The notes under the pieces: model-generated | Told to the model about the DNA's origin: nothing | The model's database searches: none | What the model saw: only the letters and a program-made list of their open reading frames with translations | NCBI RefSeq assembly: GCF_039555335.1 | Contig: NC_092631.1 | Span: 9,733,701-9,797,700, forward strand | Source of the DNA: Amphiura filiformis | Lineage: Eukaryota > Echinodermata > Ophiuroidea > Amphilepidida > Amphiuridae | Direction: 5' to 3' | Length of the DNA: 64,000 bases | Made by a program: the position numbers and the translations under genes | Shown here: positions 1 to 64,000 of the stretch, one piece after another | Numbering within the stretch: the first letter of the stretch is position 1 | Layout of the letters: every line of letters begins with the position of its first letter

Positions 1-3000
1 CCAGTTCAAGAGTATATGTTCACGTGTGCTACTCAACTCCTACCTTTTGCGGATGCCTCATTTTTGACAGGAAGTTCTGAAAACTCTACCATGGACTCCT
101 CCTCTGAAGCAAACTCTTACTTTGACTGTAGTGTTAATTACAATGATCTATCCATGCTTCTGCTCAATGCAGGCAGCATTGGCAACAAATTGGAAGAGCT
201 TGTCAATTTAGTGTATAGTTTCACTATTAGACCCGCCATTATTGGCATATCTGAATCATGGCTATCTTCCAACATATATGACTCAGAACTCTCCATAAAT
301 GGTCAATACACTGTTTTCCGTTGCGATCGCCAAACAAGAGGCGGTGGTGTATGCTTACTAATTATGAACTCTCTTAAACCTCGCTTATGTAATGAACTCT
401 TATCTAAGAACTGTGAAGTGGTATGGGCTGAATGCAATCTGCATAAATGCAACCTTAAGATCTGTTGTTATTACCGTCCTCCCTATCGCAGCAGTAACAC
501 TCTTCCCGATTTAAGTCATTGCATTGCACTTGCTTCGCGCTCAAATTCCCTCGATTCTAAACTTCTGGTCATAGGTGATTTTAATGTTAATCTCCTCAAT
601 CAAGGTCACTACCTTTTTGATGATTTGTCAGATTTTTCTGCCAACCACAATCTTCATCAATTTGTCTCGCAGCCCACTTTTCATAGCCCGGGTATTAACC
701 CGTCCCTCATTGACCACATTTATAGTAATGACCCTGGTTTAATCACTGGAGTTGCTAACCTCTCTCCAATCGGCGCCTGTCACCATTCGGTTATCTATTG
801 TGGTCTTAACATCCGGCCAAACAAACCTAAGACTGTTTCCCGCACCATCTGGCAATACAGTAAGGCCGATTGGGTTGATGCAAACAGGCAACTCAGTGAT
901 TATCAAACTCAGGACGGTAATGACATCAACTATGCTTGGGATCACTTTCATACATTTTATATGGAAGTTATGAATCAATGTATCCCTCTCAAACTCTTCA
1001 AGTGTAAGGCAAAAGAGCCTCCCTGGCTCAATGAAGAGTTACGTAAACTCTGTAGAAAAAAGCATAGTCTTTTTCGGAAATGGAAAAAATCTCAAAAATC
1101 TAGTGATTACACTAAGTACAAAGCAATTAGAAATAAGTTAACCAACAGACTTAAGTATGCCAAGCACAACTTTTTTGCTAGCCTTCTCGAAAATGAATCC
1201 CCAAGTAAGCGTTTTTGGGGTTATTGTAAAACTCGTTCTGGTCAAGCAACCATTCCTGACTCCATCCACTACAATGGTGTTTGTGCTAGCTCTCCAACTG
1301 ACATAGCCAATACCTTTAGTCAGTTTTTCGCTGAGTGTTTCAACCGTGCTGACGCCTCCAATACTCCCATTCCTCAGTACAACTTCAGTTCCACTCTTTC
1401 CTGTTTTTCCTGCTCTAGTTCTGATGTTCTCTATCTCATCCAAAAGCTTAACAACAATTCTGCTGCTGGGATGGACGGTATCACTAGTCGTATGCTAAAA
1501 AACACAGCTCCTTCTATTTGCCCCATCCTCTGCAGACTTTTTAATCTGTCGCTCATCACCGGCAGAGTCCCTGATGCCTGGAAGGTCTCCCGTGTTATTC
1601 CCATCTTTAAGGCCGGTGACCCCATGCTGTCACCAACTACAGACCAATATCTCTCCAACCAATCTGTGCTAAACTGCTGGAAAAAATCATCCACCGTAAC
1701 ATCTTGGATCACCTTGCCAGCAATGACATCCTCACCAAACGCCAGTTCGGGTTCCTTCCCAAATCATCAACATCCGATGCCCTAATCACTGCCCTTCATG
1801 ATTGGTATGGTTCTATTGAAGACAGGAAGAGTATTGTTATGGCCCTTTTCGACCTATCAAAGGCCTTTGATCGTGTTCCCACCACCACCCACTCCTTCGG
1901 AAACTTGGTGCTGTTGGGTTAACAGGTCCTATTCTCTCCTGGCTCAAATCATATCTCTCTAATAGGTCCCAGCTGGTTGCTGTGCATGGCGTTGACTCTG
2001 ACCCTGTCCCTGTTATTTCTGGTGTGCCCCAAGGCTCTGTCCTTGGGCCTCTACTCTTTCTTGTCTATATCAATGATCTTTGCTTTTCTAACTTTTCTTC
2101 CAATAGCTCTCTGGTCCTATACGCTGATGATACTACTCTCTATAAGCCTCTTTCTCATTCTTCTGACCTGTCTGACTTCCAAGCTGATATCAACACCATC
2201 CACGGCTGGTTCATTAACAACCATCTCTCTGCCAATGCTTCCAAGACAAAGGCCATGGTTATCACCACCAAAAGAACCCCTACCCGGACTTGCAACTTTA
2301 CTCGACAACCAAGTTATTGAGAGGGTGTCCTCAGCGAAATTTCTTGGTATTTTGATTTCTGATAGCCTCTCCTGGTCTCTTTACATCGACCAGATATGTA
2401 AGAAAGCTCGTCGCACAATTGGTTTTATCCATAGGGTATTCTCCAGTGCTCCCATCTGCACCCGTCAGATCCTTTATCTTGCGATTGTTCGCCCAATCTT
2501 GGAATATGGTAGTGTCACATGGCATCCTTTAAACACTACCCTGACCAATCGCCTTGAGGCTTGTCAGCGTTTCGCCGCCAGGGTTATCTTGCAGTCCTGG
2601 AATCTCAGCCACGAGGACCTTCTCCTGAAGTCTGACCTTCCGTTGCTCTCCAAACGCAGGGACTATGCTACTCTTTGTCACCTGTATAAGATCCTCCATC
2701 ATCTTTCCTCCTCTCCTAACCCTTACAACCCTCACCCCGGCCTTCACTCCAGAACCTGAACTCCCATGCCATCGTTCCTCCTTTCCGTCGCCTGACCTTG
2801 TGCCAAAAATCCTTTTACCCTTATGCTCCGACACTCTGGAACTACCTCCCTGAGGACATTATCCAATGTAAATCGCTGTATTCCTTCAAGTCAGCCCTTC
2901 GTGCCCATCTTGGCTAGCCAGTTTCGTTTGGTGTTTGTTTATTCTGTGTTTTTGGTTTAAGTTATCTATTTTTTTTTTGATGTTTTGGCCTCCCTTTAAT

Positions 3001-3060
3001 TTATTGCTTTTGCAATATTGGGCTGTGCCAGGCCTACGGGCCGAATGGTATAAATAAATG
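1..3060 (+). mobile_element. CR1/Jockey-like non-LTR retrotransposon (LINE), window-truncated at 5' end, decayed
   Basis: The segment encodes an apurinic-type endonuclease followed by a reverse transcriptase, the order of Jockey/CR1/L2-group LINEs. The reading frame is already open at base 1, so the 5' end (and any ORF1) lies outside the window. The 3' end is a short untranslated tail after the stop at 2915-2917, finishing with a GGCCTACGGGCC stretch and a TAAATAAATG tail near 3060, typical of short-repeat LINE tails rather than poly(A). It lies in the same orientation as the partial P450 that follows. The exact clade cannot be set by eye. Confidence 0.88.
16..2917 (+). pseudogene. LINE ORF2 endonuclease-reverse transcriptase, frameshifted remnant
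   Basis: The first ORF (16-1785) has an endonuclease domain at about residues 45-270, with VIGDFNVNLL and the SLIDHIYSND motif, then the start of the reverse transcriptase (AAGMDGITSRMLK). The frame then breaks at about 1629-1640 and continues in another frame as LFDLSKAFDRV. A second break near 1880 leads to GVPQGSVLGP (from 2021) and the catalytic YADD (2120-2131). A third break near 2290-2300 leads to the thumb region (LEYGSVTWHP). A fourth near 2750 leads to the C-terminal WNYLPEDI, with the stop at 2915-2917. Four frameshifts across conserved domains mean this copy cannot make an intact enzyme. The methionine at 16 is only the first visible one, because the frame is open upstream. Confidence 0.85.
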
Positions 3061-3505
3061 TGTCTAGAATTCCAGCAGTCATTTTTAGCAAAGATTCCGG
3101 CTGGAGGGTATGGAAGACATTGAGATTAGGTGAAATTCCGGCTGAAAAAAAAAAAAAAAAAACAAGAGTGGGGATTGTGAAAGGCCATGGAAGACATTCA
3201 CATTTCTTAATATTCGGCTGGAAAATGGTCAAAATGCTCCAATTCCAGCAGAATCTTCACTTATGATCACCATCTCGATTAACCTATGAAAGACATTTAC
3301 TTGAATTCTGGCTGGAAACAAAAAATGTTCTAATTCCAGCTGGAACCCTATGGAAGACATTTACATTTACGTGAATTCCGGCTGGCCATATTAGACATAT
3401 TACCACAATTCCGGCAGTGTCTTCCATGGGGTTTTCCTGACATATGAATTCCGGCTGTCAATTTAGCCCCGAATTCCGGAAGTGTCTTCCATAGGGGCGG
3501 GGTTC
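3061..3505. repeat. Block of degenerate AATTCCGGCTGG / GGAAGACATT motif repeats
   Basis: About nine variants of AATTCCGGCTGG or AATTCCAGCAG occur in 440 bp, interspersed with TGGAAGACATTTAC and its complement GTGTCTTCCAT. A poly(A) run sits at 3147-3163. The block sits between the LINE 3' end and the first recognisable P450 intron sequence at about 3530. Both orientations of the motifs are present. It is probably a non-autonomous inverted-repeat element, but I cannot define its ends or a target duplication. Confidence 0.55.
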
Positions 3506-3654
3506 GGAATACATCTGGAATAGCCCATTCCTTGCATCGGCATTTGCCTAGGTACTTTTATCTTCATGATGGAACCCGACCCAAATTTGGGTCTGAATTT
3601 TGTTAGCAATTGCATTTGTAACTAATTTTAGTTTCTCTTATACATATCTTTCAG

Positions 3655-6600
3655 CAAGAGCCCAGATGTTGTCAACCATTGAGGCCATCATCAAGCAGAG
3701 ACGTGACAACCCTCCACCACCTGAGCGTCAACTATTCATTGATATTCTACTAGAGAATAATTTTCCAGAAGCTCAAATCAAGTGTGATACTCTCTCCTAT
3801 GTCATTGGTGGATTTCATACTTCAGCCAATTGTAAGACACTTGATACTGTATATGTTAAACATGTGCAAATAACTACATAAATCATCTCCAAATGAGAAC
3901 ACTATTTAGGACTATGCAAACAGGGATATTACTCCTTGACTTTCACCAGTTAACCATGGTTATATGTATACACACATTTTACACAATTTTCACCAATAGG
4001 GGATGCACTCTCAAATTTTTATTTACGATACTTGCAGATCCTTGCACATATTTTGAAAGTGGGGATGGTTCAGGCTCCTGAGAGGTCCCCGGTTGGAATG
4101 TAGACTATCACTAATGTCATGCAGGCTTTACATCCACAGATAACTATGCACAATCATGGAACCTATATTTGGAAAAGGTTCTTGGAACATTGTGCACACT
4201 TTGCAGACATTTTGTGCACAAGTTTCTCATGATCATGATCATGGAAATAATGTATAGTCTGTTTAGGAATAAACAGGACATCTGCAACATTGATTGATGG
4301 GGAGAGGGGAGGGCAAATCATCTACAACAGGGATTTCCCCTCACCTCTCTTCCGTAAATCAATGTTGGAACACTTTGGAAAACTCTCAAAGCTGTTGGTA
4401 TTTTTCAACATTGTATGGGGGAGGGTGTGGCAGTTTTTTATTCTTGACTTTTTTCCAAGATAGTAGGAAGGGGAGTTGTACAGATTAGAACTGTTGATGG
4501 TCTCTCCACTTCATCATTTTATGAACAACTCTCATACTTTAACATGCACAGTGATAACTCTTCTGAACGTGAGCCAAACAGCTTTATGTGACTTTTGAAT
4601 CATGAGCATGAACACTATACTTGAACTGCATGTGGTAGGCAGTGTATGGGGGCGAAAAGGAATTGTACTGTTTCACATTCATAGAAATAACCTCCAATCA
4701 TCTAACCTCTCAAGTAACTGAACATAATTGCAGGGTTACGTCCCTGACTTTATAGGAACCTTCCTTACAGGAACCTTTTGAGAGATGAAGAGAATTCACT
4801 GATTCACTCCCACAGATCGCATTCTCCGGGCATGCAATAGCGCAGCCCCTTAGACCATCTCGTTCTCAAATTTATGCCCCATCTTTTGTCCCTGAATATT
4901 GCTGTAAAAGTTGACGAGTCAAGTGCCAAGAAGTGTTGACTGATCCTCTCATGTGTATAATTGGCCGTTTCTGTTACCCTTTTTTTTTCTGCAATAGTGC
5001 TGGCATGGACTTTGTATTTCATCGCAACTCATCAAGATATTCAGGAGAAGCTGCACAAGGAGATAGAGAGTGTGTTGGGGGATGAAGATGTGGAGTCAAG
5101 TCATATTACACAACTTACGTGAGTATAATTTGTAATGACATACAAATATTCAATGTTTATGAGTACAATGGTAAGAATATTTTCATGACTGTTCCATTCA
5201 ACGAGGCTTTTTCAACAAGGCTTTGCTGAGTTGAATGAAGTCATAATATAAATTCCTTTTCTTCCAATTAATTCTGTAAATCACCAAGAAATAAAATAAT
5301 TTTAAAAAAAACTATATTTATATTAGAACCAAGAAACTGAGAAAAGTCAACCCTTTTTCTTTCTATCATTTAAGATATAGCTGATTGAATTGATTAAGAT
5401 ATTCTGGAGGTATGAATGAGATTCAAACATCATCTCAGAAAACAAAGTTTCTATGTTACTTTTTTTTATGTTTCTAAATATGTTCCACGGATGCAAGTTT
5501 TCCAGGTTTTTTACGGATTTCAAGAAAAAAAAGTGAAATATCATTTTTTTACTACATTTTGAGTATTAGATGCTAATATTTCATGATAAAAAGAGCAAAA
5601 AAAATGGGGGTGATACTCTCATAGCCTATTTCCCAATCTCTAGCGTTCGCAAAAATGATAGTGCTCGGGCTTGATCGCTTCGCTCGCAGGATTTTTTACA
5701 ACACTTACTTACATCCCTGATATTTAATGCATTTATCAATTCAAGCATTAGTATTTTGGTTAATAGATTTTGCATTGGATTTCTCTTATCTAGTTACCTG
5801 AGACAAGTACTAGATGAAAGTCTTAGGACTTCCGTCTTAGCTCCTTGGGCTGCAAGATTTCAAGATATTGACACTATGCTGGGAGGACATGTTATTCCTA
5901 AAGGGGTAAGTTTTTTGGGTGACAGCACCTTTTAGAGGAAAGAAATGGTTCAGGTCTAATGTAAGGTGTAAAATATAAAGAGCTTCCACGTCGACCCCTT
6001 CCAATGGGCAAAACCCTGCCGTACTATTTCGTAAAGAAACTAATTAAATTGGTGCATGGTAAGAAAATGGTAAAACAGTATAAATTGGTGATCACATAGT
6101 GGGCTATGTACAACACTTTAAAAGTATATCAAAGAAGGGGCTGTCGTGCACCCTCAGAAATCAACTTTCATACTGTATTTTTGTATTTATCTTGTAAAGT
6201 GCCTCGATCTACATGTATTGAAGAAGCGCTATATAAATGTGCAAATAATAAAACGCTTGCAGCCTTGAGGCCTAATGGGTGTAAACCCAAGGTTTCAAAT
6301 CTTGCTCATCTAGCAACTCACAGAGTTTGTAATTATTAAGAAAGTGTATCATTGGTAATAGCTATTCTCCTATCTTTACAGACCCCAGTCATCCATGCGT
6401 TGGGTGTGACGCTACAAGATGAGGAACGATGGCCCCACCCAGAAAAGTAAGTGTTGTATGGCTATGGTCATAACAATTCAGATCAATTGTTTGGGCAGTG
6501 GGTTAGTTGTTGATGTATTGACCCTATAATGAAAATAAAGATACAATGTACGTGCAACTGGTGGTAGTGAACCAAAACACTCTTTGTTTGCCTGTACTAT

Positions 6601-7250
6601 TCTAATTGCCAGTATACAAAAGATTGGTGTTAACTGACTAGCGGACTCTTAATTCTCCAGGTGTACACTAAAGTCAGGCACACTAAAGCACCATGTTGAC
6701 TTTGGTCCTAGAGCAGTATTGGTGTTCCTGTAGATACCAACTGCTCTTTGTATCGTACCTAGGAAAAGTAATCAATCGTATTGAGCATAATACTGAACGT
6801 TTGCATAGCGCTTACATGTATATAATTGTTATAATTTTTAATGACAAAACAAAAATGCACATTTTGTGCATGCATTTGGAGGGAGAACCTTGTTTTGGTA
6901 GCAAGATAGCGGATCTGTGCAATGGGCGAATGTGCCTTTTTAAGGAACTAAATATATTTTATCAAAGTTGTTGCTTATTTACTGATTTTTTTCTCATCAG
7001 GTTTGATCCAGATCGTTTTAGTCCAGAGAACAGCAAGCAGAGGGACAAGTTTGCCTTCCAACCTTTCGGTTTTGCTGGCAAGAGAATCTGCCCTGGCTAT
7101 CGTTTTGCATATGGAGAGATTTCTGTATTTCTAGCTGTTTTGTGTCGGGCTTTTAAGTTCAACATTGTTGAAGGACAGGTGGTAGAACCAGTGTATGGGT
7201 TTGTGACAGCTCCAAAAGAAGAGGTGTGGGTGACAGTAGAAAAGCGCTAG
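3655..7250 (+). CDS. CYP20A1: CYP20A1-like cytochrome P450, last five exons only
   Basis: Five exons with good splice sites: 3655-3831, 4998-5118, 5794-5905, 6382-6446 and 7001-7250 (stop at 7248-7250). They join in frame, with phases and lengths (177, 121, 112, 65, 250) identical to exons 7-11 of the complete minus-strand copy. Seen are the I-helix region GGFHTS, the K-helix ExxR (ESLR in exon 5794-5905), the FDPDRF meander, and the haem-binding loop GFAGKRICPG with its cysteine ligand. The C-terminus VEGQVVEPVYGFVT matches CYP20A1 rather than other P450 families. There is no frameshift or stop. Exons for the membrane anchor and first half are absent: upstream is intron homology back to about 3530, then repeats and a LINE. 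The missing exons may lie left of the window, or this may be a 3'-only duplicate. Good codon preservation suggests past or present selection. Confidence 0.8.
3832..4997 (+). other. Intron of the partial P450, with a dispersed repeat near 4000-4100
   Basis: The donor GTAAGA follows 3831 and the acceptor GCAATAG ends at 4997. Around 3995-4100 is a stretch (GATGCACTCTCAAAT, then GGGGATGG, then CGGTTGGAATGTA) that recurs in the same order at about 62970-63085, so it is a dispersed repeat. The rest shows no gene. Confidence 0.45.
6160..6262 (+). repeat. LINE/SINE 3'-tail-like fragment
   Basis: The string TTGTAAAGTGCCTCGA, then GCGCTATATAAATG and AATAATAAA, resembles the tails of tRNA- or LINE-derived repeats common in invertebrate deuterostomes. 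It lies inside the intron between the exons ending at 5905 and starting at 6382. A similar tail on the other strand is at 16060-16160. Family assignment is by general resemblance only. Confidence 0.4.
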
Positions 7251-8649
7251 CTTTGTAGATACTGATGGATGACCAAACAGTGTAATTAAGAATACAATCG
7301 GGCTATAAGTCAATAATGTGTAAGAAAAGTCTGAATTTGTCATGTAGTACATTATTGTTACCAAATGTATACCATCTTATACACCAAAGGTGATAAGGTA
7401 TTGCTTTGTTTTGTACATACTACATTTATATAAGAAACATGTACCATATTATTGAAGGCCCCACAGCACACACCATGCACCAGCGAGGGTTGGTAATTGT
7501 TAATGCACTTGGTGTTTTTAACTCCACTGTATAAACTATTTTTAATCTTATCATATAGAAACCATATGCATACTGTCAATTGCCAACTGCTTTGGTGCAA
7601 AAAGGTATTTTGTGGGTAAAATTTAATCAAACCTCTTTGAAAAAAGTAATATAGTGAGCCTCGTCTCAAGTTCAGAGTAGGCCTAATGCCATATTGGATT
7701 TCACGGTAGCAGATTCGAAACAGTGTGTGTACGCGGTTGCATTGCCAGCTGACTAATTGGTCCCCTATGCGTGTGTATATGTCTTGCGGGATTAGGTTAT
7801 CATGCGTGTTTGAATCTGCCACTGTAAAATCCAACATGGCATTACTCCCAACTTGAGAGGAGATATACTATAGATACCACTCTCAAAATTCATGTTCATG
7901 TATGTGGAGACTGGAGATCATCGTTTCAATTGGCAATAATCTTACAGGGTACAGAGTAGTTTGAGTATTTCAAATATCCAGTATATATATGTTAATAAAT
8001 CTGCAATGTTTGTGCAAGTCCCAGCTCTGATCTTTCAATCGATTATGAACTATGCCTTCTGCATACATGTATGCTAATGGCACTATAATTATGTTCTGGC
8101 CTATTTATGGGATTTTTTTCGGGAAACCCTGACTGGTGGGGTAACTCTACAGATGTAAAACTGCATAACCAAAATCCTCCTGTTGCATAAAGGAGGAAAT
8201 GGTCTGATATATTATTACACTGTATCGTGTACATCATAATGGATGCTTGACAATATTCAAGCCTATGGTATAATATGAATATTTGACATATCTTTCACAT
8301 GTAGTGCTACATGTACTGGAGCAGAGTTTGTTAGCTCTCTAAGCGGTGATTGCATTTATGTTAAGCTCTCGGAGCATAATTTGTTGAAGGAATCTTTTCG
8401 GGTATAATAATTATGAGTGGTGCTGTAAGGTAAGATTAGTTAGTTCTTTGAGGGATTTAAAGAAAAAGCCGCATGCCTTTGAGGCAGTTTGGCTCTGCTT
8501 TTATCCATGTTATTCCAGAAATGCAGCAAAATGAAAATGTAAATTCTAGATGAGAACATGTCCCCAATAATGTGTTTACTGGTGAATCACCAGTGGTGAT
8601 ATGAAAGAAACAGTTATCAGCATATAATATAATTGTCATATCTAACATA
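7251..8649. other. 3' flank of the partial P450; possible poly(A) signal near 7990
   Basis: No coding region is supported here. An AATAAA hexamer at about 7990 could end a transcript of the plus-strand P450. The stretch also contains the foldback at 7651-7868. Similarity to the minus-strand gene stops abruptly after the stop codon, so the two 3' flanks are unrelated. Confidence 0.35.
7651..7868. mobile_element. Short foldback (MITE-like) element
   Basis: The left arm (AGCCTCGTCTCAAGTTC, AATGCCATATTGGATTT, GCAGATTC) is repeated inverted on the right (GAATCTGCCACTG, AAATCCAACATGGCATT, AACTTGAGAGGAGA). The arms are about 70 bp with scattered mismatches, around a loop of about 75 bp. There is no ORF. 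Ends and target duplication are not clear enough to classify. Confidence 0.6.
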
Positions 8650-9631
8650 TACAGGGTGTCCCAGAATGATTTGTACCGTGTTTGCAAAAATAACTAAAAA
8701 TAGAAGACGGGCAGTGTATCTATTTTTGATACCAGCATTATAATGTTGGACATGTCTCCTACTTATTCTGTTAATTTCAGCACGCTACCTTTATTTGTAT
8801 TGGCGTGGCATGCAATAATGTAAAATCGATGAAAAACGACTCGCATACCTGGCACGATACGATTAAATGAAGAACGTGGGATGTTTGGCACTGCATTTTG
8901 ACGACAACTACTGTTGAGGTTGCGCCTTAAAGCTTGCCGGACAGCTGCAATGTTCGCTCTAGTTCTTGCAGTCTTACGAGCACCTGAAGCTTCACTCTGC
9001 CGATTTCTGACAGGTCCGTGCTCGTCAAACTTCTTTACGTTATACACTATCGTCTAATGAATCTTCTTTGCGTCTCAACATAGCTGCCGGTTTGCCAGTA
9101 AGTTTTTTGAAAGAAATCCACGCTGCTGTACAGTAAATTGAGCTGTCTTTTCTGTACTACAACCAGTTCGATCTCTGCAAGCATTTCAAATGACATGGAC
9201 CTCACACCACAATAACTATATTTAAAACTACCGCCAAAGAGAGAATGGGATTAGGCCACAAATCCTTAATTCCATATAATGATTGCTTCAATAACGTCAT
9301 AAATAATAGATAGATATCGGCTATTTAGTGGAAATATGAACAGGGCACAACTAAAATACCTGCATAACTTTTTCCAAATAACTTTGTGCTGAACGGTTAG
9401 TAATGTTACAGATTTTCAAAATAGGTTGCATTGTCAAAACTTAGAATTCACCATTTTAACGCAATCTTCTATAACTTCTACTAGAAACGTCCAAATTTTA
9501 AAATCTAAAAAATCTGAGAAAGCTAAATATATGTAGAACTTAAAATGCAAAACAATATGACCATTCAACATGCCCTTCATACCTAAAAAATTCCATCTTT
9601 CCCGGTATAGATCATTCTGGGACACTCTGTA
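8650..9631 (-). mobile_element. Deleted mariner-like transposon, TA target duplication
   Basis: The terminal inverted repeats are about 29 bp: the left reads TACAGGGTGTCCCAGAATGA and the right reads, inverted, TACAGAGTGTCCCAGAATGA, continuing with similar bases. TA dinucleotides flank both ends (8648-8649 and 9632-9633). At 982 bp it is shorter than a full mariner (about 1.3 kb). Only an N-terminal transposase fragment is visible inside, so it is a non-autonomous deletion derivative. Confidence 0.85.
8763..9047 (-). pseudogene. N-terminal DNA-binding fragment of a mariner-type transposase
   Basis: The 94-residue frame contains KKFDEHGPVRNRQSEASG, then ARTRANIAAVRQALRRN and the helix PNIPRSSFNRIV. 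This is the pattern of the paired helix-turn-helix domain in mariner transposases (target-end binding). No catalytic DD(D/E) domain follows, and the remainder up to the inverted repeat is non-coding. It is centrally placed between the two inverted repeats, as expected for the remnant of the element's own gene. Confidence 0.75.
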
Positions 9632-9688
9632 TAGCGTTTTCATCTTGGACAAATATGACCTCAAATATGATTGAGGTGTGTTTTAATA

Positions 9689-10057
9689 TATCGTCACCCT
9701 GCTACGATAATTGCCTAACTCTTTTTCAGCCAAATTAAGTTTTTGCTTAAATCATGTCTCTATTAGCATGTGCCATTGACATAAAGGAGATTTTTGACAC
9801 CATAATTTATGCCTAACTTAGCTGTTTGTCTGAAGATATTGCTCTGATTTTTGTCACAGGCCAAGGTCAATGAAAGTCACATTCATGTAATCATCCTAAT
9901 CGTTTTTGATAATTCATTTTAATTTAACTTATTTTCATTTGCTCTTGTCCGAATATTCATGAAAAAATATGTTTATATGCATGCTTGAACCATATTTTGT
10001 GCTTTTTCTCAATAAGACAAAAATGAGTTAGGCAATTATTGTAGAAGGGTGACGATA
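9689..10057. mobile_element. TA-flanked MITE of about 370 bp
   Basis: The inverted termini TATCGTCACCCTGCTACGAT (left) and TATCGTCACCCTTCTACAAT (right, inverted) continue into TTGCCTAACTC on both sides. They are flanked by TA (9687-9688, 10058-10059). There is no ORF. It lies 56 bp from the deleted mariner, and the TA duplication fits the Tc1/mariner group, although the termini differ from its neighbour. Confidence 0.75.
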
Positions 10058-10254
10058 TATAAATTCTAAAATGGTGTCACTGCTCATCACGACGGCCGGG
10101 CCAGGAAATTTCAGCTGACTGGTATAAATCAAATTCAGTCAAATGAAAGTGGCTAGAACAGACCCAAGTTAAGGGAAGTAATAGTGTACCATTTCCATAA
10201 GAGATAGAATTGTATTTCTTTTTCACAAAATGTTAGTTTTGTTAATTTGATTCC

Positions 10255-10965
10255 AGGGTATATGTCGCCAATGCATGTCACTTTTTTTAGTAGCGTAGCC
10301 AGCGGGGCAGAGTGCCCCCTGACAAAAATGAAATAGAAAAGTGCCCCTGTGATGAAAAATAAAAGATTTTGTCATCTAAAACCTTGATTTTGGCAGGGTA
10401 TGTTATTAGTACATTAAGCTTTTTGGACAATCGTGTTTAGTCAGAATTTTGAAAAACATCGAGCACCAAATGTTACACCAAGATAAATGTTACAATGTTA
10501 CTTCAAATTGTCTAGGGCTATGCCATTTAAAATTCACACTCCCCCTGTGGAAGATTTTGGAAATATCTGCCACAGGGGGAGTATGAATTCAGATGGAATC
10601 AGCACATTAGGGTATATGTCGCCAATGCATGTCACTTTTTTAGTAGTAGCGTAGCCAGGGGCAGAGTGCCCCTGACAAAAATGAAATAGAAAAGTGCCCC
10701 TGTGATGAAAAATAAAAGATTTTGTCATCTAAAACCTTGATTTTGGCAGGGTATGTTATTAGTACATTACGCTTTTTGTACAATCGTGTTTAGTCAGAAT
10801 TTTGAAAAACATCGAGCACCAAATGTTACACCAAGATAAATGTTACAATGTTACTTCAAATTGTCTAGGGCTATGCCATTTAAAATTCACACTCCCCCTG
10901 TGGAAGATTTTGGAAATATCTGCCACAGGGGGAGTATGAATTTCAGATGGAATCAGCACATTAGG
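10255..10965. repeat. Tandem duplication of about 353 bp
   Basis: The sequence beginning GGGTATATGTCGCCAATGCA at 10257 recurs at 10610 with near-identical downstream sequence (GTAGCGTAGCCAG, GAGTGCCCC, AAATGTTACACCAAGA) through a hairpin ending CAGATGGAATCAGCACATTA. Differences are few single-base changes and small indels, so the duplication is recent. No coding frame is supported. Confidence 0.8.
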
Positions 10966-11155
10966 CTGCTCCATTTGAATTTCATACACCCTCGGAGAAA
11001 GATTCAACCTGAATCTTCCGCTGAGGGAGAGTGAGTTTCAAATGGAGCTGCTAATAGGTTAATTTCATTTGAAATTCATACTCCCCCTGTGGCAGATATT
11101 TCCAAAATCTTCCACAGGGGTAGAGTGCATTTTAAATGGAATAGCCCAATAGTGC
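10525..11155. repeat. Cluster of four short hairpin repeats
   Basis: Three units (about 10531-10590, 10881-10945, 11068-11130) are near-perfect hairpins in which ACTCCCCCTGTGG pairs with CCACAGGGGGAGT around the shared stem TTTTGGAAATATCTG. A fourth, divergent hairpin at 10980-11045 pairs ACCCTCGG-AGAAAGATTC with GAATCTTCCGCTGAGG. Flanks such as GAATTTCAGATGGAATCAGC and ATGGAATAGCCC recur, suggesting one MITE family. Confidence 0.65.
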
Positions 11156-11159
11156 AGTC

Positions 11160-12012
11160 AATTGGAAAATTTTCACTATTTCAATACTGTTTTTGTCTTT
11201 TTTTTTTGCATAATATTTAAAATGTTTGCCATGCAGAAATCAAGAAATCAATTCAAGTTTTGCAGTCTTCTGCCAATTATTGCTTGCCCCCTATAATGCT
11301 TGCCAAAAAAGGTTAGGCATTTACACATAATCATTGCACCTCGCAGAAAGATTATTCAACCCAGCTGAAGACTGAAAGTTTCAGTCGGTTCATTCGTCAA
11401 AATAGGTTTGTCTCAATGGTTTGTGAGATTTAAATTAAATCATAATTTGAACATACCCAGATGAATGAGAATCAACAAAAGTTGCTTATTTAAAGGTGAT
11501 GTTAAAGTATTTTGCAATGAACAACTTTTAGAAATATGAAAACATGTATTTACTGACATATATTTTATTTGACATTATAATGTGACCATGTGGGTATGTT
11601 ATTACAATGTTTTTGGCAAATCCTGTACTTATGTTGGTTTGCACATTAATCTCCAAATGTGATGTGTAAAGTAGTATATAGAGGTCTATACTTTGAATTT
11701 GTTTCTACGCTCACCTGTAATGGGTTTGAGCACTTTTAATTCCAAAGTTAGTCACCTGAAAAATTATACTTGTTATATATCATGTGTATGTAATCTATAT
11801 TTGAAATAAAAATATGTAAAATTGGATGTCGTTTATCCTATATAAAGTAAAATATAGCAGACATTACTCTTAAAACGTTAACACAGGGTATAGTCTTTTA
11901 AAAGCTCACTAAACCTCCACTAAATTATCAGATGGCATAACCAATTTGAGAACGATGGGTCAGAGGGGAGCACAACCTTGTGGTATTTGCACTAAAATAT
12001 TGAGACAAATAA
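11160..12012. other. AT-rich stretch without recognisable gene or repeat
   Basis: I see no ORF with recognisable content, no inverted repeat and no tandem array here. An AATAAA occurs near 11805. Confidence 0.3.
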
Positions 12013-12472
12013 CCCAGTGGGCACAATTGGTTGCTACTATGTTGTGTCAACGTCAATATCTAACGTTGGACGACGGTTGCCTGGAGGATGGATATGAAAG
12101 TTTTTTTGACGCCAAAATAGAACGTTGGTGCGACGTCCACATTCAGCGTTGTGCAGACGTTAGCCAACGTCGATCCAACATTGACCCAACCCTAATAAAG
12201 ATGTAATTTGTGACGTTGGGCTAACATAATATCTTTGATGTTGGGCCAATGTTATTAATCCATCCATTGACCAACGTTAAACCAACCATTGTCCAACGTT
12301 GATCCAACCATTGGCAAGTAAGCCCAATGAGACGAAAAATCAAAAAAAAAGAAAGAATAATATTATTTAGTAGCATATACTCTGCTTACACAGAGTCTTA
12401 CACTTAATACTGTCTATATTACAACGGAAGCAAATTTCCTAGCTTAATTTTATACATAACACTTACCTTGAT

Positions 12473-12545
12473 GTACCTTCCGGGATTCGAACCCATGACC
12501 TTTGGTTTATGAGACTGATGCCCTACTGACTGAGCTAACGGGGTT
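12473..12545 (-). pseudogene. tRNA-Met(CAT)-like remnant
   Basis: On the minus strand the sequence has an A-box-like TTAGCTCAGTCAGTAGGGC, an anticodon loop CTCATAA (CAT) and a B-box GGGTTCGAATCCC. This is close to a eukaryotic elongator tRNA-Met. The anticodon stem (TCAGT against ACCAA) and the acceptor stem do not pair well, so it is a decayed tRNA or a tRNA-derived SINE head rather than a working tRNA gene. Confidence 0.55.
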
Positions 12546-12802
12546 TACATATTCGATGAAGTGTTTTAAGTTAATATAAGCAATATTTTGATGGCTAAAC
12601 CTACTAAAGTGAATTATTTAAAGGATATTGATCAAATTTACTGTAAATATTGATAACATTTACTAAATTTGTTGATTTTTTTTCTTTCTTTTTTTTTAAA
12701 TAAAAAATCTTACTGACGATTGAATTTCAAAGTTTTATTGTTATTATAAATATAATTATATATTTATTAGGTTTATATATTACATTATCACTAAGCATTA
12801 TA

Positions 12803-12843
12803 TTCATCACCATCATCATCATCATCATCACCATCATCATCAA

Positions 12844-12888
<45 letters not shown>

Positions 12889-12936
12889 GAGTTGTAACAT
12901 CATCATCATCCTCATCATTATTATTATTATTATTAG
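12803..12936. repeat. (CAT)n / (ATT)n trinucleotide microsatellite
   Basis: A near-continuous CAT repeat (12803-12912, with a short break at 12889-12897) grades into CATTATTATT. On the minus strand it reads as a run of methionines, which is a compositional artefact and not a protein. Confidence 0.95.
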
Positions 12937-13378
12937 TTTATCTAGTGGGCTTTTATAGTCTTTATTTAATGTTACACTTTAATACGCCTAGTAAATAGAA
13001 AATTTTGGACCAACTTGACCATTCCGATGACTTGGAAACAGTAGGCCTGTCAACTGTCATGCTGTTTACCAACGTTGGTCCGATATCGCAGACGGCATTC
13101 TGACCGTCATATTAAGGTTTGTGAGACGACGTTTCCCCAATCTCGGCGTAAGAAACTGTCACTTTAAGACAATATAAGCCAAATGCAACATATTTATCGT
13201 CGGTCGCACCGATGTCGCCAATGAAGTGTTACCGTACTTCAACGTTAGTATTGAGGTCATCGACAACCAGCGTATGGCAGACGATGTCGTCAAAGAAGTG
13301 TTACCTCAACGTTATATTGAGATCGTACAACAACCATTGCACGGCAGTCATTATGTGACCTTAATACAACATCTTTAT

Positions 13379-13945
13379 CAGGGGCGGCGGAACGATTTTG
13401 AAAGTGGGGGGCCAGTCAGGGTGATGTAAAAATCTAAATAATGGCCGCGAAGCGCCCATCGCGTTGCGCTTGCGCGGCACGGGGGTGGGGGTGTCTGAGG
13501 GGGATGTGCCCCCTGAGAAGTGAGAAACTTTTGCAAAATGAAGGCCCAATTGAAGCCATTTGGTGGACCATTCTGTCACTATTATTGTGTACAATTTTAG
13601 TTAGAAAAATCCGAAAATGGGTTAAATGAAGGCCCAAATTGAAGCCATTCGTGGATAACTTTTTCATTATAATTGTATAAATTATTGCTTTTTAGTGTTG
13701 GGTGTCCTAATACAGGGGAGTTGGAAATTTTGCAAAATGAAGGTCCAATTGAAGCCATTTCGTGCATCATTTTTACACTTTCTTTAAGCATGTTAAGGGT
13801 CTAGAATAGAGATTTGATTATTTATGTTCACCCGACATGTTACACACAGCACATTATGGGTTAAAAGTGGGGGGGCCAGGCCCCCCCGGTCAAAAAAGTG
13901 GAGGGGCCACTGGCCCCCCTGGCCCCCCCGCTTCCGCCGCCCATG
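13379..13945. mobile_element. hAT-type MITE, nested, 8-bp target duplication ATCTTTAT
   Basis: The element starts CAGGGGCGGCGGAACG and ends, inverted, CATGGGCGGCGGAAGCG. ATCTTTAT is duplicated exactly on both sides (13371-13378 and 13946-13953). An 8-bp duplication with CA(G/T)GGGCGGCGGA termini fits non-autonomous hAT elements. Inside, GAAGGCCCAATTGAAGCCAT recurs three times (about 13540, 13627 and 13739). It interrupts the larger 12013-14501 element, so it arrived later. Confidence 0.88.
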
Positions 13946-14879
13946 ATCTTTATCGCAGTTGTACCGATGTCGTCAACAAAGTGTTGCTTCAACGTTAGTA
14001 TTGAGGTCATACGACAACCATCGTACGGCAGACGTTGTTGCGATGTCTTCAATCATTGGTGTACCGATGTCGTCAATGAAGTGTTACCTCAACGTTATAT
14101 TGAAGTCGTACGACAACTGTCGCAGGGTAGTCAACAGGTGACGTTAATGCAACATCTTTATTGTCAGTTGTACTGATGTCGGCAATGAAGTGTTGCCTCA
14201 ACGTTATATTGAAGTCGCACGACAACTGTCGCAGGGTAGTCAACAGGTGACGTTAATGCAACATCTTTATTGTGACAGTTGTACTGATGTCGGCAATGAA
14301 GTGTTGCCTCAACGTTGTATTGAACTCGTACGACGATCGTCTTACGGCCGGCATTACCACAACGTTTGTGCGACGTTGTCACTAATAGGTGTACTGACGC
14401 CCTAGATTATTACTTGCGTTAACGTTGGAATTTGGTTGCCCGACGTCCGATCTTATTACAACGTCCATACAACGTAGTTTTTCCCGATTGTGCCCACTGG
14501 GAAAGCTGACACACAAGAGAAATGGTATGGGTTTTATAAAGGAAATCCCCAAGGCTTGATATAAGGGGTGTCATTTCCACCCCATGTGCATGAGGTACAG
14601 CCAAAAAAACAAGGTCAGCCCATATCAATAAAAGAAATATAAAAATGACCTCAAAATATTTTTCAGGACTAATAGCTAACACAGGTGTTCTCAACAGGCA
14701 GCCCACCAGCCCTTGATAACAACTCTAAAATATACAGGAAAATTGGAAGGAATTGAGGTATTTGGCCCTCAAACATGTATTCAATGTATGTGGCCCATGA
14801 GCATATAAAGTTGATAACCCCTGAGCTGACATATTGAGCACTTATAGACAGCCGAGACATATGAAAAATGTATATGCCT

Positions 14880-15165
14880 CTTAAAGGTGGGTCACCTGAT
14901 TGACGGCCTCATCCCCCACTTTACCCCATCAAAATGCAAATTTTGGTATCAGGTGAAAGCTCATATTTTCTCATTAACATATTGAAATTAGCCATTTCAA
15001 AGCAGTATATTTCCGAAGAAATCAGCAAAACACTGTCAAATTGGTCTCGACTGACCATGTTTGAGATTAATTTGACAGTTTTTTGATGATATATTTGGAA
15101 ATAAACTGATTTGGAACTGCTAATTTCAATATCTTATAGGGTCTTTCATTTGATATTAATATATT
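14880..15165. repeat. Imperfect foldback sequence
   Basis: The arms CACTGTCAAATTGGTCTC and GAGATTAATTTGACAGT are inverted around ACTGACCATG. Outer matches AAAGCAGT...ATATTTCC and GGAAATA...AACTGC extend the hairpin to about 160 bp. The left flank (CTCATCCCCCACTT) resembles sequence inside the TTAA elements at 53-55 kb. No coding potential is seen. Confidence 0.5.
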
Positions 15166-16054
15166 ACATGATCATGATGATTATCATCAATAAAAACACT
15201 ATAGACTACTAGTATCACAGCGTATAAATGTCAGTAATTCATAAGGAATTAGTCACATTTATAAGAAACATTTATATGTTGTGCTTGAAAGGGACACCGT
15301 TCTATGATATACATAAGTTTTAAAGAATTCAATTTTCAAAATATATCGGGTCACTTAACCAAAATAATCAAATCAATACATTTTCTATTCTTACACATTC
15401 AGGTGTATGCTATGTTACTTTGATCAGTGTTACAAACGCTGTAGAAAATAAATATTTTGTAAAACAAGATGTCGTGTGAACTGTGTCATTCTATTGGATC
15501 ATATTAAATACTCCCTTGTGTACATGCATGTACAAGTAACCAGCTTAGGGATGAAATCAAAACTCAACCGCCAGTTCCGTCCGGTTGCTATTGTTTAGAA
15601 CAATTTTACGAGTGCTATAGCTGCCTCATACCATAGTAGGGTCAAAGCAGCATAAAATAATTTAAGTTCGTTAATTACTCCAGTACGTTTTTTGAGATGT
15701 TATTAATATGATTTGTACTTCACTTATATTTTGGGTTTTGGTTTTGGTAAAAACGTTTAATAACATTTTAATGTCAGGTTTTATAAAGGTCATGAAAATG
15801 TTTTAAAAACGTTTTCTATGAAAACACACAAACTTTTTTAAATGTCAAAATGTTATTGTAAAATATTTTGTACGCAACATAAAACAAAATGTTTCATACA
15901 AATTATTTTACAAGCCAAAAAAAAAGGGGGGCAAGTAATGGCAAGCCAATTGGGAATGGGAAGTAATTTTGCACACATTTATGGGGGCATATTTTAAATA
16001 AAGTATGTTTAAAAAGGCTTATGAAAACAGTACAGAATCATTTAAATATGCACA
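15166..16054. repeat. Non-genic stretch with a decayed copy of the AAAACGTTTT element (about 15727-15905)
   Basis: Within it, TTTATAAAGGTCATGAAAATG, AAAACGTTTTCTATGAAAACAC and ATGTTATTGTAAAATATTTTG match the interior order of the CCCAGCAAACAC family (for example 45360-45480). Its own terminal repeats are lost. The remaining sequence holds no supported gene. Confidence 0.5.
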
Positions 16055-16068
16055 ATTTATTATTATTA

Positions 16069-16103
<35 letters not shown>

Positions 16104-16165
16104 AAGGATTTATTGAGCGCATTTCCACAATGTCCAATGCGCTTTACATAATAAAAATACATACA
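16055..16165 (-). repeat. (ATT)n microsatellite with retroposon-like tail
   Basis: An ATT repeat (16057-16101) is followed by ACAAGGATTTATTGAGCGCA and AATGCGCTTTAC. On the minus strand this reads GTAAAGCGCATTG, then CGCTCAATAAATC, then (AAT)n, the layout of a LINE or SINE 3' end. It is comparable to the fragment at 6160-6262. Confidence 0.55.
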
Positions 16166-16695
16166 AAGTACAACTACAAGCTACAAAAATACATATCAAA
16201 AGCCTTATATAAAAATGGCAATATTACCAACTTCAACAACAAAAATATACATAAACATATCTGCATGGAAATTCAAAAGAATAAATTATTATAATATTAA
16301 AACCATGCTCACTATGCTTGCATTATATCTACACCATTTTGGAAACTGGGATACTCGTAATTATTGTACAGCCCTAAATTAAATGTTATGATCAATGGTA
16401 TCACAGGCTTTGGTCAAATCGAAAAATATTCCCGCTTTCATTTCATTATTTTCAACTGAAGTACCTCAGAACTAATTTCAAGATTGCCCATTTTAAGTTT
16501 ATAGATATATTAGACTTTTTTTTTTACTTTTTGTTTTTTACTCAAGTTTTTGTTTCTATTGATGTATTAATATATTCCTGTCATTTCTTTATATTTTCAC
16601 CAAACAAGTCATTCGATTTACACTTATCTCAAGTCTGTTGAGTGTTATATACTTAATGCACCATCCTCAAATCGGAAGCTAAATGATGTCAGAAT

Positions 16696-17258
16696 CAGGG
16701 GCGTAGCAAGGGCATCAGGGGCCCATGGACAAGGGGCAGTATGGGCCCTTTTAACCAGGGCGGGATTTAACTTAGGGGGGGGGCCTGGGCCAGGCCAAAA
16801 TTTGGAGGCCCGAACTCACGTGTCGAGGAAGGCATATGTGCACTCAAGTCAGTGGCCAAGTTTTGGTTTACGTATAATATAGAGGGGGACTAACATATTT
16901 TTTTCCGATGTTTAGGACATTTGCGGCAAAGTACGCGAAAAAAATCAATATCAGACTATTTTAGCCACAGATCAACATGAATTGCTATTTGAATGCGCGC
17001 GAAGCGCAGACAATTTTACAATTTTGCCCTATTTTTGCCAAAAAAACGTGCCGTTTTGGGGTTAAAAGAAAGATCCATAGGGCAATTTGGGGCCTCCAAA
17101 TGTTGGGGGCCCTGGACCCGGGCCCATCTGGCCCAATGGTAAATCCGGCCCTACTCTCCATCAGCCCTTATTTATTTTTCGCTCTTGTGCTCGGGGCCCC
17201 TGAACCCTCGGGGCCCATGGACTTTGTCCACCCTGTCCCCCCGCTTGCTACGCCCCTG
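16696..17258. mobile_element. hAT-type MITE, 8-bp target duplication GTCAGAAT
   Basis: The terminal inverted repeat CAGGGGCGTAGCAAG matches, inverted, the right end CTTGCTACGCCCCTG with only a G/C difference near its inner edge. The flanks carry the exact 8-bp duplication GTCAGAAT (16688-16695 and 17259-17266). The 563 bp interior is rich in GGGCCC and has no credible transposase; the long open frame across it is fortuitous. Confidence 0.9.
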
Positions 17259-17376
17259 GTCAGAATCCATCATGTAGGCATATCCCTTTGCCCCGCTGTA
17301 ACTAAATACCTTCAGAAGACATATAGAGTTGTCTAAAGGAAAATATTAATGTGCATGCATCCAAAAGTCAGTATAT

Positions 17377-19687
17377 GGGTCATTCTTCGGTAAGGTGCAC
17401 TTTTGAAGGTTTTGAAAATAGACATTTCAAAATGATTTTTCTGTTAATTTTTTTACAGATTAACAAAGAGACATGTCTCCAGTGTAGTAAAAAAGTGTTT
17501 GGCTCAATCTTTATTAGCAGCTTGATGTAATTTTTTGGCTTTTTCTGCAGCTAATGTCATCTCCATCACGGTCGTCATCTCCGTTACAATTGCAACGAAG
17601 TTCAACTGATACCAAAAATGTGTCACACATTGAACATTTGTTTTTTACCTATAGAGGAAGGCAGTATAACCAAGATTATGCAACATATCATTACATTTCC
17701 ATTTGACCAGTTTTAAGGTCAAAGCAGGGCATTATCTGTAGAGTGACAGAGATGATGTCAAGGAATGGAAATTCTGCTGTATCATCTCCGTCACGTGACG
17801 GAAATGATTCTCTCATGGTGAAAATCACCCCAAACATCATATCCGTCACAAAATTGTGACGGATATGACGTGATGGTATATTACGAAATTAACAAACTTA
17901 CGACCCTAGTGGTACAACTATAACATACACATGGTCAATAAAGGAGGTGAATAGAAATAAACGTACAACTGTTGTAATTTTGAAAAAAGTAAAATAAATA
18001 ATGCGAACATTGTAGGTATCAGAAGCGGTCGGAGATGATGATTAATAAAGGTACCCACCCGTGTTAGTGAAGAAATGGTTATAGTTTTGATGAATTTATT
18101 GTGCCAACATGAGGAAAAAATGTCTAAATGAATTTACTGCATATTGACTTGTGCTCTCTAGGTCAAATAAATGACCTTACAAAATTAGTATTTTTGCTGA
18201 ACCATGAAATGGTCTCAGCCTATAGTAGTCTATGTTACTTCCTTGCTTACTTCCTTACTTCCTTACTTCCTTACTCCCTTACTTCCTTACTCAGCAACCT
18301 TTTGGTCTGAAATGGACATATCTCTAAATGCCACGGAGGTATGACCCCATGAGTTATGTCATATGAAAGAGGAAAACATAAAGAATATAATAAAAATATT
18401 TCCAAACGTCAGAGGTCATCCAGGGGTCACAGGGGTCAAAAAAGGTCATTTTAACCAAAAATGCTCCGATTGAGCTTACATTTAAAAGCAATGATCCTTA
18501 TGACATTCTAAACATGTTTAAAACATTTACAAATTTATTTAAGGTCATTAAGGGATCATAAAGGGGTCAAAGGTCAAGCTTTTCAAAATGCTCCAATTGA
18601 GCTGAAATTTATATGCAATGATCCTTATGACATTCTAAACATTTTAAAAACATTTTAAGGTCATAAAGGGGTCAAAGGTCAAGTTTTCCAAAATGCTCTG
18701 ATTGAGCCGAAATTTAAACGCAGTGATCCTTATGACATTCTAAACATGTTGAAAATATTTTAAAATTCATTTAAGGTCATTAAGGGGCAATAAAGGGGTC
18801 AAAGGTCAAGTTTTCAAAATGCTTCAATTGAGCTGAAATTTAAATGCAATGATCATTATGACATTCTTAACATGTTTTAAATATTTTAAGTCATTAAGGG
18901 GATCATACAGAGGTCAAAATTCAAGTTTTCAAAATGCCAGCTTTCCACGATCAAGGTATATTAAAACGGCATTTAATGAAACAGTCTTATTAAAATTAAT
19001 ACTATCCACCACAGTATTGCTGCTTGATTAGATCGTCACAGTCATTCGCCTAACTTACCTTGTGGGCACAGTTGCTCTAGTTTATTTTATATTCTTTACT
19101 TTTCCTCTTTCATTAACACCACTCGGCCGGTCATACCTTTGTAGCATTTCGAGATTATGTCCATTACAGACTCCGGGTGACATTGGTATATAGGCCTACC
19201 ACAATATACTGCCGAAGCCACATGGTTCAGCTATGGTGCGGTTATCGCTCTAGTTCTCCAGGCGCTTCTAAATTTTTGTGACGGTAGATGACGCAGACAT
19301 AGGGACAGGACATTTTAGACATATAGGGTGAAATTATTTTTACTCCTGGCTATGAAAGATGTGTTACAATAACTTTTTCTACAATATACAATAAATAACT
19401 TGTCATTCCGGTGTTTTTACGATGCTGAAGTTATCCACTAAAAGATATCAGCATCAAAAATTTTGATGACCCCAATCGGGACATGGGGTTTTGGGGGTTG
19501 TGACACCCTGTATAAGCAATTTTCTCGAAAATAAGAACTTCTTTTAATATTTTGATGTTTTGAGATATAAAAGGAACGTCAATACTAAACAACTGCAAAA
19601 ATAAAATTCGAAATCATGTTTCGTATTTTAGTTATGACTCCTGAAAGTGGAGGGACTGCAATCGTGCACCTTACCGAAGAATGACCC
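17377..19687. mobile_element. 2.3 kb inverted-repeat element abutting the CYP20A1 stop codon
   Basis: A 24-bp terminal inverted repeat starts GGGTCATTCTTCGGTAAGGT and continues GCAC. It is exact at 17377-17400 and, inverted, at 19664-19687. AT on both outer sides is compatible with a 2-bp duplication. The interior holds palindromic ATCCGTCACAAAATTGTGAC near 17842, and a second repeat family (18190-19257). No transposase is recognised. The right end lies 10 bp beyond the last base of the complete P450's stop codon. Confidence 0.75.
18190..19257 (-). repeat. Dispersed repeat with about four GGGGTCAAAGGTCAAG tandem units
   Basis: It contains about four units of roughly 105-130 bp (about 18460-18940), each with AAATGCTCC(G/A)ATTGAGC, GCAATGATCCTTATGACAT and AAGGGGTCAAAGGTCAAG. 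The left end TTTGCTGAACCATGAAATGG and the right end ATGGTTCAGCTATGGTGCGG match, inverted, the copy at 50239-50790. A TTACTTCC run (18237-18293) lies at one side. It is nested inside the 17377-19687 element. Confidence 0.65.
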
Positions 19688-19697
19688 ATCTATGAAT

Positions 19698-22600
19698 CTA
19701 GCGTTTCTCTTTTGTAACCCAGACCTCTTCCTTTGGAGAGGTCACAAACCCATAGACTGGCTCTACCACCTGTCCCTCAACAATGTTGAACTTAAAAGCC
19801 CGACACAAAACAGCTAGAAATACTGCAATTTCCGCATAGGCAAAACGGTAGCCAGGGCATATTCTCTTGCCGGAAAAACCAAAAGGTTGGAAGGCAAACT
19901 TGTCTCTCTTCTTCCTGTTCTCTGGACTGAAGCGTTCTGGATCAAACCTAACAGGGAAAAAAAGACAACAAAAAAAACCAGATTGAACAGATTGGCTATA
20001 TAATAGATTCTTAACAGTGCAATGTCCAATCCATCAATCCAGGGCAATGTTCATAAGTAGCACATTTTTTTTTTTTTTTAATCTGTGAAAGTAGCTTTAG
20101 CAATATACTTAGTAGTTGTATTATCCCATGATATAATGAGGATATGTACAACTTTCTATTTCCCATACAACTTTCTATTTCCCATCCTTTGGCGGCACCA
20201 GGAATTTTTTTCGGGGGCATTGGGGTAATTTGAGGGGTTTTGCCAAAAACATATTTGAGGGGGGCTAATGCCCCCTTGCCCCCCCCGTAGCGCTGCCACT
20301 GCAGATTTCACTAAGATTACCAAATCATCAAAATGTCGCTTCAGCCACTCGGTAGGTGAACTAATACTCTTATTTATCAATTCAAATTTTGCAGTCTTAA
20401 AAGTGGATCATTAAACTTGAAATTTTTGAATAAATTTGTCAGGTAGGCCATCTGTAACCCTTTTTAAATCCAAAGCCTGAACCCCATACCGTTACTTGCT
20501 CCACTCGCTTCGCTCCATGTGGTCATTGGCAATTCAGCCCAGCCTCCCCACTCAACACAGTTGAGTAGTTACCAAATCTTTCAACGACCCCCTTTGCAAT
20601 GATTTTCCTTCAAATTTACCCCCCTTTTTCATGCAGACTTAAAAAAATATTTGTAAATTCATGTCAACTCCTCTATTTGGAAGTAGTCATCTTTACTTTT
20701 ATAATACATCAACAATAAATCTCTGTTCAGACATATAGCTGAGTTGTTATCATGGCAGGGATAAATTTCAAATAGCACTTACTTTGCTGGGTGGGGCCAT
20801 TGTTTTTCATCTTGAAGTGTCACACCTAATGCGTGGATGACTGGGGTCTGTATAGGTAAGAAAAGTAAGTATCATAGAATGGTGCAAAAATCAAACCAAA
20901 AATAATACAGGGCAAGTCCAAATGTTCTGTACCAACATTTTAAAAAAGCTTCCAAATATCTAGTATCATTCAAATCATAATCCAAAATTGCAGGATATGA
21001 GACGGACTGGTTACTGGTATATTGTCTATTGTACAGTTGTATGACACAGCTTTATAAATAATAGATAATAGTGAATACTACCTCTTTTAGTTTGCAAAAA
21101 AGATCATTTGAAACGACCAGCCCCGGGGGGGGGGGGGGCACTCAACTTTAGAAGTGACGGGTATGTGCCTACCAGCGTCACGAAGTAGGGGCCTATCAGG
21201 TACAAAGCGTTATTTTAAAAAAGGGGGTCATTGGGTACAAACAAAATAAAAAAGGGGGTCATTGGGTATAATATTTTGAAAAGGGGGTCATTGAGTAAAA
21301 ATTTTAAAAAAGGGTCAGGTCAAAATTTGTGAAAAGATGGAGCAAAATTTTGAAAGTTTCAGCAAAATTTTGAAAAAATGGAGCAAAATTTGAAAGTTTC
21401 GGCATTATTTTTTGGCATTTTGATGAAGCTATTCTAGAAAGTCTAGAAAAAAGGGGGTCATTGGGTAGCCGCAACTAAAAAAAGGGGGGTCATCGGGTAT
21501 GACTTTTAAAAAAGGGGTCATCGGGTATAGTCGACTTCAAAAGAGGGGCCTATTGACAGGCACATACCGTCACTTCCAAAGTTGAGTGCCCCCCCCCCCA
21601 GGACCAGCCAAAACCATGGATGTTGAATATTATGTGTATTAGTAAATTTTGTTCAGTCACACTGAATACTTACACCTTTAGGTATAACATGTCCTCCCAG
21701 CTTGGTGTCAGTGTCGTCACATCTTGCAGCCCAAGGACCCAAGATAGAAGCCCTAAGACTCTCATCTAGTACTTGTCTCAAGTAACTATGATATGATTCA
21801 ATGCAAAAATATATAAGTAAATACCAATGCTTCAATATTAATTGAAATGATAAGTACATCACAGTGTAATGTTATGCAGAAAACTTTTAACTGAAAATTA
21901 GCATGCTACAAAACAAAAAATACAAATTACACTATGCAGTAATCATGGTAATCGTAGTGAAACCTTAACCAGAATCTGCTAGATTTTGAAACTTGTATCT
22001 ATTTGAATGGAGTGAAATCATTTTGCTGTTTATACCTTGCACAAAATATCAACTTTGGAAAGTCAGTCAAGTTGACTCAACAGTCATGCTATTATTTTTT
22101 CTATCATGTAAAAGGCTGGTGAAAGTGTTTTGGAAATTGAATGAAATCCCAACATCATATCAGAAAACAAAAGGTTCACTTTTGGGCCTATATGTTAACT
22201 TTGTTTGATATGATTTTGTTCTGCTTTTTAACCAGCCTTTTTAATGTTAGAAAAGATAATAGTATGACTGTTGAATTTCCCAAGTTGATATTTCGTGCAA
22301 GGTATAACCAGCTGGGTAATACACACCCACCCAGCAAACACAAAACGTTTCGACATCATTCGCAAAAGGTTATAAAAGGTTGTCAGAAAACGTTTAATGT
22401 CAGGTTATATAAAGGGTATATACGTTTTCATAACATTCGAAAACATTTTTGATAACCTACTGCAAATATTTTAACATAATGTTATTTAAGTGTGGACAAA
22501 ATATTTGGCAAAAAATGTTTGCAAAAAATATTTTACAGTAACATTTTGAAAACATTTTAAAAATATTGTTGTAGTGTGTTTTCATACAAAACATTTTAAA

Positions 22601-25600
22601 ACGTTTTCATGACCTTTACATTACCCGACATAGACCTAATGTTATTAAAACGTTTGTACCTAAACCAAAACCCAATATATAACTTATTTAATACGTTTTA
22701 AAAACATTTTTGTGTTTGCTGGGCATGTGTTGACTGTATAATACTCACACAAGTTGTGTGATATGACTTGGGTCCACGTCTTCGTCACCCAAAACACTCT
22801 CTATCTCTTTGTGCAGTTTCTTCTGAATATCTTGATGAGTTGCGATGAAATACAAAGTCCATGCCAGCACTATTGCAGAAAAACATGGATAACAGAAACA
22901 GCTGATTAAATACTCCTTGCTAATATTGAAGGGCAGTTCCCACACTTTATTTTGCTCACAACTCGGGGACAAATTATTGCAGCAATATTCCGATGTAACC
23001 TAGACTCAAATTGAACTTTTTAAATATAGTCAAATAGCTACCACATTGAACCAACTGCCAGATTTTGAAACTCAATGATATGGAGTTAAACCATTGTACA
23101 AGGCATGTATATACGAAATTTTGCAAATTATTTGTCTCATGGCAGGGATCCCAGTCTGAATTAATAGGCTCCTGAAATGCTGAATTTTTGGACCGAGGAC
23201 TCTGGGTCTGAGACCTATTCAAACAGCCTTCAAACTCAGAAAGAGGGACATTTTTTGTCTTCATATCTTTTTCTCAAAAGGATGAATACACACTCACTGT
23301 TGCCAGAAGTATGGAATCCACCAATGACATAGGTTATAGCATCATCCTTGATTTGAGTTTCTGGAAAATTGTTCTCCAGTAGAACATCAATGAATAGTTG
23401 ACGCTCAGGTGGTGGAGGGTTGTCACGTCTCTGCTTGATGATGGCATCAATGGTCGACAGCATCTGGGCTCTTGCTGAAAGATATATGTGAGAGAAACTA
23501 TCATTGGTTAAAAATGCAATTGTTAACAGAGTTCAGACCCAAATTTGGGCTGATATTCATCTGGATGAAAAACTTTGTTACCTTAGTAGGCCGATGCAAG
23601 GAATGCCTACCTTTTTTGAATGCCTTGTCCCTATCAGTGCCTTCCTCAGGAAGTCCATGTGCAAGACTATGTTCCATCTCATGCCAACACTAAATGATAA
23701 GGGACAAAAAGGGAATATCAGCTTAATGTTTAATGTAAAAAGTCTGTATTTGGTTCAAATATTCTGAAGCCAGTCAAAACAGGCATTCATTTAATAAAAC
23801 ATTTTGTATTTGGCCGTTGCGATTCTGAGAGAGGAAGTGACCCTGATTAGTATAAACGATTCACCAGCAGTCCACTGTAGCTTGATCTGTGTGGTTTAGT
23901 TGGATTTAGCTGTAGATTAGAAATATCTATCATTATAATTGTCGATTCACCTGGGCTTTTCTATCTTCTAAATAAATATTAACAACAGGCAGGACGTGTA
24001 TAAAAATGTCTGCAAAACACTGCAAATGGAGAGATATACAATGTATTACAACAAGCTACTTACAATATCATAATTCTTTCTGAATGCCAAGGAAACTTTG
24101 TCATCCTTGAAGTAATCTCCAAATGATGTTCTTGCGATTCCTTTAAGTACCAATGCTGTACTATATTGCTGCAAAGGAATATGTTCATCCTTGGGTAGTG
24201 TCTTCATCTTGGTCACTAGCTCAGCTACCAACTATTTAAAATCAGGAAATTGCCAATTGAACACAGTTTTGCCAAGTTTGTCTCAGAACACAAGTTTGCC
24301 CTGCTTAAATACTAATCACATCAAACCTTTGTCTTGTCTTTTCAATGTGAGGTGTATGTGCTGGCTAGAGTTAATATATTGTAGCCTATTCATAAAGGTA
24401 TCTTGTATTGTAGTATCTAGGTACTGGTCATATCTTTTACAGAAAAATGTTACAAACTAAAATATTGTCTTAAAAATGCTGATAAATTATTTTACAAAAA
24501 TAATTTTAACGTTCAATGTCATTTGCAAATTCATAAGTCGGTGCTTGTTCATTGAAATATCATATATCCTGGAACTGTTGAAATATATAACATGAAAAAA
24601 AGACAAAAAGTTTAAAGTTAAAGGCTTATTCAGTGATCCTAAAATTGTGAAGAGTAAGTCATTAAAATTGTCATACTTATCCACTATCAGGGTATGTTAG
24701 CACCCCGAGGTTAGCACATCTATATGACACTATAACAATGGTGCCTAAATCTGAATTCTGATGATTTTTACGATCCTCCGGATGATCACTGAATATGCCT
24801 TTAAGCATGTGGCCAATGCAAAAGTCATCGAACATACCTCGTTGAATGTGCCCATGTAATAACGCACAGCATCATGGCTGAAGGCTTTGTCATAGAGATT
24901 GCGTCTATTCCTTCCGTCAGCACCATTTGCATATTGTATACTGTTTGCCCCAAAAAGTGGTTGGAATAGAGCAAATAAATAAGCTGAAAATCAAGTTTAC
25001 ACACAAATGCTTGAAATCAGCTCCTGTAAGAATACCGGATCATAGAATTTGATATGTAGGCATGTTACCTTTTTGTTGATGACATTCAAACAATTTTTTC
25101 TGGCCTTAGCATCTGATTAGCAACTTCTTGAAACACACTTTAGTGAGGGCAAATTCCATGTTTTTTACAGATTCTTGTCATTTTGGTTGAATTTAAATAA
25201 ATAATTTACATTGTATACCTCATTGGATTAGACCAGGTTATAATAGTTCACTCAAGTCGGAACAAATCATAAAAAATTACATTGCCTAATCCTAAATTGG
25301 TTTGTTATACAGTGTACCCCTCTATTACCATCAATCCGTCTTAAAATGTGGGTGCCGACAATCGGCCTGAATCGTCAAAAAGTGGCTGAGAAGAACAACA
25401 ACAAAAAATTGGCAAATGGTGGAGGGACACGTCTCCCTGCTCCCCCCCCCCCCCGACTGACGCACATGCCTTCAGAAAAACATCACCAGATGATAATATG
25501 GTTATCAGTTTAGAAATAGATATCCAAATCATTTCTTAATTTAAACAGTCAATCAAAAATTCAATTAAAGAACATTTTTGATTGCAATATGTATTCATTT

Positions 25601-26565
25601 GTTAATTTATGACCATCCAGTGATACAGCCATGCAGTATTTTTTTTAGGGGGGAAACCATGTACTTACGTGGTTTATCAAATATAGTCTGGTGTTCTCTG
25701 AAGAGCTCTGGTGATGCAATACTAACAGCTAACTTTGTTCCCCACCAGAAAGATGCGATAGGTCCGTAGTCTTCATGTAGATTCATCAGGAATTCATGCA
25801 TACTACCAGCCTTTCCAATATCTGGGATATTGCCATCCCTAAACATGGCATCAAAATAATGATTGCATTTGCAAGTTTGTCTGTTTATGATGAGCATTAT
25901 TGTATGCAAATTAATGTATGTATATTTGAGAGAGTAAGAGATCGAGTGAAGGTGAGAGAAGTATGACAGCGAAAGAAAAAAGTTCTTATGAACGACTGTT
26001 GGTTTTGCATGTGCCTCTGTGCCAAAAAAGTGTGATAATTCATACTTTCTGGTGAAGATACTGAGATATAACTTACTTAGGATCTGATGGATCCAGGCCA
26101 GGGATTGTGGTTACATGTTTGGAGCCCTATAATGAAAGAAAGAAAAGCAGATTCAGGCAACTTTCACCTGTAATTTCTACAAGTGTGGCTTGATAGCAAT
26201 GATATGATGAGTACTGTATAATGTGATTCAAGAGAATGTCTCTTTCCACAGTAGGTCCTTAACAGCATCTAAACAAATTGTTTAGAACATTCGCAAAAGT
26301 ACAACCATATTGGTTAAAGGGTAGACATGGTATTGTTGGTCGAAGCAACTATAACTCATAAACTTAAATTAATATTTATTGACATTTATATATTATTTAC
26401 ATTATATCTATATGAAGAATTAGGTTCATTCAGTGAAAATTAAATCTGTCTAATCCATCTTTATTTTGAATGAAGAATTAATTATGTACTTACTGGGTAG
26501 AAATAAATAACAGCCCCAATAAGCACTGTCACAACTGTGATAGCAAATATGACAAAGACAAGCAT
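19698..26565 (-). CDS. CYP20A1: CYP20A1-like cytochrome P450, complete, 11 coding exons
   Basis: Exons in transcript order: 26494-26565, 26077-26126, 25669-25838, 24838-24983, 24064-24231, 23611-23689, 23298-23474, 22749-22869, 21674-21785, 20783-20847, 19698-19947. All have GT/AG borders and join in frame to 469 residues (vertebrate CYP20A1 is about 462). The start MLVFVIFAITVV is a hydrophobic anchor (about residues 1-23) ending YFYP. IPGLDPSDPKDGNIPDI and GSMHEFLMNLHEDYGP follow (about 30-70). The I-helix motif is GGFHTS (about 281-286), with His where most P450s have an acid. The K-helix ExxR is ESLR, and the haem loop is GFSGKRICPG with the thiolate at Cys417. The C-terminus is VEGQVVEPVYGFVTSP. 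CYP20A1 is an orphan ER-anchored monooxygenase; its substrate is unknown. Introns 8 and 9 carry transposons (22330-22723, 21123-21601). Confidence 0.93.
20160..20310. repeat. GC-rich hAT-like MITE fragment in the P450's last intron
   Basis: TTGGCGGCACCAGGAA at about 20190 and GTAGCGCTGCCACTG at about 20287 resemble the CAGTGGCGGCACC ends of the hAT-type element at 34415-34582, with GGGGGCATTGGGG and CCCCCTTGCCCCCC inside. The left terminus is degraded and no target duplication is evident. Just left, ACAACTTTCTATTTCCCAT is repeated in tandem (about 20149-20184). Confidence 0.45.
21123..21601. mobile_element. hAT-like GC-rich MITE in a P450 intron, 8-bp duplication GACCAGCC
   Basis: The left end is CCGGGGG(n)CACTCAACTTT and the right end AAAGTTGAGTGCCCCC(n)AG. 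GACCAGCC is present on both sides (21115-21122 and 21602-21609). The interior repeats AAAAAGGGGGTCATTGGGTA at least five times. The family recurs at 49656-49966. It sits in the intron between exons 20783-20847 and 21674-21785, far enough from the splice sites not to disturb them. Confidence 0.78.
22330..22723. mobile_element. CCCAGCAAACAC-family MITE (394 bp) in a P450 intron
   Basis: The element begins CCCAGCAAACACAAAACGTT and ends TTTTTGTGTTTGCTGGG, with CA on each side (22328-22329, 22724-22725). The interior has many A-CGTTT and AAACATTTT motifs, ATAACCT and TTTGCAAAAAATA blocks. It lies only 25 bp from the end of exon 22749-22869, beyond the donor site. It is shorter than the approximately 690 bp copies and lacks their internal second TIR pair. 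Confidence 0.85.
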
Positions 26566-26958
26566 GGTTCCACACATACAGTAACTTCAGTTTCAGGTCT
26601 ACAAATTAACTGCAAAAGAACAATACTAAAAAGTATATTATTACATTGAACCCTCCTTTTATATCCATGCAGCATTTATACATTGGTAGGCCTATGCAGT
26701 GTTTTGAGATTTGAACCAATGAAAATCACTCAAGGAGGATGCTGATACTTGGAGCAACATTTTCTATATTATGCATGTTTATACCAAAACTTGTTTTGTT
26801 GTGATTTAAGTAGATAAAACCAGGGAACATCAAACTGTTTCGTAAATATATGAAAGATGTAATAGGCCTATTTACTCGTATATCGTCAGTAGGATATTAA
26901 GCCTACACAATAATACACATATAAGTACACAGTATATCAGTGACTGGCCAGCCAATAT

Positions 26959-27647
26959 CCCAGCAAACACAAAACGTTTTCGACATCATTCGCAAAGGGT
27001 TATAAAAGATTGTCAGAAAATGTTTAAATGTCGGGTTATATAAAGGGTATATTAAGAGTATAAAACGTTTTCATAACCTTAAAAAGCATTTTTGATAATC
27101 TACTGCTCAGCAAACAAAAATGTTTTACAGAAAACGTTTAAATGTCGGGTTATATAAAGGGTATAAAAACGTTTTAATAACATTCCAAAAACATTCTTGA
27201 AAACTTGATACAAAACATTCTAAACAGAATGTTATATTGTGGTTGAAAAAATATTTTGCGAAAAATGTTTGCCCAAAATATTTTCAATAACGTTTTAAAA
27301 ACGTTTTCATGACCTTTATATAACCCGACATTTAAATGTTATTAAAAGGTTTTGAAAAAACATTTTAAGAACATTTCTGTGTTTGCTGGGTTCAAATATT
27401 TTAACATAATGTTATTTAAGTTTTGACACAATATTTGGCAAAATGTTTGCAAAAATAGTTTACAATAACATTTTTGAAAACATTTAAAAATATTGTTGTA
27501 GTGTGTTTTCATACAAAACGTTTTAAAACGTTATCATGACCTTTATATAACCCGACATTTTAATGTTATTAAAACGTTTTTACCTAAACCAAAAGCCAAA
27601 ATATAACTTATTTAAAATGTTTTTAAAACGTGTTTGTGTTTGCTGGG
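26959..27647. mobile_element. CCCAGCAAACAC-family composite MITE (689 bp), copy A
   Basis: The ends CCCAGCAAACACAAAACGTT and ACGTGTTTGTGTTTGCTGGG are flanked by AT (26957-26958, 27648-27649). Internally there is a second pair of ends: CTCAGCAAACAAAAATG near 27106 and TTTCTGTGTTTGCTGGG near 27390. The whole therefore looks like two elements, one inside the other. AAAACGTTTT-like palindromes recur throughout. It is nearly identical to 31667-32362 and 41013-41697. Confidence 0.88.
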
Positions 27648-27962
27648 ATACATAGACAGTCACACAGTTGTTTTTTGTTGTGTGTGCTGACTGGTTTCTA
27701 TGAATGTACAGGGTCTTTTGGGGTGCGTTTGTATTCAATCCTAACCATGCATAGCTAATTAATACAAAGTCAAGTTCAATTGAACACAGTTGCCGTGTGG
27801 CTATACCACACATGTTGTATAGTTTTATATTTTGCCTTATTGAATTGAATGTTAAACACCCTATCATAAAGTCCGCTATGTTAGTATTCAAATTAATAAA
27901 TGAAGAATTGAATTTTAGTTCACAATAGGCCTACATAGGGGCCTATTGCGTGGTTGCTTACC

Positions 27963-28135
27963 TGAAATTTGTAGCAGATCGATTTGACGACTCTATTTTC
28001 TGGAAGTGTCCGGAAACTTGATACCTATCTCAGGCTTCCCTAAACAGCATAAATATTATAGAAACACTTTACAGAATTTCGATTCCGATCATTCAGCGGT
28101 GTCAACTGGATCGTAGACTCTGGATGTAGCGCCTC
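27963..28135 (-). other. Possible non-coding first exon of the P450
   Basis: The CYP20A1 start codon is preceded on the minus strand by an acceptor-like TTTTGCAG (about 26609-26616). A strong donor CAG/GTAAGC occurs at 27956-27964. A 5' untranslated exon ending near 27962 is therefore plausible, with a promoter around 28.1 kb. This is inferred from splice-like signals only; the upstream boundary is arbitrary. Confidence 0.25.
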
Positions 28136-28154
28136 CATCCTTATTCAGAGAAGG

Positions 28155-28385
28155 TTGGTTAGCCACAGCGGGGGCAAAGTGCCCCTGACAAAATATGAAA
28201 GAGGAAATTGCCCCACTGACAAAAAAATGAAAGAAAAAATCGGGAAGACAAAGGAAACCAGAATTATTTTTATCTTTGAGACCCCTCCCCCCACCTAAAC
28301 TGGGAAGACATTTTACCCCCCCTCACACACACCCCCACACCTCCTCCTCCCTCCCTTGGCCAAGAAAGTATATACGCCACTGCTC
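28155..28385. repeat. GC-rich element fragment related to 10285-10360
   Basis: GGTTAGCCACAGCGGGGGCA, AGTGCCCCTGACAAAATATG and AAATTGCCCC parallel GTAGCGTAGCCAG, GAGTGCCCCTGAC and AAAGTGCCCC at 10.3 and 10.66 kb. It ends in a C-rich track and TATACGCCACTG, a hAT-like terminal look (CAGTGGCGTATA inverted). Boundaries and duplication are unclear. Confidence 0.45.
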
Positions 28386-28780
28386 TGTAACCCTCATTTG
28401 AAGCACGCGGTTCTCTGTCGAGAATATGCACTTTCTTTAGGTCCACGTGATGTCCTGGGGACTCTATAGGCTACGTGCCGAGATATCTCGGACGAAGTTG
28501 AGCTATGCTGGCTATGCTCACTAAATCGTGTTTTTCAATAGAGATCTTTGTGTTTCTTACATGCATGTATGATTCCGAACAGGGGACTAAGGCAAGACAT
28601 TCGGGACCCGTAACGTCCGCTTTATCCATTTTGTCTTTGGGCGCAGCCTGACAGTTCATTTCCAAACCACGATCATAAAATAACATTATGTTCTTGATCA
28701 TATATACCACCCAAACGAATCATTTTCCAGGCCTAACATATCACTAGATGCCAAAAACTGTAGTGTAGCTATCTTCTGCT
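28386..28780. other. No recognisable gene
   Basis: Short unique-looking stretch between the C-rich repeat and the 39-bp satellite. I see no ORF with family resemblance and no repeat. Confidence 0.3.
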
Positions 28781-29795
28781 AATATTGGTGCGAATGAAGT
28801 AGTGTGGTAAGGCCTATCTACCTCTAATACACCTAATCTTATTTTGGTGTTGATGAGGCTTCGAAGTAGTGTAGCTAATTTTGGTGTTGATGAAGTGGTG
28901 TGGATATCTACCGCTGATATTGGTGTTGATGAAGTAGTGTAGCTATCTACTGCTAATATTGGTGTTGAGGAAGTAGTGTAGCTACCTATCGCTGATATTG
29001 GTGGTAATAAAGTATATTAGCTATATATTGCTGATTTTGGTGTTGATGAAGTAGTGTAGCTATCTACTGCTGATATTGGTGTTGATGAAATAGTGCAGCT
29101 ACTTACTGCTGATATTGATGATTGTAAAGTAGGTAAGCTATCTATTGCTGATTTTTGGTGCGGATAAAGTGGTGTGGTTATCTACCACTGATATTAGTGT
29201 TATTGAAGTAGTGAAGTTACCTACTGCTGATTTTAGCGTTGATAAAGTAGAGTAGCTATTATTACTGCTGATTTTGGTGCTGATGAAATAGTGTAGCTAC
29301 CTACTGCTGATATTGGTGTTGATGAAGTAGGTAAGCTACCTATTGCTGATTTTTGGTGTTAATAAATTGGTGTGGTTATCTACCACTGATATTGGTGTTA
29401 TTGAAGTAGTGTAGCTACCTACTGCTGATGTCGGAGTTGATGAAGAAGTGTAGCTACGCTACTTATTCCTGATATTGGTGCAGATGAAGTAGGTAAGCTA
29501 TCTTCTGCTGATTTTGGTGTTAATGAAGTGGTGTGGTTATTTGCTCCTGGTATTGGTGTTATTGAAGTAGTGAAGTTATCTACCGCTAGTATTGGTGTTG
29601 ATGAAGTAGTGTAGCTAGTACCTACTGCTGATATTGGTGTTGATGAAGTAATGACGCTAGTCACGCTACTTACCGCTGATATTGGTGTTGTTGAAGTATT
29701 ATAGCTTAGATAACCACACCACGTCATCAACACCTAAATCAGCAGTAGATAGCCACTCTAATTCATCAACACTATAAAATCAGCAGTAGGTAGCT
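28780..29795. repeat. 39-bp satellite, left block
   Basis: Diverged tandem copies of a 39-bp unit containing TGATATTGGTGTTGATGAAG, then TAGTGTAGCTATCTACTGC. Units vary by point changes and small indels. The array is in one orientation to about 29705 and inverted for the last about 90 bp (CATCAACACCTAAATCAGCA). Since 39 is divisible by three, long frames appear by chance, reading STPISAVDSYTTS on the complementary strand. Confidence 0.92.
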
Positions 29796-31641
29796 GGTCG
29801 AATCCAACCAAAAGTGTCCACGGGCCAAAAATAAAAGTCCGAAATAAAAATGTCTCCACAATTTTTTCCTTTTGCCCATTGATTGATGACATATTGGCCT
29901 TATAGGAACCAAAAGTGCCATTACTAATCTTGAAAAATAAATCCAGGACGTGTGATAGTAAATGTGATATCAAAACCCAATGTTACCTACGAATACCACT
30001 AGGATGCTTTCACTATCGCAATACTAATCAACCTAAAACAAATGGAATATTCCCATTAACGCTTTTTTCGTGTAATGTAGACCACAGGGTGTCAGGAAAA
30101 TGCTAGCTCAACCAGAAAATATTTGTTTTATTTTTATAACGCGATCAATATGATCTTAGTCAATTTATGCTAGTTTATTTTTGAAAATGAAGTTTAGGTC
30201 AGTTTGTGTATTTTATTTATCAAATGAGTATGAATCAATTTACGCATTGTATAAGAACGAGTAGGATATATGTTTTCAAGAATATTAGGAATTATACGCA
30301 TACACCTAACGCTTTATACAATGAAAAGGTGAAGAAACCCGGGTATTCGTAGGTAACATGAGCGATTTAACAATATCTATATTGAGTTTGGAGGTTTAAA
30401 TTTTGCTTCGTTTGAGGGCAACTACAATTAGCTTTATACCAGGGTCCATCACTGTGTTGTCTAGCTCATGAGACAATGAGAACAGTCGTTTTTTCCAAGG
30501 TATTCGTAGGTAACCTTAGCGAAAACGTCAAAAGTTACCTTCGAATAAATCAATTTGGACACAAATTACTCAGAAACCAGAAGGTCGGTAAACATTTAAA
30601 ATGAAGCACACATGACAGTTGACAAATCCAAGTATTTATCCCCTACTAATCTTCTTTGAATCTGATTTTTCTTTCAAATGAGCAGACCGTCGTCTATTTC
30701 AGTTCATATTTTTCAACAATTAAGCCGTATTCACTTTTGCATGGTGGGCATGTATGTGAATTCGCAACTTTCATTGACATATGATTTGATAGCAAACATA
30801 CAGGCCTTCGTTATGTACCAATATGGGCATTGGCATGAATGGCGGTGTTTCACAATACTGTCATGATGTCAAATTGTATTCGTAGGTAACATTCGGTTAC
30901 CGAAATTTACCTACGAATAGTTGCTTTTATTGTTGACATCTCAGAAATATTTAAACGCAGGCTATTGAAACTTGGTATATAGAAATAAAGAGTGTATTAC
31001 CCTGCACCTATTGCTTAACTATTGTTTACTATTCTCTCACTTTGTGGAAATGACACAGCTTTTAACATGTATTCGGAGGTAATGCATATTTTTTACCAAA
31101 CCTACCTTTGTGCCATTTAGAATTTCTGGCAGCTAAACACAATAATAAAGATGTCCGAATGCAATGCATTTCAGTATTGGATATATCAAAGCTTGTATCA
31201 ATTGCGTATTTATTAGTGATTTCCATTTTTAAAGATATATCTAGTGCTATGAAAAATTGTATTCGTAGGTAATGTAAAAAATACCACTCAAAAAATTATC
31301 ACAAAAATTCATAATTATGTACAAATATGTGAAAAATTGAACAGGCAATCTTTGAATACACACCTTTCAGGAAATCAATTTAGATTCAATCCAATGACTT
31401 CTTTTCATAACTGATTTAGATGTTTTAAAAACACTTTAAGAAATATTTTGAAAAAATGGATAAAAAATAGCTTGTTTTGGGGTCTCTGTGTCAAAGTTTT
31501 TCACAGAAGGGGTCTTATTATATATGGCGCGAAGCGTATGATCAAGGCGAATAAACACAATACAAAAACGAATGCCAATTGATTAATACTTTTAAGTTAT
31601 GGCCCTGAACATGCCGTGTACACTTTTCGTTGGATTCGACC
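29796..31641. mobile_element. 1.85 kb inverted-repeat element with dispersed TATTCGTAGGTAAC motifs, AGCT duplication
   Basis: The ends are GGTCGAATCCAACCAAAAGT (left) and, inverted, GGTCGAATCCAACGAAAAGT (right), each continuing GT. It interrupts a satellite unit: TAGGTAGCT before and AGCTACACT after give a 4-bp AGCT duplication (29792-29795, 31642-31645). Inside, TATTCGTAGGTAAC or close variants appear about eight times in both orientations (near 29983, 30343, 30500, 30533, 30873, 30907, 31070, 31259). No long ORF exists, so it is non-autonomous. A 4-bp duplication occurs in several cut-and-paste superfamilies, and I do not assign one. Confidence 0.82.
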
Positions 31642-31666
31642 AGCTACACTACTTCATCAGCACCAA

Positions 31667-32362
31667 CCCAGCAAACACAAAGCGTTTTCGACATCATTCG
31701 CAAAAGGTTATAAAAGGTTGTCAGAAAACGTTTAAATGTCGGGTTATATAAAGGGTATATTAAGAGTATAAAACATTTTCATAACCTTAAAAAACATTTT
31801 TTGATAATCTACTACTCAGCAAACAAAAATCTTTTACAGAAAACGTTTCAATGTCGGATTATATAAAGGGTATAAAAACGTTTTAATAACATTCCAAAAA
31901 CATTCTTGAAAACTTGATACAAAACATTCTAAACAGAATGTTATTTTGGGAGTTGAAAAATATTTTGCGAAAAATGTTTGCCCAAAATATTTTCAATAAC
32001 GTTTTAAAAACGTTTTCATGACCTTTGTATAACCTGACATTTAAATGTTATTAAAAGGTTTTGAAAAAAAAAACATTTTAAGAACATTTCTGTGTTTGCT
32101 GGGTTCAAATATTTTAACATAATGTTATTTAAGTATTGACATAATATTTTGCAAAAATATTTGTAAAAATAGTTTACAGTAACATTTTGTGAAAACATTT
32201 AAAAATATTGTTGTAGTGTGTTTTCATACAAAACGTTTTAAAACGTTATCATTACCTTTATATAACCCGACATTTTAATGTTATTAAAACGTTTTTACCT
32301 AAACCAAAAGCCAAAATATAACTTATTTAAAACGTTTTTAAAACGTTTTTGTGTTTGCTGGG
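31667..32362. mobile_element. CCCAGCAAACAC-family composite MITE, copy B, inserted in the satellite
   Basis: The same termini and internal second pair of ends as the copy at 26959. The surrounding satellite (CACCAA before, AATATCAGCAG after, against the undisturbed CACCAATATCAGCAG) shows that exactly AA was duplicated. This is the clearest evidence that this family makes 2-bp target duplications. No ORF of significance is present. Confidence 0.9.
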
Positions 32363-34860
32363 AATATCAGCAGAAGGTAGCTACTCTATTTCATCAACAC
32401 CAATATCAGCAGTAGATAGCTACACTACTTCACCAACACAAAAATCAGCAATAGACAGCTTACTTACTTCATCAACACCAATATCAGCAGTAGGTAGCTA
32501 CAGCTACACTACTTCATCAACACCAATATCAGCAGTAGGTAGCTACACTACTTCATCAATATCAGCAGTAGGTAGCTACACTACTTCATCAACACCAATA
32601 TCAGCAGTAGGTAGCTACACTACTTCATCAACACAAATATCAGCAGTAGATAGCTACACTGCTTCACCAACACAAAAATCAACAATAGATAGCATATATT
32701 GGTGCTGATGAAGAAGTGAATATATCTACTGCTGATATTGTTGTTGATGAAGTATTATAGCTTAGATAACCACACCACGTCATCAACACCTAAATCAGCA
32801 GTAGATAGCCACTCTAATTCATCAACACTAAAATCAGCAGTAGGTAGCTACACTACTTCATCAGCAAAAATATCAACAGAAGGTAGCTACTCTATTTCAT
32901 CAACACCAATATCAGCAGTAGGTAGCTACACTACTTCATCAACACCAATATCAGCAGTAGATAGCTACACTGCTTCACCAACACAAAAATCAACAATAGA
33001 TAGCATATATTGGTGCTGATGAAGAAGTGAATATATCTACTGCTGATATTGGTGTTGATGAAGTAGTGTAGCTACCCACGGCTGATATTGGTGTTGATGA
33101 AGTAGTATAGCTATCTACTAGTGGTATTAGTGTTGATGTAGTGTAGCTCCTTACTGCTAATGTTGGTGTTGATGAAGTAGTGAAACTATTACCGCCTATA
33201 TCATGTATATTGGTGCTGATGAAATAATGAAGCTACCTACTGCTGATATTGGTGTTGATGAAGTAGTGAAACTATCTACTGCTGATCTTGGTGTTAATTG
33301 ATGAAGTAGTGTAGCTACCTAGTGCTGATATTTGTGCTGATGAAGTAGGTTAACTATCTATTGCTGGTTTTGGGGGTTGATAAAGTGATGTAGCTATCTA
33401 CTGCTGATATTGATGCTGATGAAGTAGGTAAGCTATCTGTTGTTGATTTGATGTTGTTGAAGTACTGTAGTGAAACTATCTACTGCTAATATTGGTGTTA
33501 ATGACGAAATGTAGCTACCTACTGTTGATATTGCTGTTGATAAGGTAGTGTAGCAATATACTGCTGATATTGGTATTAATGAAATAATGAAGCTATACGT
33601 ACTACTAAATATTGGTGCTGATGAAGTAGTGAAGCTACCCACTGCTGATTGGTATTGATGAAATAGTGAAGCTATCTACCGCTGATATTGGTAAGCTCTC
33701 TATTGCTGATTTTGGTGTTGATGAAGTGGTACATGGAATGGTTAACTTCCGCTGATATTGGTGTTGTTGAAGTAGTGAAGCTATCTACTGCTGATATTGG
33801 TGCTGGGTAGGTTAACTATCTATTGCTGGTTTTGGGGTTGATAAAGTGATATAGTGATCTACTGCTGATAATGGTGTTGATGAAATAGCGTAGCGACTTA
33901 CTGCTGATATTGGTACTGATGAAGTAGATAAGCTATCTATTGCTGATATTTGTGGTATTGATGAAGTAGTCTAGCTACCTACTGCTGATATTGGTGCTGA
34001 TGAAGAAGTGAATCTATCTACTGCTGATTTTGGTGTTGATGAAGTATAGTGTAGCTACCCACTGCTGATTGAAGTAGTGAAGCTACCTACCGCTAATATT
34101 GGTGTTGATGAAGTAGTGAAGCTATCTACTGCTGATATTGGTGTTGGTGAAGTAGTGTAGCTATCTACTGCTGATATTGGTGTTGATGAAGTAGTGAAGC
34201 TATCTACTGCTGATATTGTTGTTGATGAAGTAGGCACGATATCTATTGCTGATATTGGTGCTGATGAAATAGTGCACCTACTTACTGCTGATATCGGTTC
34301 TAATGACGTAGGTAAGCTCTCTATAGTGCTAATTTTGGTATTGATGAAGTGATGTGGATATCTACCGCTGATATTGGTGTTGATGAAATAAGTAAGCTAT
34401 CTACTGCTAATCAGTGGCGGCACCATGTTTTTTTTTTCGGGGGGGGCAAAATGAACTTATTTTGCACAAAATTGCCGCAAAAAGTGGAAATTTGTGTGAT
34501 TTGTGTTTTATTGCCTCAAAAGTGGATGGGACAAACCGGAGGGCAAGAAAAATATTGGGGATGCCCCCTTGCCCCCCCACTGCTGCTAATATTGATGTTG
34601 ATGAAGTAGTGTAGCTACCTACTGCTGATATTGGTGATGATGAAGTAGGTAAGCTAATTTTGGAGTTGATAAAGTGGTGTGGTTATCTACGGCTGATATT
34701 GGTGTTGATGATGAAGTAGTGTAGCTACCTACTGCTGATATTGGTGTTGATGAAGTAGTAGAGGTGTTGATGAAGTCGTGTGGTATCTACCGCTGATATT
34801 GGTGTTGATGAAGTAGTGTAGCTATCTACTGCTAATATTGGTTTTGTTGATATTAGGATA
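32363..34860. repeat. 39-bp satellite, right block, with orientation switches
   Basis: From 32363 to about 32700 units read in the ATATCAGCAGTAGGTAGCTA orientation. At about 32700-32755 they flip, at 32756-33010 they are inverted again, and from about 33010 to 34860 they read in the TGATATTGGTGTTGATGAAG orientation. Divergence between units is moderate. A hAT-type insertion sits at 34415-34582. The complementary-strand peptide reading (13 residues, Ser/Thr-rich) has no start context, no splice logic and frequent breaks. Confidence 0.92.
34415..34582. mobile_element. 168-bp hAT-type MITE in the satellite, duplication CTGCTAAT
   Basis: The left end CAGTGGCGGCACC and the right end GCCCCCCCACTG are flanked by CTGCTAAT on both sides (34407-34414, 34583-34590). 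CTGCTAAT is part of the satellite unit, so it is seen once in uninterrupted units. The interior is G-rich at the left and C-rich at the right and has no coding capacity. Confidence 0.82.
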
Positions 34861-36070
34861 TTGGTGTTGGGTTTTTTAGGTATCTAGTTATCCATATCCA
34901 TTCCATTAATTAGTCTACGTGTATGGACCTAATTAGCTTAATATAGTGTCCAAACACAGATGTGAAGTTGTATGTCTTAACTGTATCACTTATTCATGTT
35001 TGACAGTTTAGAAGTGTGAAGAAAGTATTTAAAACAGTTTACATGATGTCAAAAAATGTTGAAAGGAAAAAACTTTTTCTGTAATTTCCAAATTTAGGGT
35101 CGGCATTCTTTTGTATAAAAACCTTTTCCAGATTAGGATCGGTTGGATGAGGACAATCAAGCATCCTTTTTTGGGCCTAGGCTGTTAAACTTATTAAAAT
35201 TATTCATACAAGTTATGTTTTTTTAATTCAAGAAAAATAATGATGACTTGATGTATTGATAATGCTAAAAGAACAGTAATATCATTTTACATTAATTTGC
35301 ATCATTTCAACATTTTTATGACCTATGATATTCAATTTTTAAAGAACAAGAAATTACATGACTAATGGTGAATTTATGACTTCGCGATTTATCGTGATTT
35401 AATTAGTCATTTACTATACTTGATTACTAATTGAATGACTAATTAAATGACTAATTTTTTATCGAAAATCTGATTTGCAATATTTTTGGCAACTTTTGAA
35501 AATGTTTTGAAAATGCTTTATCTCATCATTTGATTTTCCTACCAACCTTTATGTGTGCTCTTATGAAAATTTTACGAAAGCGTTTTTGTGTTTGCTGGGA
35601 TACTATTTTGGTATTTTCAATAGACGTGTTTTGATGGTCCAATATTAATATAATTACACCGTATTGTAATAAGACAAAAGGAGCTATCATTTCCGCATGG
35701 ATTGTTTATAAAGAGCTATTGTTTATCATTGTTAACATCGTTAAGGTGTGGATATATTAACTGATCGTAAAAAGTAATTAGTTGCAACGTGTATTAACGA
35801 AATATTCTGAAATAATACCTTTTGTTGCGTCCTAAATACTGACTTGCCGTGATATAATTTTAAAATAATTTTAAAAAAAATTTGATTTTGTTTGTACGAA
35901 TCAGCTTACAAATTGCCACACTGAAATGTATTGATGTAAACTGGTTCATGAAAGAGTAACGATAACCGCTACTTGCTTAATGATTTTAATTGCATAGGTA
36001 ATTTTAACGTTGGGTCTAATATCAACAGTCAAAATACCGGTAATTGGACACAATTGTATCAAATTTGAGT
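34861..36070. other. AT-rich stretch, one solo CCCAGCAAACAC-family end at 35575-35599
   Basis: No gene is recognised. AAGCGTTTTTGTGTTTGCTGGG at about 35578-35599 is the right terminus of the CCCAGCAAACAC family, without an identifiable left partner. Around 35390-35460 a TGACTAATTAAATGACTAAT motif repeats imperfectly. Confidence 0.4.
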
Positions 36071-36086
36071 TGAAATTTTAATTATT

Positions 36087-36182
<96 letters not shown>

Positions 36183-36196
36183 TTAATTAATTAATT

Positions 36197-36274
<78 letters not shown>

Positions 36275-36350
36275 TGAATGAATGAATGAATGAATGAATG
36301 AATGAATGAATGAATGAATTAATTAATTAATTAATTAATTAATTAATTGA
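36071..36350. repeat. Compound (ATTT)n (AATT)n (ATTT)n (AATG)n (AATT)n microsatellite
   Basis: About 280 bp of tetranucleotide repeats in five blocks. The last AATT block runs directly into GAGCGTTTATTGCG, the subterminal sequence of a palindromic TTAA element whose outer end is otherwise missing. Confidence 0.95.
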
Positions 36351-36994
36351 GCGTTTATTGCGTTTCGACAGTATTTTTGTGGGACATGAGAGCACCTCAG
36401 ACCTATCGAATTGCATTCTGAATACGAAGCATGTCTTTCTGATATCAAATAATTTTCATTTTTTTAAATCACAATATAATACAAATTTTATGACAAATTA
36501 TAAAAATTTGATATTTTTCAAATTTTTGATATATAACAGTCCTCGAAGTAAATTATATAAATCTAATGATATATTCTTAAAGTGTGTGTAGCAGGGAGGA
36601 AAAGCCGACGGTCAATTGAAAATTTTGACCTTTCATATTGAAGATATGGATTTTTTCCCAAAAAGACCTAAATTTTGTTGGTGTTTTGGGAAAAAAATCC
36701 ATATCTTCAATGCGAAAGGTCAAAATTTTCATTTGATCGTCGGCTTTTCATCCCACCTACATACACTTTAAGTATAAATCATCAGATTTATAAAGTTTAC
36801 TTCAAGTACTGTTAAATATCAAAAATATCAATTTTTAATGATTTGCCATAAAATGTGTATCAAATTGCGAATTTCAAAAATCAAAATTATTTGATATCAG
36901 AATGACATTCTTCGTATTCAGAATGCAATTCGATATGTCTGATGTGCTCTAATGTCCCAAAATAAATACTGTCCAAACGTTCATACCCCATCCC
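36350..36994. mobile_element. Palindromic TTAA-flanked MITE, copy 1
   Basis: Nearly the whole element is one inverted repeat with arms of about 300 bp centred near 36670. The left arm GACAGTATTTTTGTGGGACA, AATTGCATTCTGAATACGAA, AAAGCCGACGGTCAATTGAA is mirrored on the right. The right end is CATACCCCATCCC followed by TTAA (36995-36998). The left terminus merges with a microsatellite. TTAA flanks point to piggyBac- or Kolobok-type mobilisation. Full copy at 48468-49127. Confidence 0.82.
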
Positions 36995-37286
36995 TTAAAG
37001 AAACACCATAAAATAACACATAGTAGGAAGAACAAAGTCTTATTCAAAACAAAAATGGTATTTCTGTTAACATGGTTTCTCATAGATAAAAGGACGGAAT
37101 TGGAGAACGATATGATTAAATTTTAATATAAAACTACGGTTAATGTTATATTGCTTGCTACTGTAAGGTTTAGATTGAATGCGAATTAAACTGCAGTGGT
37201 TGTTTACATAATAAGCAAATACTTTATTACAAGATGCAGTAATAATGTAATCTCATTTATTGTCGACTTCAAGTGTGTTATCTTAA

Positions 37287-37560
37287 GGGCTCTAGCATGA
37301 ACGTTTCGACAGTATTTTGTGGGACATTAGAGCACATCAGACATATCGAATTAAATTCTGAATACGAGGAATGTCCTTCTGATATCAAATAATTTTGATT
37401 TCTTGAAATTTCGCGATATAATACAAATTTTATGACAAATTATTAAAATTTGATATTTTTTAAATTTTGATACTTTTAAGTATCAAAATTTAAAACAGTC
37501 CTGTTAAAACTGTTAAAACAGTCCTGGAAGTAAACTTTCTAAATCTAATGATATGAGGCA
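37287..37560. mobile_element. Palindromic TTAA-family MITE, one-armed copy
   Basis: It begins right after TTAA (37283-37286) with GGGCTCTAGCATGAACGTTT, then GACAGTATTTTGTGGGACAT, as in the full copies. It breaks off after ATCTAATGATATG near 37556. The second arm is missing. A small local duplication (TTAAAACAGTCCTG) is present near 37490. Confidence 0.7.
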
Positions 37561-37673
37561 TTCCATTATTACCCAGTCAACATTGAGTTTACACGAGGCG
37601 ATTCTGGCAGAGGAGACATTCCAAGGCGACTCGCTTCAGAAAGTCTCCTCTTCTAAACACACCATAATGTTAA

Positions 37674-37905
37674 GGGGTGGGTATGATCGTTTGGGCAGTA
37701 TTTTTTGTGGGACATGAGAGCACATCAGACATATCGAATTGCATTCTGAAGATGAAGAATGTCCTTCTGATATCAAATAATTCTGATTTTTTGAAATTTG
37801 CGATATAAATAAATAATAAGTAAACTTTTAAAAATCTAATGATATGTACTTAAAGTGTATGTAGCTGGAATGAAAAGCCGACGATCAATTGACAAATTTT
37901 GACAA
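37674..37905. mobile_element. Palindromic TTAA-family MITE, second one-armed copy
   Basis: It starts after TTAA (37670-37673) with GGGGTGGGTATGATCGTTTG and continues through AATTGCATTCTGAAGATGAA to GAAAAGCCGACGATCAATTG. It ends where the hairpin centre would begin. It lies about 110 bp from the preceding partial copy in the same orientation. Confidence 0.7.
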
Positions 37906-40250
37906 CCGGGGACACAAACATGAGAAACTAGGCCTGGAATGATTGAAACATACGTTACCATAAAGTGCAGGATTAAAACAAAAAAGTGACTATAAACTGT
38001 TGAGCAAATTATAGCCGCAGGTGCACTTGATACACATTATTAACATTATTTCATTAATAAGAGTAGAGTTTGAACGTCTAAATTAAAAAAAATTGTTGTA
38101 GGCCTACTTGCTAATACCAAACATGAGTGACGTGCATTAAGTGAAATCCTGTGCAGCTACATAAATGGGTGGTGTTAATCAAATGAGTATAACTTGAGTT
38201 TGATATACTAAAAGTATGCAAATACAACAACTTCTGTTTTAATTTAGACGTTCAGACTCGACTCGTTCCAATGATGTTTTCATTAACAGTGGATTCCTTA
38301 TAGATTTCGTACAAAAGCACCACGAGCAAGAGTTTACTTCATTTTGAATGAAGTACACTCTGCACAGTGTGATGGCTTTGCAAAATTCCCGACATTTTCA
38401 ATTTTCTTTTGGATATTTCAGGGTGGTTTTTTTTTCTTCAGTTTTTCAAGCTTTCGGTTTTTGGGGTTTTTTTTTTTTTTTGGGAGGGGGTCATTTAGCC
38501 ACTTCCAGAGAAAATAATAACAATAAACAAGTTTGGCAAGTACGTCCGAGTCAATTTCGTCGCCAAAAGCATTATTTATTTAAATCAATGACAATATAAT
38601 AAGAAGGCATTTTCAATGTTTGTTTAAAAGCTTTTTTTTAAATTCCGAATGAAAATGCGAATCGATCGATCGGCTAGTAAATATTTTGTTCACTTTTGTC
38701 CATAATAATATTATGCTCGTTATTGTCAATTCCAGAATAATAAACTACTAGTGCAATTTGCATTAGTTTAGTAAAATAACTTATTGATCGAAAAAAATAG
38801 ACGTTCATTGTCAAAAACATTTTGTGAATACAATATTATTATTGCAGAATATCCAAGTGTTTAACAATAGAAAGGTAACAATAATGTTTTATTTACATTG
38901 ATTTGGCTTCAATGATTGAGTTTACATGATGAAAGGAACGTTCGCTCCGACATGATCAATCATGGAATATAAATATAAATATATAATTATGAAACAGTAT
39001 CATTATTATTTACCTTATAGATAATAATATATTTATCGACAATTTTATGTTTGATAATTCTTTGAAAAAGCGTGCGTTTTAGCAAATCCGACAAACTCTC
39101 TCAAACTATAACTTGTCTAATGACTCATATTTATTCTGTTTCACATTTTTATTTTTACCTATACCCCGCAAACACACACAAACAAAAAATAAAATAAAAA
39201 AGTACGCATATATGTGATTCGATCAAGCAACATTAGTCGGAATTAGGAAATATTAAATTTTCAGTTTCTCATTATCTTATATGATAGTAAAAAGGATTTT
39301 CAAAGCTGCATTTTGCAGAAAACCCTATTGAAATTGAACAACCAGTTCCAAAGATATGAGCAGTTAAAGAGTTTCCAAAACAACAGGAAACAAAAGGATA
39401 TAGTTCCTTTGTTTGGCTATCTCAAAATCAATATTTCCGAATTGCTACTGATTTTTCTTCTCTCATTTTTCTTGATCGCATCACATACATAGTTTACACA
39501 AATACATTTTGCTACATACTCTTATTGTTTGAATAATCCCGCCAAAATATTAAAGTAATCTTTTCCCACAACTAAATATCATAGTCAGGAAATCATTTTA
39601 ATGATGCATCTGGTAGCTTAGATCATAACTTTCATATACTTACCGTCGTTTTATCTTTTCAGTTTCTGTTTCCGTATCCGTAATAGTTTTTGTAAGTCAT
39701 TGTTATTCTGAAGTGGTAGTCTCCCAGGTATGACCAATCTTTTATTCTAGCCTTTTGTTAGTTACTGAAAATTTGAAGCTCGTGAATTTCAGTTTTCGTT
39801 TTGGTAAGTTATATTGATTTTTTACGGTTGCGGTTGGGTGCCAATCTAGACAAAAGAAGAGTCTAAATTTTACGGTCCTAAATTCGCGGTAAATTGTACG
39901 GCTTCAATTGACTTGTGTTTGGTGTATATGTACTTACGCCTAGACGTAAGTGGCTCTTAAAAAGTCTTGCATTGAAATATATACTAACCATGTTGCCAAG
40001 TTATAAGCAAAAGTCTTTCATATTGGCGACGAAACGAGCGTCTAAAATCTCCCAATGAGGCGCGTACAAGTGGTGATTTGGTAATCATGTTTTATATTGA
40101 AATGCAATACAAAAGAATTTGCATTGGAGCAAAGATAATGTATTCTATTCATGGCAAGCTAATCTGATAATTGGTTGGGCCTATATGCAAGACTCGGGTT
40201 TATTTTAAATGTTTATTTTTGCAGAGCTTATTTTCAGTCATGGATCATAC
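37906..40250. other. AT-rich stretch without recognisable gene
   Basis: No ORF here has family resemblance. A poly(T)/G run lies at 38460-38490. A 65-bp piece at 38270-38332 (GGATTCCTTATAGATTTCGT) is repeated inverted and diverged at 49280-49342. Confidence 0.35.
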
Positions 40251-40254
40251 TGAT

Positions 40255-40455
40255 AAATTTCGCGAGGGGAGGGAGGGAGGAGGGAGATACTTAAGTTGAG
40301 ACTGAACAAGCGAGAGTGGGAGGGGGTGAGGAAGAAAGAGAGGAGAGGGAGAGGCGGAAAGACTAGAAAGAGAAGAACTCGAGAGGAGAGAGTAGGGACC
40401 GGGGACGGGGAGGAGTGGGGAGACTGATCATATGGGGGGGGGGCAGGAGGAAGCA
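40255..40455. repeat. Purine-rich (GA/GGGA) tract
   Basis: About 200 bp are almost purely A and G on the plus strand (GAGGGGAGGGAGGGAGGAGG and similar) and end in a run of nine or more G at 40434-40442. Such polypurine DNA can form triplex or quadruplex structures. The minus-strand frames over it are proline/serine-rich artefacts. Confidence 0.85.
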
Positions 40456-41012
40456 AAATAGGGAGATAGACATTGATACGAGTGAAGGGCGACACCTGTG
40501 GCCCTGCACAAGTGCAATGGGGCGCGACAGGCTCATAAGCGGACCTTTTGTGATTGAAGGGCTTATTTTCAACGTTTTTACAGAAAAAAGTGGACCTTTT
40601 CATTCGGATTTGCATTTTGTCATAATAATGTGAATCAATTTATCACTGTCAAACACGAGAGGGCGCTAGACCATTAAAACAGCGGTCGGACACCGGTGTT
40701 CAATACTATTTTATCTCCAGCCTTTATGGGCTTTATTGACACAGGCAATTACCTCTATTGAAATAAGCTGATTGGTACTTCAGAGTTAACAATGAAGTCA
40801 GATTACAGTAAACTTACTGAATCCCTTGCGTTTTCGTATCTGAACAATAGAGTTACGGAAACTGAAAAGATAAAAAGACCCCAAGTTGCAATTATCCCAG
40901 ATAATTCTTGATTTGTTTTTACAGAGTCTTGAATTAATTTTTAAAAACTAGATAAAAAATGTTTTTGGCCCAACATTTTTTTTGTTACGTTGAACGAAAA
41001 ATACCATAGTAT

Positions 41013-41697
41013 CCCAGCAAACACAAAACGTTTTCGACATTATTCACAAAAGGTTATAAAAGGTTGTCAGAAAATGTTTAAATGTCGGGTTATATAAAGG
41101 GTATATTAAGAGTATAAAACGTTTTCATAACCTTAAAAAATATTTTATGATAATCTACTGCTCAGCAAACAAAAATGTTTTTCAGAAAACGTTTAAATGT
41201 CGGGTTATATAAAGGGTATAAAAACGTTTTAATAAAATTCTAAAAACATTCTTGTGATACAAAACATTTAAACAGAATGTTATTTTGGGGTTGAAAAAAT
41301 ATTTTGCGAAAAATGTTTGCCCAAAATATTTTCAATAACGTTTTAAGAACGTTTTCATGACCTTTATATAACCCGACATTTAAATGTTATTAAAAGGTTT
41401 TGAAAAAACATTTTAAGAACATTTCTGTGTTTGCTGGGTTCAAATATTTTAACATAATGTTATTTAAGTATTGACACAATATTTGGCAAAGATGTTTGCA
41501 AAAATAGTTTACAATAACATTTTTTGAAAACATTTAAAAATATTGTTGTAGTGTGTTTTCACACAAAACGTTCTAAAACGTTATCATGACCTTTATATAA
41601 CCCGACATTTTAATGTTATTAAAACGTTTTTACCTAAACCAAAAGTCAAAATATAACTTATTTAAAACGTTTTTAAAACGTTTTTGTGTTTGCTGGG
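41013..41697. mobile_element. CCCAGCAAACAC-family composite MITE (685 bp), copy C
   Basis: The termini CCCAGCAAACACAAAACGTT and AAAACGTTTTTGTGTTTGCT-GGG are flanked by AT (41011-41012, 41698-41699). It has the same inner pair of ends as copies A and B, with small deletions. Confidence 0.88.
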
Positions 41698-41753
41698 ATT
41701 GCTGCCTATTATTAGGAATGGACTGCAAAACCCTGGAATTGCTACCCGATTTG

Positions 41754-42032
41754 GGGACCGTTCACAAACACTTGTTAGGGGGGGCTGATGCAAAAAGGGG
41801 GGTCATGAAAAATTTGACCCTCCTAAGGGGGGGGGCTGAAAAAATGACCACAAATTTTCCTGGAAAAATTAAGTTTATATGCTTTTCTATGGGGTTGACC
41901 CATAATTTTCATGTCAAAAAGGGGGCCCTGAAATTTTTGAGGTCTGTAAAGGTGGGGCCCGAAAAATTTGCGCGATGATTTTTTTTGCATCAGGCCCCCC
42001 CCCTTACCTTACAAGTGTTTGTGAACGGTCCC
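41754..42032. mobile_element. GC-rich MITE with TTG duplication (Harbinger-like)
   Basis: The inverted termini GGGACCGTTCACAAACACTT and AAGTGTTTGTGAACGGTCCC are essentially perfect and flanked by TTG (41751-41753, 42033-42035). The interior repeats AGGGGGGGGCTGA and has no ORF. A 3-bp duplication with GGG ends fits PIF/Harbinger-type MITEs. Confidence 0.8.
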
Positions 42033-42503
42033 TTGAGTTTTGCTGAGCTATTCTTTAGTTTGTGGAGTAAAACCCAAGAATGGGCTGGCGAAACCAGGGT
42101 ATAGCGACCGATTCTTGGGTTTTGCTCAACTTAATGATATACTTATACTTCCATAGGCGTTGCTTTGGAAGATTTAGGACAAAGATGCATGGTTCCCATG
42201 GTCTTCATCGACCAATTTTTAACAGATACTACTAGTATTTATAGTACAGGGAAATGCACAGAACTTTAGCCCACTATCATGACTACAACAACGATGAAGT
42301 TTGCAGAAAGGTATAGTCGTGTCAGATAAAAGCCTTAATTAACGTTTATGTTAAAATATGTAAACTATTTCTTGACAAATCAGGCAACAAAATTCTTATA
42401 TACTGCGAGTTCAGAAGGTAACCATGGTGACATACGCAATTATTACCTTTCTGCAACAATTCAATCAAATTTTTACAATTGTATATAAAATATTAAATAT
42501 GCT

Positions 42504-45500
42504 CTAGTTCTTTGATTCACCGGCTGAGTGTTCAGTTCTTTCAGGAGCAACTTCAGGAGGTCTCATACAACGAAACATATTACGGAATGCCGCTTTAAAA
42601 TCCGGATGTCGTGTGCCATACACCAACGGGTTGATGCAGACATTACTTTGTAAGAGTATAGACAACGGTGGTACCAACCAGTAGTTTCCAACTGATGCTG
42701 GTAAAATAAGGAAGATTGTATACGGAGAAATGCAGGCGAGAAAGGCTGCGACAACGATGAGGAGGTTGATTGTCAATTGCATCTGTCTTTTGCTTACCGC
42801 TGCTTTTTGGCGGGAATTATTTGTCGTGCTCGATCCGCCAGTTGAAGTTGAAGCAGCGGCTTGTAGTTTTTTACTGTGATCTCTCACGTGTTTCCAGATT
42901 TTGAAATAGGCAACTGCAATTGTTGTTAAAGGAATTGGGAACATGGACACAAAAAGCACAAAGTTGTAAATGCTATTAAACCAGTGGTCGGTATTCCACG
43001 AGCATGCAGAATAACGTTCATTGAATTGGAGAAAATCAGGAACGATAAATATTGGGAATGTTGTACACGCTATTGGAATTAACCAGGATACAGCTATCAA
43101 GATTCCCGTACGAAAGTCGGAAAGATAAACTTGGTATTTTGAATGTGGGAGGACAATAAGAGCACATCGGCACACGGCGGTTCCCGCCATGCTATACAGG
43201 CTTGCCATTGTACACATCATTAGGGATGCGGCAGTGTAAATGCAAAATCCATTAGCAAGAGGCCATCCATGAACACTGAGAATTCCAAGTGCATAAAATG
43301 GTAGGTTGATGCTGGTTAGGAGATCAGCGATGGATAGATTGACGACGAATGAGTTGGTTTTGGTCCGCAACTTTTTGACCATTGCACAAGCCGCTACAAC
43401 CATAACGTTACCGACGAAGCCTGTGAGGGTATTAAAAAAATAAGCAATTTAATAAAATCAGTTATTTGATACAGAATTGAATTGAATTTTATAAAGTTAA
43501 TTTATTTTGTCCTGTTTCGATTCGGTGCAATGATAACACTGAATTTGAATTGAATCAGCAGATTCAGGTGACTAAGATTTGATTTTGAATTGGATCGTAA
43601 TGGCAGTAAACTGAATCTATAAATATAAATAGGGCCTAAGGCTACTATATACGTATATAAACGCAAAAACATTTGCACATCACGCACACAACCCAACAAC
43701 GCCATCCCACACACCCCACATGCCATATGTTCATTATCGCAATGGTGTGTAGAATTGCATTGTGTTTCATTGATAAAGGATATTCCTGTATCTGAAAATA
43801 CAACATTACTGCTCGTATTTATTTTACCAACACACAGTGACATAAACACACACATACTTAAGCGCCAAAGGGACCCATTTGACTTTTTACAAACCAATCA
43901 AGACTTCATCATTTACACCTGAACGAGACAGTGTTAGAAATATGTTTTTTTACAGCGTTTGCGATAATCTGGTAAGGCAGAGACAATGGTATTAATAAAA
44001 GTTGTTCCCGCTACTGGTAAGACAACATTACTAATGTATTTGCTTATCAATACAAGCACTAACTAAATCAATTTTGAAATTGAAATTTTGACCTTGAAAG
44101 AATTGCTTCCGATTATCATTAACTGTATAAAATAACAGGTCTAGAATCAATCATAAAAATAAAAATGGAATAATGCTTCAGTCGAGATGAATCATGTCTT
44201 ATATAGATATTTCGAAGCTATAAATTGTTTCAAGGATATTTTAATTTAGTTGGCAAGTGTTTATAGTAAGTGTTGTGTGTTTGTATTGTGTAAGACTGCT
44301 TTGAATCTCTAGTCTTTTACAATTACCTGTCAAATCGTTACGTGGCCACGCCTTAAAAATTCGAAGCAGGAAGGCCCCAGGAAAAAAATCGCAGTTCAGG
44401 TATATTCGTCTTGCTAATCTTTCACCTGTTTGATCCAATCAATAGCACCAATCCCTATTGTGCTATTGACTGTTAAAACAAAGATTACAATGACGATTAG
44501 ATATGACCTGTGGTTTTGGTTGCTCCAGGTGTATTTCTGCTTCGATTTTTAGGTACTGTCCACGTAATGTATAGATGGACTGAAATAATTTATAGCAGCC
44601 TTGAAGCGGCAGGCAAGGTGCAACATGAAGCACAATTATCTGGTACCTCAACTTGAATTCATTCCACAACTTAATTGGACTCCCGATTGGTCTTTGATGG
44701 AAGAAACTTCACACAAATCACAAGTGTATGGATTCCCATACATATATTTTTGTTCTGATGTTGGTATTGTTCACGTTTCGTATAAACAACAAATATTAAA
44801 ATAAGAATAAAAAGAAAGACAGACAGAGGAATGTATTCCTTGAATCTGGAATGTATGAATGCAAACTACATGTATTGGAATTGAGTGTTTGAGTCAAAAT
44901 ATATTTTGTCACCTTCGGTTTGATTGCTTTGATTTTAATTTTAGTTAAATCAGAACAAATTGAGGTGATTCAGAATTGATTCTTGATTGGATCAGGGATG
45001 TGAGAGAATAGAATCAAATTATAGTAATATAATATATATAGTTATAATAGTAATGACCACGATTTGAATGGAATCTTCGAGTATTAGTAAGATTATACGA
45101 TGTTTTGACAGCTCATTATATGCATTACAGATGTTGAAATTGCGAACTACATGTTCAAATTTAGGAAATGTCGAAATTATTCGGTGGTAAAAGTAAATCA
45201 GAATGTGTCACGGTAAAATTCGACAGACAGGCTAACTTACAAAACAAGTTTTCGACACATACGTAGACATAAACGTATTTTAGGTGAGATTTTCTGACTC
45301 GGCAAACACAACGTTATAAACTGGTTATATTTTGAGTTTTGATAAAAAGGTTTTAATAACATTAAATTGGCTTTATAAAGGTCATGAAAACGTTTTAGAA
45401 ACGTTTTGTATGAAAACACACTGCAACAACATTTTTAAAATGTTGTCAAAATGTCAAGTTATTGTAAAATATTGTGGCAATATTTTCCCCCAAATATTCC

Positions 45501-45973
45501 GTCAACACTATTAGGCCTAAGTATAACAGTATGGTAAAGTAAGTTTGCGGTAAGTTTTCAAAAGATAGGTTTGAATTTTATGAAATCGTTTTATACCCCC
45601 GTTTATACCATTTATATACACTTTTATTTAACCCGACATTTAAACATTTTCTGGCAACCTTTTGGAACCTTTTGCGAATAATGTCGAAAACGTTTTGTGT
45701 TTGTTGGGAATAATATGATTATTATGAAAGTAGGCTACAACATAAAAGAAAAAAAAAACACTTACCAATAATTGCAATAACACACAGAATAAACGCGTAC
45801 ACAACCCGTTGACCGTAGCTAAAAAATACAACAATACCATCATCAGATTCAGAATCATCATATTCTCCACTGGTATCACAATATGAAACATTAAAATCGT
45901 CTGCAGAAATATTGGCGGGAATCGGTGTTGTCAAACATAAAGGAGATGACATCGCTGGAGTGGTGACGTTCAT
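42504..45973 (-). CDS. Class A (rhodopsin-family) G-protein-coupled receptor, two exons
   Basis: Exon 1 is 45766-45973 and exon 2 is 42504-43420. The donor G/GTAAGT and acceptor CACAG/GC join a codon for Gly70 within TM1, giving 374 residues. The N-terminus has three N-glycosylation sites (N2, N21, N28). TM1 reads IIGFVGNVMVV (GN at 73-74), and TM2 is NLSIADL (Asp102). Cys129 and Cys209 are placed for the extracellular disulfide. The DRY position at the end of TM3 is CRC (153-155), TM6 has FLACISPY (Cys299, Pro302), and TM7 ends CINPLVYG (NPxxY, 333-337) followed by RHPDFKAAF. The overall look is closest to melatonin-receptor/Moody-type receptors. The ligand is unknown, and the DRY change may alter G-protein coupling. 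The 2.3 kb intron contains a CCCAGCAAACAC-family relic. Confidence 0.88.
45298..45698. mobile_element. Degenerate CCCAGCAAACAC-family MITE in the receptor intron
   Basis: The left end CTCGGCAAACACAACGTT and the right end AAAACGTTTTGTGTTTGTTGGG are diverged from consensus. The interior has TTTATAAAGGTCATGAAAACG and TTTTGTATGAAAACACACTG in family order. It lies 68 bp from receptor exon 1, on its 3' side. It is older than copies A-C, judging by divergence. Confidence 0.75.
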
Positions 45974-46285
45974 CTTGAATGCTTTAGAAACGTGTGTTAA
46001 TTGCTTTTAAGATTTATTGTGCACCATACATCATTTCCAACCCAGATATTTAACAAGAGCACGCAATCACTGAAGTTAAAATGTTTTGGATATAATGCTT
46101 TATGTCTCTGCTTCCAGTTGACGTAATTCTGTTTCTCGATACAGTTATATGATCGCGCGCCCAAGGTTGAACTCTAGTTCGGCAGATGTTACAAAAAGTG
46201 CATTATTATTTCATTGTCGAGGTGACTTAGTTTATATCTCGCATGTATGTCAGTTGCTTTTGTGAAAATCGAGATTTGTTCTCCA

Positions 46286-48174
46286 CACTGCAAAAAAAAG
46301 TGTTCAACATTAGAACACCACCTGTGCAAAATTTGACACACTGTATTCAATTTCATAATGCTTGGTGTTCGTAACCATAATGCTTAGTGTTCGTAACATA
46401 ACGTCAGAGGAAACTTTTAAACACATAGTGTTTGAAGTGTTCAACATTAGAACACCACCTGTTCAAATTTTGACATACTGTATTCAATTTCAGAATGCTT
46501 AGTGTTCGTAACATAATGTCAGAGGAAACTTTTAACACATAGTGTTTGAAATGTTCAGCATTAGAACACCACCTGTTCAAATTCGACATATAGGCCTATT
46601 CGACATACTGCATTCACTTTTGTAATGCTTAGTGTTCGTAACATAACGTCAGAGGAAACTTTTAAACACATAGTGTTTGATCATTCACTAAATGTTCATA
46701 AAATGAACACTGTATGTTTAATCTACAATTTTCACAACACTATTATAGGCATATAGGCCTAGCATAAAATGCTCGCCTGATTGTAAAACCATTTTTATAA
46801 TTAGTTACTATTATTTATTGAGATCATCAGTTGTTCTCATTTTATTTTACACAGTCCTGCAGCTCGCACGGAATGAAAGAACATTGAACATGTTGAACAT
46901 TTTGCGGTTTATATAAAAATACCTGACAATAGGCCTATTATGGTAGGCTTACGTCGAATATTGAAATATAGGCCTATACCGTACACTCCAAATAACTCGG
47001 GGTGCACGCCCATAAAATCGTGTTGTAGGCCTACAGCTCAGGTGTTCACAACTTTTACACTTAATGAACATGTAATGTGTTCGTTTTGAACACTGTATGT
47101 ATGTAGGCTATATTTATCACGTGCCGGGCCACGCATGCGTCGTTGCACCGTTAATAGAACAGACGATTTCATCGGAGTGAGAAACCGTGATTTGGACGGG
47201 GATTTGGAGGTGAGATTTTACCCACAAAATACCATTTTATTTAAAAACAAATATATCGAACGTGTTCTCCACATATCATAGAACAATGAGACTAAAAATG
47301 TAAATTCATCGTTTTTGTATTGCGTGGTTTTAGTGCATTTTAATGAATGCGCAGTAAGCTTATCAATCATGACCATGCAATAGTCACATGGTCAGACAGT
47401 GTGCAAATCTGCAATTTGATATAGGTCTAATGTGAATTATACTGTAGGCCTAAACCTCTGACGAGTGTGTCTTACAACTGGTCAGTATGCGGGTCGATTT
47501 CATGCCATGGCATGCCTGATGGAATAGATGTAATTGCGATGTTGCACTGGTCAAACATGCATAGCCATAGGTCTAGGTTTGCTGTAATTTACTACGGTAC
47601 TGAGTCTGTTGTTACAATTAAATTTCGGACAAAGGTGTACATTTATACATTGACCCATTGTACCTTGCTTTGCGTAGCCGTATTGCATCCCTTTTTGTAA
47701 CACTTATTGAACATATGTAGGCCTAAGTGTCGTATGTATATGCACACCATCTTGTTCCAGACTTGAACACTAAGTGTATGACATTTGTGAACACAACTCA
47801 GTGTTCAAAGATTAGAACACAAGTGTTCTAAATGATTAGAACACAAGTGTTCTAAAGCTGAACACATTTGATTTTGAACATGTAAATGTGTTCTTAAAGT
47901 GTTACATGGCATTGAACATGTAAATGTGTTAGGATTTGGAACACTTTGTGTTCAAAGTTTTAACATTAGGTGTTCAAAACATGAACACACCATGTTCACA
48001 AAATGACGACAATATGTTAACATCAAGTGTTCAAAAGGTGAACACACGTGTTCACAAATTATACTGTTGTGTTAAAGTCTGGAACACTTGGTGTTCACAA
48101 TCAGTACACTTTTATATGTTCAATAAGTGTTACAATTTTTAGTGTTCTAATTCTGAACACTTTTTTTTGCAGTG
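46286..48174. mobile_element. 1.9 kb inverted-repeat element saturated with GTGTTC/GAACAC motifs
   Basis: The ends CACTGCAAAAAAAAGTGTTC and, inverted, CACTGCAAAAAAAAGTGTTC (right end finishing at 48174) match. CA lies on each outer side (46284-46285, 48175-48176), compatible with a 2-bp duplication. The left 420 bp and right 420 bp are filled with GTGTTC, GAACAC and ATTAGAACACC units (well over twenty), including three near-copies of AACATAA(C/T)GTCAGAGGAAAC. The central approximately 1 kb is non-repetitive with no recognised gene. Confidence 0.75.
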
Positions 48175-48467
48175 CACAAAAAGTCCATAAATACAACGCG
48201 TGAGTGAGTGTGTTTCACGTCATATCTGTAAGCCGTCGATCACAACCGGAACAATCATGATAATGAAATGAATTATGAATCTCTGAAAGATAATGATGAT
48301 TGACTTGTCTAGCGTGGCGCCGTTGTTTTTTTAATGAAAATATTTAATGGCTATTTACCGATATTAACACATAGGTGAACAAAAGAGAACACTTATTTTC
48401 CAACACAACGTTAAATAAGGCGTGAGGAGATTCACTTTAATGAGAAAATTTAGGTTGGGTCACTTAA

Positions 48468-49127
48468 GGGCTGGGGTATGAACGTTTGGACAGTATTTAT
48501 TTTGGGACATCAGAGCACATCAGACATATCGAATTGCATTCTGAATACGAAGAATGTCATTCTGATATCAAATAATTTTGATTTTTGAAATTCGCAATTT
48601 AATACACATTTTATGGCAAATCATTAAAATTGATATTTTTGATATTTAACAGTACTTGAAGTAAACTTTATAAATCTGATGATTTATACTTAAAGTGTAT
48701 GTAGGTGGGATGAAAAGCCGACGATCAATTGAAAATGTTGACCTTTCGTATTGAAGATATGGATTTTTTTCCCAAAACACCAAAAAAAAAATAGGTTTTT
48801 TTGAAAAAAAATCCATATCTTCAATATGAAAAGTTAAAATTTTCAATTGATCGTCGGCTTTTCTTTCCCTGCTACATACACTTAATATATCATTAGATTT
48901 ATATAATTTACTTCGAGGACTGTTATATATCAAAAATTTGACAAATATCAAATTTTTATAATTTGTCATAAAATTTGTATTATAATGTGATTTTCAAAAA
49001 TGAAAATTATTTGATATCAGAAAGACATGCTTGCTTCGTATTCAGAATGCAATTCGATAGGTCCGAGGTGCTCTCATGTCCCACAAAAAATACTGTCGAA
49101 ACGCAATAAACGCTCATTTTAGATCCC
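48468..49127. mobile_element. Palindromic TTAA-flanked MITE, full copy 2
   Basis: It is flanked by TTAA at 48464-48467 and 49128-49131. The arms start GGGCTGGGGTATGAACGTTT on the left and end AACGCTCATTTTAGATCCC on the right. The hairpin centre is near 48790, around CCAAAACACC. The outer ends of the two arms differ more than the inner parts. No protein is encoded. Confidence 0.88.
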
Positions 49128-49434
49128 TTAATGATTTCGCATTTCGTGATTGTAATTATTATATTGCTCCAAATGCTTATAATTAGACCTCACTCCCGTA
49201 TTTCTACATTGTTCTAGATTCGTATAGAACAATTAATTTACAAAATACCGGTACTTGCCGTACCGGTTGATTCAAAACTCATGTTTGTGGCGCTCTTGTA
49301 CGAAATCTAGAAGGAATTCGCTGTAAATGAAAATATCATCGAAAAGAACGGTTTCGGTTTGGTTGTATTTGCTTACATCCGAAAAGCACCCAAAGAAGCG
49401 TTTGTGGATTTTAAAAGTTCATTCTGATGCCTTA

Positions 49435-50150
49435 GGGGCTGTGCAATAATTATGAGCCCTGGGGAGGGTAAAATTGGGGGGGGGCAAGAAATTTTTGGCG
49501 AGCCAAGAGCAGGTTTTGGGGGGGGGGGGGGCAAGCGATTTTTGGCACACATTCACGGGCGCCTTTTAAATAAAACGCCCTAAAAAGGCGTAGGGGCTTT
49601 AATATGCAAATTTTCCTGCTCGCTGCGCTCGCAACATATATCTAGACCATTTAAGCCCGGGGGGGCACTCAACTTAAATTTTGGTAGGGGTGTGCGGCGC
49701 GGAGCGCCAAACTTTGGGAACTAAGAACTGATTTTCGGGCAAAATAGGGGCTTGAAGAACTGAAATTAGGGCCAAATTATAGGCTGTTGAGCTAAAAATA
49801 TCTATATTATTTCCAAATTTGAGCTTAAAGAGCTACAATTGTCAGAGTTTGAGGCTCAAAGAACTGGAGCAAATCCAAATATGGGGCTTAAGGAACTGCC
49901 GGAGCCGGACCCTTGACCGCCGCACATACCCGTACCACCTTAACATGTGAGTGCCCCCCCCCCGGGCATTTAAGGTTTGCAAAGTGGGATCCCAAAAATT
50001 TGGCATGTGCAAGGGGGGGGCAAAGATTTTGGCGGGCCGGGAGGGGGGGGGGCAAGCGATTTTTGGCAGGCCGAGGGGCAAGCGATTTTTGGCGAGCGGT
50101 TTGGAAATTTTACCCCCGGCCCCCCGGGCTCATAATTATTGCACAGCCCC
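49435..50150. mobile_element. GC-rich Harbinger-like MITE, TTA duplication, host of a nested hAT-like element
   Basis: The termini GGGGCTGTGCAATAATTATG and CATAATTATTGCACAGCCCC are exact inverted repeats, extended by AGCCC/GGGCT. TTA lies on both sides (49432-49434, 50151-50153). The interior repeats GGCAAGCGATTTTTGGC several times. A further element is inserted at 49656-49966. Relatives are at 52080-52406 and, with GGGGTGGTGCAATAATTATG ends, at 53774-54255. Confidence 0.88.
49656..49966. mobile_element. hAT-like GC-rich MITE nested in a Harbinger-like MITE, duplication CATTTAAG
   Basis: It starts CCCGGGGGGGCACTCAACTT and ends GAGTGCCCCCCCCCGGG. CATTTAAG is duplicated on both sides (49648-49655, 49967-49974). 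It belongs to the same family as 21123-21601. GGGGCTTGAAGAACTG-like units recur inside. Confidence 0.82.
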
Positions 50151-50238
50151 TTATATGGTCAATATCTCAAAAAAATAAGGCCAATATCAAAAATACTTTT
50201 AAAACAACCGGTTTTTGGAATGGAGCCTCAAGATAAAA

Positions 50239-50790
50239 ACTAGAGCGGTTACCGCACCATAGCTGAACCATGGGGCTTTGGCAGTATATTGTGCATGTGG
50301 TACATGTACCGGTATGTATCACCCCTTTATGACCCCTTAATGACCTTAAATGAATTTTAAAATATTTTAAACATGTTTAGAATGTAATTAAGGATCATTG
50401 CATTATAAATATCAGCTCAATTGGAGCATTTTTGAAAACTTGACCTTTGACCCCTTTATGACCCCTTAATGACCTTAAATGAATATTAAAATATTTTAAA
50501 CATGTTTAGAATGTCATAAGGTTCATTGCATATAAATTTCCGCTCAATTGGAGCATTTTCGGTTAAAATGACCTTTTTTGACCCCTGTGACCCCTTGGAT
50601 GATGTTAGGAAATATTTTTATTATATTCTTTACTCCTTCCTTCCTCTTTCATTTGACATCACTCGGGAGTTCATACCTTTGTGGCATTTAAAGATATGTC
50701 CATTTCAGACCAAAAGGTTGGTCAGTCTGTAAGTAAGTAAGATACACTAATGTAGGCTGATACCATTTCATGGTTCAGCAAAAAAACATT
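50239..50790 (+). repeat. Dispersed repeat, inverted relative of 18190-19257
   Basis: It begins AACTAGAGCGGTTACCGCAC and ends ACCATTTCATGGTTCAGCAA. Two tandem units carry GACCTTTGACCCCTTTATGA, AACATGTTTAGAATGT and CTCAATTGGAGCATTTT, the complement of the units at 18.4-18.9 kb. The fewer units here (two against about four) suggest array expansion or contraction between copies. Confidence 0.65.
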
Positions 50791-51975
50791 TTTGGAAAGA
50801 GTTTTTTAACGATTGATGACAGGAATCAATCCAAATAGATTGAAAAATAATTTGATTTTTTTTTTGGTTTCACTCAAATACTCTAGTCTTCAGTAACATG
50901 ATTTCACTATTCAATCATACGTTACTCTTATTGTACTGGCAAGTAGCGTGTGTTTAGAATGAGTTTTCACTAATTAATTTTGTTTGTAATAGAAGATCCG
51001 GTCTTAAATTAACGTTTCAACTGATTTTGTGCTAAAATGCGCGCGAAAAATTTGATTTTCATCGCTTGGAGGGGCGCAGAAGCGATACTGAATTGGTCAA
51101 TTCAGCGCCCCTAAGGGTGGCGCCCAGGGCACCTGCCCCCCCGTAAATATTCAATTTTTGTGATTGAATATTCAATCTTTTTGATTGTCATTGGTTGAAG
51201 GTATATGGGGATGTGCCACGGTTTTGGAGGTATCCAGCGATTTTGGTATATCGGTAAGTGGGTTTTAGTGGAGACCGCATTTTGGAAAAAGTGCCCTTAT
51301 GGTCCAAGAGATAGCAGGAATTTCTTTGACAAAAATGACCAGGTGTCTTGTTATGATAGTTGGATAGAACATCCCATGGGACATCTGAAAAGTGAAGTCT
51401 TGAGTGTCGTGAGCGGTGGAGCGTGACATCAGAGGTCAATGACCTCAAAGTTGACCCGTTTTCCTGTATAATTCGTTTTATACATGCCATTTATTAACAA
51501 CAGCCTCGATTTTCACATTTTTGGTGTCTAATGAAAGATATTAAAATTATCTATCAAACAAAACCAATATCAATGAGATTTAACAATGTTTCGACCCTAA
51601 TTTTGAGCCAAAAATGTTAAAATTTAGCATTTTTACCCATATTTTGCAAATTGACCTGACATAAAACTTTCCTGAAAAGTGTGGGTCTATTACTTAAAGA
51701 TTCTTACTCAAAAAAAATATCGTCAAATCTGAATTACAACTGACAGTAGTTGGAGCCCCAAAAAAATCTGAGGTAAAATTCATACTTTTCACAAATTTAG
51801 GATAAAATTCATAATTTTAAGGTAATATTCATAATTTTGTTGGTATAATTCAAAATGTAATATAGAATTCATGTAAAAATGTATGCATTTCAAAAGCTTC
51901 CGCGCTTCGCGTGTCCCCCTCCCGCACACCCCCTGCAGCGTTTCGCCAAACATTTCCCCCCCCCCCCCCAATATT
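50791..51975. other. Non-genic stretch with GC-rich repeat debris
   Basis: No supported gene. At 51071-51105 GGGGCGC...AATTGGTCAATT...GCGCCCC forms a short hairpin typical of MITE ends. The open frames at 51188-51490 look non-coding. At 51900-51970 there is a C-rich run. Confidence 0.35.
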
Positions 51976-51989
51976 TAAAACCTTCCGGA

Positions 51990-52470
51990 GCGTACAGATA
52001 GCCTAATCATGCATGCATAAATTGCAAGTTGCGCAAAATCGGATCCAACTGAAATTTTGGGAATAAGCTTTTTTCGTGAGGGGCTGTGCAATAATTATGA
52101 GCCTTGGGGAAGGTAAAATTGGGGGGTGCCAAGAAATTTTGGGCGAGCCGAAAGCGGGGGGGCAAGCAATTTTGACCAGCCGAGGGGGTAAGCGATTTTA
52201 GGCACACATTCATGGGGCGCCTTTTAAATAAAATAATAAAACGCTCTAAAAAGTCGTAGGAAAACGTAGCTTTAATATTATGCAAATTTTCCCGGGACGA
52301 GGGGGGGGGGGCAAGCGATTTTTGGCAGGCCGAGAGGGGGAGGGGCAAGTGATTTTTGGCAAGCCGTTCGAAAAATTTACAGGGCTCATAATTATTGCAC
52401 AGCACCTGATCATGCTGATATATTGAAAAATGTCAAAAAGAGGAATCTAGGATCACGAAATTTAAGTTGT
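51990..52470. mobile_element. Partial TTAA/AGGGGCATTTCG-family element, interrupted
   Basis: TAATCATGCATGCATAAATT, CGGATCCAACTGAAATTTTG and GGAATAAGCTTTTTTCGTGA, then (after an insertion) ATTGAAAAATGTCAAAAAGA and CTAGGATCACGAAAT, correspond to the right half of the element at 55159-55494. The left half and the exact termini are missing. Confidence 0.6.
52080..52406. mobile_element. Harbinger-like MITE with TGA duplication, nested
   Basis: The ends GGGGCTGTGCAATAATTATG and ATAATTATTGCACAGCACC are flanked by TGA (52077-52079, 52407-52409). The interior resembles 49435-50150 (GCAAGCGATTTT, GGCGCCTTTTAAATAAA) without the nested hAT piece. It splits the element at 51990-52470. Confidence 0.85.
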
Positions 52471-53165
52471 TAAACACAATCTAAAAAAAAAGCACTTATA
52501 TATATTAAAAGTAGGGCCTACAACTACAACTGCAATCCCCCCAGTTTTCGGCAAGATGACCCGTTTTTTGTTCTTTTCAGCCACTTTTTGGGCGATTGTC
52601 CCCCCACATTTCAAGCCGGATTGACACTACATGTAATGACTGCAGATTATTCCCAACACAAAATTGAAGTTTTCTCACAAAATCGGATACCCGAAATTGG
52701 AAAAAAAACACCCTTTTTTCGATTTGTGGAGTGTTCCTGGACCTATAGAGCTAAATTCGAGGAGCATTCACGGTTGACCTAGTAGGCGTAGATCCGGGAG
52801 GGAGGGGGGATATATCCCCCAATATTTTGCCAGGGGGATGGTCCATACAATCATACCCCCAATGTTGACGCATGCATGTGGGTTTCTGACCAATTTAATT
52901 AACATCATATTTGGCCATTTGAGCCCCAAAAGTGCAAATTTTTCGCGCTTCGCGCAAATTTATTCCACATTGGCACCACATTTCAACAGTTTAGCTTCAA
53001 AATGGTATATTTTTTAGCGCGCTTCACACGCATTTTGTACCATAAACTTTTGGGTTATGAATGTAACATACGTAGGCCTACATGCAAAACACTTGACAAC
53101 TAGAATTTCACGGTTCTCGACGCAAAATTATGCCTCCACCTTGACGCCCATCATTTTAACTGGTG
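52471..53165. other. No recognisable gene
   Basis: Apparently non-coding, with short GC-rich repeat debris (GGGAGGGAGGGGGG at 52797-52810, TTCGCGCTTCGCGC near 52940). Confidence 0.3.
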
Positions 53166-53465
53166 CAATTTTCACTTGACCCAAAAATTACCTTGACATT
53201 TTTTGCCTCACTTAGTTGGCCGTTCCCAACAAATTTCATGAACCTGCAGCAGTCTATGGCATTTTGACCCAGAATGACCCCAAAATGACCTTGACATTTT
53301 TGCCTAGTTTCAGTGGAAAATTTCATTAACCTGCGACAATCTATGGCGATTTGACCTCGGATGACCCCAAAATGACCTTGACATTTTTTTCTTCCTGAGT
53401 AGTCGTTCCCAGCAAATTTCATGAACCTGCAACAATATATGGCGATTTGACCCCGGATGACCTTG
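53166..53465. repeat. Three tandem units of about 105 bp (TGACCTTGACAT)
   Basis: Each unit holds CCAAAA(T/A)(G/T)ACCTTGACATTTTT, AAATTTCAT(G/T)AACCTGC and CTATGGC(A/G)(A/T)TTTGACC. The minus-strand open frame across it (CQGHFGVI repeated) is a by-product of the repeat. Confidence 0.75.
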
Positions 53466-53647
53466 CGATTAGCCTATGCAAATTTTGCGCTGAAAAGCAA
53501 ATCGGGTCAAGAACCTCTGACTGTGCAGCTACTCTCCGCCAAGTTTCATCACTGTAACTCGTAGGCCTACAGATCTCCAGATAATCTGTGCACAAGGTTA
53601 TTTTGCTTGATATGCATTTTTATAAATTGTACAAATTAGGTACTTAA

Positions 53648-54467
53648 AGGAGGATTTCGTGATCCTAGCATCCTCTTTTTATGACATTTTTCAGTAGATA
53701 TCCACGAAAAACGCTTATTTCCAAAATTTCAGTTGATTCCGATTTTGCGAGTTATGCATGATTATGTCTATTAGGGGTGGTGCAATAATTATGTGTACCC
53801 GGGGGGGTGAATTCTCAAAATGGTCTGCCAAAAATCGCTTGCCCCCCCCTTTGGCCGTGCCAAAAATCTTTGCCCCCCTTTCGACGTGCCAAAAACCTTT
53901 ACCCCCCCTTTGACGTGCCAAAAATCTTTGCCCCCCTTACACATGAAGATTTTGGGGAACCCGAATTTAAAACCTTAAATTGTCTTAACATATAATGCGA
54001 GCGCAGCGAGCAGGAAATTTTGCATATTTGAACGTGTTCGTAACGTTTTCCTACGCCTTTTAAGGGCGTAATATAGAAACGGTGCCCAAAATATCTGTGC
54101 CAAAATTGCTTGCCCCCCCCTTTCGACCTGCCAAAATCGCCTGACCCCCCTTTCGACCTGCCAAAAATGCTTGCCCCCCCCTTTTGGCCTGCCAAAAATC
54201 TTTGCCCCCCTATATTTCACCCCCCCCGGGGTACACATAATTATTGCACCACCCCTTAGGCCTACACTGCTCCATAGACAATGTGTTGTAATTTCGTTCT
54301 GGTGCACCAGAACGAAATTCAAATTTGGCGACATTTTTGCTAAACGAATTAATCTGCAAGAAATATTTGGTACATAAACATGTAGCCAGAGGTATCCAGT
54401 GGTGTAAAAATCTCAACTTATTTTGGGAAAAGTGGGGGGATAAGGCTGTGGATCACGAAATGCCCCT
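53648..54467. mobile_element. TTAA-flanked MITE with central palindrome, interrupted copy
   Basis: TTAA flanks both ends (53644-53647, 54468-54471). The termini are AGGAGGATTTCGTGATCC and, inverted at the right, AGGGGCATTTCGTGATCC. Near the original centre is a 24-bp perfect palindrome whose half-site is TTCGTTCTGGTG (about 54295-54318). A Harbinger-like element at 53774-54255 interrupts it. Opposite orientation to 55159-55494. Confidence 0.82.
53774..54255. mobile_element. Harbinger-like MITE, TTA duplication, nested in a TTAA element
   Basis: The termini GGGGTGGTGCAATAATTATG and CATAATTATTGCACCACCCC are flanked by TTA (53771-53773, 54256-54258). The empty site is supported by the uninterrupted relative at 55159-55494. 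The interior has repeated CTTGCCCCCCCTTTCGACCT and GTGCCAAAAATCTTTGCCCC units. Confidence 0.88.
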
Positions 54468-54471
54468 TTAA

Positions 54472-55154
54472 TTACCATATTTTGCGACGAAAACCTGCAT
54501 GCCTGCTAAAATTTGGAGACCACCAATTGCCACTCTCCAACAAATTGCATCACAATACCAGTTCCGAGAAATCGCACTCGCAAGCTCGGACGGACAACCA
54601 GGAAACATAACACGAAGTTGTGCGGAATTCAAATTTTACTTGTTATCAGGAGTTTGTGTTATCCAGTTCTAATAACATGTGAAATGTATGCTTGGTAATG
54701 TAAAACATAGGCCTACTTCTTGTTAAGAGGGTTCGTGTTAACGAGTTGCCACTGTACCTCCGGTGGAGGCATAAAAATAAATATGGGGTTTCTACATTAA
54801 ATAGAGGCGAATGAACCGAAAAGAACTAGGCCTATAGGGTCCATAACTCCCCGCCCCCCCCAATCCTTTTTTTTAAATCGAAAAATATTTGACGAAATGC
54901 ACACCTGTAAAAAGGTACGGGTAGCCTTATTTGGTTTTTTTACACATACGGACCAAATTATAGCGTAACAAGTCATTGCGTTTAGTCACAACGGTTTATT
55001 ATGCAAAAAATAGACCGTTTTAAACAATGTTAAAAGTTGCATCTTAGTACATAGGAGTCAACTCTTAAACAATACAGTAAGCCGGGTTTATCCATGTGTT
55101 TGTTAAAGAAAACCCGACTGCTATGGACTAAGGTGCAACTTTTAAAACGGCCTC
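54472..55154. other. Short non-genic spacer between two TTAA elements
   Basis: No gene. A C-rich run lies at 54850-54863. At 55006-55035 and 55065-55150 AACAATGTTAAAAGTTGCA and GTGCAACTTTTAAAACGG are inverted to each other, giving a small foldback. Confidence 0.35.
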
Positions 55155-55158
55155 TTAA

Positions 55159-55494
55159 AGGGGCATTTCGTGATCCACAGCCTCATCCCCCACTTTTCGC
55201 AAAAAAGTTGAGATTTTTATATCACTGGAATACTCTGGCTACATAATGTTTATGTACAAAATATTTCTTGCAGATTAATTCGTTTAGCAAAGATATCGCG
55301 AAATTTGAATTTCGTTCTGGTGCACCAGAACGAAATTACAACGTATTGTCTATGGAGCAGTGTAATACACATAATCATGCATAACTCTCAAACGCACAAT
55401 CGGAATCAACTGAAATTTTGGGAATATGCTTTTTTCGTGAATATGTACTGAAAAATGTCATAAAAAGAGGATGCTAGGATCACGAAATACTCCT
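55159..55494. mobile_element. TTAA-flanked MITE with central palindrome, intact copy
   Basis: TTAA lies at 55155-55158 and 55495-55498. The termini are AGGGGCATTTCGTGATCC and, inverted, AGGAGTATTTCGTGATCC. The exact midpoint is the 24-bp palindrome at 55311-55334 with half-site TTCGTTCTGGTG. Apart from ends and centre the arms are not complementary, unlike the hairpin family at 36-49 kb. Confidence 0.85.
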
Positions 55495-58400
55495 TTAATT
55501 AACCATTGTGACTGAGCGCAATGTGTGACGCTATAAATTGGCCCACACAATATGGCTATACAAAATCGTATTTCCTTATATTTGGGGGGGTAGTACCTTC
55601 CAGATTGTCGATTGAGTGAGTCGCTCATCGTAGTGCACGTTAGAATAAGCCCGTTGCTTGGTCAACTGGATCAAGCTTTCTTTGTTACGAACCACTGATC
55701 GAAATGATCACAACGCAAAGCATATGGCATATCAAAATTAGGAGCAGGTGTATGTATGTGCCCAGGCTTGGAGAGGTAACCAATGATAACAAACGTGCAC
55801 TACGACGGCGAATGCCGATTTGAAACAACAAATTTAAAACAATTCATGTAAGACGTAATAATTTATAGCAGATGCTTCTAAAACTTCCAAATATCATTAC
55901 CAAGTTCAGGTGACAATAAAAAAGTCAGTTAAACGACAGAAAGAATTCCTCTTATAACACCATTTTATTCCAGTCCTCATACATACTATACGAACGAATT
56001 TCTTTTGATAACACCATTTTACTTTAATAACACTTCCTCTTACATACGATAATAACATCTCAAATTCGATGAATTCCATAATATACAGTTGACAAAAATA
56101 TTGAATCAATTTCAGGACATGTATATAGGTAGTCCTTAACAGAAAATCAGTTAATAGGAAACATTCTGAAAATCAGTATTTTGCTGTACAGGGAAGAAAA
56201 TATCCTAAAATACATAATTTCTGAAAATTTGCACTGTCGTACGGCTTTAAACGGTTCTTTTTGGATCTATCATCGGCCTCATATACATCATTTGTGATAC
56301 GTACACTTAATTTGAAATGAATAAAAAATTAGTTTATTTAAAGAAATAACAAACCAAGAGATGCGGCCGACCACAGAATCCCCGTCCAGTAAAACAAAAA
56401 AGACAGTTCTGAAAGGCTTTATGAATACATGCATTTCATTCTATCGTTATCATATCCGCAGTGATTTAACTTCAGTTGAAATGAATTCTGACTTTAAAAG
56501 ATTTGGAAAACACAACCTACAGAGGACATAAATGTTGGTAAAAGAACAATTGACGATATAAAAAAAAGAGGATTGTTTATCAGGGCGTCACCTATATCAA
56601 AAGCAGGAATTGCATACACAAATCAAATTATATACAGTGGAACCTCGTCCTGATTAAAGTTACACAAAACTGTTACAAGGTGGGTGTCAGGACTCGAATT
56701 TTAGCCTAAAGGTATTTGCTTGGGACTTGCAAAACATTGTGCTTTGTCAGGAATTTGGGTTTCAGTTTTTTTTGTTCACAAATTTCCACTGTAATTGAGA
56801 TGCATGGCAATTCCATATTCCAACTCAACTTCAATTCACCATCACTCTACAGTGACTAATATTGATTGAACTTGCATATTATTAAAACTTGGTCAAATAT
56901 TTAAATTCATACTGATCAATTGTTTGTCTGGTCTTCATGTCACCAATCATATACCAGATCAGACGACAGATACATACATACAAATTGAAATATTTATTTG
57001 ACTCTGTACAACAGGTCAATAATATTCTTAAGCTACATTACTTTTCCAAAAGTGAGCGACTGCAAAGTTGCATAGTACATGCATGTAGTGTATGTAATGT
57101 AGTCAATAATAAACAGTTTCCTCTCATGGCCACTACCTGATTAATTTAATACACAATTTGAAACTTATGCAATTCAACCCTTGACATCTGTGACACAAAC
57201 CTTAATTAACAACCCATTTTCACAAAAATATACAATTCACAACATCAAAACAATCATTTGCATGATGGGGATTACAGTGACAATTTGATCAACTGAAATT
57301 ATGCAATTAGAACAGAACTAAAATTGGGACATAGTTTCTAATCACTGACACCAATAATGTGAAGAGCAAAGGATTTTTAATTTTCAAGCATTAGGTGTCA
57401 GTCAAGTAACAGCATCCAACTGAATTACTCCTCCCCTAATAATCACTGCCTACCAATATTTTAAACATTGCCTACATTTAATAGAAGCATCCGTTTTCAT
57501 TATACATAAATAAATTACATGCATGACTCCCGGGGCATGACTTCTGACAAGTTTCAATTCTAGTAATTAGGGACTTGAGAATCCAACAAACTGTATTTTA
57601 TGTTTTCAAACTGTATTTAAACACATTTTGACTAATTTCATTATTTTAATACCCCATTGATGAACTTAAATCCCCCAGGCACTAATAATTAAGTAGTTTA
57701 AACCTTTGCTCACCACACAAAAATGTGCATACATGGAATTGTCAGTTGACACTTAAGATTTTCATCAACAGCCCAGGGTAAGAGTCTGCAAACTTTCGGA
57801 CACTTGACACCAGAATTGGGTCAGATTCTCCAAATTTTAAAACTATAGGCCTTAGTATTGAAAATTCCAGGTATGCAAATTTTTGTGTTGTCAAGGTTTA
57901 AAATACATAATCGTGTTTACTAACACAGATAACTTGTGCCATACATTTCCCCCTTTCATTTTAGCAACTTGCACTTCCAAAAATCCAATTTTCAAGAACA
58001 TTAACATTAATTTTGTTGATCATGTTTGTTACAAGAAATTAAATCAATTACATCCAACTCCAAGGAAACATTGCCTAAAATTAATTATAAGCATTTTACA
58101 AGCAGAGAGTGCATTTTTGCAATGTGGCCCTATATCGTATACATTAATATCAACTGTAGTTGTACCAAATGCCCCACAATTTATTCTTATACAAGCATAT
58201 ATCTTACTGCAACTAAAAGTTGTGTACTAATTAGTGACACAAAAATCTACATGTACATGTATACACAGTATCTGACCGAGAACAGAAGATCTTGCTCTTG
58301 CAGATTTTCTTCTCCACTCATCTCAAAGCTGCCAATGCACATAAAGTACATCCAATGTTGAAAATAACATTACAATAAACCAGTTCAAAACAATTTTCTT

Positions 58401-59367
58401 AGTCCATTATTGGACAACAAGTAAAATGTAAAGTTAAATGGGATAAAACACTAGTACGATGTACACTTATTAGAAATATAGGGTAATGCAGTAATCCTTA
58501 AATACAAAATGTGTCCAAAGTCACTGCCGAGGACACATTGCTTGGGAGTAAAGGATAATGCAACACCCTGTATTTCTATTCTATTACCCCTAAATGTGAT
58601 GTAACAAGCAAACATCCCTTTTTTCGCCCAAGTAATTTGGTTATTTACATCAAGGTAGAGCGCAGACAAGTATTCACAGCTAAGTTACTGCATGAATTGT
58701 GAAAAAAATGAACGCATAACAGGGCGTATGCTCTCTGCATAGCATCTGTCAAAATATGCTCTGTATCACATCTGTCAAAATATGCTCTGTATAGCATCTG
58801 TCGAGCTTTACTGTGGTTCAGATACAAACGGGGTACATTATTCTGCAATAAAGTACCGTAATATACATGTACAATGTCCCATGATGGTCTCACGCTTGGA
58901 CAAATCACTGTGGTTTTGAATAGATTGTGAAGGTAATAGCATTCCAAATATTAGTACACATACATTGTATTTGATTTCAGTATCTGCTTCAATAGCACGC
59001 AACACAGCACCAACTTTATACAAATAACCCCCTGTTCGGATGTAACTCTTTAAAAATTCTATTGAAATATTATCAAGAAACACAAAACTCTTGGACTAAA
59101 ACCTGATACATGTACAACATGAACATAGTTACTCCAATCTGACAGAGTTGTAACATTTCAAGTCATGTCATAGTCGAGTCGAGTCATTTCTAGTAATATC
59201 TAGAGCCAAGTCAAATGACTCCAGTCACTGTACAATGTCAACTTGTACAGGGAAATTTGAAAATCCGAGTAGAGTCATTTATTTTTAAAAAGTCGAGTCT
59301 CAAGTCATGACTTGTTACAAGCCTGCAATCTGAGAGAGAAGTCTTGCACGTTTGACAGTTAGGTGTT
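55495..59367. other. Repeat-poor AT-rich stretch, no recognised gene; may include ZC3H10 3' sequence
   Basis: None of the short frames here resembles a known protein and I find no inverted-repeat element. A tandem CTGTCAAAATATGCTCTGTAT-like duplication lies at about 58745-58802. Because ZC3H10 reads leftward from 61.3 kb, part of this could be transcribed 3' untranslated sequence, but no end can be fixed. Confidence 0.35.
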
Positions 59368-59879
59368 TGCACTAGGAACCTACAAAGGCAAGGAAGTACC
59401 CACTTTGGGTGAGAAATGGCGAGGCTAGGCAAGAGGCGGCGAGGTAGCCTATTAAAAAAAAGGCGAGGAATGCTGAGGTTCCGATTACTCTTGCTCAGAT
59501 CCTGGGCAAGTTTGGCGAGGTACATCCAGACCTGCCATATATTTTGTCAGTAAATATAAGTCTCACCCAATTAACACAATTGTTAACAAGTTGACTCACG
59601 TTGGTCTTAACCAATTTTATTACTCAACCAGAGAGCTCAGGAAGGTTACAATGTATGACCAATATAGTCAGCACGATAACAATGGTATTAATTATTGGGC
59701 GACACTTATATTCCAGACAAAAATGTCTGTGGCAGGTCTGGATGTGCCTAGCCTTTCCTTGCCATTTCTTAATTTAGTTAAGTTGTCTCAACCTCGCCAT
59801 TCCTCTCCTTCTTTAATAGGCTACCTCGCCATTTCCCGCCAAAAATTGGTACTTTCTCGCCTTTTGGGTTCCTAGTGTT
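59368..59879. mobile_element. Foldback element with GCGAGGTAGCC arms
   Basis: The left arm GCACTAGGAACC, GGCAAGGAAGTACCCA, GGCGAGGTAGCCTATTAAA, CATCCAGACCTGCC is mirrored on the right by GGCAGGTCTGGATGTG, TTTAATAGGCTACCTCGCC, GGTACTTTCTCGCC, GGTTCCTAGTGTTGC. The arms are about 170 bp with indels, and the loop is about 170 bp. It has no ORF and no clear target duplication. Confidence 0.68.
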
Positions 59880-60331
59880 GCTTGCTATTTTTGTCCCATG
59901 ACTGTTTATTTTATGCCATAAAAGTTGGGAAAGATGGCATAAATGATTCTAAAAACTGCAAAGCACTAAACCAAAATGGTTTTATGATATTTGATCAGAT
60001 TATTTATTTATCATACCACACACTTCCAAGATATACTTTTCATTTCAGCCAAGGAAACATTAGCTCTTCCTGCAACACAAAACATGCCAACACTTCTTAG
60101 GCCCAATATTATTAATAAATCATTCATGTTATGACAAGTCGACTATTACATGCAAGTAAATAAATTGTGATAAAATTAGAAAGTATCTAGAGTCCTGGTT
60201 CTATCTCCAACAGCATGCGACAGAACATCCTATTTTACGTAAGTTTTTCTGATTAAATATTGGTTTGAAATTTTGATATGCACTGGGTATGAACACTAAT
60301 TTCGATAACACACAAATGTTTATACATGTAC

Positions 60332-61320
60332 TTAGCGACCTGCAATGCCAGGGCGAATATTGGTCGACACAATAGGATAAGATATCATGGATGTTTGGAC
60401 ACTAGGTATGGATACAGTTGGTATGGCTTGAGCTAAGGTAACAGCCATGGTGGGGATCTGATCAGAAAGTGCTGCAGGACTTTCCTGGGTTATCAAGGCC
60501 GAAGCCTGTGGCCCAGTCCCTTGCTGGGTTAACAAATTGCCGTGCGACAAAAGTGGGAGGCCAGATGGCGTTGAGCGCACCAAATGGGTTTCCGCTTTGA
60601 GCAGTGTATTGTGGTGGTCAGTCTTGGCAGCGCGCAGCCGTGCATTCTGCTCGAGCAGAACCTCGTTAGTAGCTGTTAAATCGGACACTTGCTTTGCGCA
60701 AGTCATCTATCTTCGCGTCGCAGCATCACATTTTCATCTTCCAAGTCGCGCATGTCACGATCAAGTGGGCCATCTCGACGTGGTGGGCGATCTCCATATG
60801 GATCCATGTCATCATATAGTGGGCGACGCCGCATGCGATCAAACTCGTACTCACCATAGGGATCCCTTGAGTAATCATATCTGGGGTCAAAGCGTCCTGG
60901 CATGCGCCGCGAACGTTCTTCAAACTCCAAATCACCGCGACTAAGATGACGGAATTTGCATCTGCTACCACGGTTGCATTCTCCTTTGAGATAGTCGCGA
61001 CATACTGGTATTTCCCCTTCCATCAAATCGCTACCCCCTCCTGCAAGCCCCTTAACAACTGCCTCTTCAAGAACTGGTGGGAGCTTACCGGTTTCCTTGT
61101 AGTATTCCTGTTCAGATCGAGAACAGTGTATGTACTTGCAATTGGACCGCCTGCATTCGCTGTTCTGGTAATCATGGCAAAATTGATACTCTACGCGCTG
61201 TTTGTTACTACGTTCTGGATGATTGTATTTACAACTGGCACCTCGTCGGCAAACATTTCGCAAGAAATCCCTGCAGATGTTACCTTCCCCTTCCTCATTA
61301 TCCTCTTGGTTATTCGACAT
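60332..61320 (-). CDS. ZC3H10: ZC3H10-like triple CCCH zinc-finger protein, frame broken by two 1-base insertions
   Basis: The first frame (start codon 61318-61320) has three CCCH fingers: C16-H34 (C-x7-C-x5-C-x3-H), C48-H65 (x7-x4-x3) and C107-H125 (x7-x5-x3). An Arg/Asp/Tyr-rich linker follows, then the start of a leucine-rich coiled coil (LEDENVMLRRE), and the frame stops at 60703-60705. The coiled coil resumes in another frame as KQVSDLTATNEVLLEQN, a ZC3H10 signature, and runs to the stop at 60332-60334. Removing an extra C at 60711 and one T of 60693-60695 would restore a continuous reading of about 328 residues; human ZC3H10 is longer (about 434). ZC3H10 proteins bind RNA and are linked to microRNA processing and mitochondrial control. 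This could be a sequencing artefact, a polymorphism, or an intronless decayed copy. Confidence 0.85.
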
Positions 61321-62640
61321 GTTGGCGTTTATGTGCTTAAATTTACTAGATTTTTATGCTTTTAGCTTGCTGTTCACTTTCTTTGCTTTCCGTTTGTGCT
61401 TACTTGATCAATACTATTAAAGTATTCACTCAAGTGATCTTGCCACGCTGCTGTTCTGTTCTTAAAATAGCACAATACCTGAATGCTGCGCAAAAACTAC
61501 AAGATGAAGCACAGTACAATGTTTCTTCAAAGGTCGCAGGTCATCTAAGGGTCGCAGGCTTTCATCAAAAGCTTGTGCTGCGGGCGCTGTTTTCTGCTTT
61601 GCGCAACTTTCTGAATGATGAGGACCTGTTTGGAGTAGTAAAAAGCGAGGCAATGTTGCTTGTAATACTGAAAGCGTGATATATCAGTTCTAGCTTATAT
61701 AGCCTTAAGCCCTATGAAAACTTTTACCTTTGATTTTATTCAGCAACTTAAGTCACATTTTTACGAAACTTTTATTGCACATGAAAACTCATAGTAGTAA
61801 TCGCTAGGTAGGTGCTTAATCACTTTGCTAATTTTAACTTGATTAGTTTTTCATTATTTACATTTATAACGAAATATTCATTGCATACAAGTTTAAAATA
61901 TTACTTAGAAGAATTAAGCAAGTGACACATGAAGACATGAAAAAGCAATATTGTTAGTGATAATGGAAGCAATTTGAGTTTGTGTACAAGCTTTTTTTAA
62001 TTGATGTAACTAACAAACCTGCATTAGATTTCATAGATGAAGATCAACATTGAGCGGGTGAATTACGCATATTAAATTATATTGGCCATGGCAGGTAACT
62101 TTGGAATTAGCTTGAAATTAAATATGCAACTATTAACAGTTGGAACTCATTAACAAGAAAACGCTTTTAAACACAAAAACCTGCAACACAAAGTCATGCA
62201 CGTGGTCCCGTTTGATCCCCATCTTTTCTGTACAAACAATGTAACACAAAAAACTGTTGAGGTATGCCTGACATTTTGATAAGTTAAAATAAATTAGGAT
62301 TATTTCAATATCAATTATTAGATAATTGACTTTTTCATAAAAAGGCAGTTCTCTAACCAAAAGTGTTGCCTGTTTTGCGATTACCATACAAAAACAAATT
62401 GACCTCAAAATGATCTTTGATCTCAATATGTGACCTTGAACTACGAAATTACAGAGCTGTTATTACTGAATTTTGATATAAAATTGGATTGATTGATCAT
62501 CGATGAGCCCATATTTACTGGTAGACCTATAAGATTTACAAATATTGGGCGAGAAATAGTCGCACCCTATTTTTATCATTATTTGGATCTAATATTTTCA
62601 TCAAAACATAAATGGCTGCATTTAGGTTTGAATTGTTCAT
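61321..62640. other. Upstream flank of ZC3H10; no gene recognised
   Basis: This should contain the ZC3H10 5' untranslated region and promoter. A plus-strand frame at 61356-61679 (107 codons) has no family resemblance that I recognise. The piece 61960-62045 (GATAATGGAAGCAATTTGAG and following) recurs at 63545-63640. Confidence 0.35.
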
Positions 62641-62717
62641 GTGAGAGCATTTTTTCATTTACAAGTTGACCTCAAATGACAGTTGATCTCAAATGACCTT
62701 TGACCTCTACATGCGAC

Positions 62718-62779
62718 CTTGAACACCACAAATGCAGCTATGACTTTCCTTGAACACCACAAATGCAGCTATGACTTTC
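62718..62779. repeat. Perfect 31-bp tandem duplication
   Basis: The 31-bp unit starting CTTGAACACCACAAATGCAG is repeated exactly at 62718-62748 and 62749-62779. A related single sequence (GTGACCTTGAACTACGAAAT) lies at about 62431. Confidence 0.9.
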
Positions 62780-64000
62780 ATGTTAGGACACAAAACCTTA
62801 ACATACAGACATACATCCACATGTATTTGCCAGCAAAGAGGGACTGATGAACGTGGAAATGTTTTTTTCTGATTTTCTGTACCTAACCGCGCACCAGTTT
62901 TACAAAAAAATAATTTTTTTTTTGGATTTTAACCTATCAATTCGGAGCCTGATTTTATACCAACAATAGAGAATGCACTCTCAAATGCATTTTTAGGCTG
63001 TTTACAGTCAATTGCACATGTCAGCTAAATGGGGATGGTACCGATGCAATACTAAACGTCCACGGTTGGAATGTAAAATTTCATATTAACATCCGCATTT
63101 ACCGGCAAGCACCCACACACACATATATTAAGAGTGGTTAGTGCCTCCTTGAACCTGATTCAGACGAGACAATCAAAGATTGGGGGGGGGAAGTAATGCG
63201 GGCAGGCAACTGGGAAAGTTGGAATCAACTTTCATTGGCCAAACACAAAATAAGGCGATTTCATGTTATCGATGTTCCACTGTACATAGTAGCTGAAAAT
63301 TCAAAGTAATGCAACCAAAGATATTAGACGTTGAGTCTGAATTCTGCCATGCTTTTGTGTTCCTCATGGAGGGCAAAATAAAGTGTTATTTCGCCATGCG
63401 CCCAGCAAACTTCCCAATTTAAATTGTGCGCGTGTTTGAGCTGTGTGCTTATCATGCCAATAACGCATATCCAGCATTAATTAAATGTGCTACGATCAAG
63501 TTTGAGACGCCATTTAGCATGTTCGATTTCAGGCTTTTAATGGATAATGGAAGCAATTAGAGTTTGTGTAGAACAAGCATTTTAATTTACAGAACTGGCA
63601 AACCTACATTGGATTTCCTAGATGAAGCATGATAACACGTACCAAGTTCTGTATGCAAACCTTTGCAACGCTCAAGCTTAAGACGCCAATTAATGTTCAA
63701 TTTCATTAACGCTAGAGGAGTGGCGGATAGTCCAATATAGCGGATTTACCATTAGGACTCAACAGACTCTTTTAGTCTAATGTCTTAGAGTGTTGCACCT
63801 GAACCAGTGCTGTACAGTGCGACCATTTTAGGCGCATTGGCGACTTGATTTTTTCTGATGGCGACTAAATATTCAATCCCTGGCGCCAATGGCGACCAAC
63901 TGTTGAAGCTTTTAATTGCCAGCAAATGCAAAACATGTATGTAATGTTGCATTCAACATGTTCAAGAGTATGTATTCTATGAATATGCATTTATCATGAT
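62780..64000. other. Non-genic right edge with dispersed repeats
   Basis: 62970-63085 repeats the motif series of 3995-4100, and 63545-63640 repeats 61960-62045 (AATGGAAGCAATTAGAGTTTG, GATTTCCTAGATGAAGCA). GAGACGCCATTTAGCATGTTCG near 63505 has a weaker echo at 63680. No coding region is supported. Confidence 0.4.

Follow-up and report, generated by a model that had tools for sequence, protein, structure and literature searches.

Elements and genes of the window

The window, a 64,000-nt stretch of Amphiura filiformis DNA, contains four types of inverted-repeat element, each carrying many or several copies of its own short word. Type A, with the word AAAACGTTTT, is present as five copies (A1 to A5), some of them with a nested unit, and as lesser pieces; types B, C and D have different words. 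The elements and their parts, in order of position, are the following.

12013 to 14501, strand not assigned: type B, ends CCCAGTGGGCAC, target duplication AA, word CAACGTTG
15724 to 15869, minus strand: type A fragment, about 81% identity over about 150 bp (blastn of A1 and A4 against the window)
22330 to 22723, plus strand: A1 (type A), 394 bp, without nested unit, target duplication CA
26959 to 27647, plus strand: A2 (type A), 689 bp, composite with a nested A-type unit, target duplication AT
27106 to 27390, plus strand: nested A-type unit of A2 (alignment and boundary test)
29796 to 31641, strand not assigned: type D, ends GGTCGAATCCAACC, 4-bp target duplication AGCT, word TATTCGTAGGTAAC
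31667 to 32362, plus strand: A3 (type A), 696 bp, within a 39-bp tandem array, target duplication AA
31815 to 32103, plus strand: nested A-type unit of A3 (alignment and boundary test)
35582 to 35599, plus strand: type A solo right end, partner end not recognised
41013 to 41697, plus strand: A4 (type A), 685 bp, composite, target duplication AT
41161 to 41438, plus strand: nested A-type unit of A4 (alignment and boundary test)
45298 to 45708, minus strand: A5 (type A), diverged, without nested unit, duplication inexact (GA / AA)
46286 to 48174, strand not assigned: type C, ends CACTGCAAAAAAAAGTGTTC, target duplication CA, word GTGTTC/GAACAC

The 39-bp tandem array (GTAGCTACACTACTTCATCAACACC-like; 28874 to 34850) switches orientation and hosts both D and A3. 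Pieces of cytochrome P450 lie on both strands (6687 to 7250, 19698 to 20033 and 25607 to 26110; two are C-terminal and nearly identical by eye, and one is N-terminal), which suggests duplicated genes. A gene for a rhodopsin-type receptor (7tm_1; 42504 to 43448, minus strand) is located between A4 and A5, and inverted blocks of 152 bases, 86% complementary, are found at 36374 to 36965.

Type A copies and the nested unit

A1 to A4 have CCCAGCAAACAC on both sides, beginning CCCAG, and are 90-97% identical to one another; A5 is 83-85% identical to these four (gaps excluded). The unit nested in A2, A3 and A4 starts with CTCAGCAAAC and finishes with GTTTGCTGGG, the same site being empty in A1 and A5; both A5 and the nested unit have CTC rather than CCC at one end. 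The filled site equals the empty site plus exactly two flanking bases (TG, or TA in A3, on the left; TT on the right), from which we infer that one A element inserted into another and duplicated 2 bp, that one of these bases changed later, and that the composite then spread.

A second word, of 18 bases (TGTCGGGTTATATAAAGG), is found at all four ends of each of A2, A3 and A4, in A4 at distances of 70, 37, 60 and 90 bases. The window contains 16 sites of this second word when up to three mismatches are allowed (0.07 expected), all of them in A copies or in the A fragment at 15.7 kb.

Types B, C and D

Both ends of type B begin CCCAG. Within it, CAACGT/ACGTTG is restricted to 12013-12330, 13051-13376 and 13948-14501, the last of which includes 109-bp tandem units (14060-14334), and is missing from two gaps, 12331-13050 and 13377-13947. 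The first gap contains a TCA repeat, and the overall top words of B are those of this microsatellite. The same gap holds a stretch that looks tRNA-like by eye (12476-12546, minus strand) and could be a SINE; ARAGORN identified no tRNA anywhere in the window, and an Rfam search of the window had no match. The second gap corresponds to a separate inverted-repeat insertion (13378-13947, GGGGCGGCGGAA..TTCCGCCGCCC), which is a transposon of another kind and has a direct repeat of 8 bases, or 9 by eye (ATCTTTATC), on its two sides.

Type C ends in CACTGC..GCAGTG. Its exact word occurs 10 times in the left 435 bp, 4 times in the middle 969 and 20 times in the right 485 (23.0, 4.1 and 41.2 per kb, compared with 0.32 in the rest of the window), that is, in subterminal arrays in both orientations. 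Tandem units of 114 bp are present at 46379-46680. Another word, GGCCTA, has 14 copies inside C (46286-48174), on both strands, against 0.14 expected.

Type D has eight sparse copies of an GTATTCGTAGGTAAC-like word between ends (GGTCGAATCC..GGATTCGACC) that show neither the CA..TG nor the CCC..GGG pattern of CACTA/EnSpm elements, and a blastn search of D against the window revealed no terminal direct repeats.

Target duplications and empty sites

We tested duplication lengths of 1 to 12 at each insertion. Six of eight insertions have exact 2-bp duplications (A1 CA, A2 AT, A3 AA, A4 AT, B AA, C CA), for which the chance of at least six in eight is 4.5e-6; in the remaining two, A5 and the nested unit (counted once), one of the two duplication bases matches. 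No exact duplication longer than 2 bp was found in A1 to A5, B or C. Empty sites are available for two A insertions, that of the nested unit and that of A3. When one mismatch at most is allowed, the window has 8 sites on its plus strand and 33 on its minus strand that match the joined (empty) sequence of A3, and those listed (at most 12 per strand) fall in the 39-bp array; for the joined site of D, which sits in the same array, the numbers are 5 and 13.

Enrichment and coverage of the words

The number of word sites within the allowed mismatches was compared with the mean of 200 dinucleotide shuffles. Every element exceeds its shuffles: A1 has 14 sites against 2.5, A2 24 against 5.3, A3 24 against 5.7, A4 25 against 5.2, A5 10 against 2.0, B 18 against 1.5, C 40 against 9.3 and D 8 against 0.06. 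In C and D the words stand in both orientations, as the first-pass annotation of this DNA had stated (22 and 18 sites on the two strands of C, 5 and 3 on those of D), and its basic observation of inverted-repeat elements with over-represented words is borne out for A, B and C, which are bounded and go beyond dinucleotide shuffles.

A stricter test compared the best word of each segment with the best words of control segments of the same length from the window, after masking of the elements and long arrays. Segments in which no word qualified were excluded, which left 44 to 447 controls per setting, and low-complexity words were removed from the controls only. For 8-mers, A2 to A4 reach log10 P values of -17.1 to -19.6, beyond all controls (-10.6), and for 6-mers -10.5 to -11.0, which is not beyond controls (-11.2). 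B is beyond controls for 6-mers (ACGTTG, -17.0 versus -9.9) and not for 8-mers (-11.2 versus -11.9), and D is narrowly beyond them for 8-mers (-13.3 versus -10.4) and not for 6-mers (-7.1 versus -10.1). C exceeds controls at both lengths (GAACAC, -32.0; GTGTTCTA, -12.7 versus -10.4), and A1 and A5 taken alone at neither, the 6-mers of A5 being close to the control median. The top 8-mer in C, TAGGCCTA, differs from the word named in the first-pass annotation; among the control segments, those near 52-54 kb have AGGCCTAC as their top 8-mer too. Words cover about 35% of A1 to A4, 22% of A5, 19% of C, 6% of B and 6.5% of D, so that 'saturated' is an apt description of A and of the dense parts of C and B, and not of D.

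A block at 3061-3500, once proposed as a possible fifth type, is made up of words resembling AATTCCGGCTGG mixed with words resembling ATGGAAGACA, one word standing in both orientations. Its words are indeed enriched, lying slightly beyond the best 400-bp controls (6-mer, -9.0 versus -8.0; 8-mer, -11.1 versus -10.8), and the window counts are 5 for AATTCCGG and 0 for CCGGAATT; with two words mixed and no clean bounded ends found, we do not retain the block as a bounded inverted-repeat element. A reverse-transcriptase remnant (RVT_1, 1871-2320) lies upstream of it.

Comparison of the ends

End comparisons were scored against 20,000 shuffles and against random 20-mers of the window, each P value referring to a single comparison. 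A and B share 13 of 20 bases at their left ends (0 of 20,000 shuffles; 0.0008 for random window 20-mers) and 11 of 20 at their right ends (0.004 for shuffles; 0.006 for random window 20-mers), and the words of the two types have a common core, AACGTT. For A and C the agreement is 10/14 (shuffles, 0.009), with 11/20 on the left (0.012) and 10/20 on the right (0.05); for B and C it is 6/14 (0.16), with 9/20 (0.025) and 7/20 (0.19), respectively. The left end of D shows no agreement with the ends of A, B or C. Judged by shared ends and duplication length, as the first-pass annotation had proposed, A and B thus go together, their duplications being of the same length, and D drops out.

Search for a transposase and for relatives

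Pfam searches of all six frames found no transposase gene in B, C or D (E up to 1), and no transposase, including Transposase_21, in 12000-42001 (E up to 0.01); beyond these regions the search covered ten chosen open reading frames of the window. Weak matches under the family cut-offs (STAG 0.0031; DNA_pol_phi 0.026 and three weaker; GerD 0.00018) were set aside. Relatives outside the window were sought in prokaryote, plasmid and virus collections (A in several, B and C in one each), and none was found: the exact end patterns of A and of C have 0 matches each in viral contigs, and A4 has 0 matches in plasmids. Looser end patterns gave two matches for A and two for B in viral contigs and three for A in genome contigs; we take these seven loci to be chance matches, because AACGTT occurs once or twice in the up to about 960 bases viewed around each match and no array was seen. 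A literature search by end word returned nothing relevant among the matches listed, and the words of A, B and C are not themselves described in the TRC, CACTA and Ac literature examined. Because neither a transposase nor an outside relative was found, class membership is read from the ends and the duplications alone.

Classification of the elements

We consider it probable that A, B and C are non-autonomous cut-and-paste transposons, A and B of the TRC branch of CACTA/EnSpm and C CACTA-like, with D unrelated and the words serving as protein sites. For A and B, the termini and duplications make the animal TRC branch of the CACTA/EnSpm superfamily the best assignment. TRC elements were described by DeMarco and others as animal relatives of CACTA with inverted repeats starting CCC (PMC1636069). 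SmTRC1 has 2-bp direct repeats in 7 of 14 copies, the Aedes aegypti TRC end is CCCAGTCAAC with 2-bp duplications reported, and TRC protein relatives are reported in sea urchin (all PMC1636069); in Hydra, EnSpm-4N1_HM (CCCAGCCAACATTGAC, 2-bp duplications) was put in the TRC group (PMC4298943). A1 to A4 and B likewise have inverted repeats starting CCC at both ends and exact 2-bp duplications, so that A and B resemble SmTRC1, the Aedes aegypti TRC and Hydra Spongebob_HMa / EnSpm-4N1_HM in their CCC or CCCAG ends and in duplication length. The A forms are also short, as are the non-autonomous forms of Spongebob (433-496 bp; PMC4298943), and SmTRC1 has a repeated word as well, placed inside its inverted repeat (PMC1636069). 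A and B differ from the TRC elements of the cited passages in their repeated words and in that the Transposase_21 gene was not found here, and the word 'subterminal' does not appear in the text of PMC1636069.

Type C, with its CACTG ends, is best taken to be a CACTA-like relative. The groups CACTA, Mirage, Chapaev, Transib and related ones are described as having, for the most part, CA..TG termini and target duplications of 2 to 5 bp (PMC12730594), a description into which the CACTGC..GCAGTG ends of C fit, together with the CA on both sides of this single copy. Plant CACTA elements provide the model for the internal plan: their subterminal words, which are direct and inverted and differ from family to family, work in cis and are bound by a TNPA-like protein, and deletion derivatives still move if these cis determinants are retained (PMC2613891). 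As in Spm/En and Tgmt*, the arrays have a short word in both orientations and are subterminal and asymmetric, whereas Tgmt* has CACTA ends and a 3-bp duplication (PMC2613891) and the elements here have CCCAG or CACTG ends and 2 bp. Subterminal word arrays and short non-autonomous derivatives are features of Ac/Ds as well, Ac having transposase-bound subterminal hexamers, AAACGG (PMC3260210); hAT elements, however, usually make 8-bp duplications, with 5 to 7 in subgroups (PMC12730594), and the duplications of A, B and C are too short for that assignment.

The common plan put forward for all four types thus applies to A, B and C; D, with its unrelated ends and 4-bp duplication, takes no part in it, and a single family comprising all four is rejected on the same grounds. 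D is an unrelated non-autonomous element and a separate kind of transposon. Its GG..CC ends and AGCT duplication resemble the 5'-RR..YY-3' ends and 3 to 5-bp duplications of KolobokP (PMC9587614), which we mention as a lead only: D differs from the KolobokP of that source in having no terminal direct repeats, and its transposase was not found. For A, B and C the plan is real but largely expected within the CACTA (En/Spm) group. CACTA elements are already known to carry words in direct and inverted arrays near their termini, and word saturation therefore needs no new mechanism. The first-pass annotation held that deletion of a transposase gene would not be expected to give such saturation and that no standard name covers the elements. 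The former fails for CACTA, in which the words are cis-acting and deletion derivatives move (PMC2613891). The latter fails in the case of A and B, and probably in that of C, given that the sources cited above assign CCCAG ends combined with a 2-bp duplication to TRC elements of CACTA/EnSpm.

A different assignment, in which A and B would be placed in some other superfamily that makes 2-bp duplications (an ISL2EU/Harbinger-like or an undescribed lineage, for instance) and C in yet another, appears fairly unlikely to us. It draws on the finding that no transposase fixes the class of A, B or C, on the weak likeness between the ends of B and C, and on Harbinger-related elements, for which duplications of 0, 2 or 3 bp are possible (PMC12730594). 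Against it, the combination of CCCAG ends and a 2-bp duplication is reported in animal TRC/EnSpm elements (PMC1636069, PMC4298943), and the duplications here vary in sequence (CA, AT, AA, AT, AA, CA).

Origin and function of the word arrays

By analogy with TNPA of Spm/En, the repeated word would be a putative site for an element-encoded accessory protein that would help to unite the element ends, the proteins being provided by a partner element elsewhere in the genome. The short elements may seem saturated because they are made largely of two end regions, to which local tandem duplication (in B and C) and self-insertion (in A) could have added further sites. Of the causes suggested earlier for the arrays, binding sites are thus the best supported, through the analogy with CACTA and Ac, and amplification is present as a secondary process.

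That the arrays are functionless by-products of amplification, whether by slippage or by gap repair after excision that copied a short word locally, is unlikely, even though several observations point that way. There are the 109-bp tandem units of B (14060-14334) and the 114-bp units of C (46379-46680), and word copies in B (0.388 versus 0.306), left C (0.441 versus 0.275) and right C (0.362 versus 0.278) have flanks that resemble each other more than those of random positions do. Moreover, the word sites of A show no measurable extra conservation relative to other sites (Fisher p 0.18, 0.25, 0.56 and 0.73 for 4 of the 10 copy pairs, two of the four leaning the opposite way), and purifying selection on these sites is not supported by these tests. 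Yet the flanks are near random in A1 (0.375 versus 0.362) and D (0.290 versus 0.279), those in A4 are just a little above random (0.410 versus 0.368), the C word is clustered at both ends and in both orientations, and the presence of the second 18-base word at all four ends of A2, A3 and A4 counts against amplification.

Foldback elements, in which self-complementary words would form a long single-strand hairpin for excision or self-templated growth, are very improbable: A4 and right C do fold strongly as single strands (z -12.7 with 20 shuffles and -11.4 with 100, compared with +0.9 for one control stretch), but this is not evidence for a hairpin mechanism because long inverted ends and palindromic words give good folding in elements generally, the folding of 685 bases of D (30200-30884) is unremarkable (z -0.3), and the exact 2-bp duplications and clean empty sites match ordinary cut-and-paste.

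Helical phasing of the word sites is not claimed. The best local period is 11.5 bp in A4 and 10.0 in left C (equalled by 0.012 and 0.01 of random placements, respectively), and 11.0 in A1, 12.75 in right C and 12.25 in B (0.134, 0.067 and 0.03); these are five tests against a null without minimum spacing, and the periods disagree.

Implications

A pattern that looks exotic in the raw sequence thus receives an ordinary reading: the simplest account of the palindrome-filled miniature transposons of this window is that they are CACTA-type derivatives cut down to their end arrays. A more speculative proposal, which we hold to be doubtful, is that A, B and C come from one CMC lineage that kept its plan and duplication while the end word was repeatedly replaced, A and B having the core AACGTT with changed outer bases. 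Were this true, the window would show co-evolution of binding protein and site across co-resident families, and the nesting of an element in itself would be a way to double its sites. If the genome has partner elements, A and B would permit a direct test of joint change in binding protein and end word.
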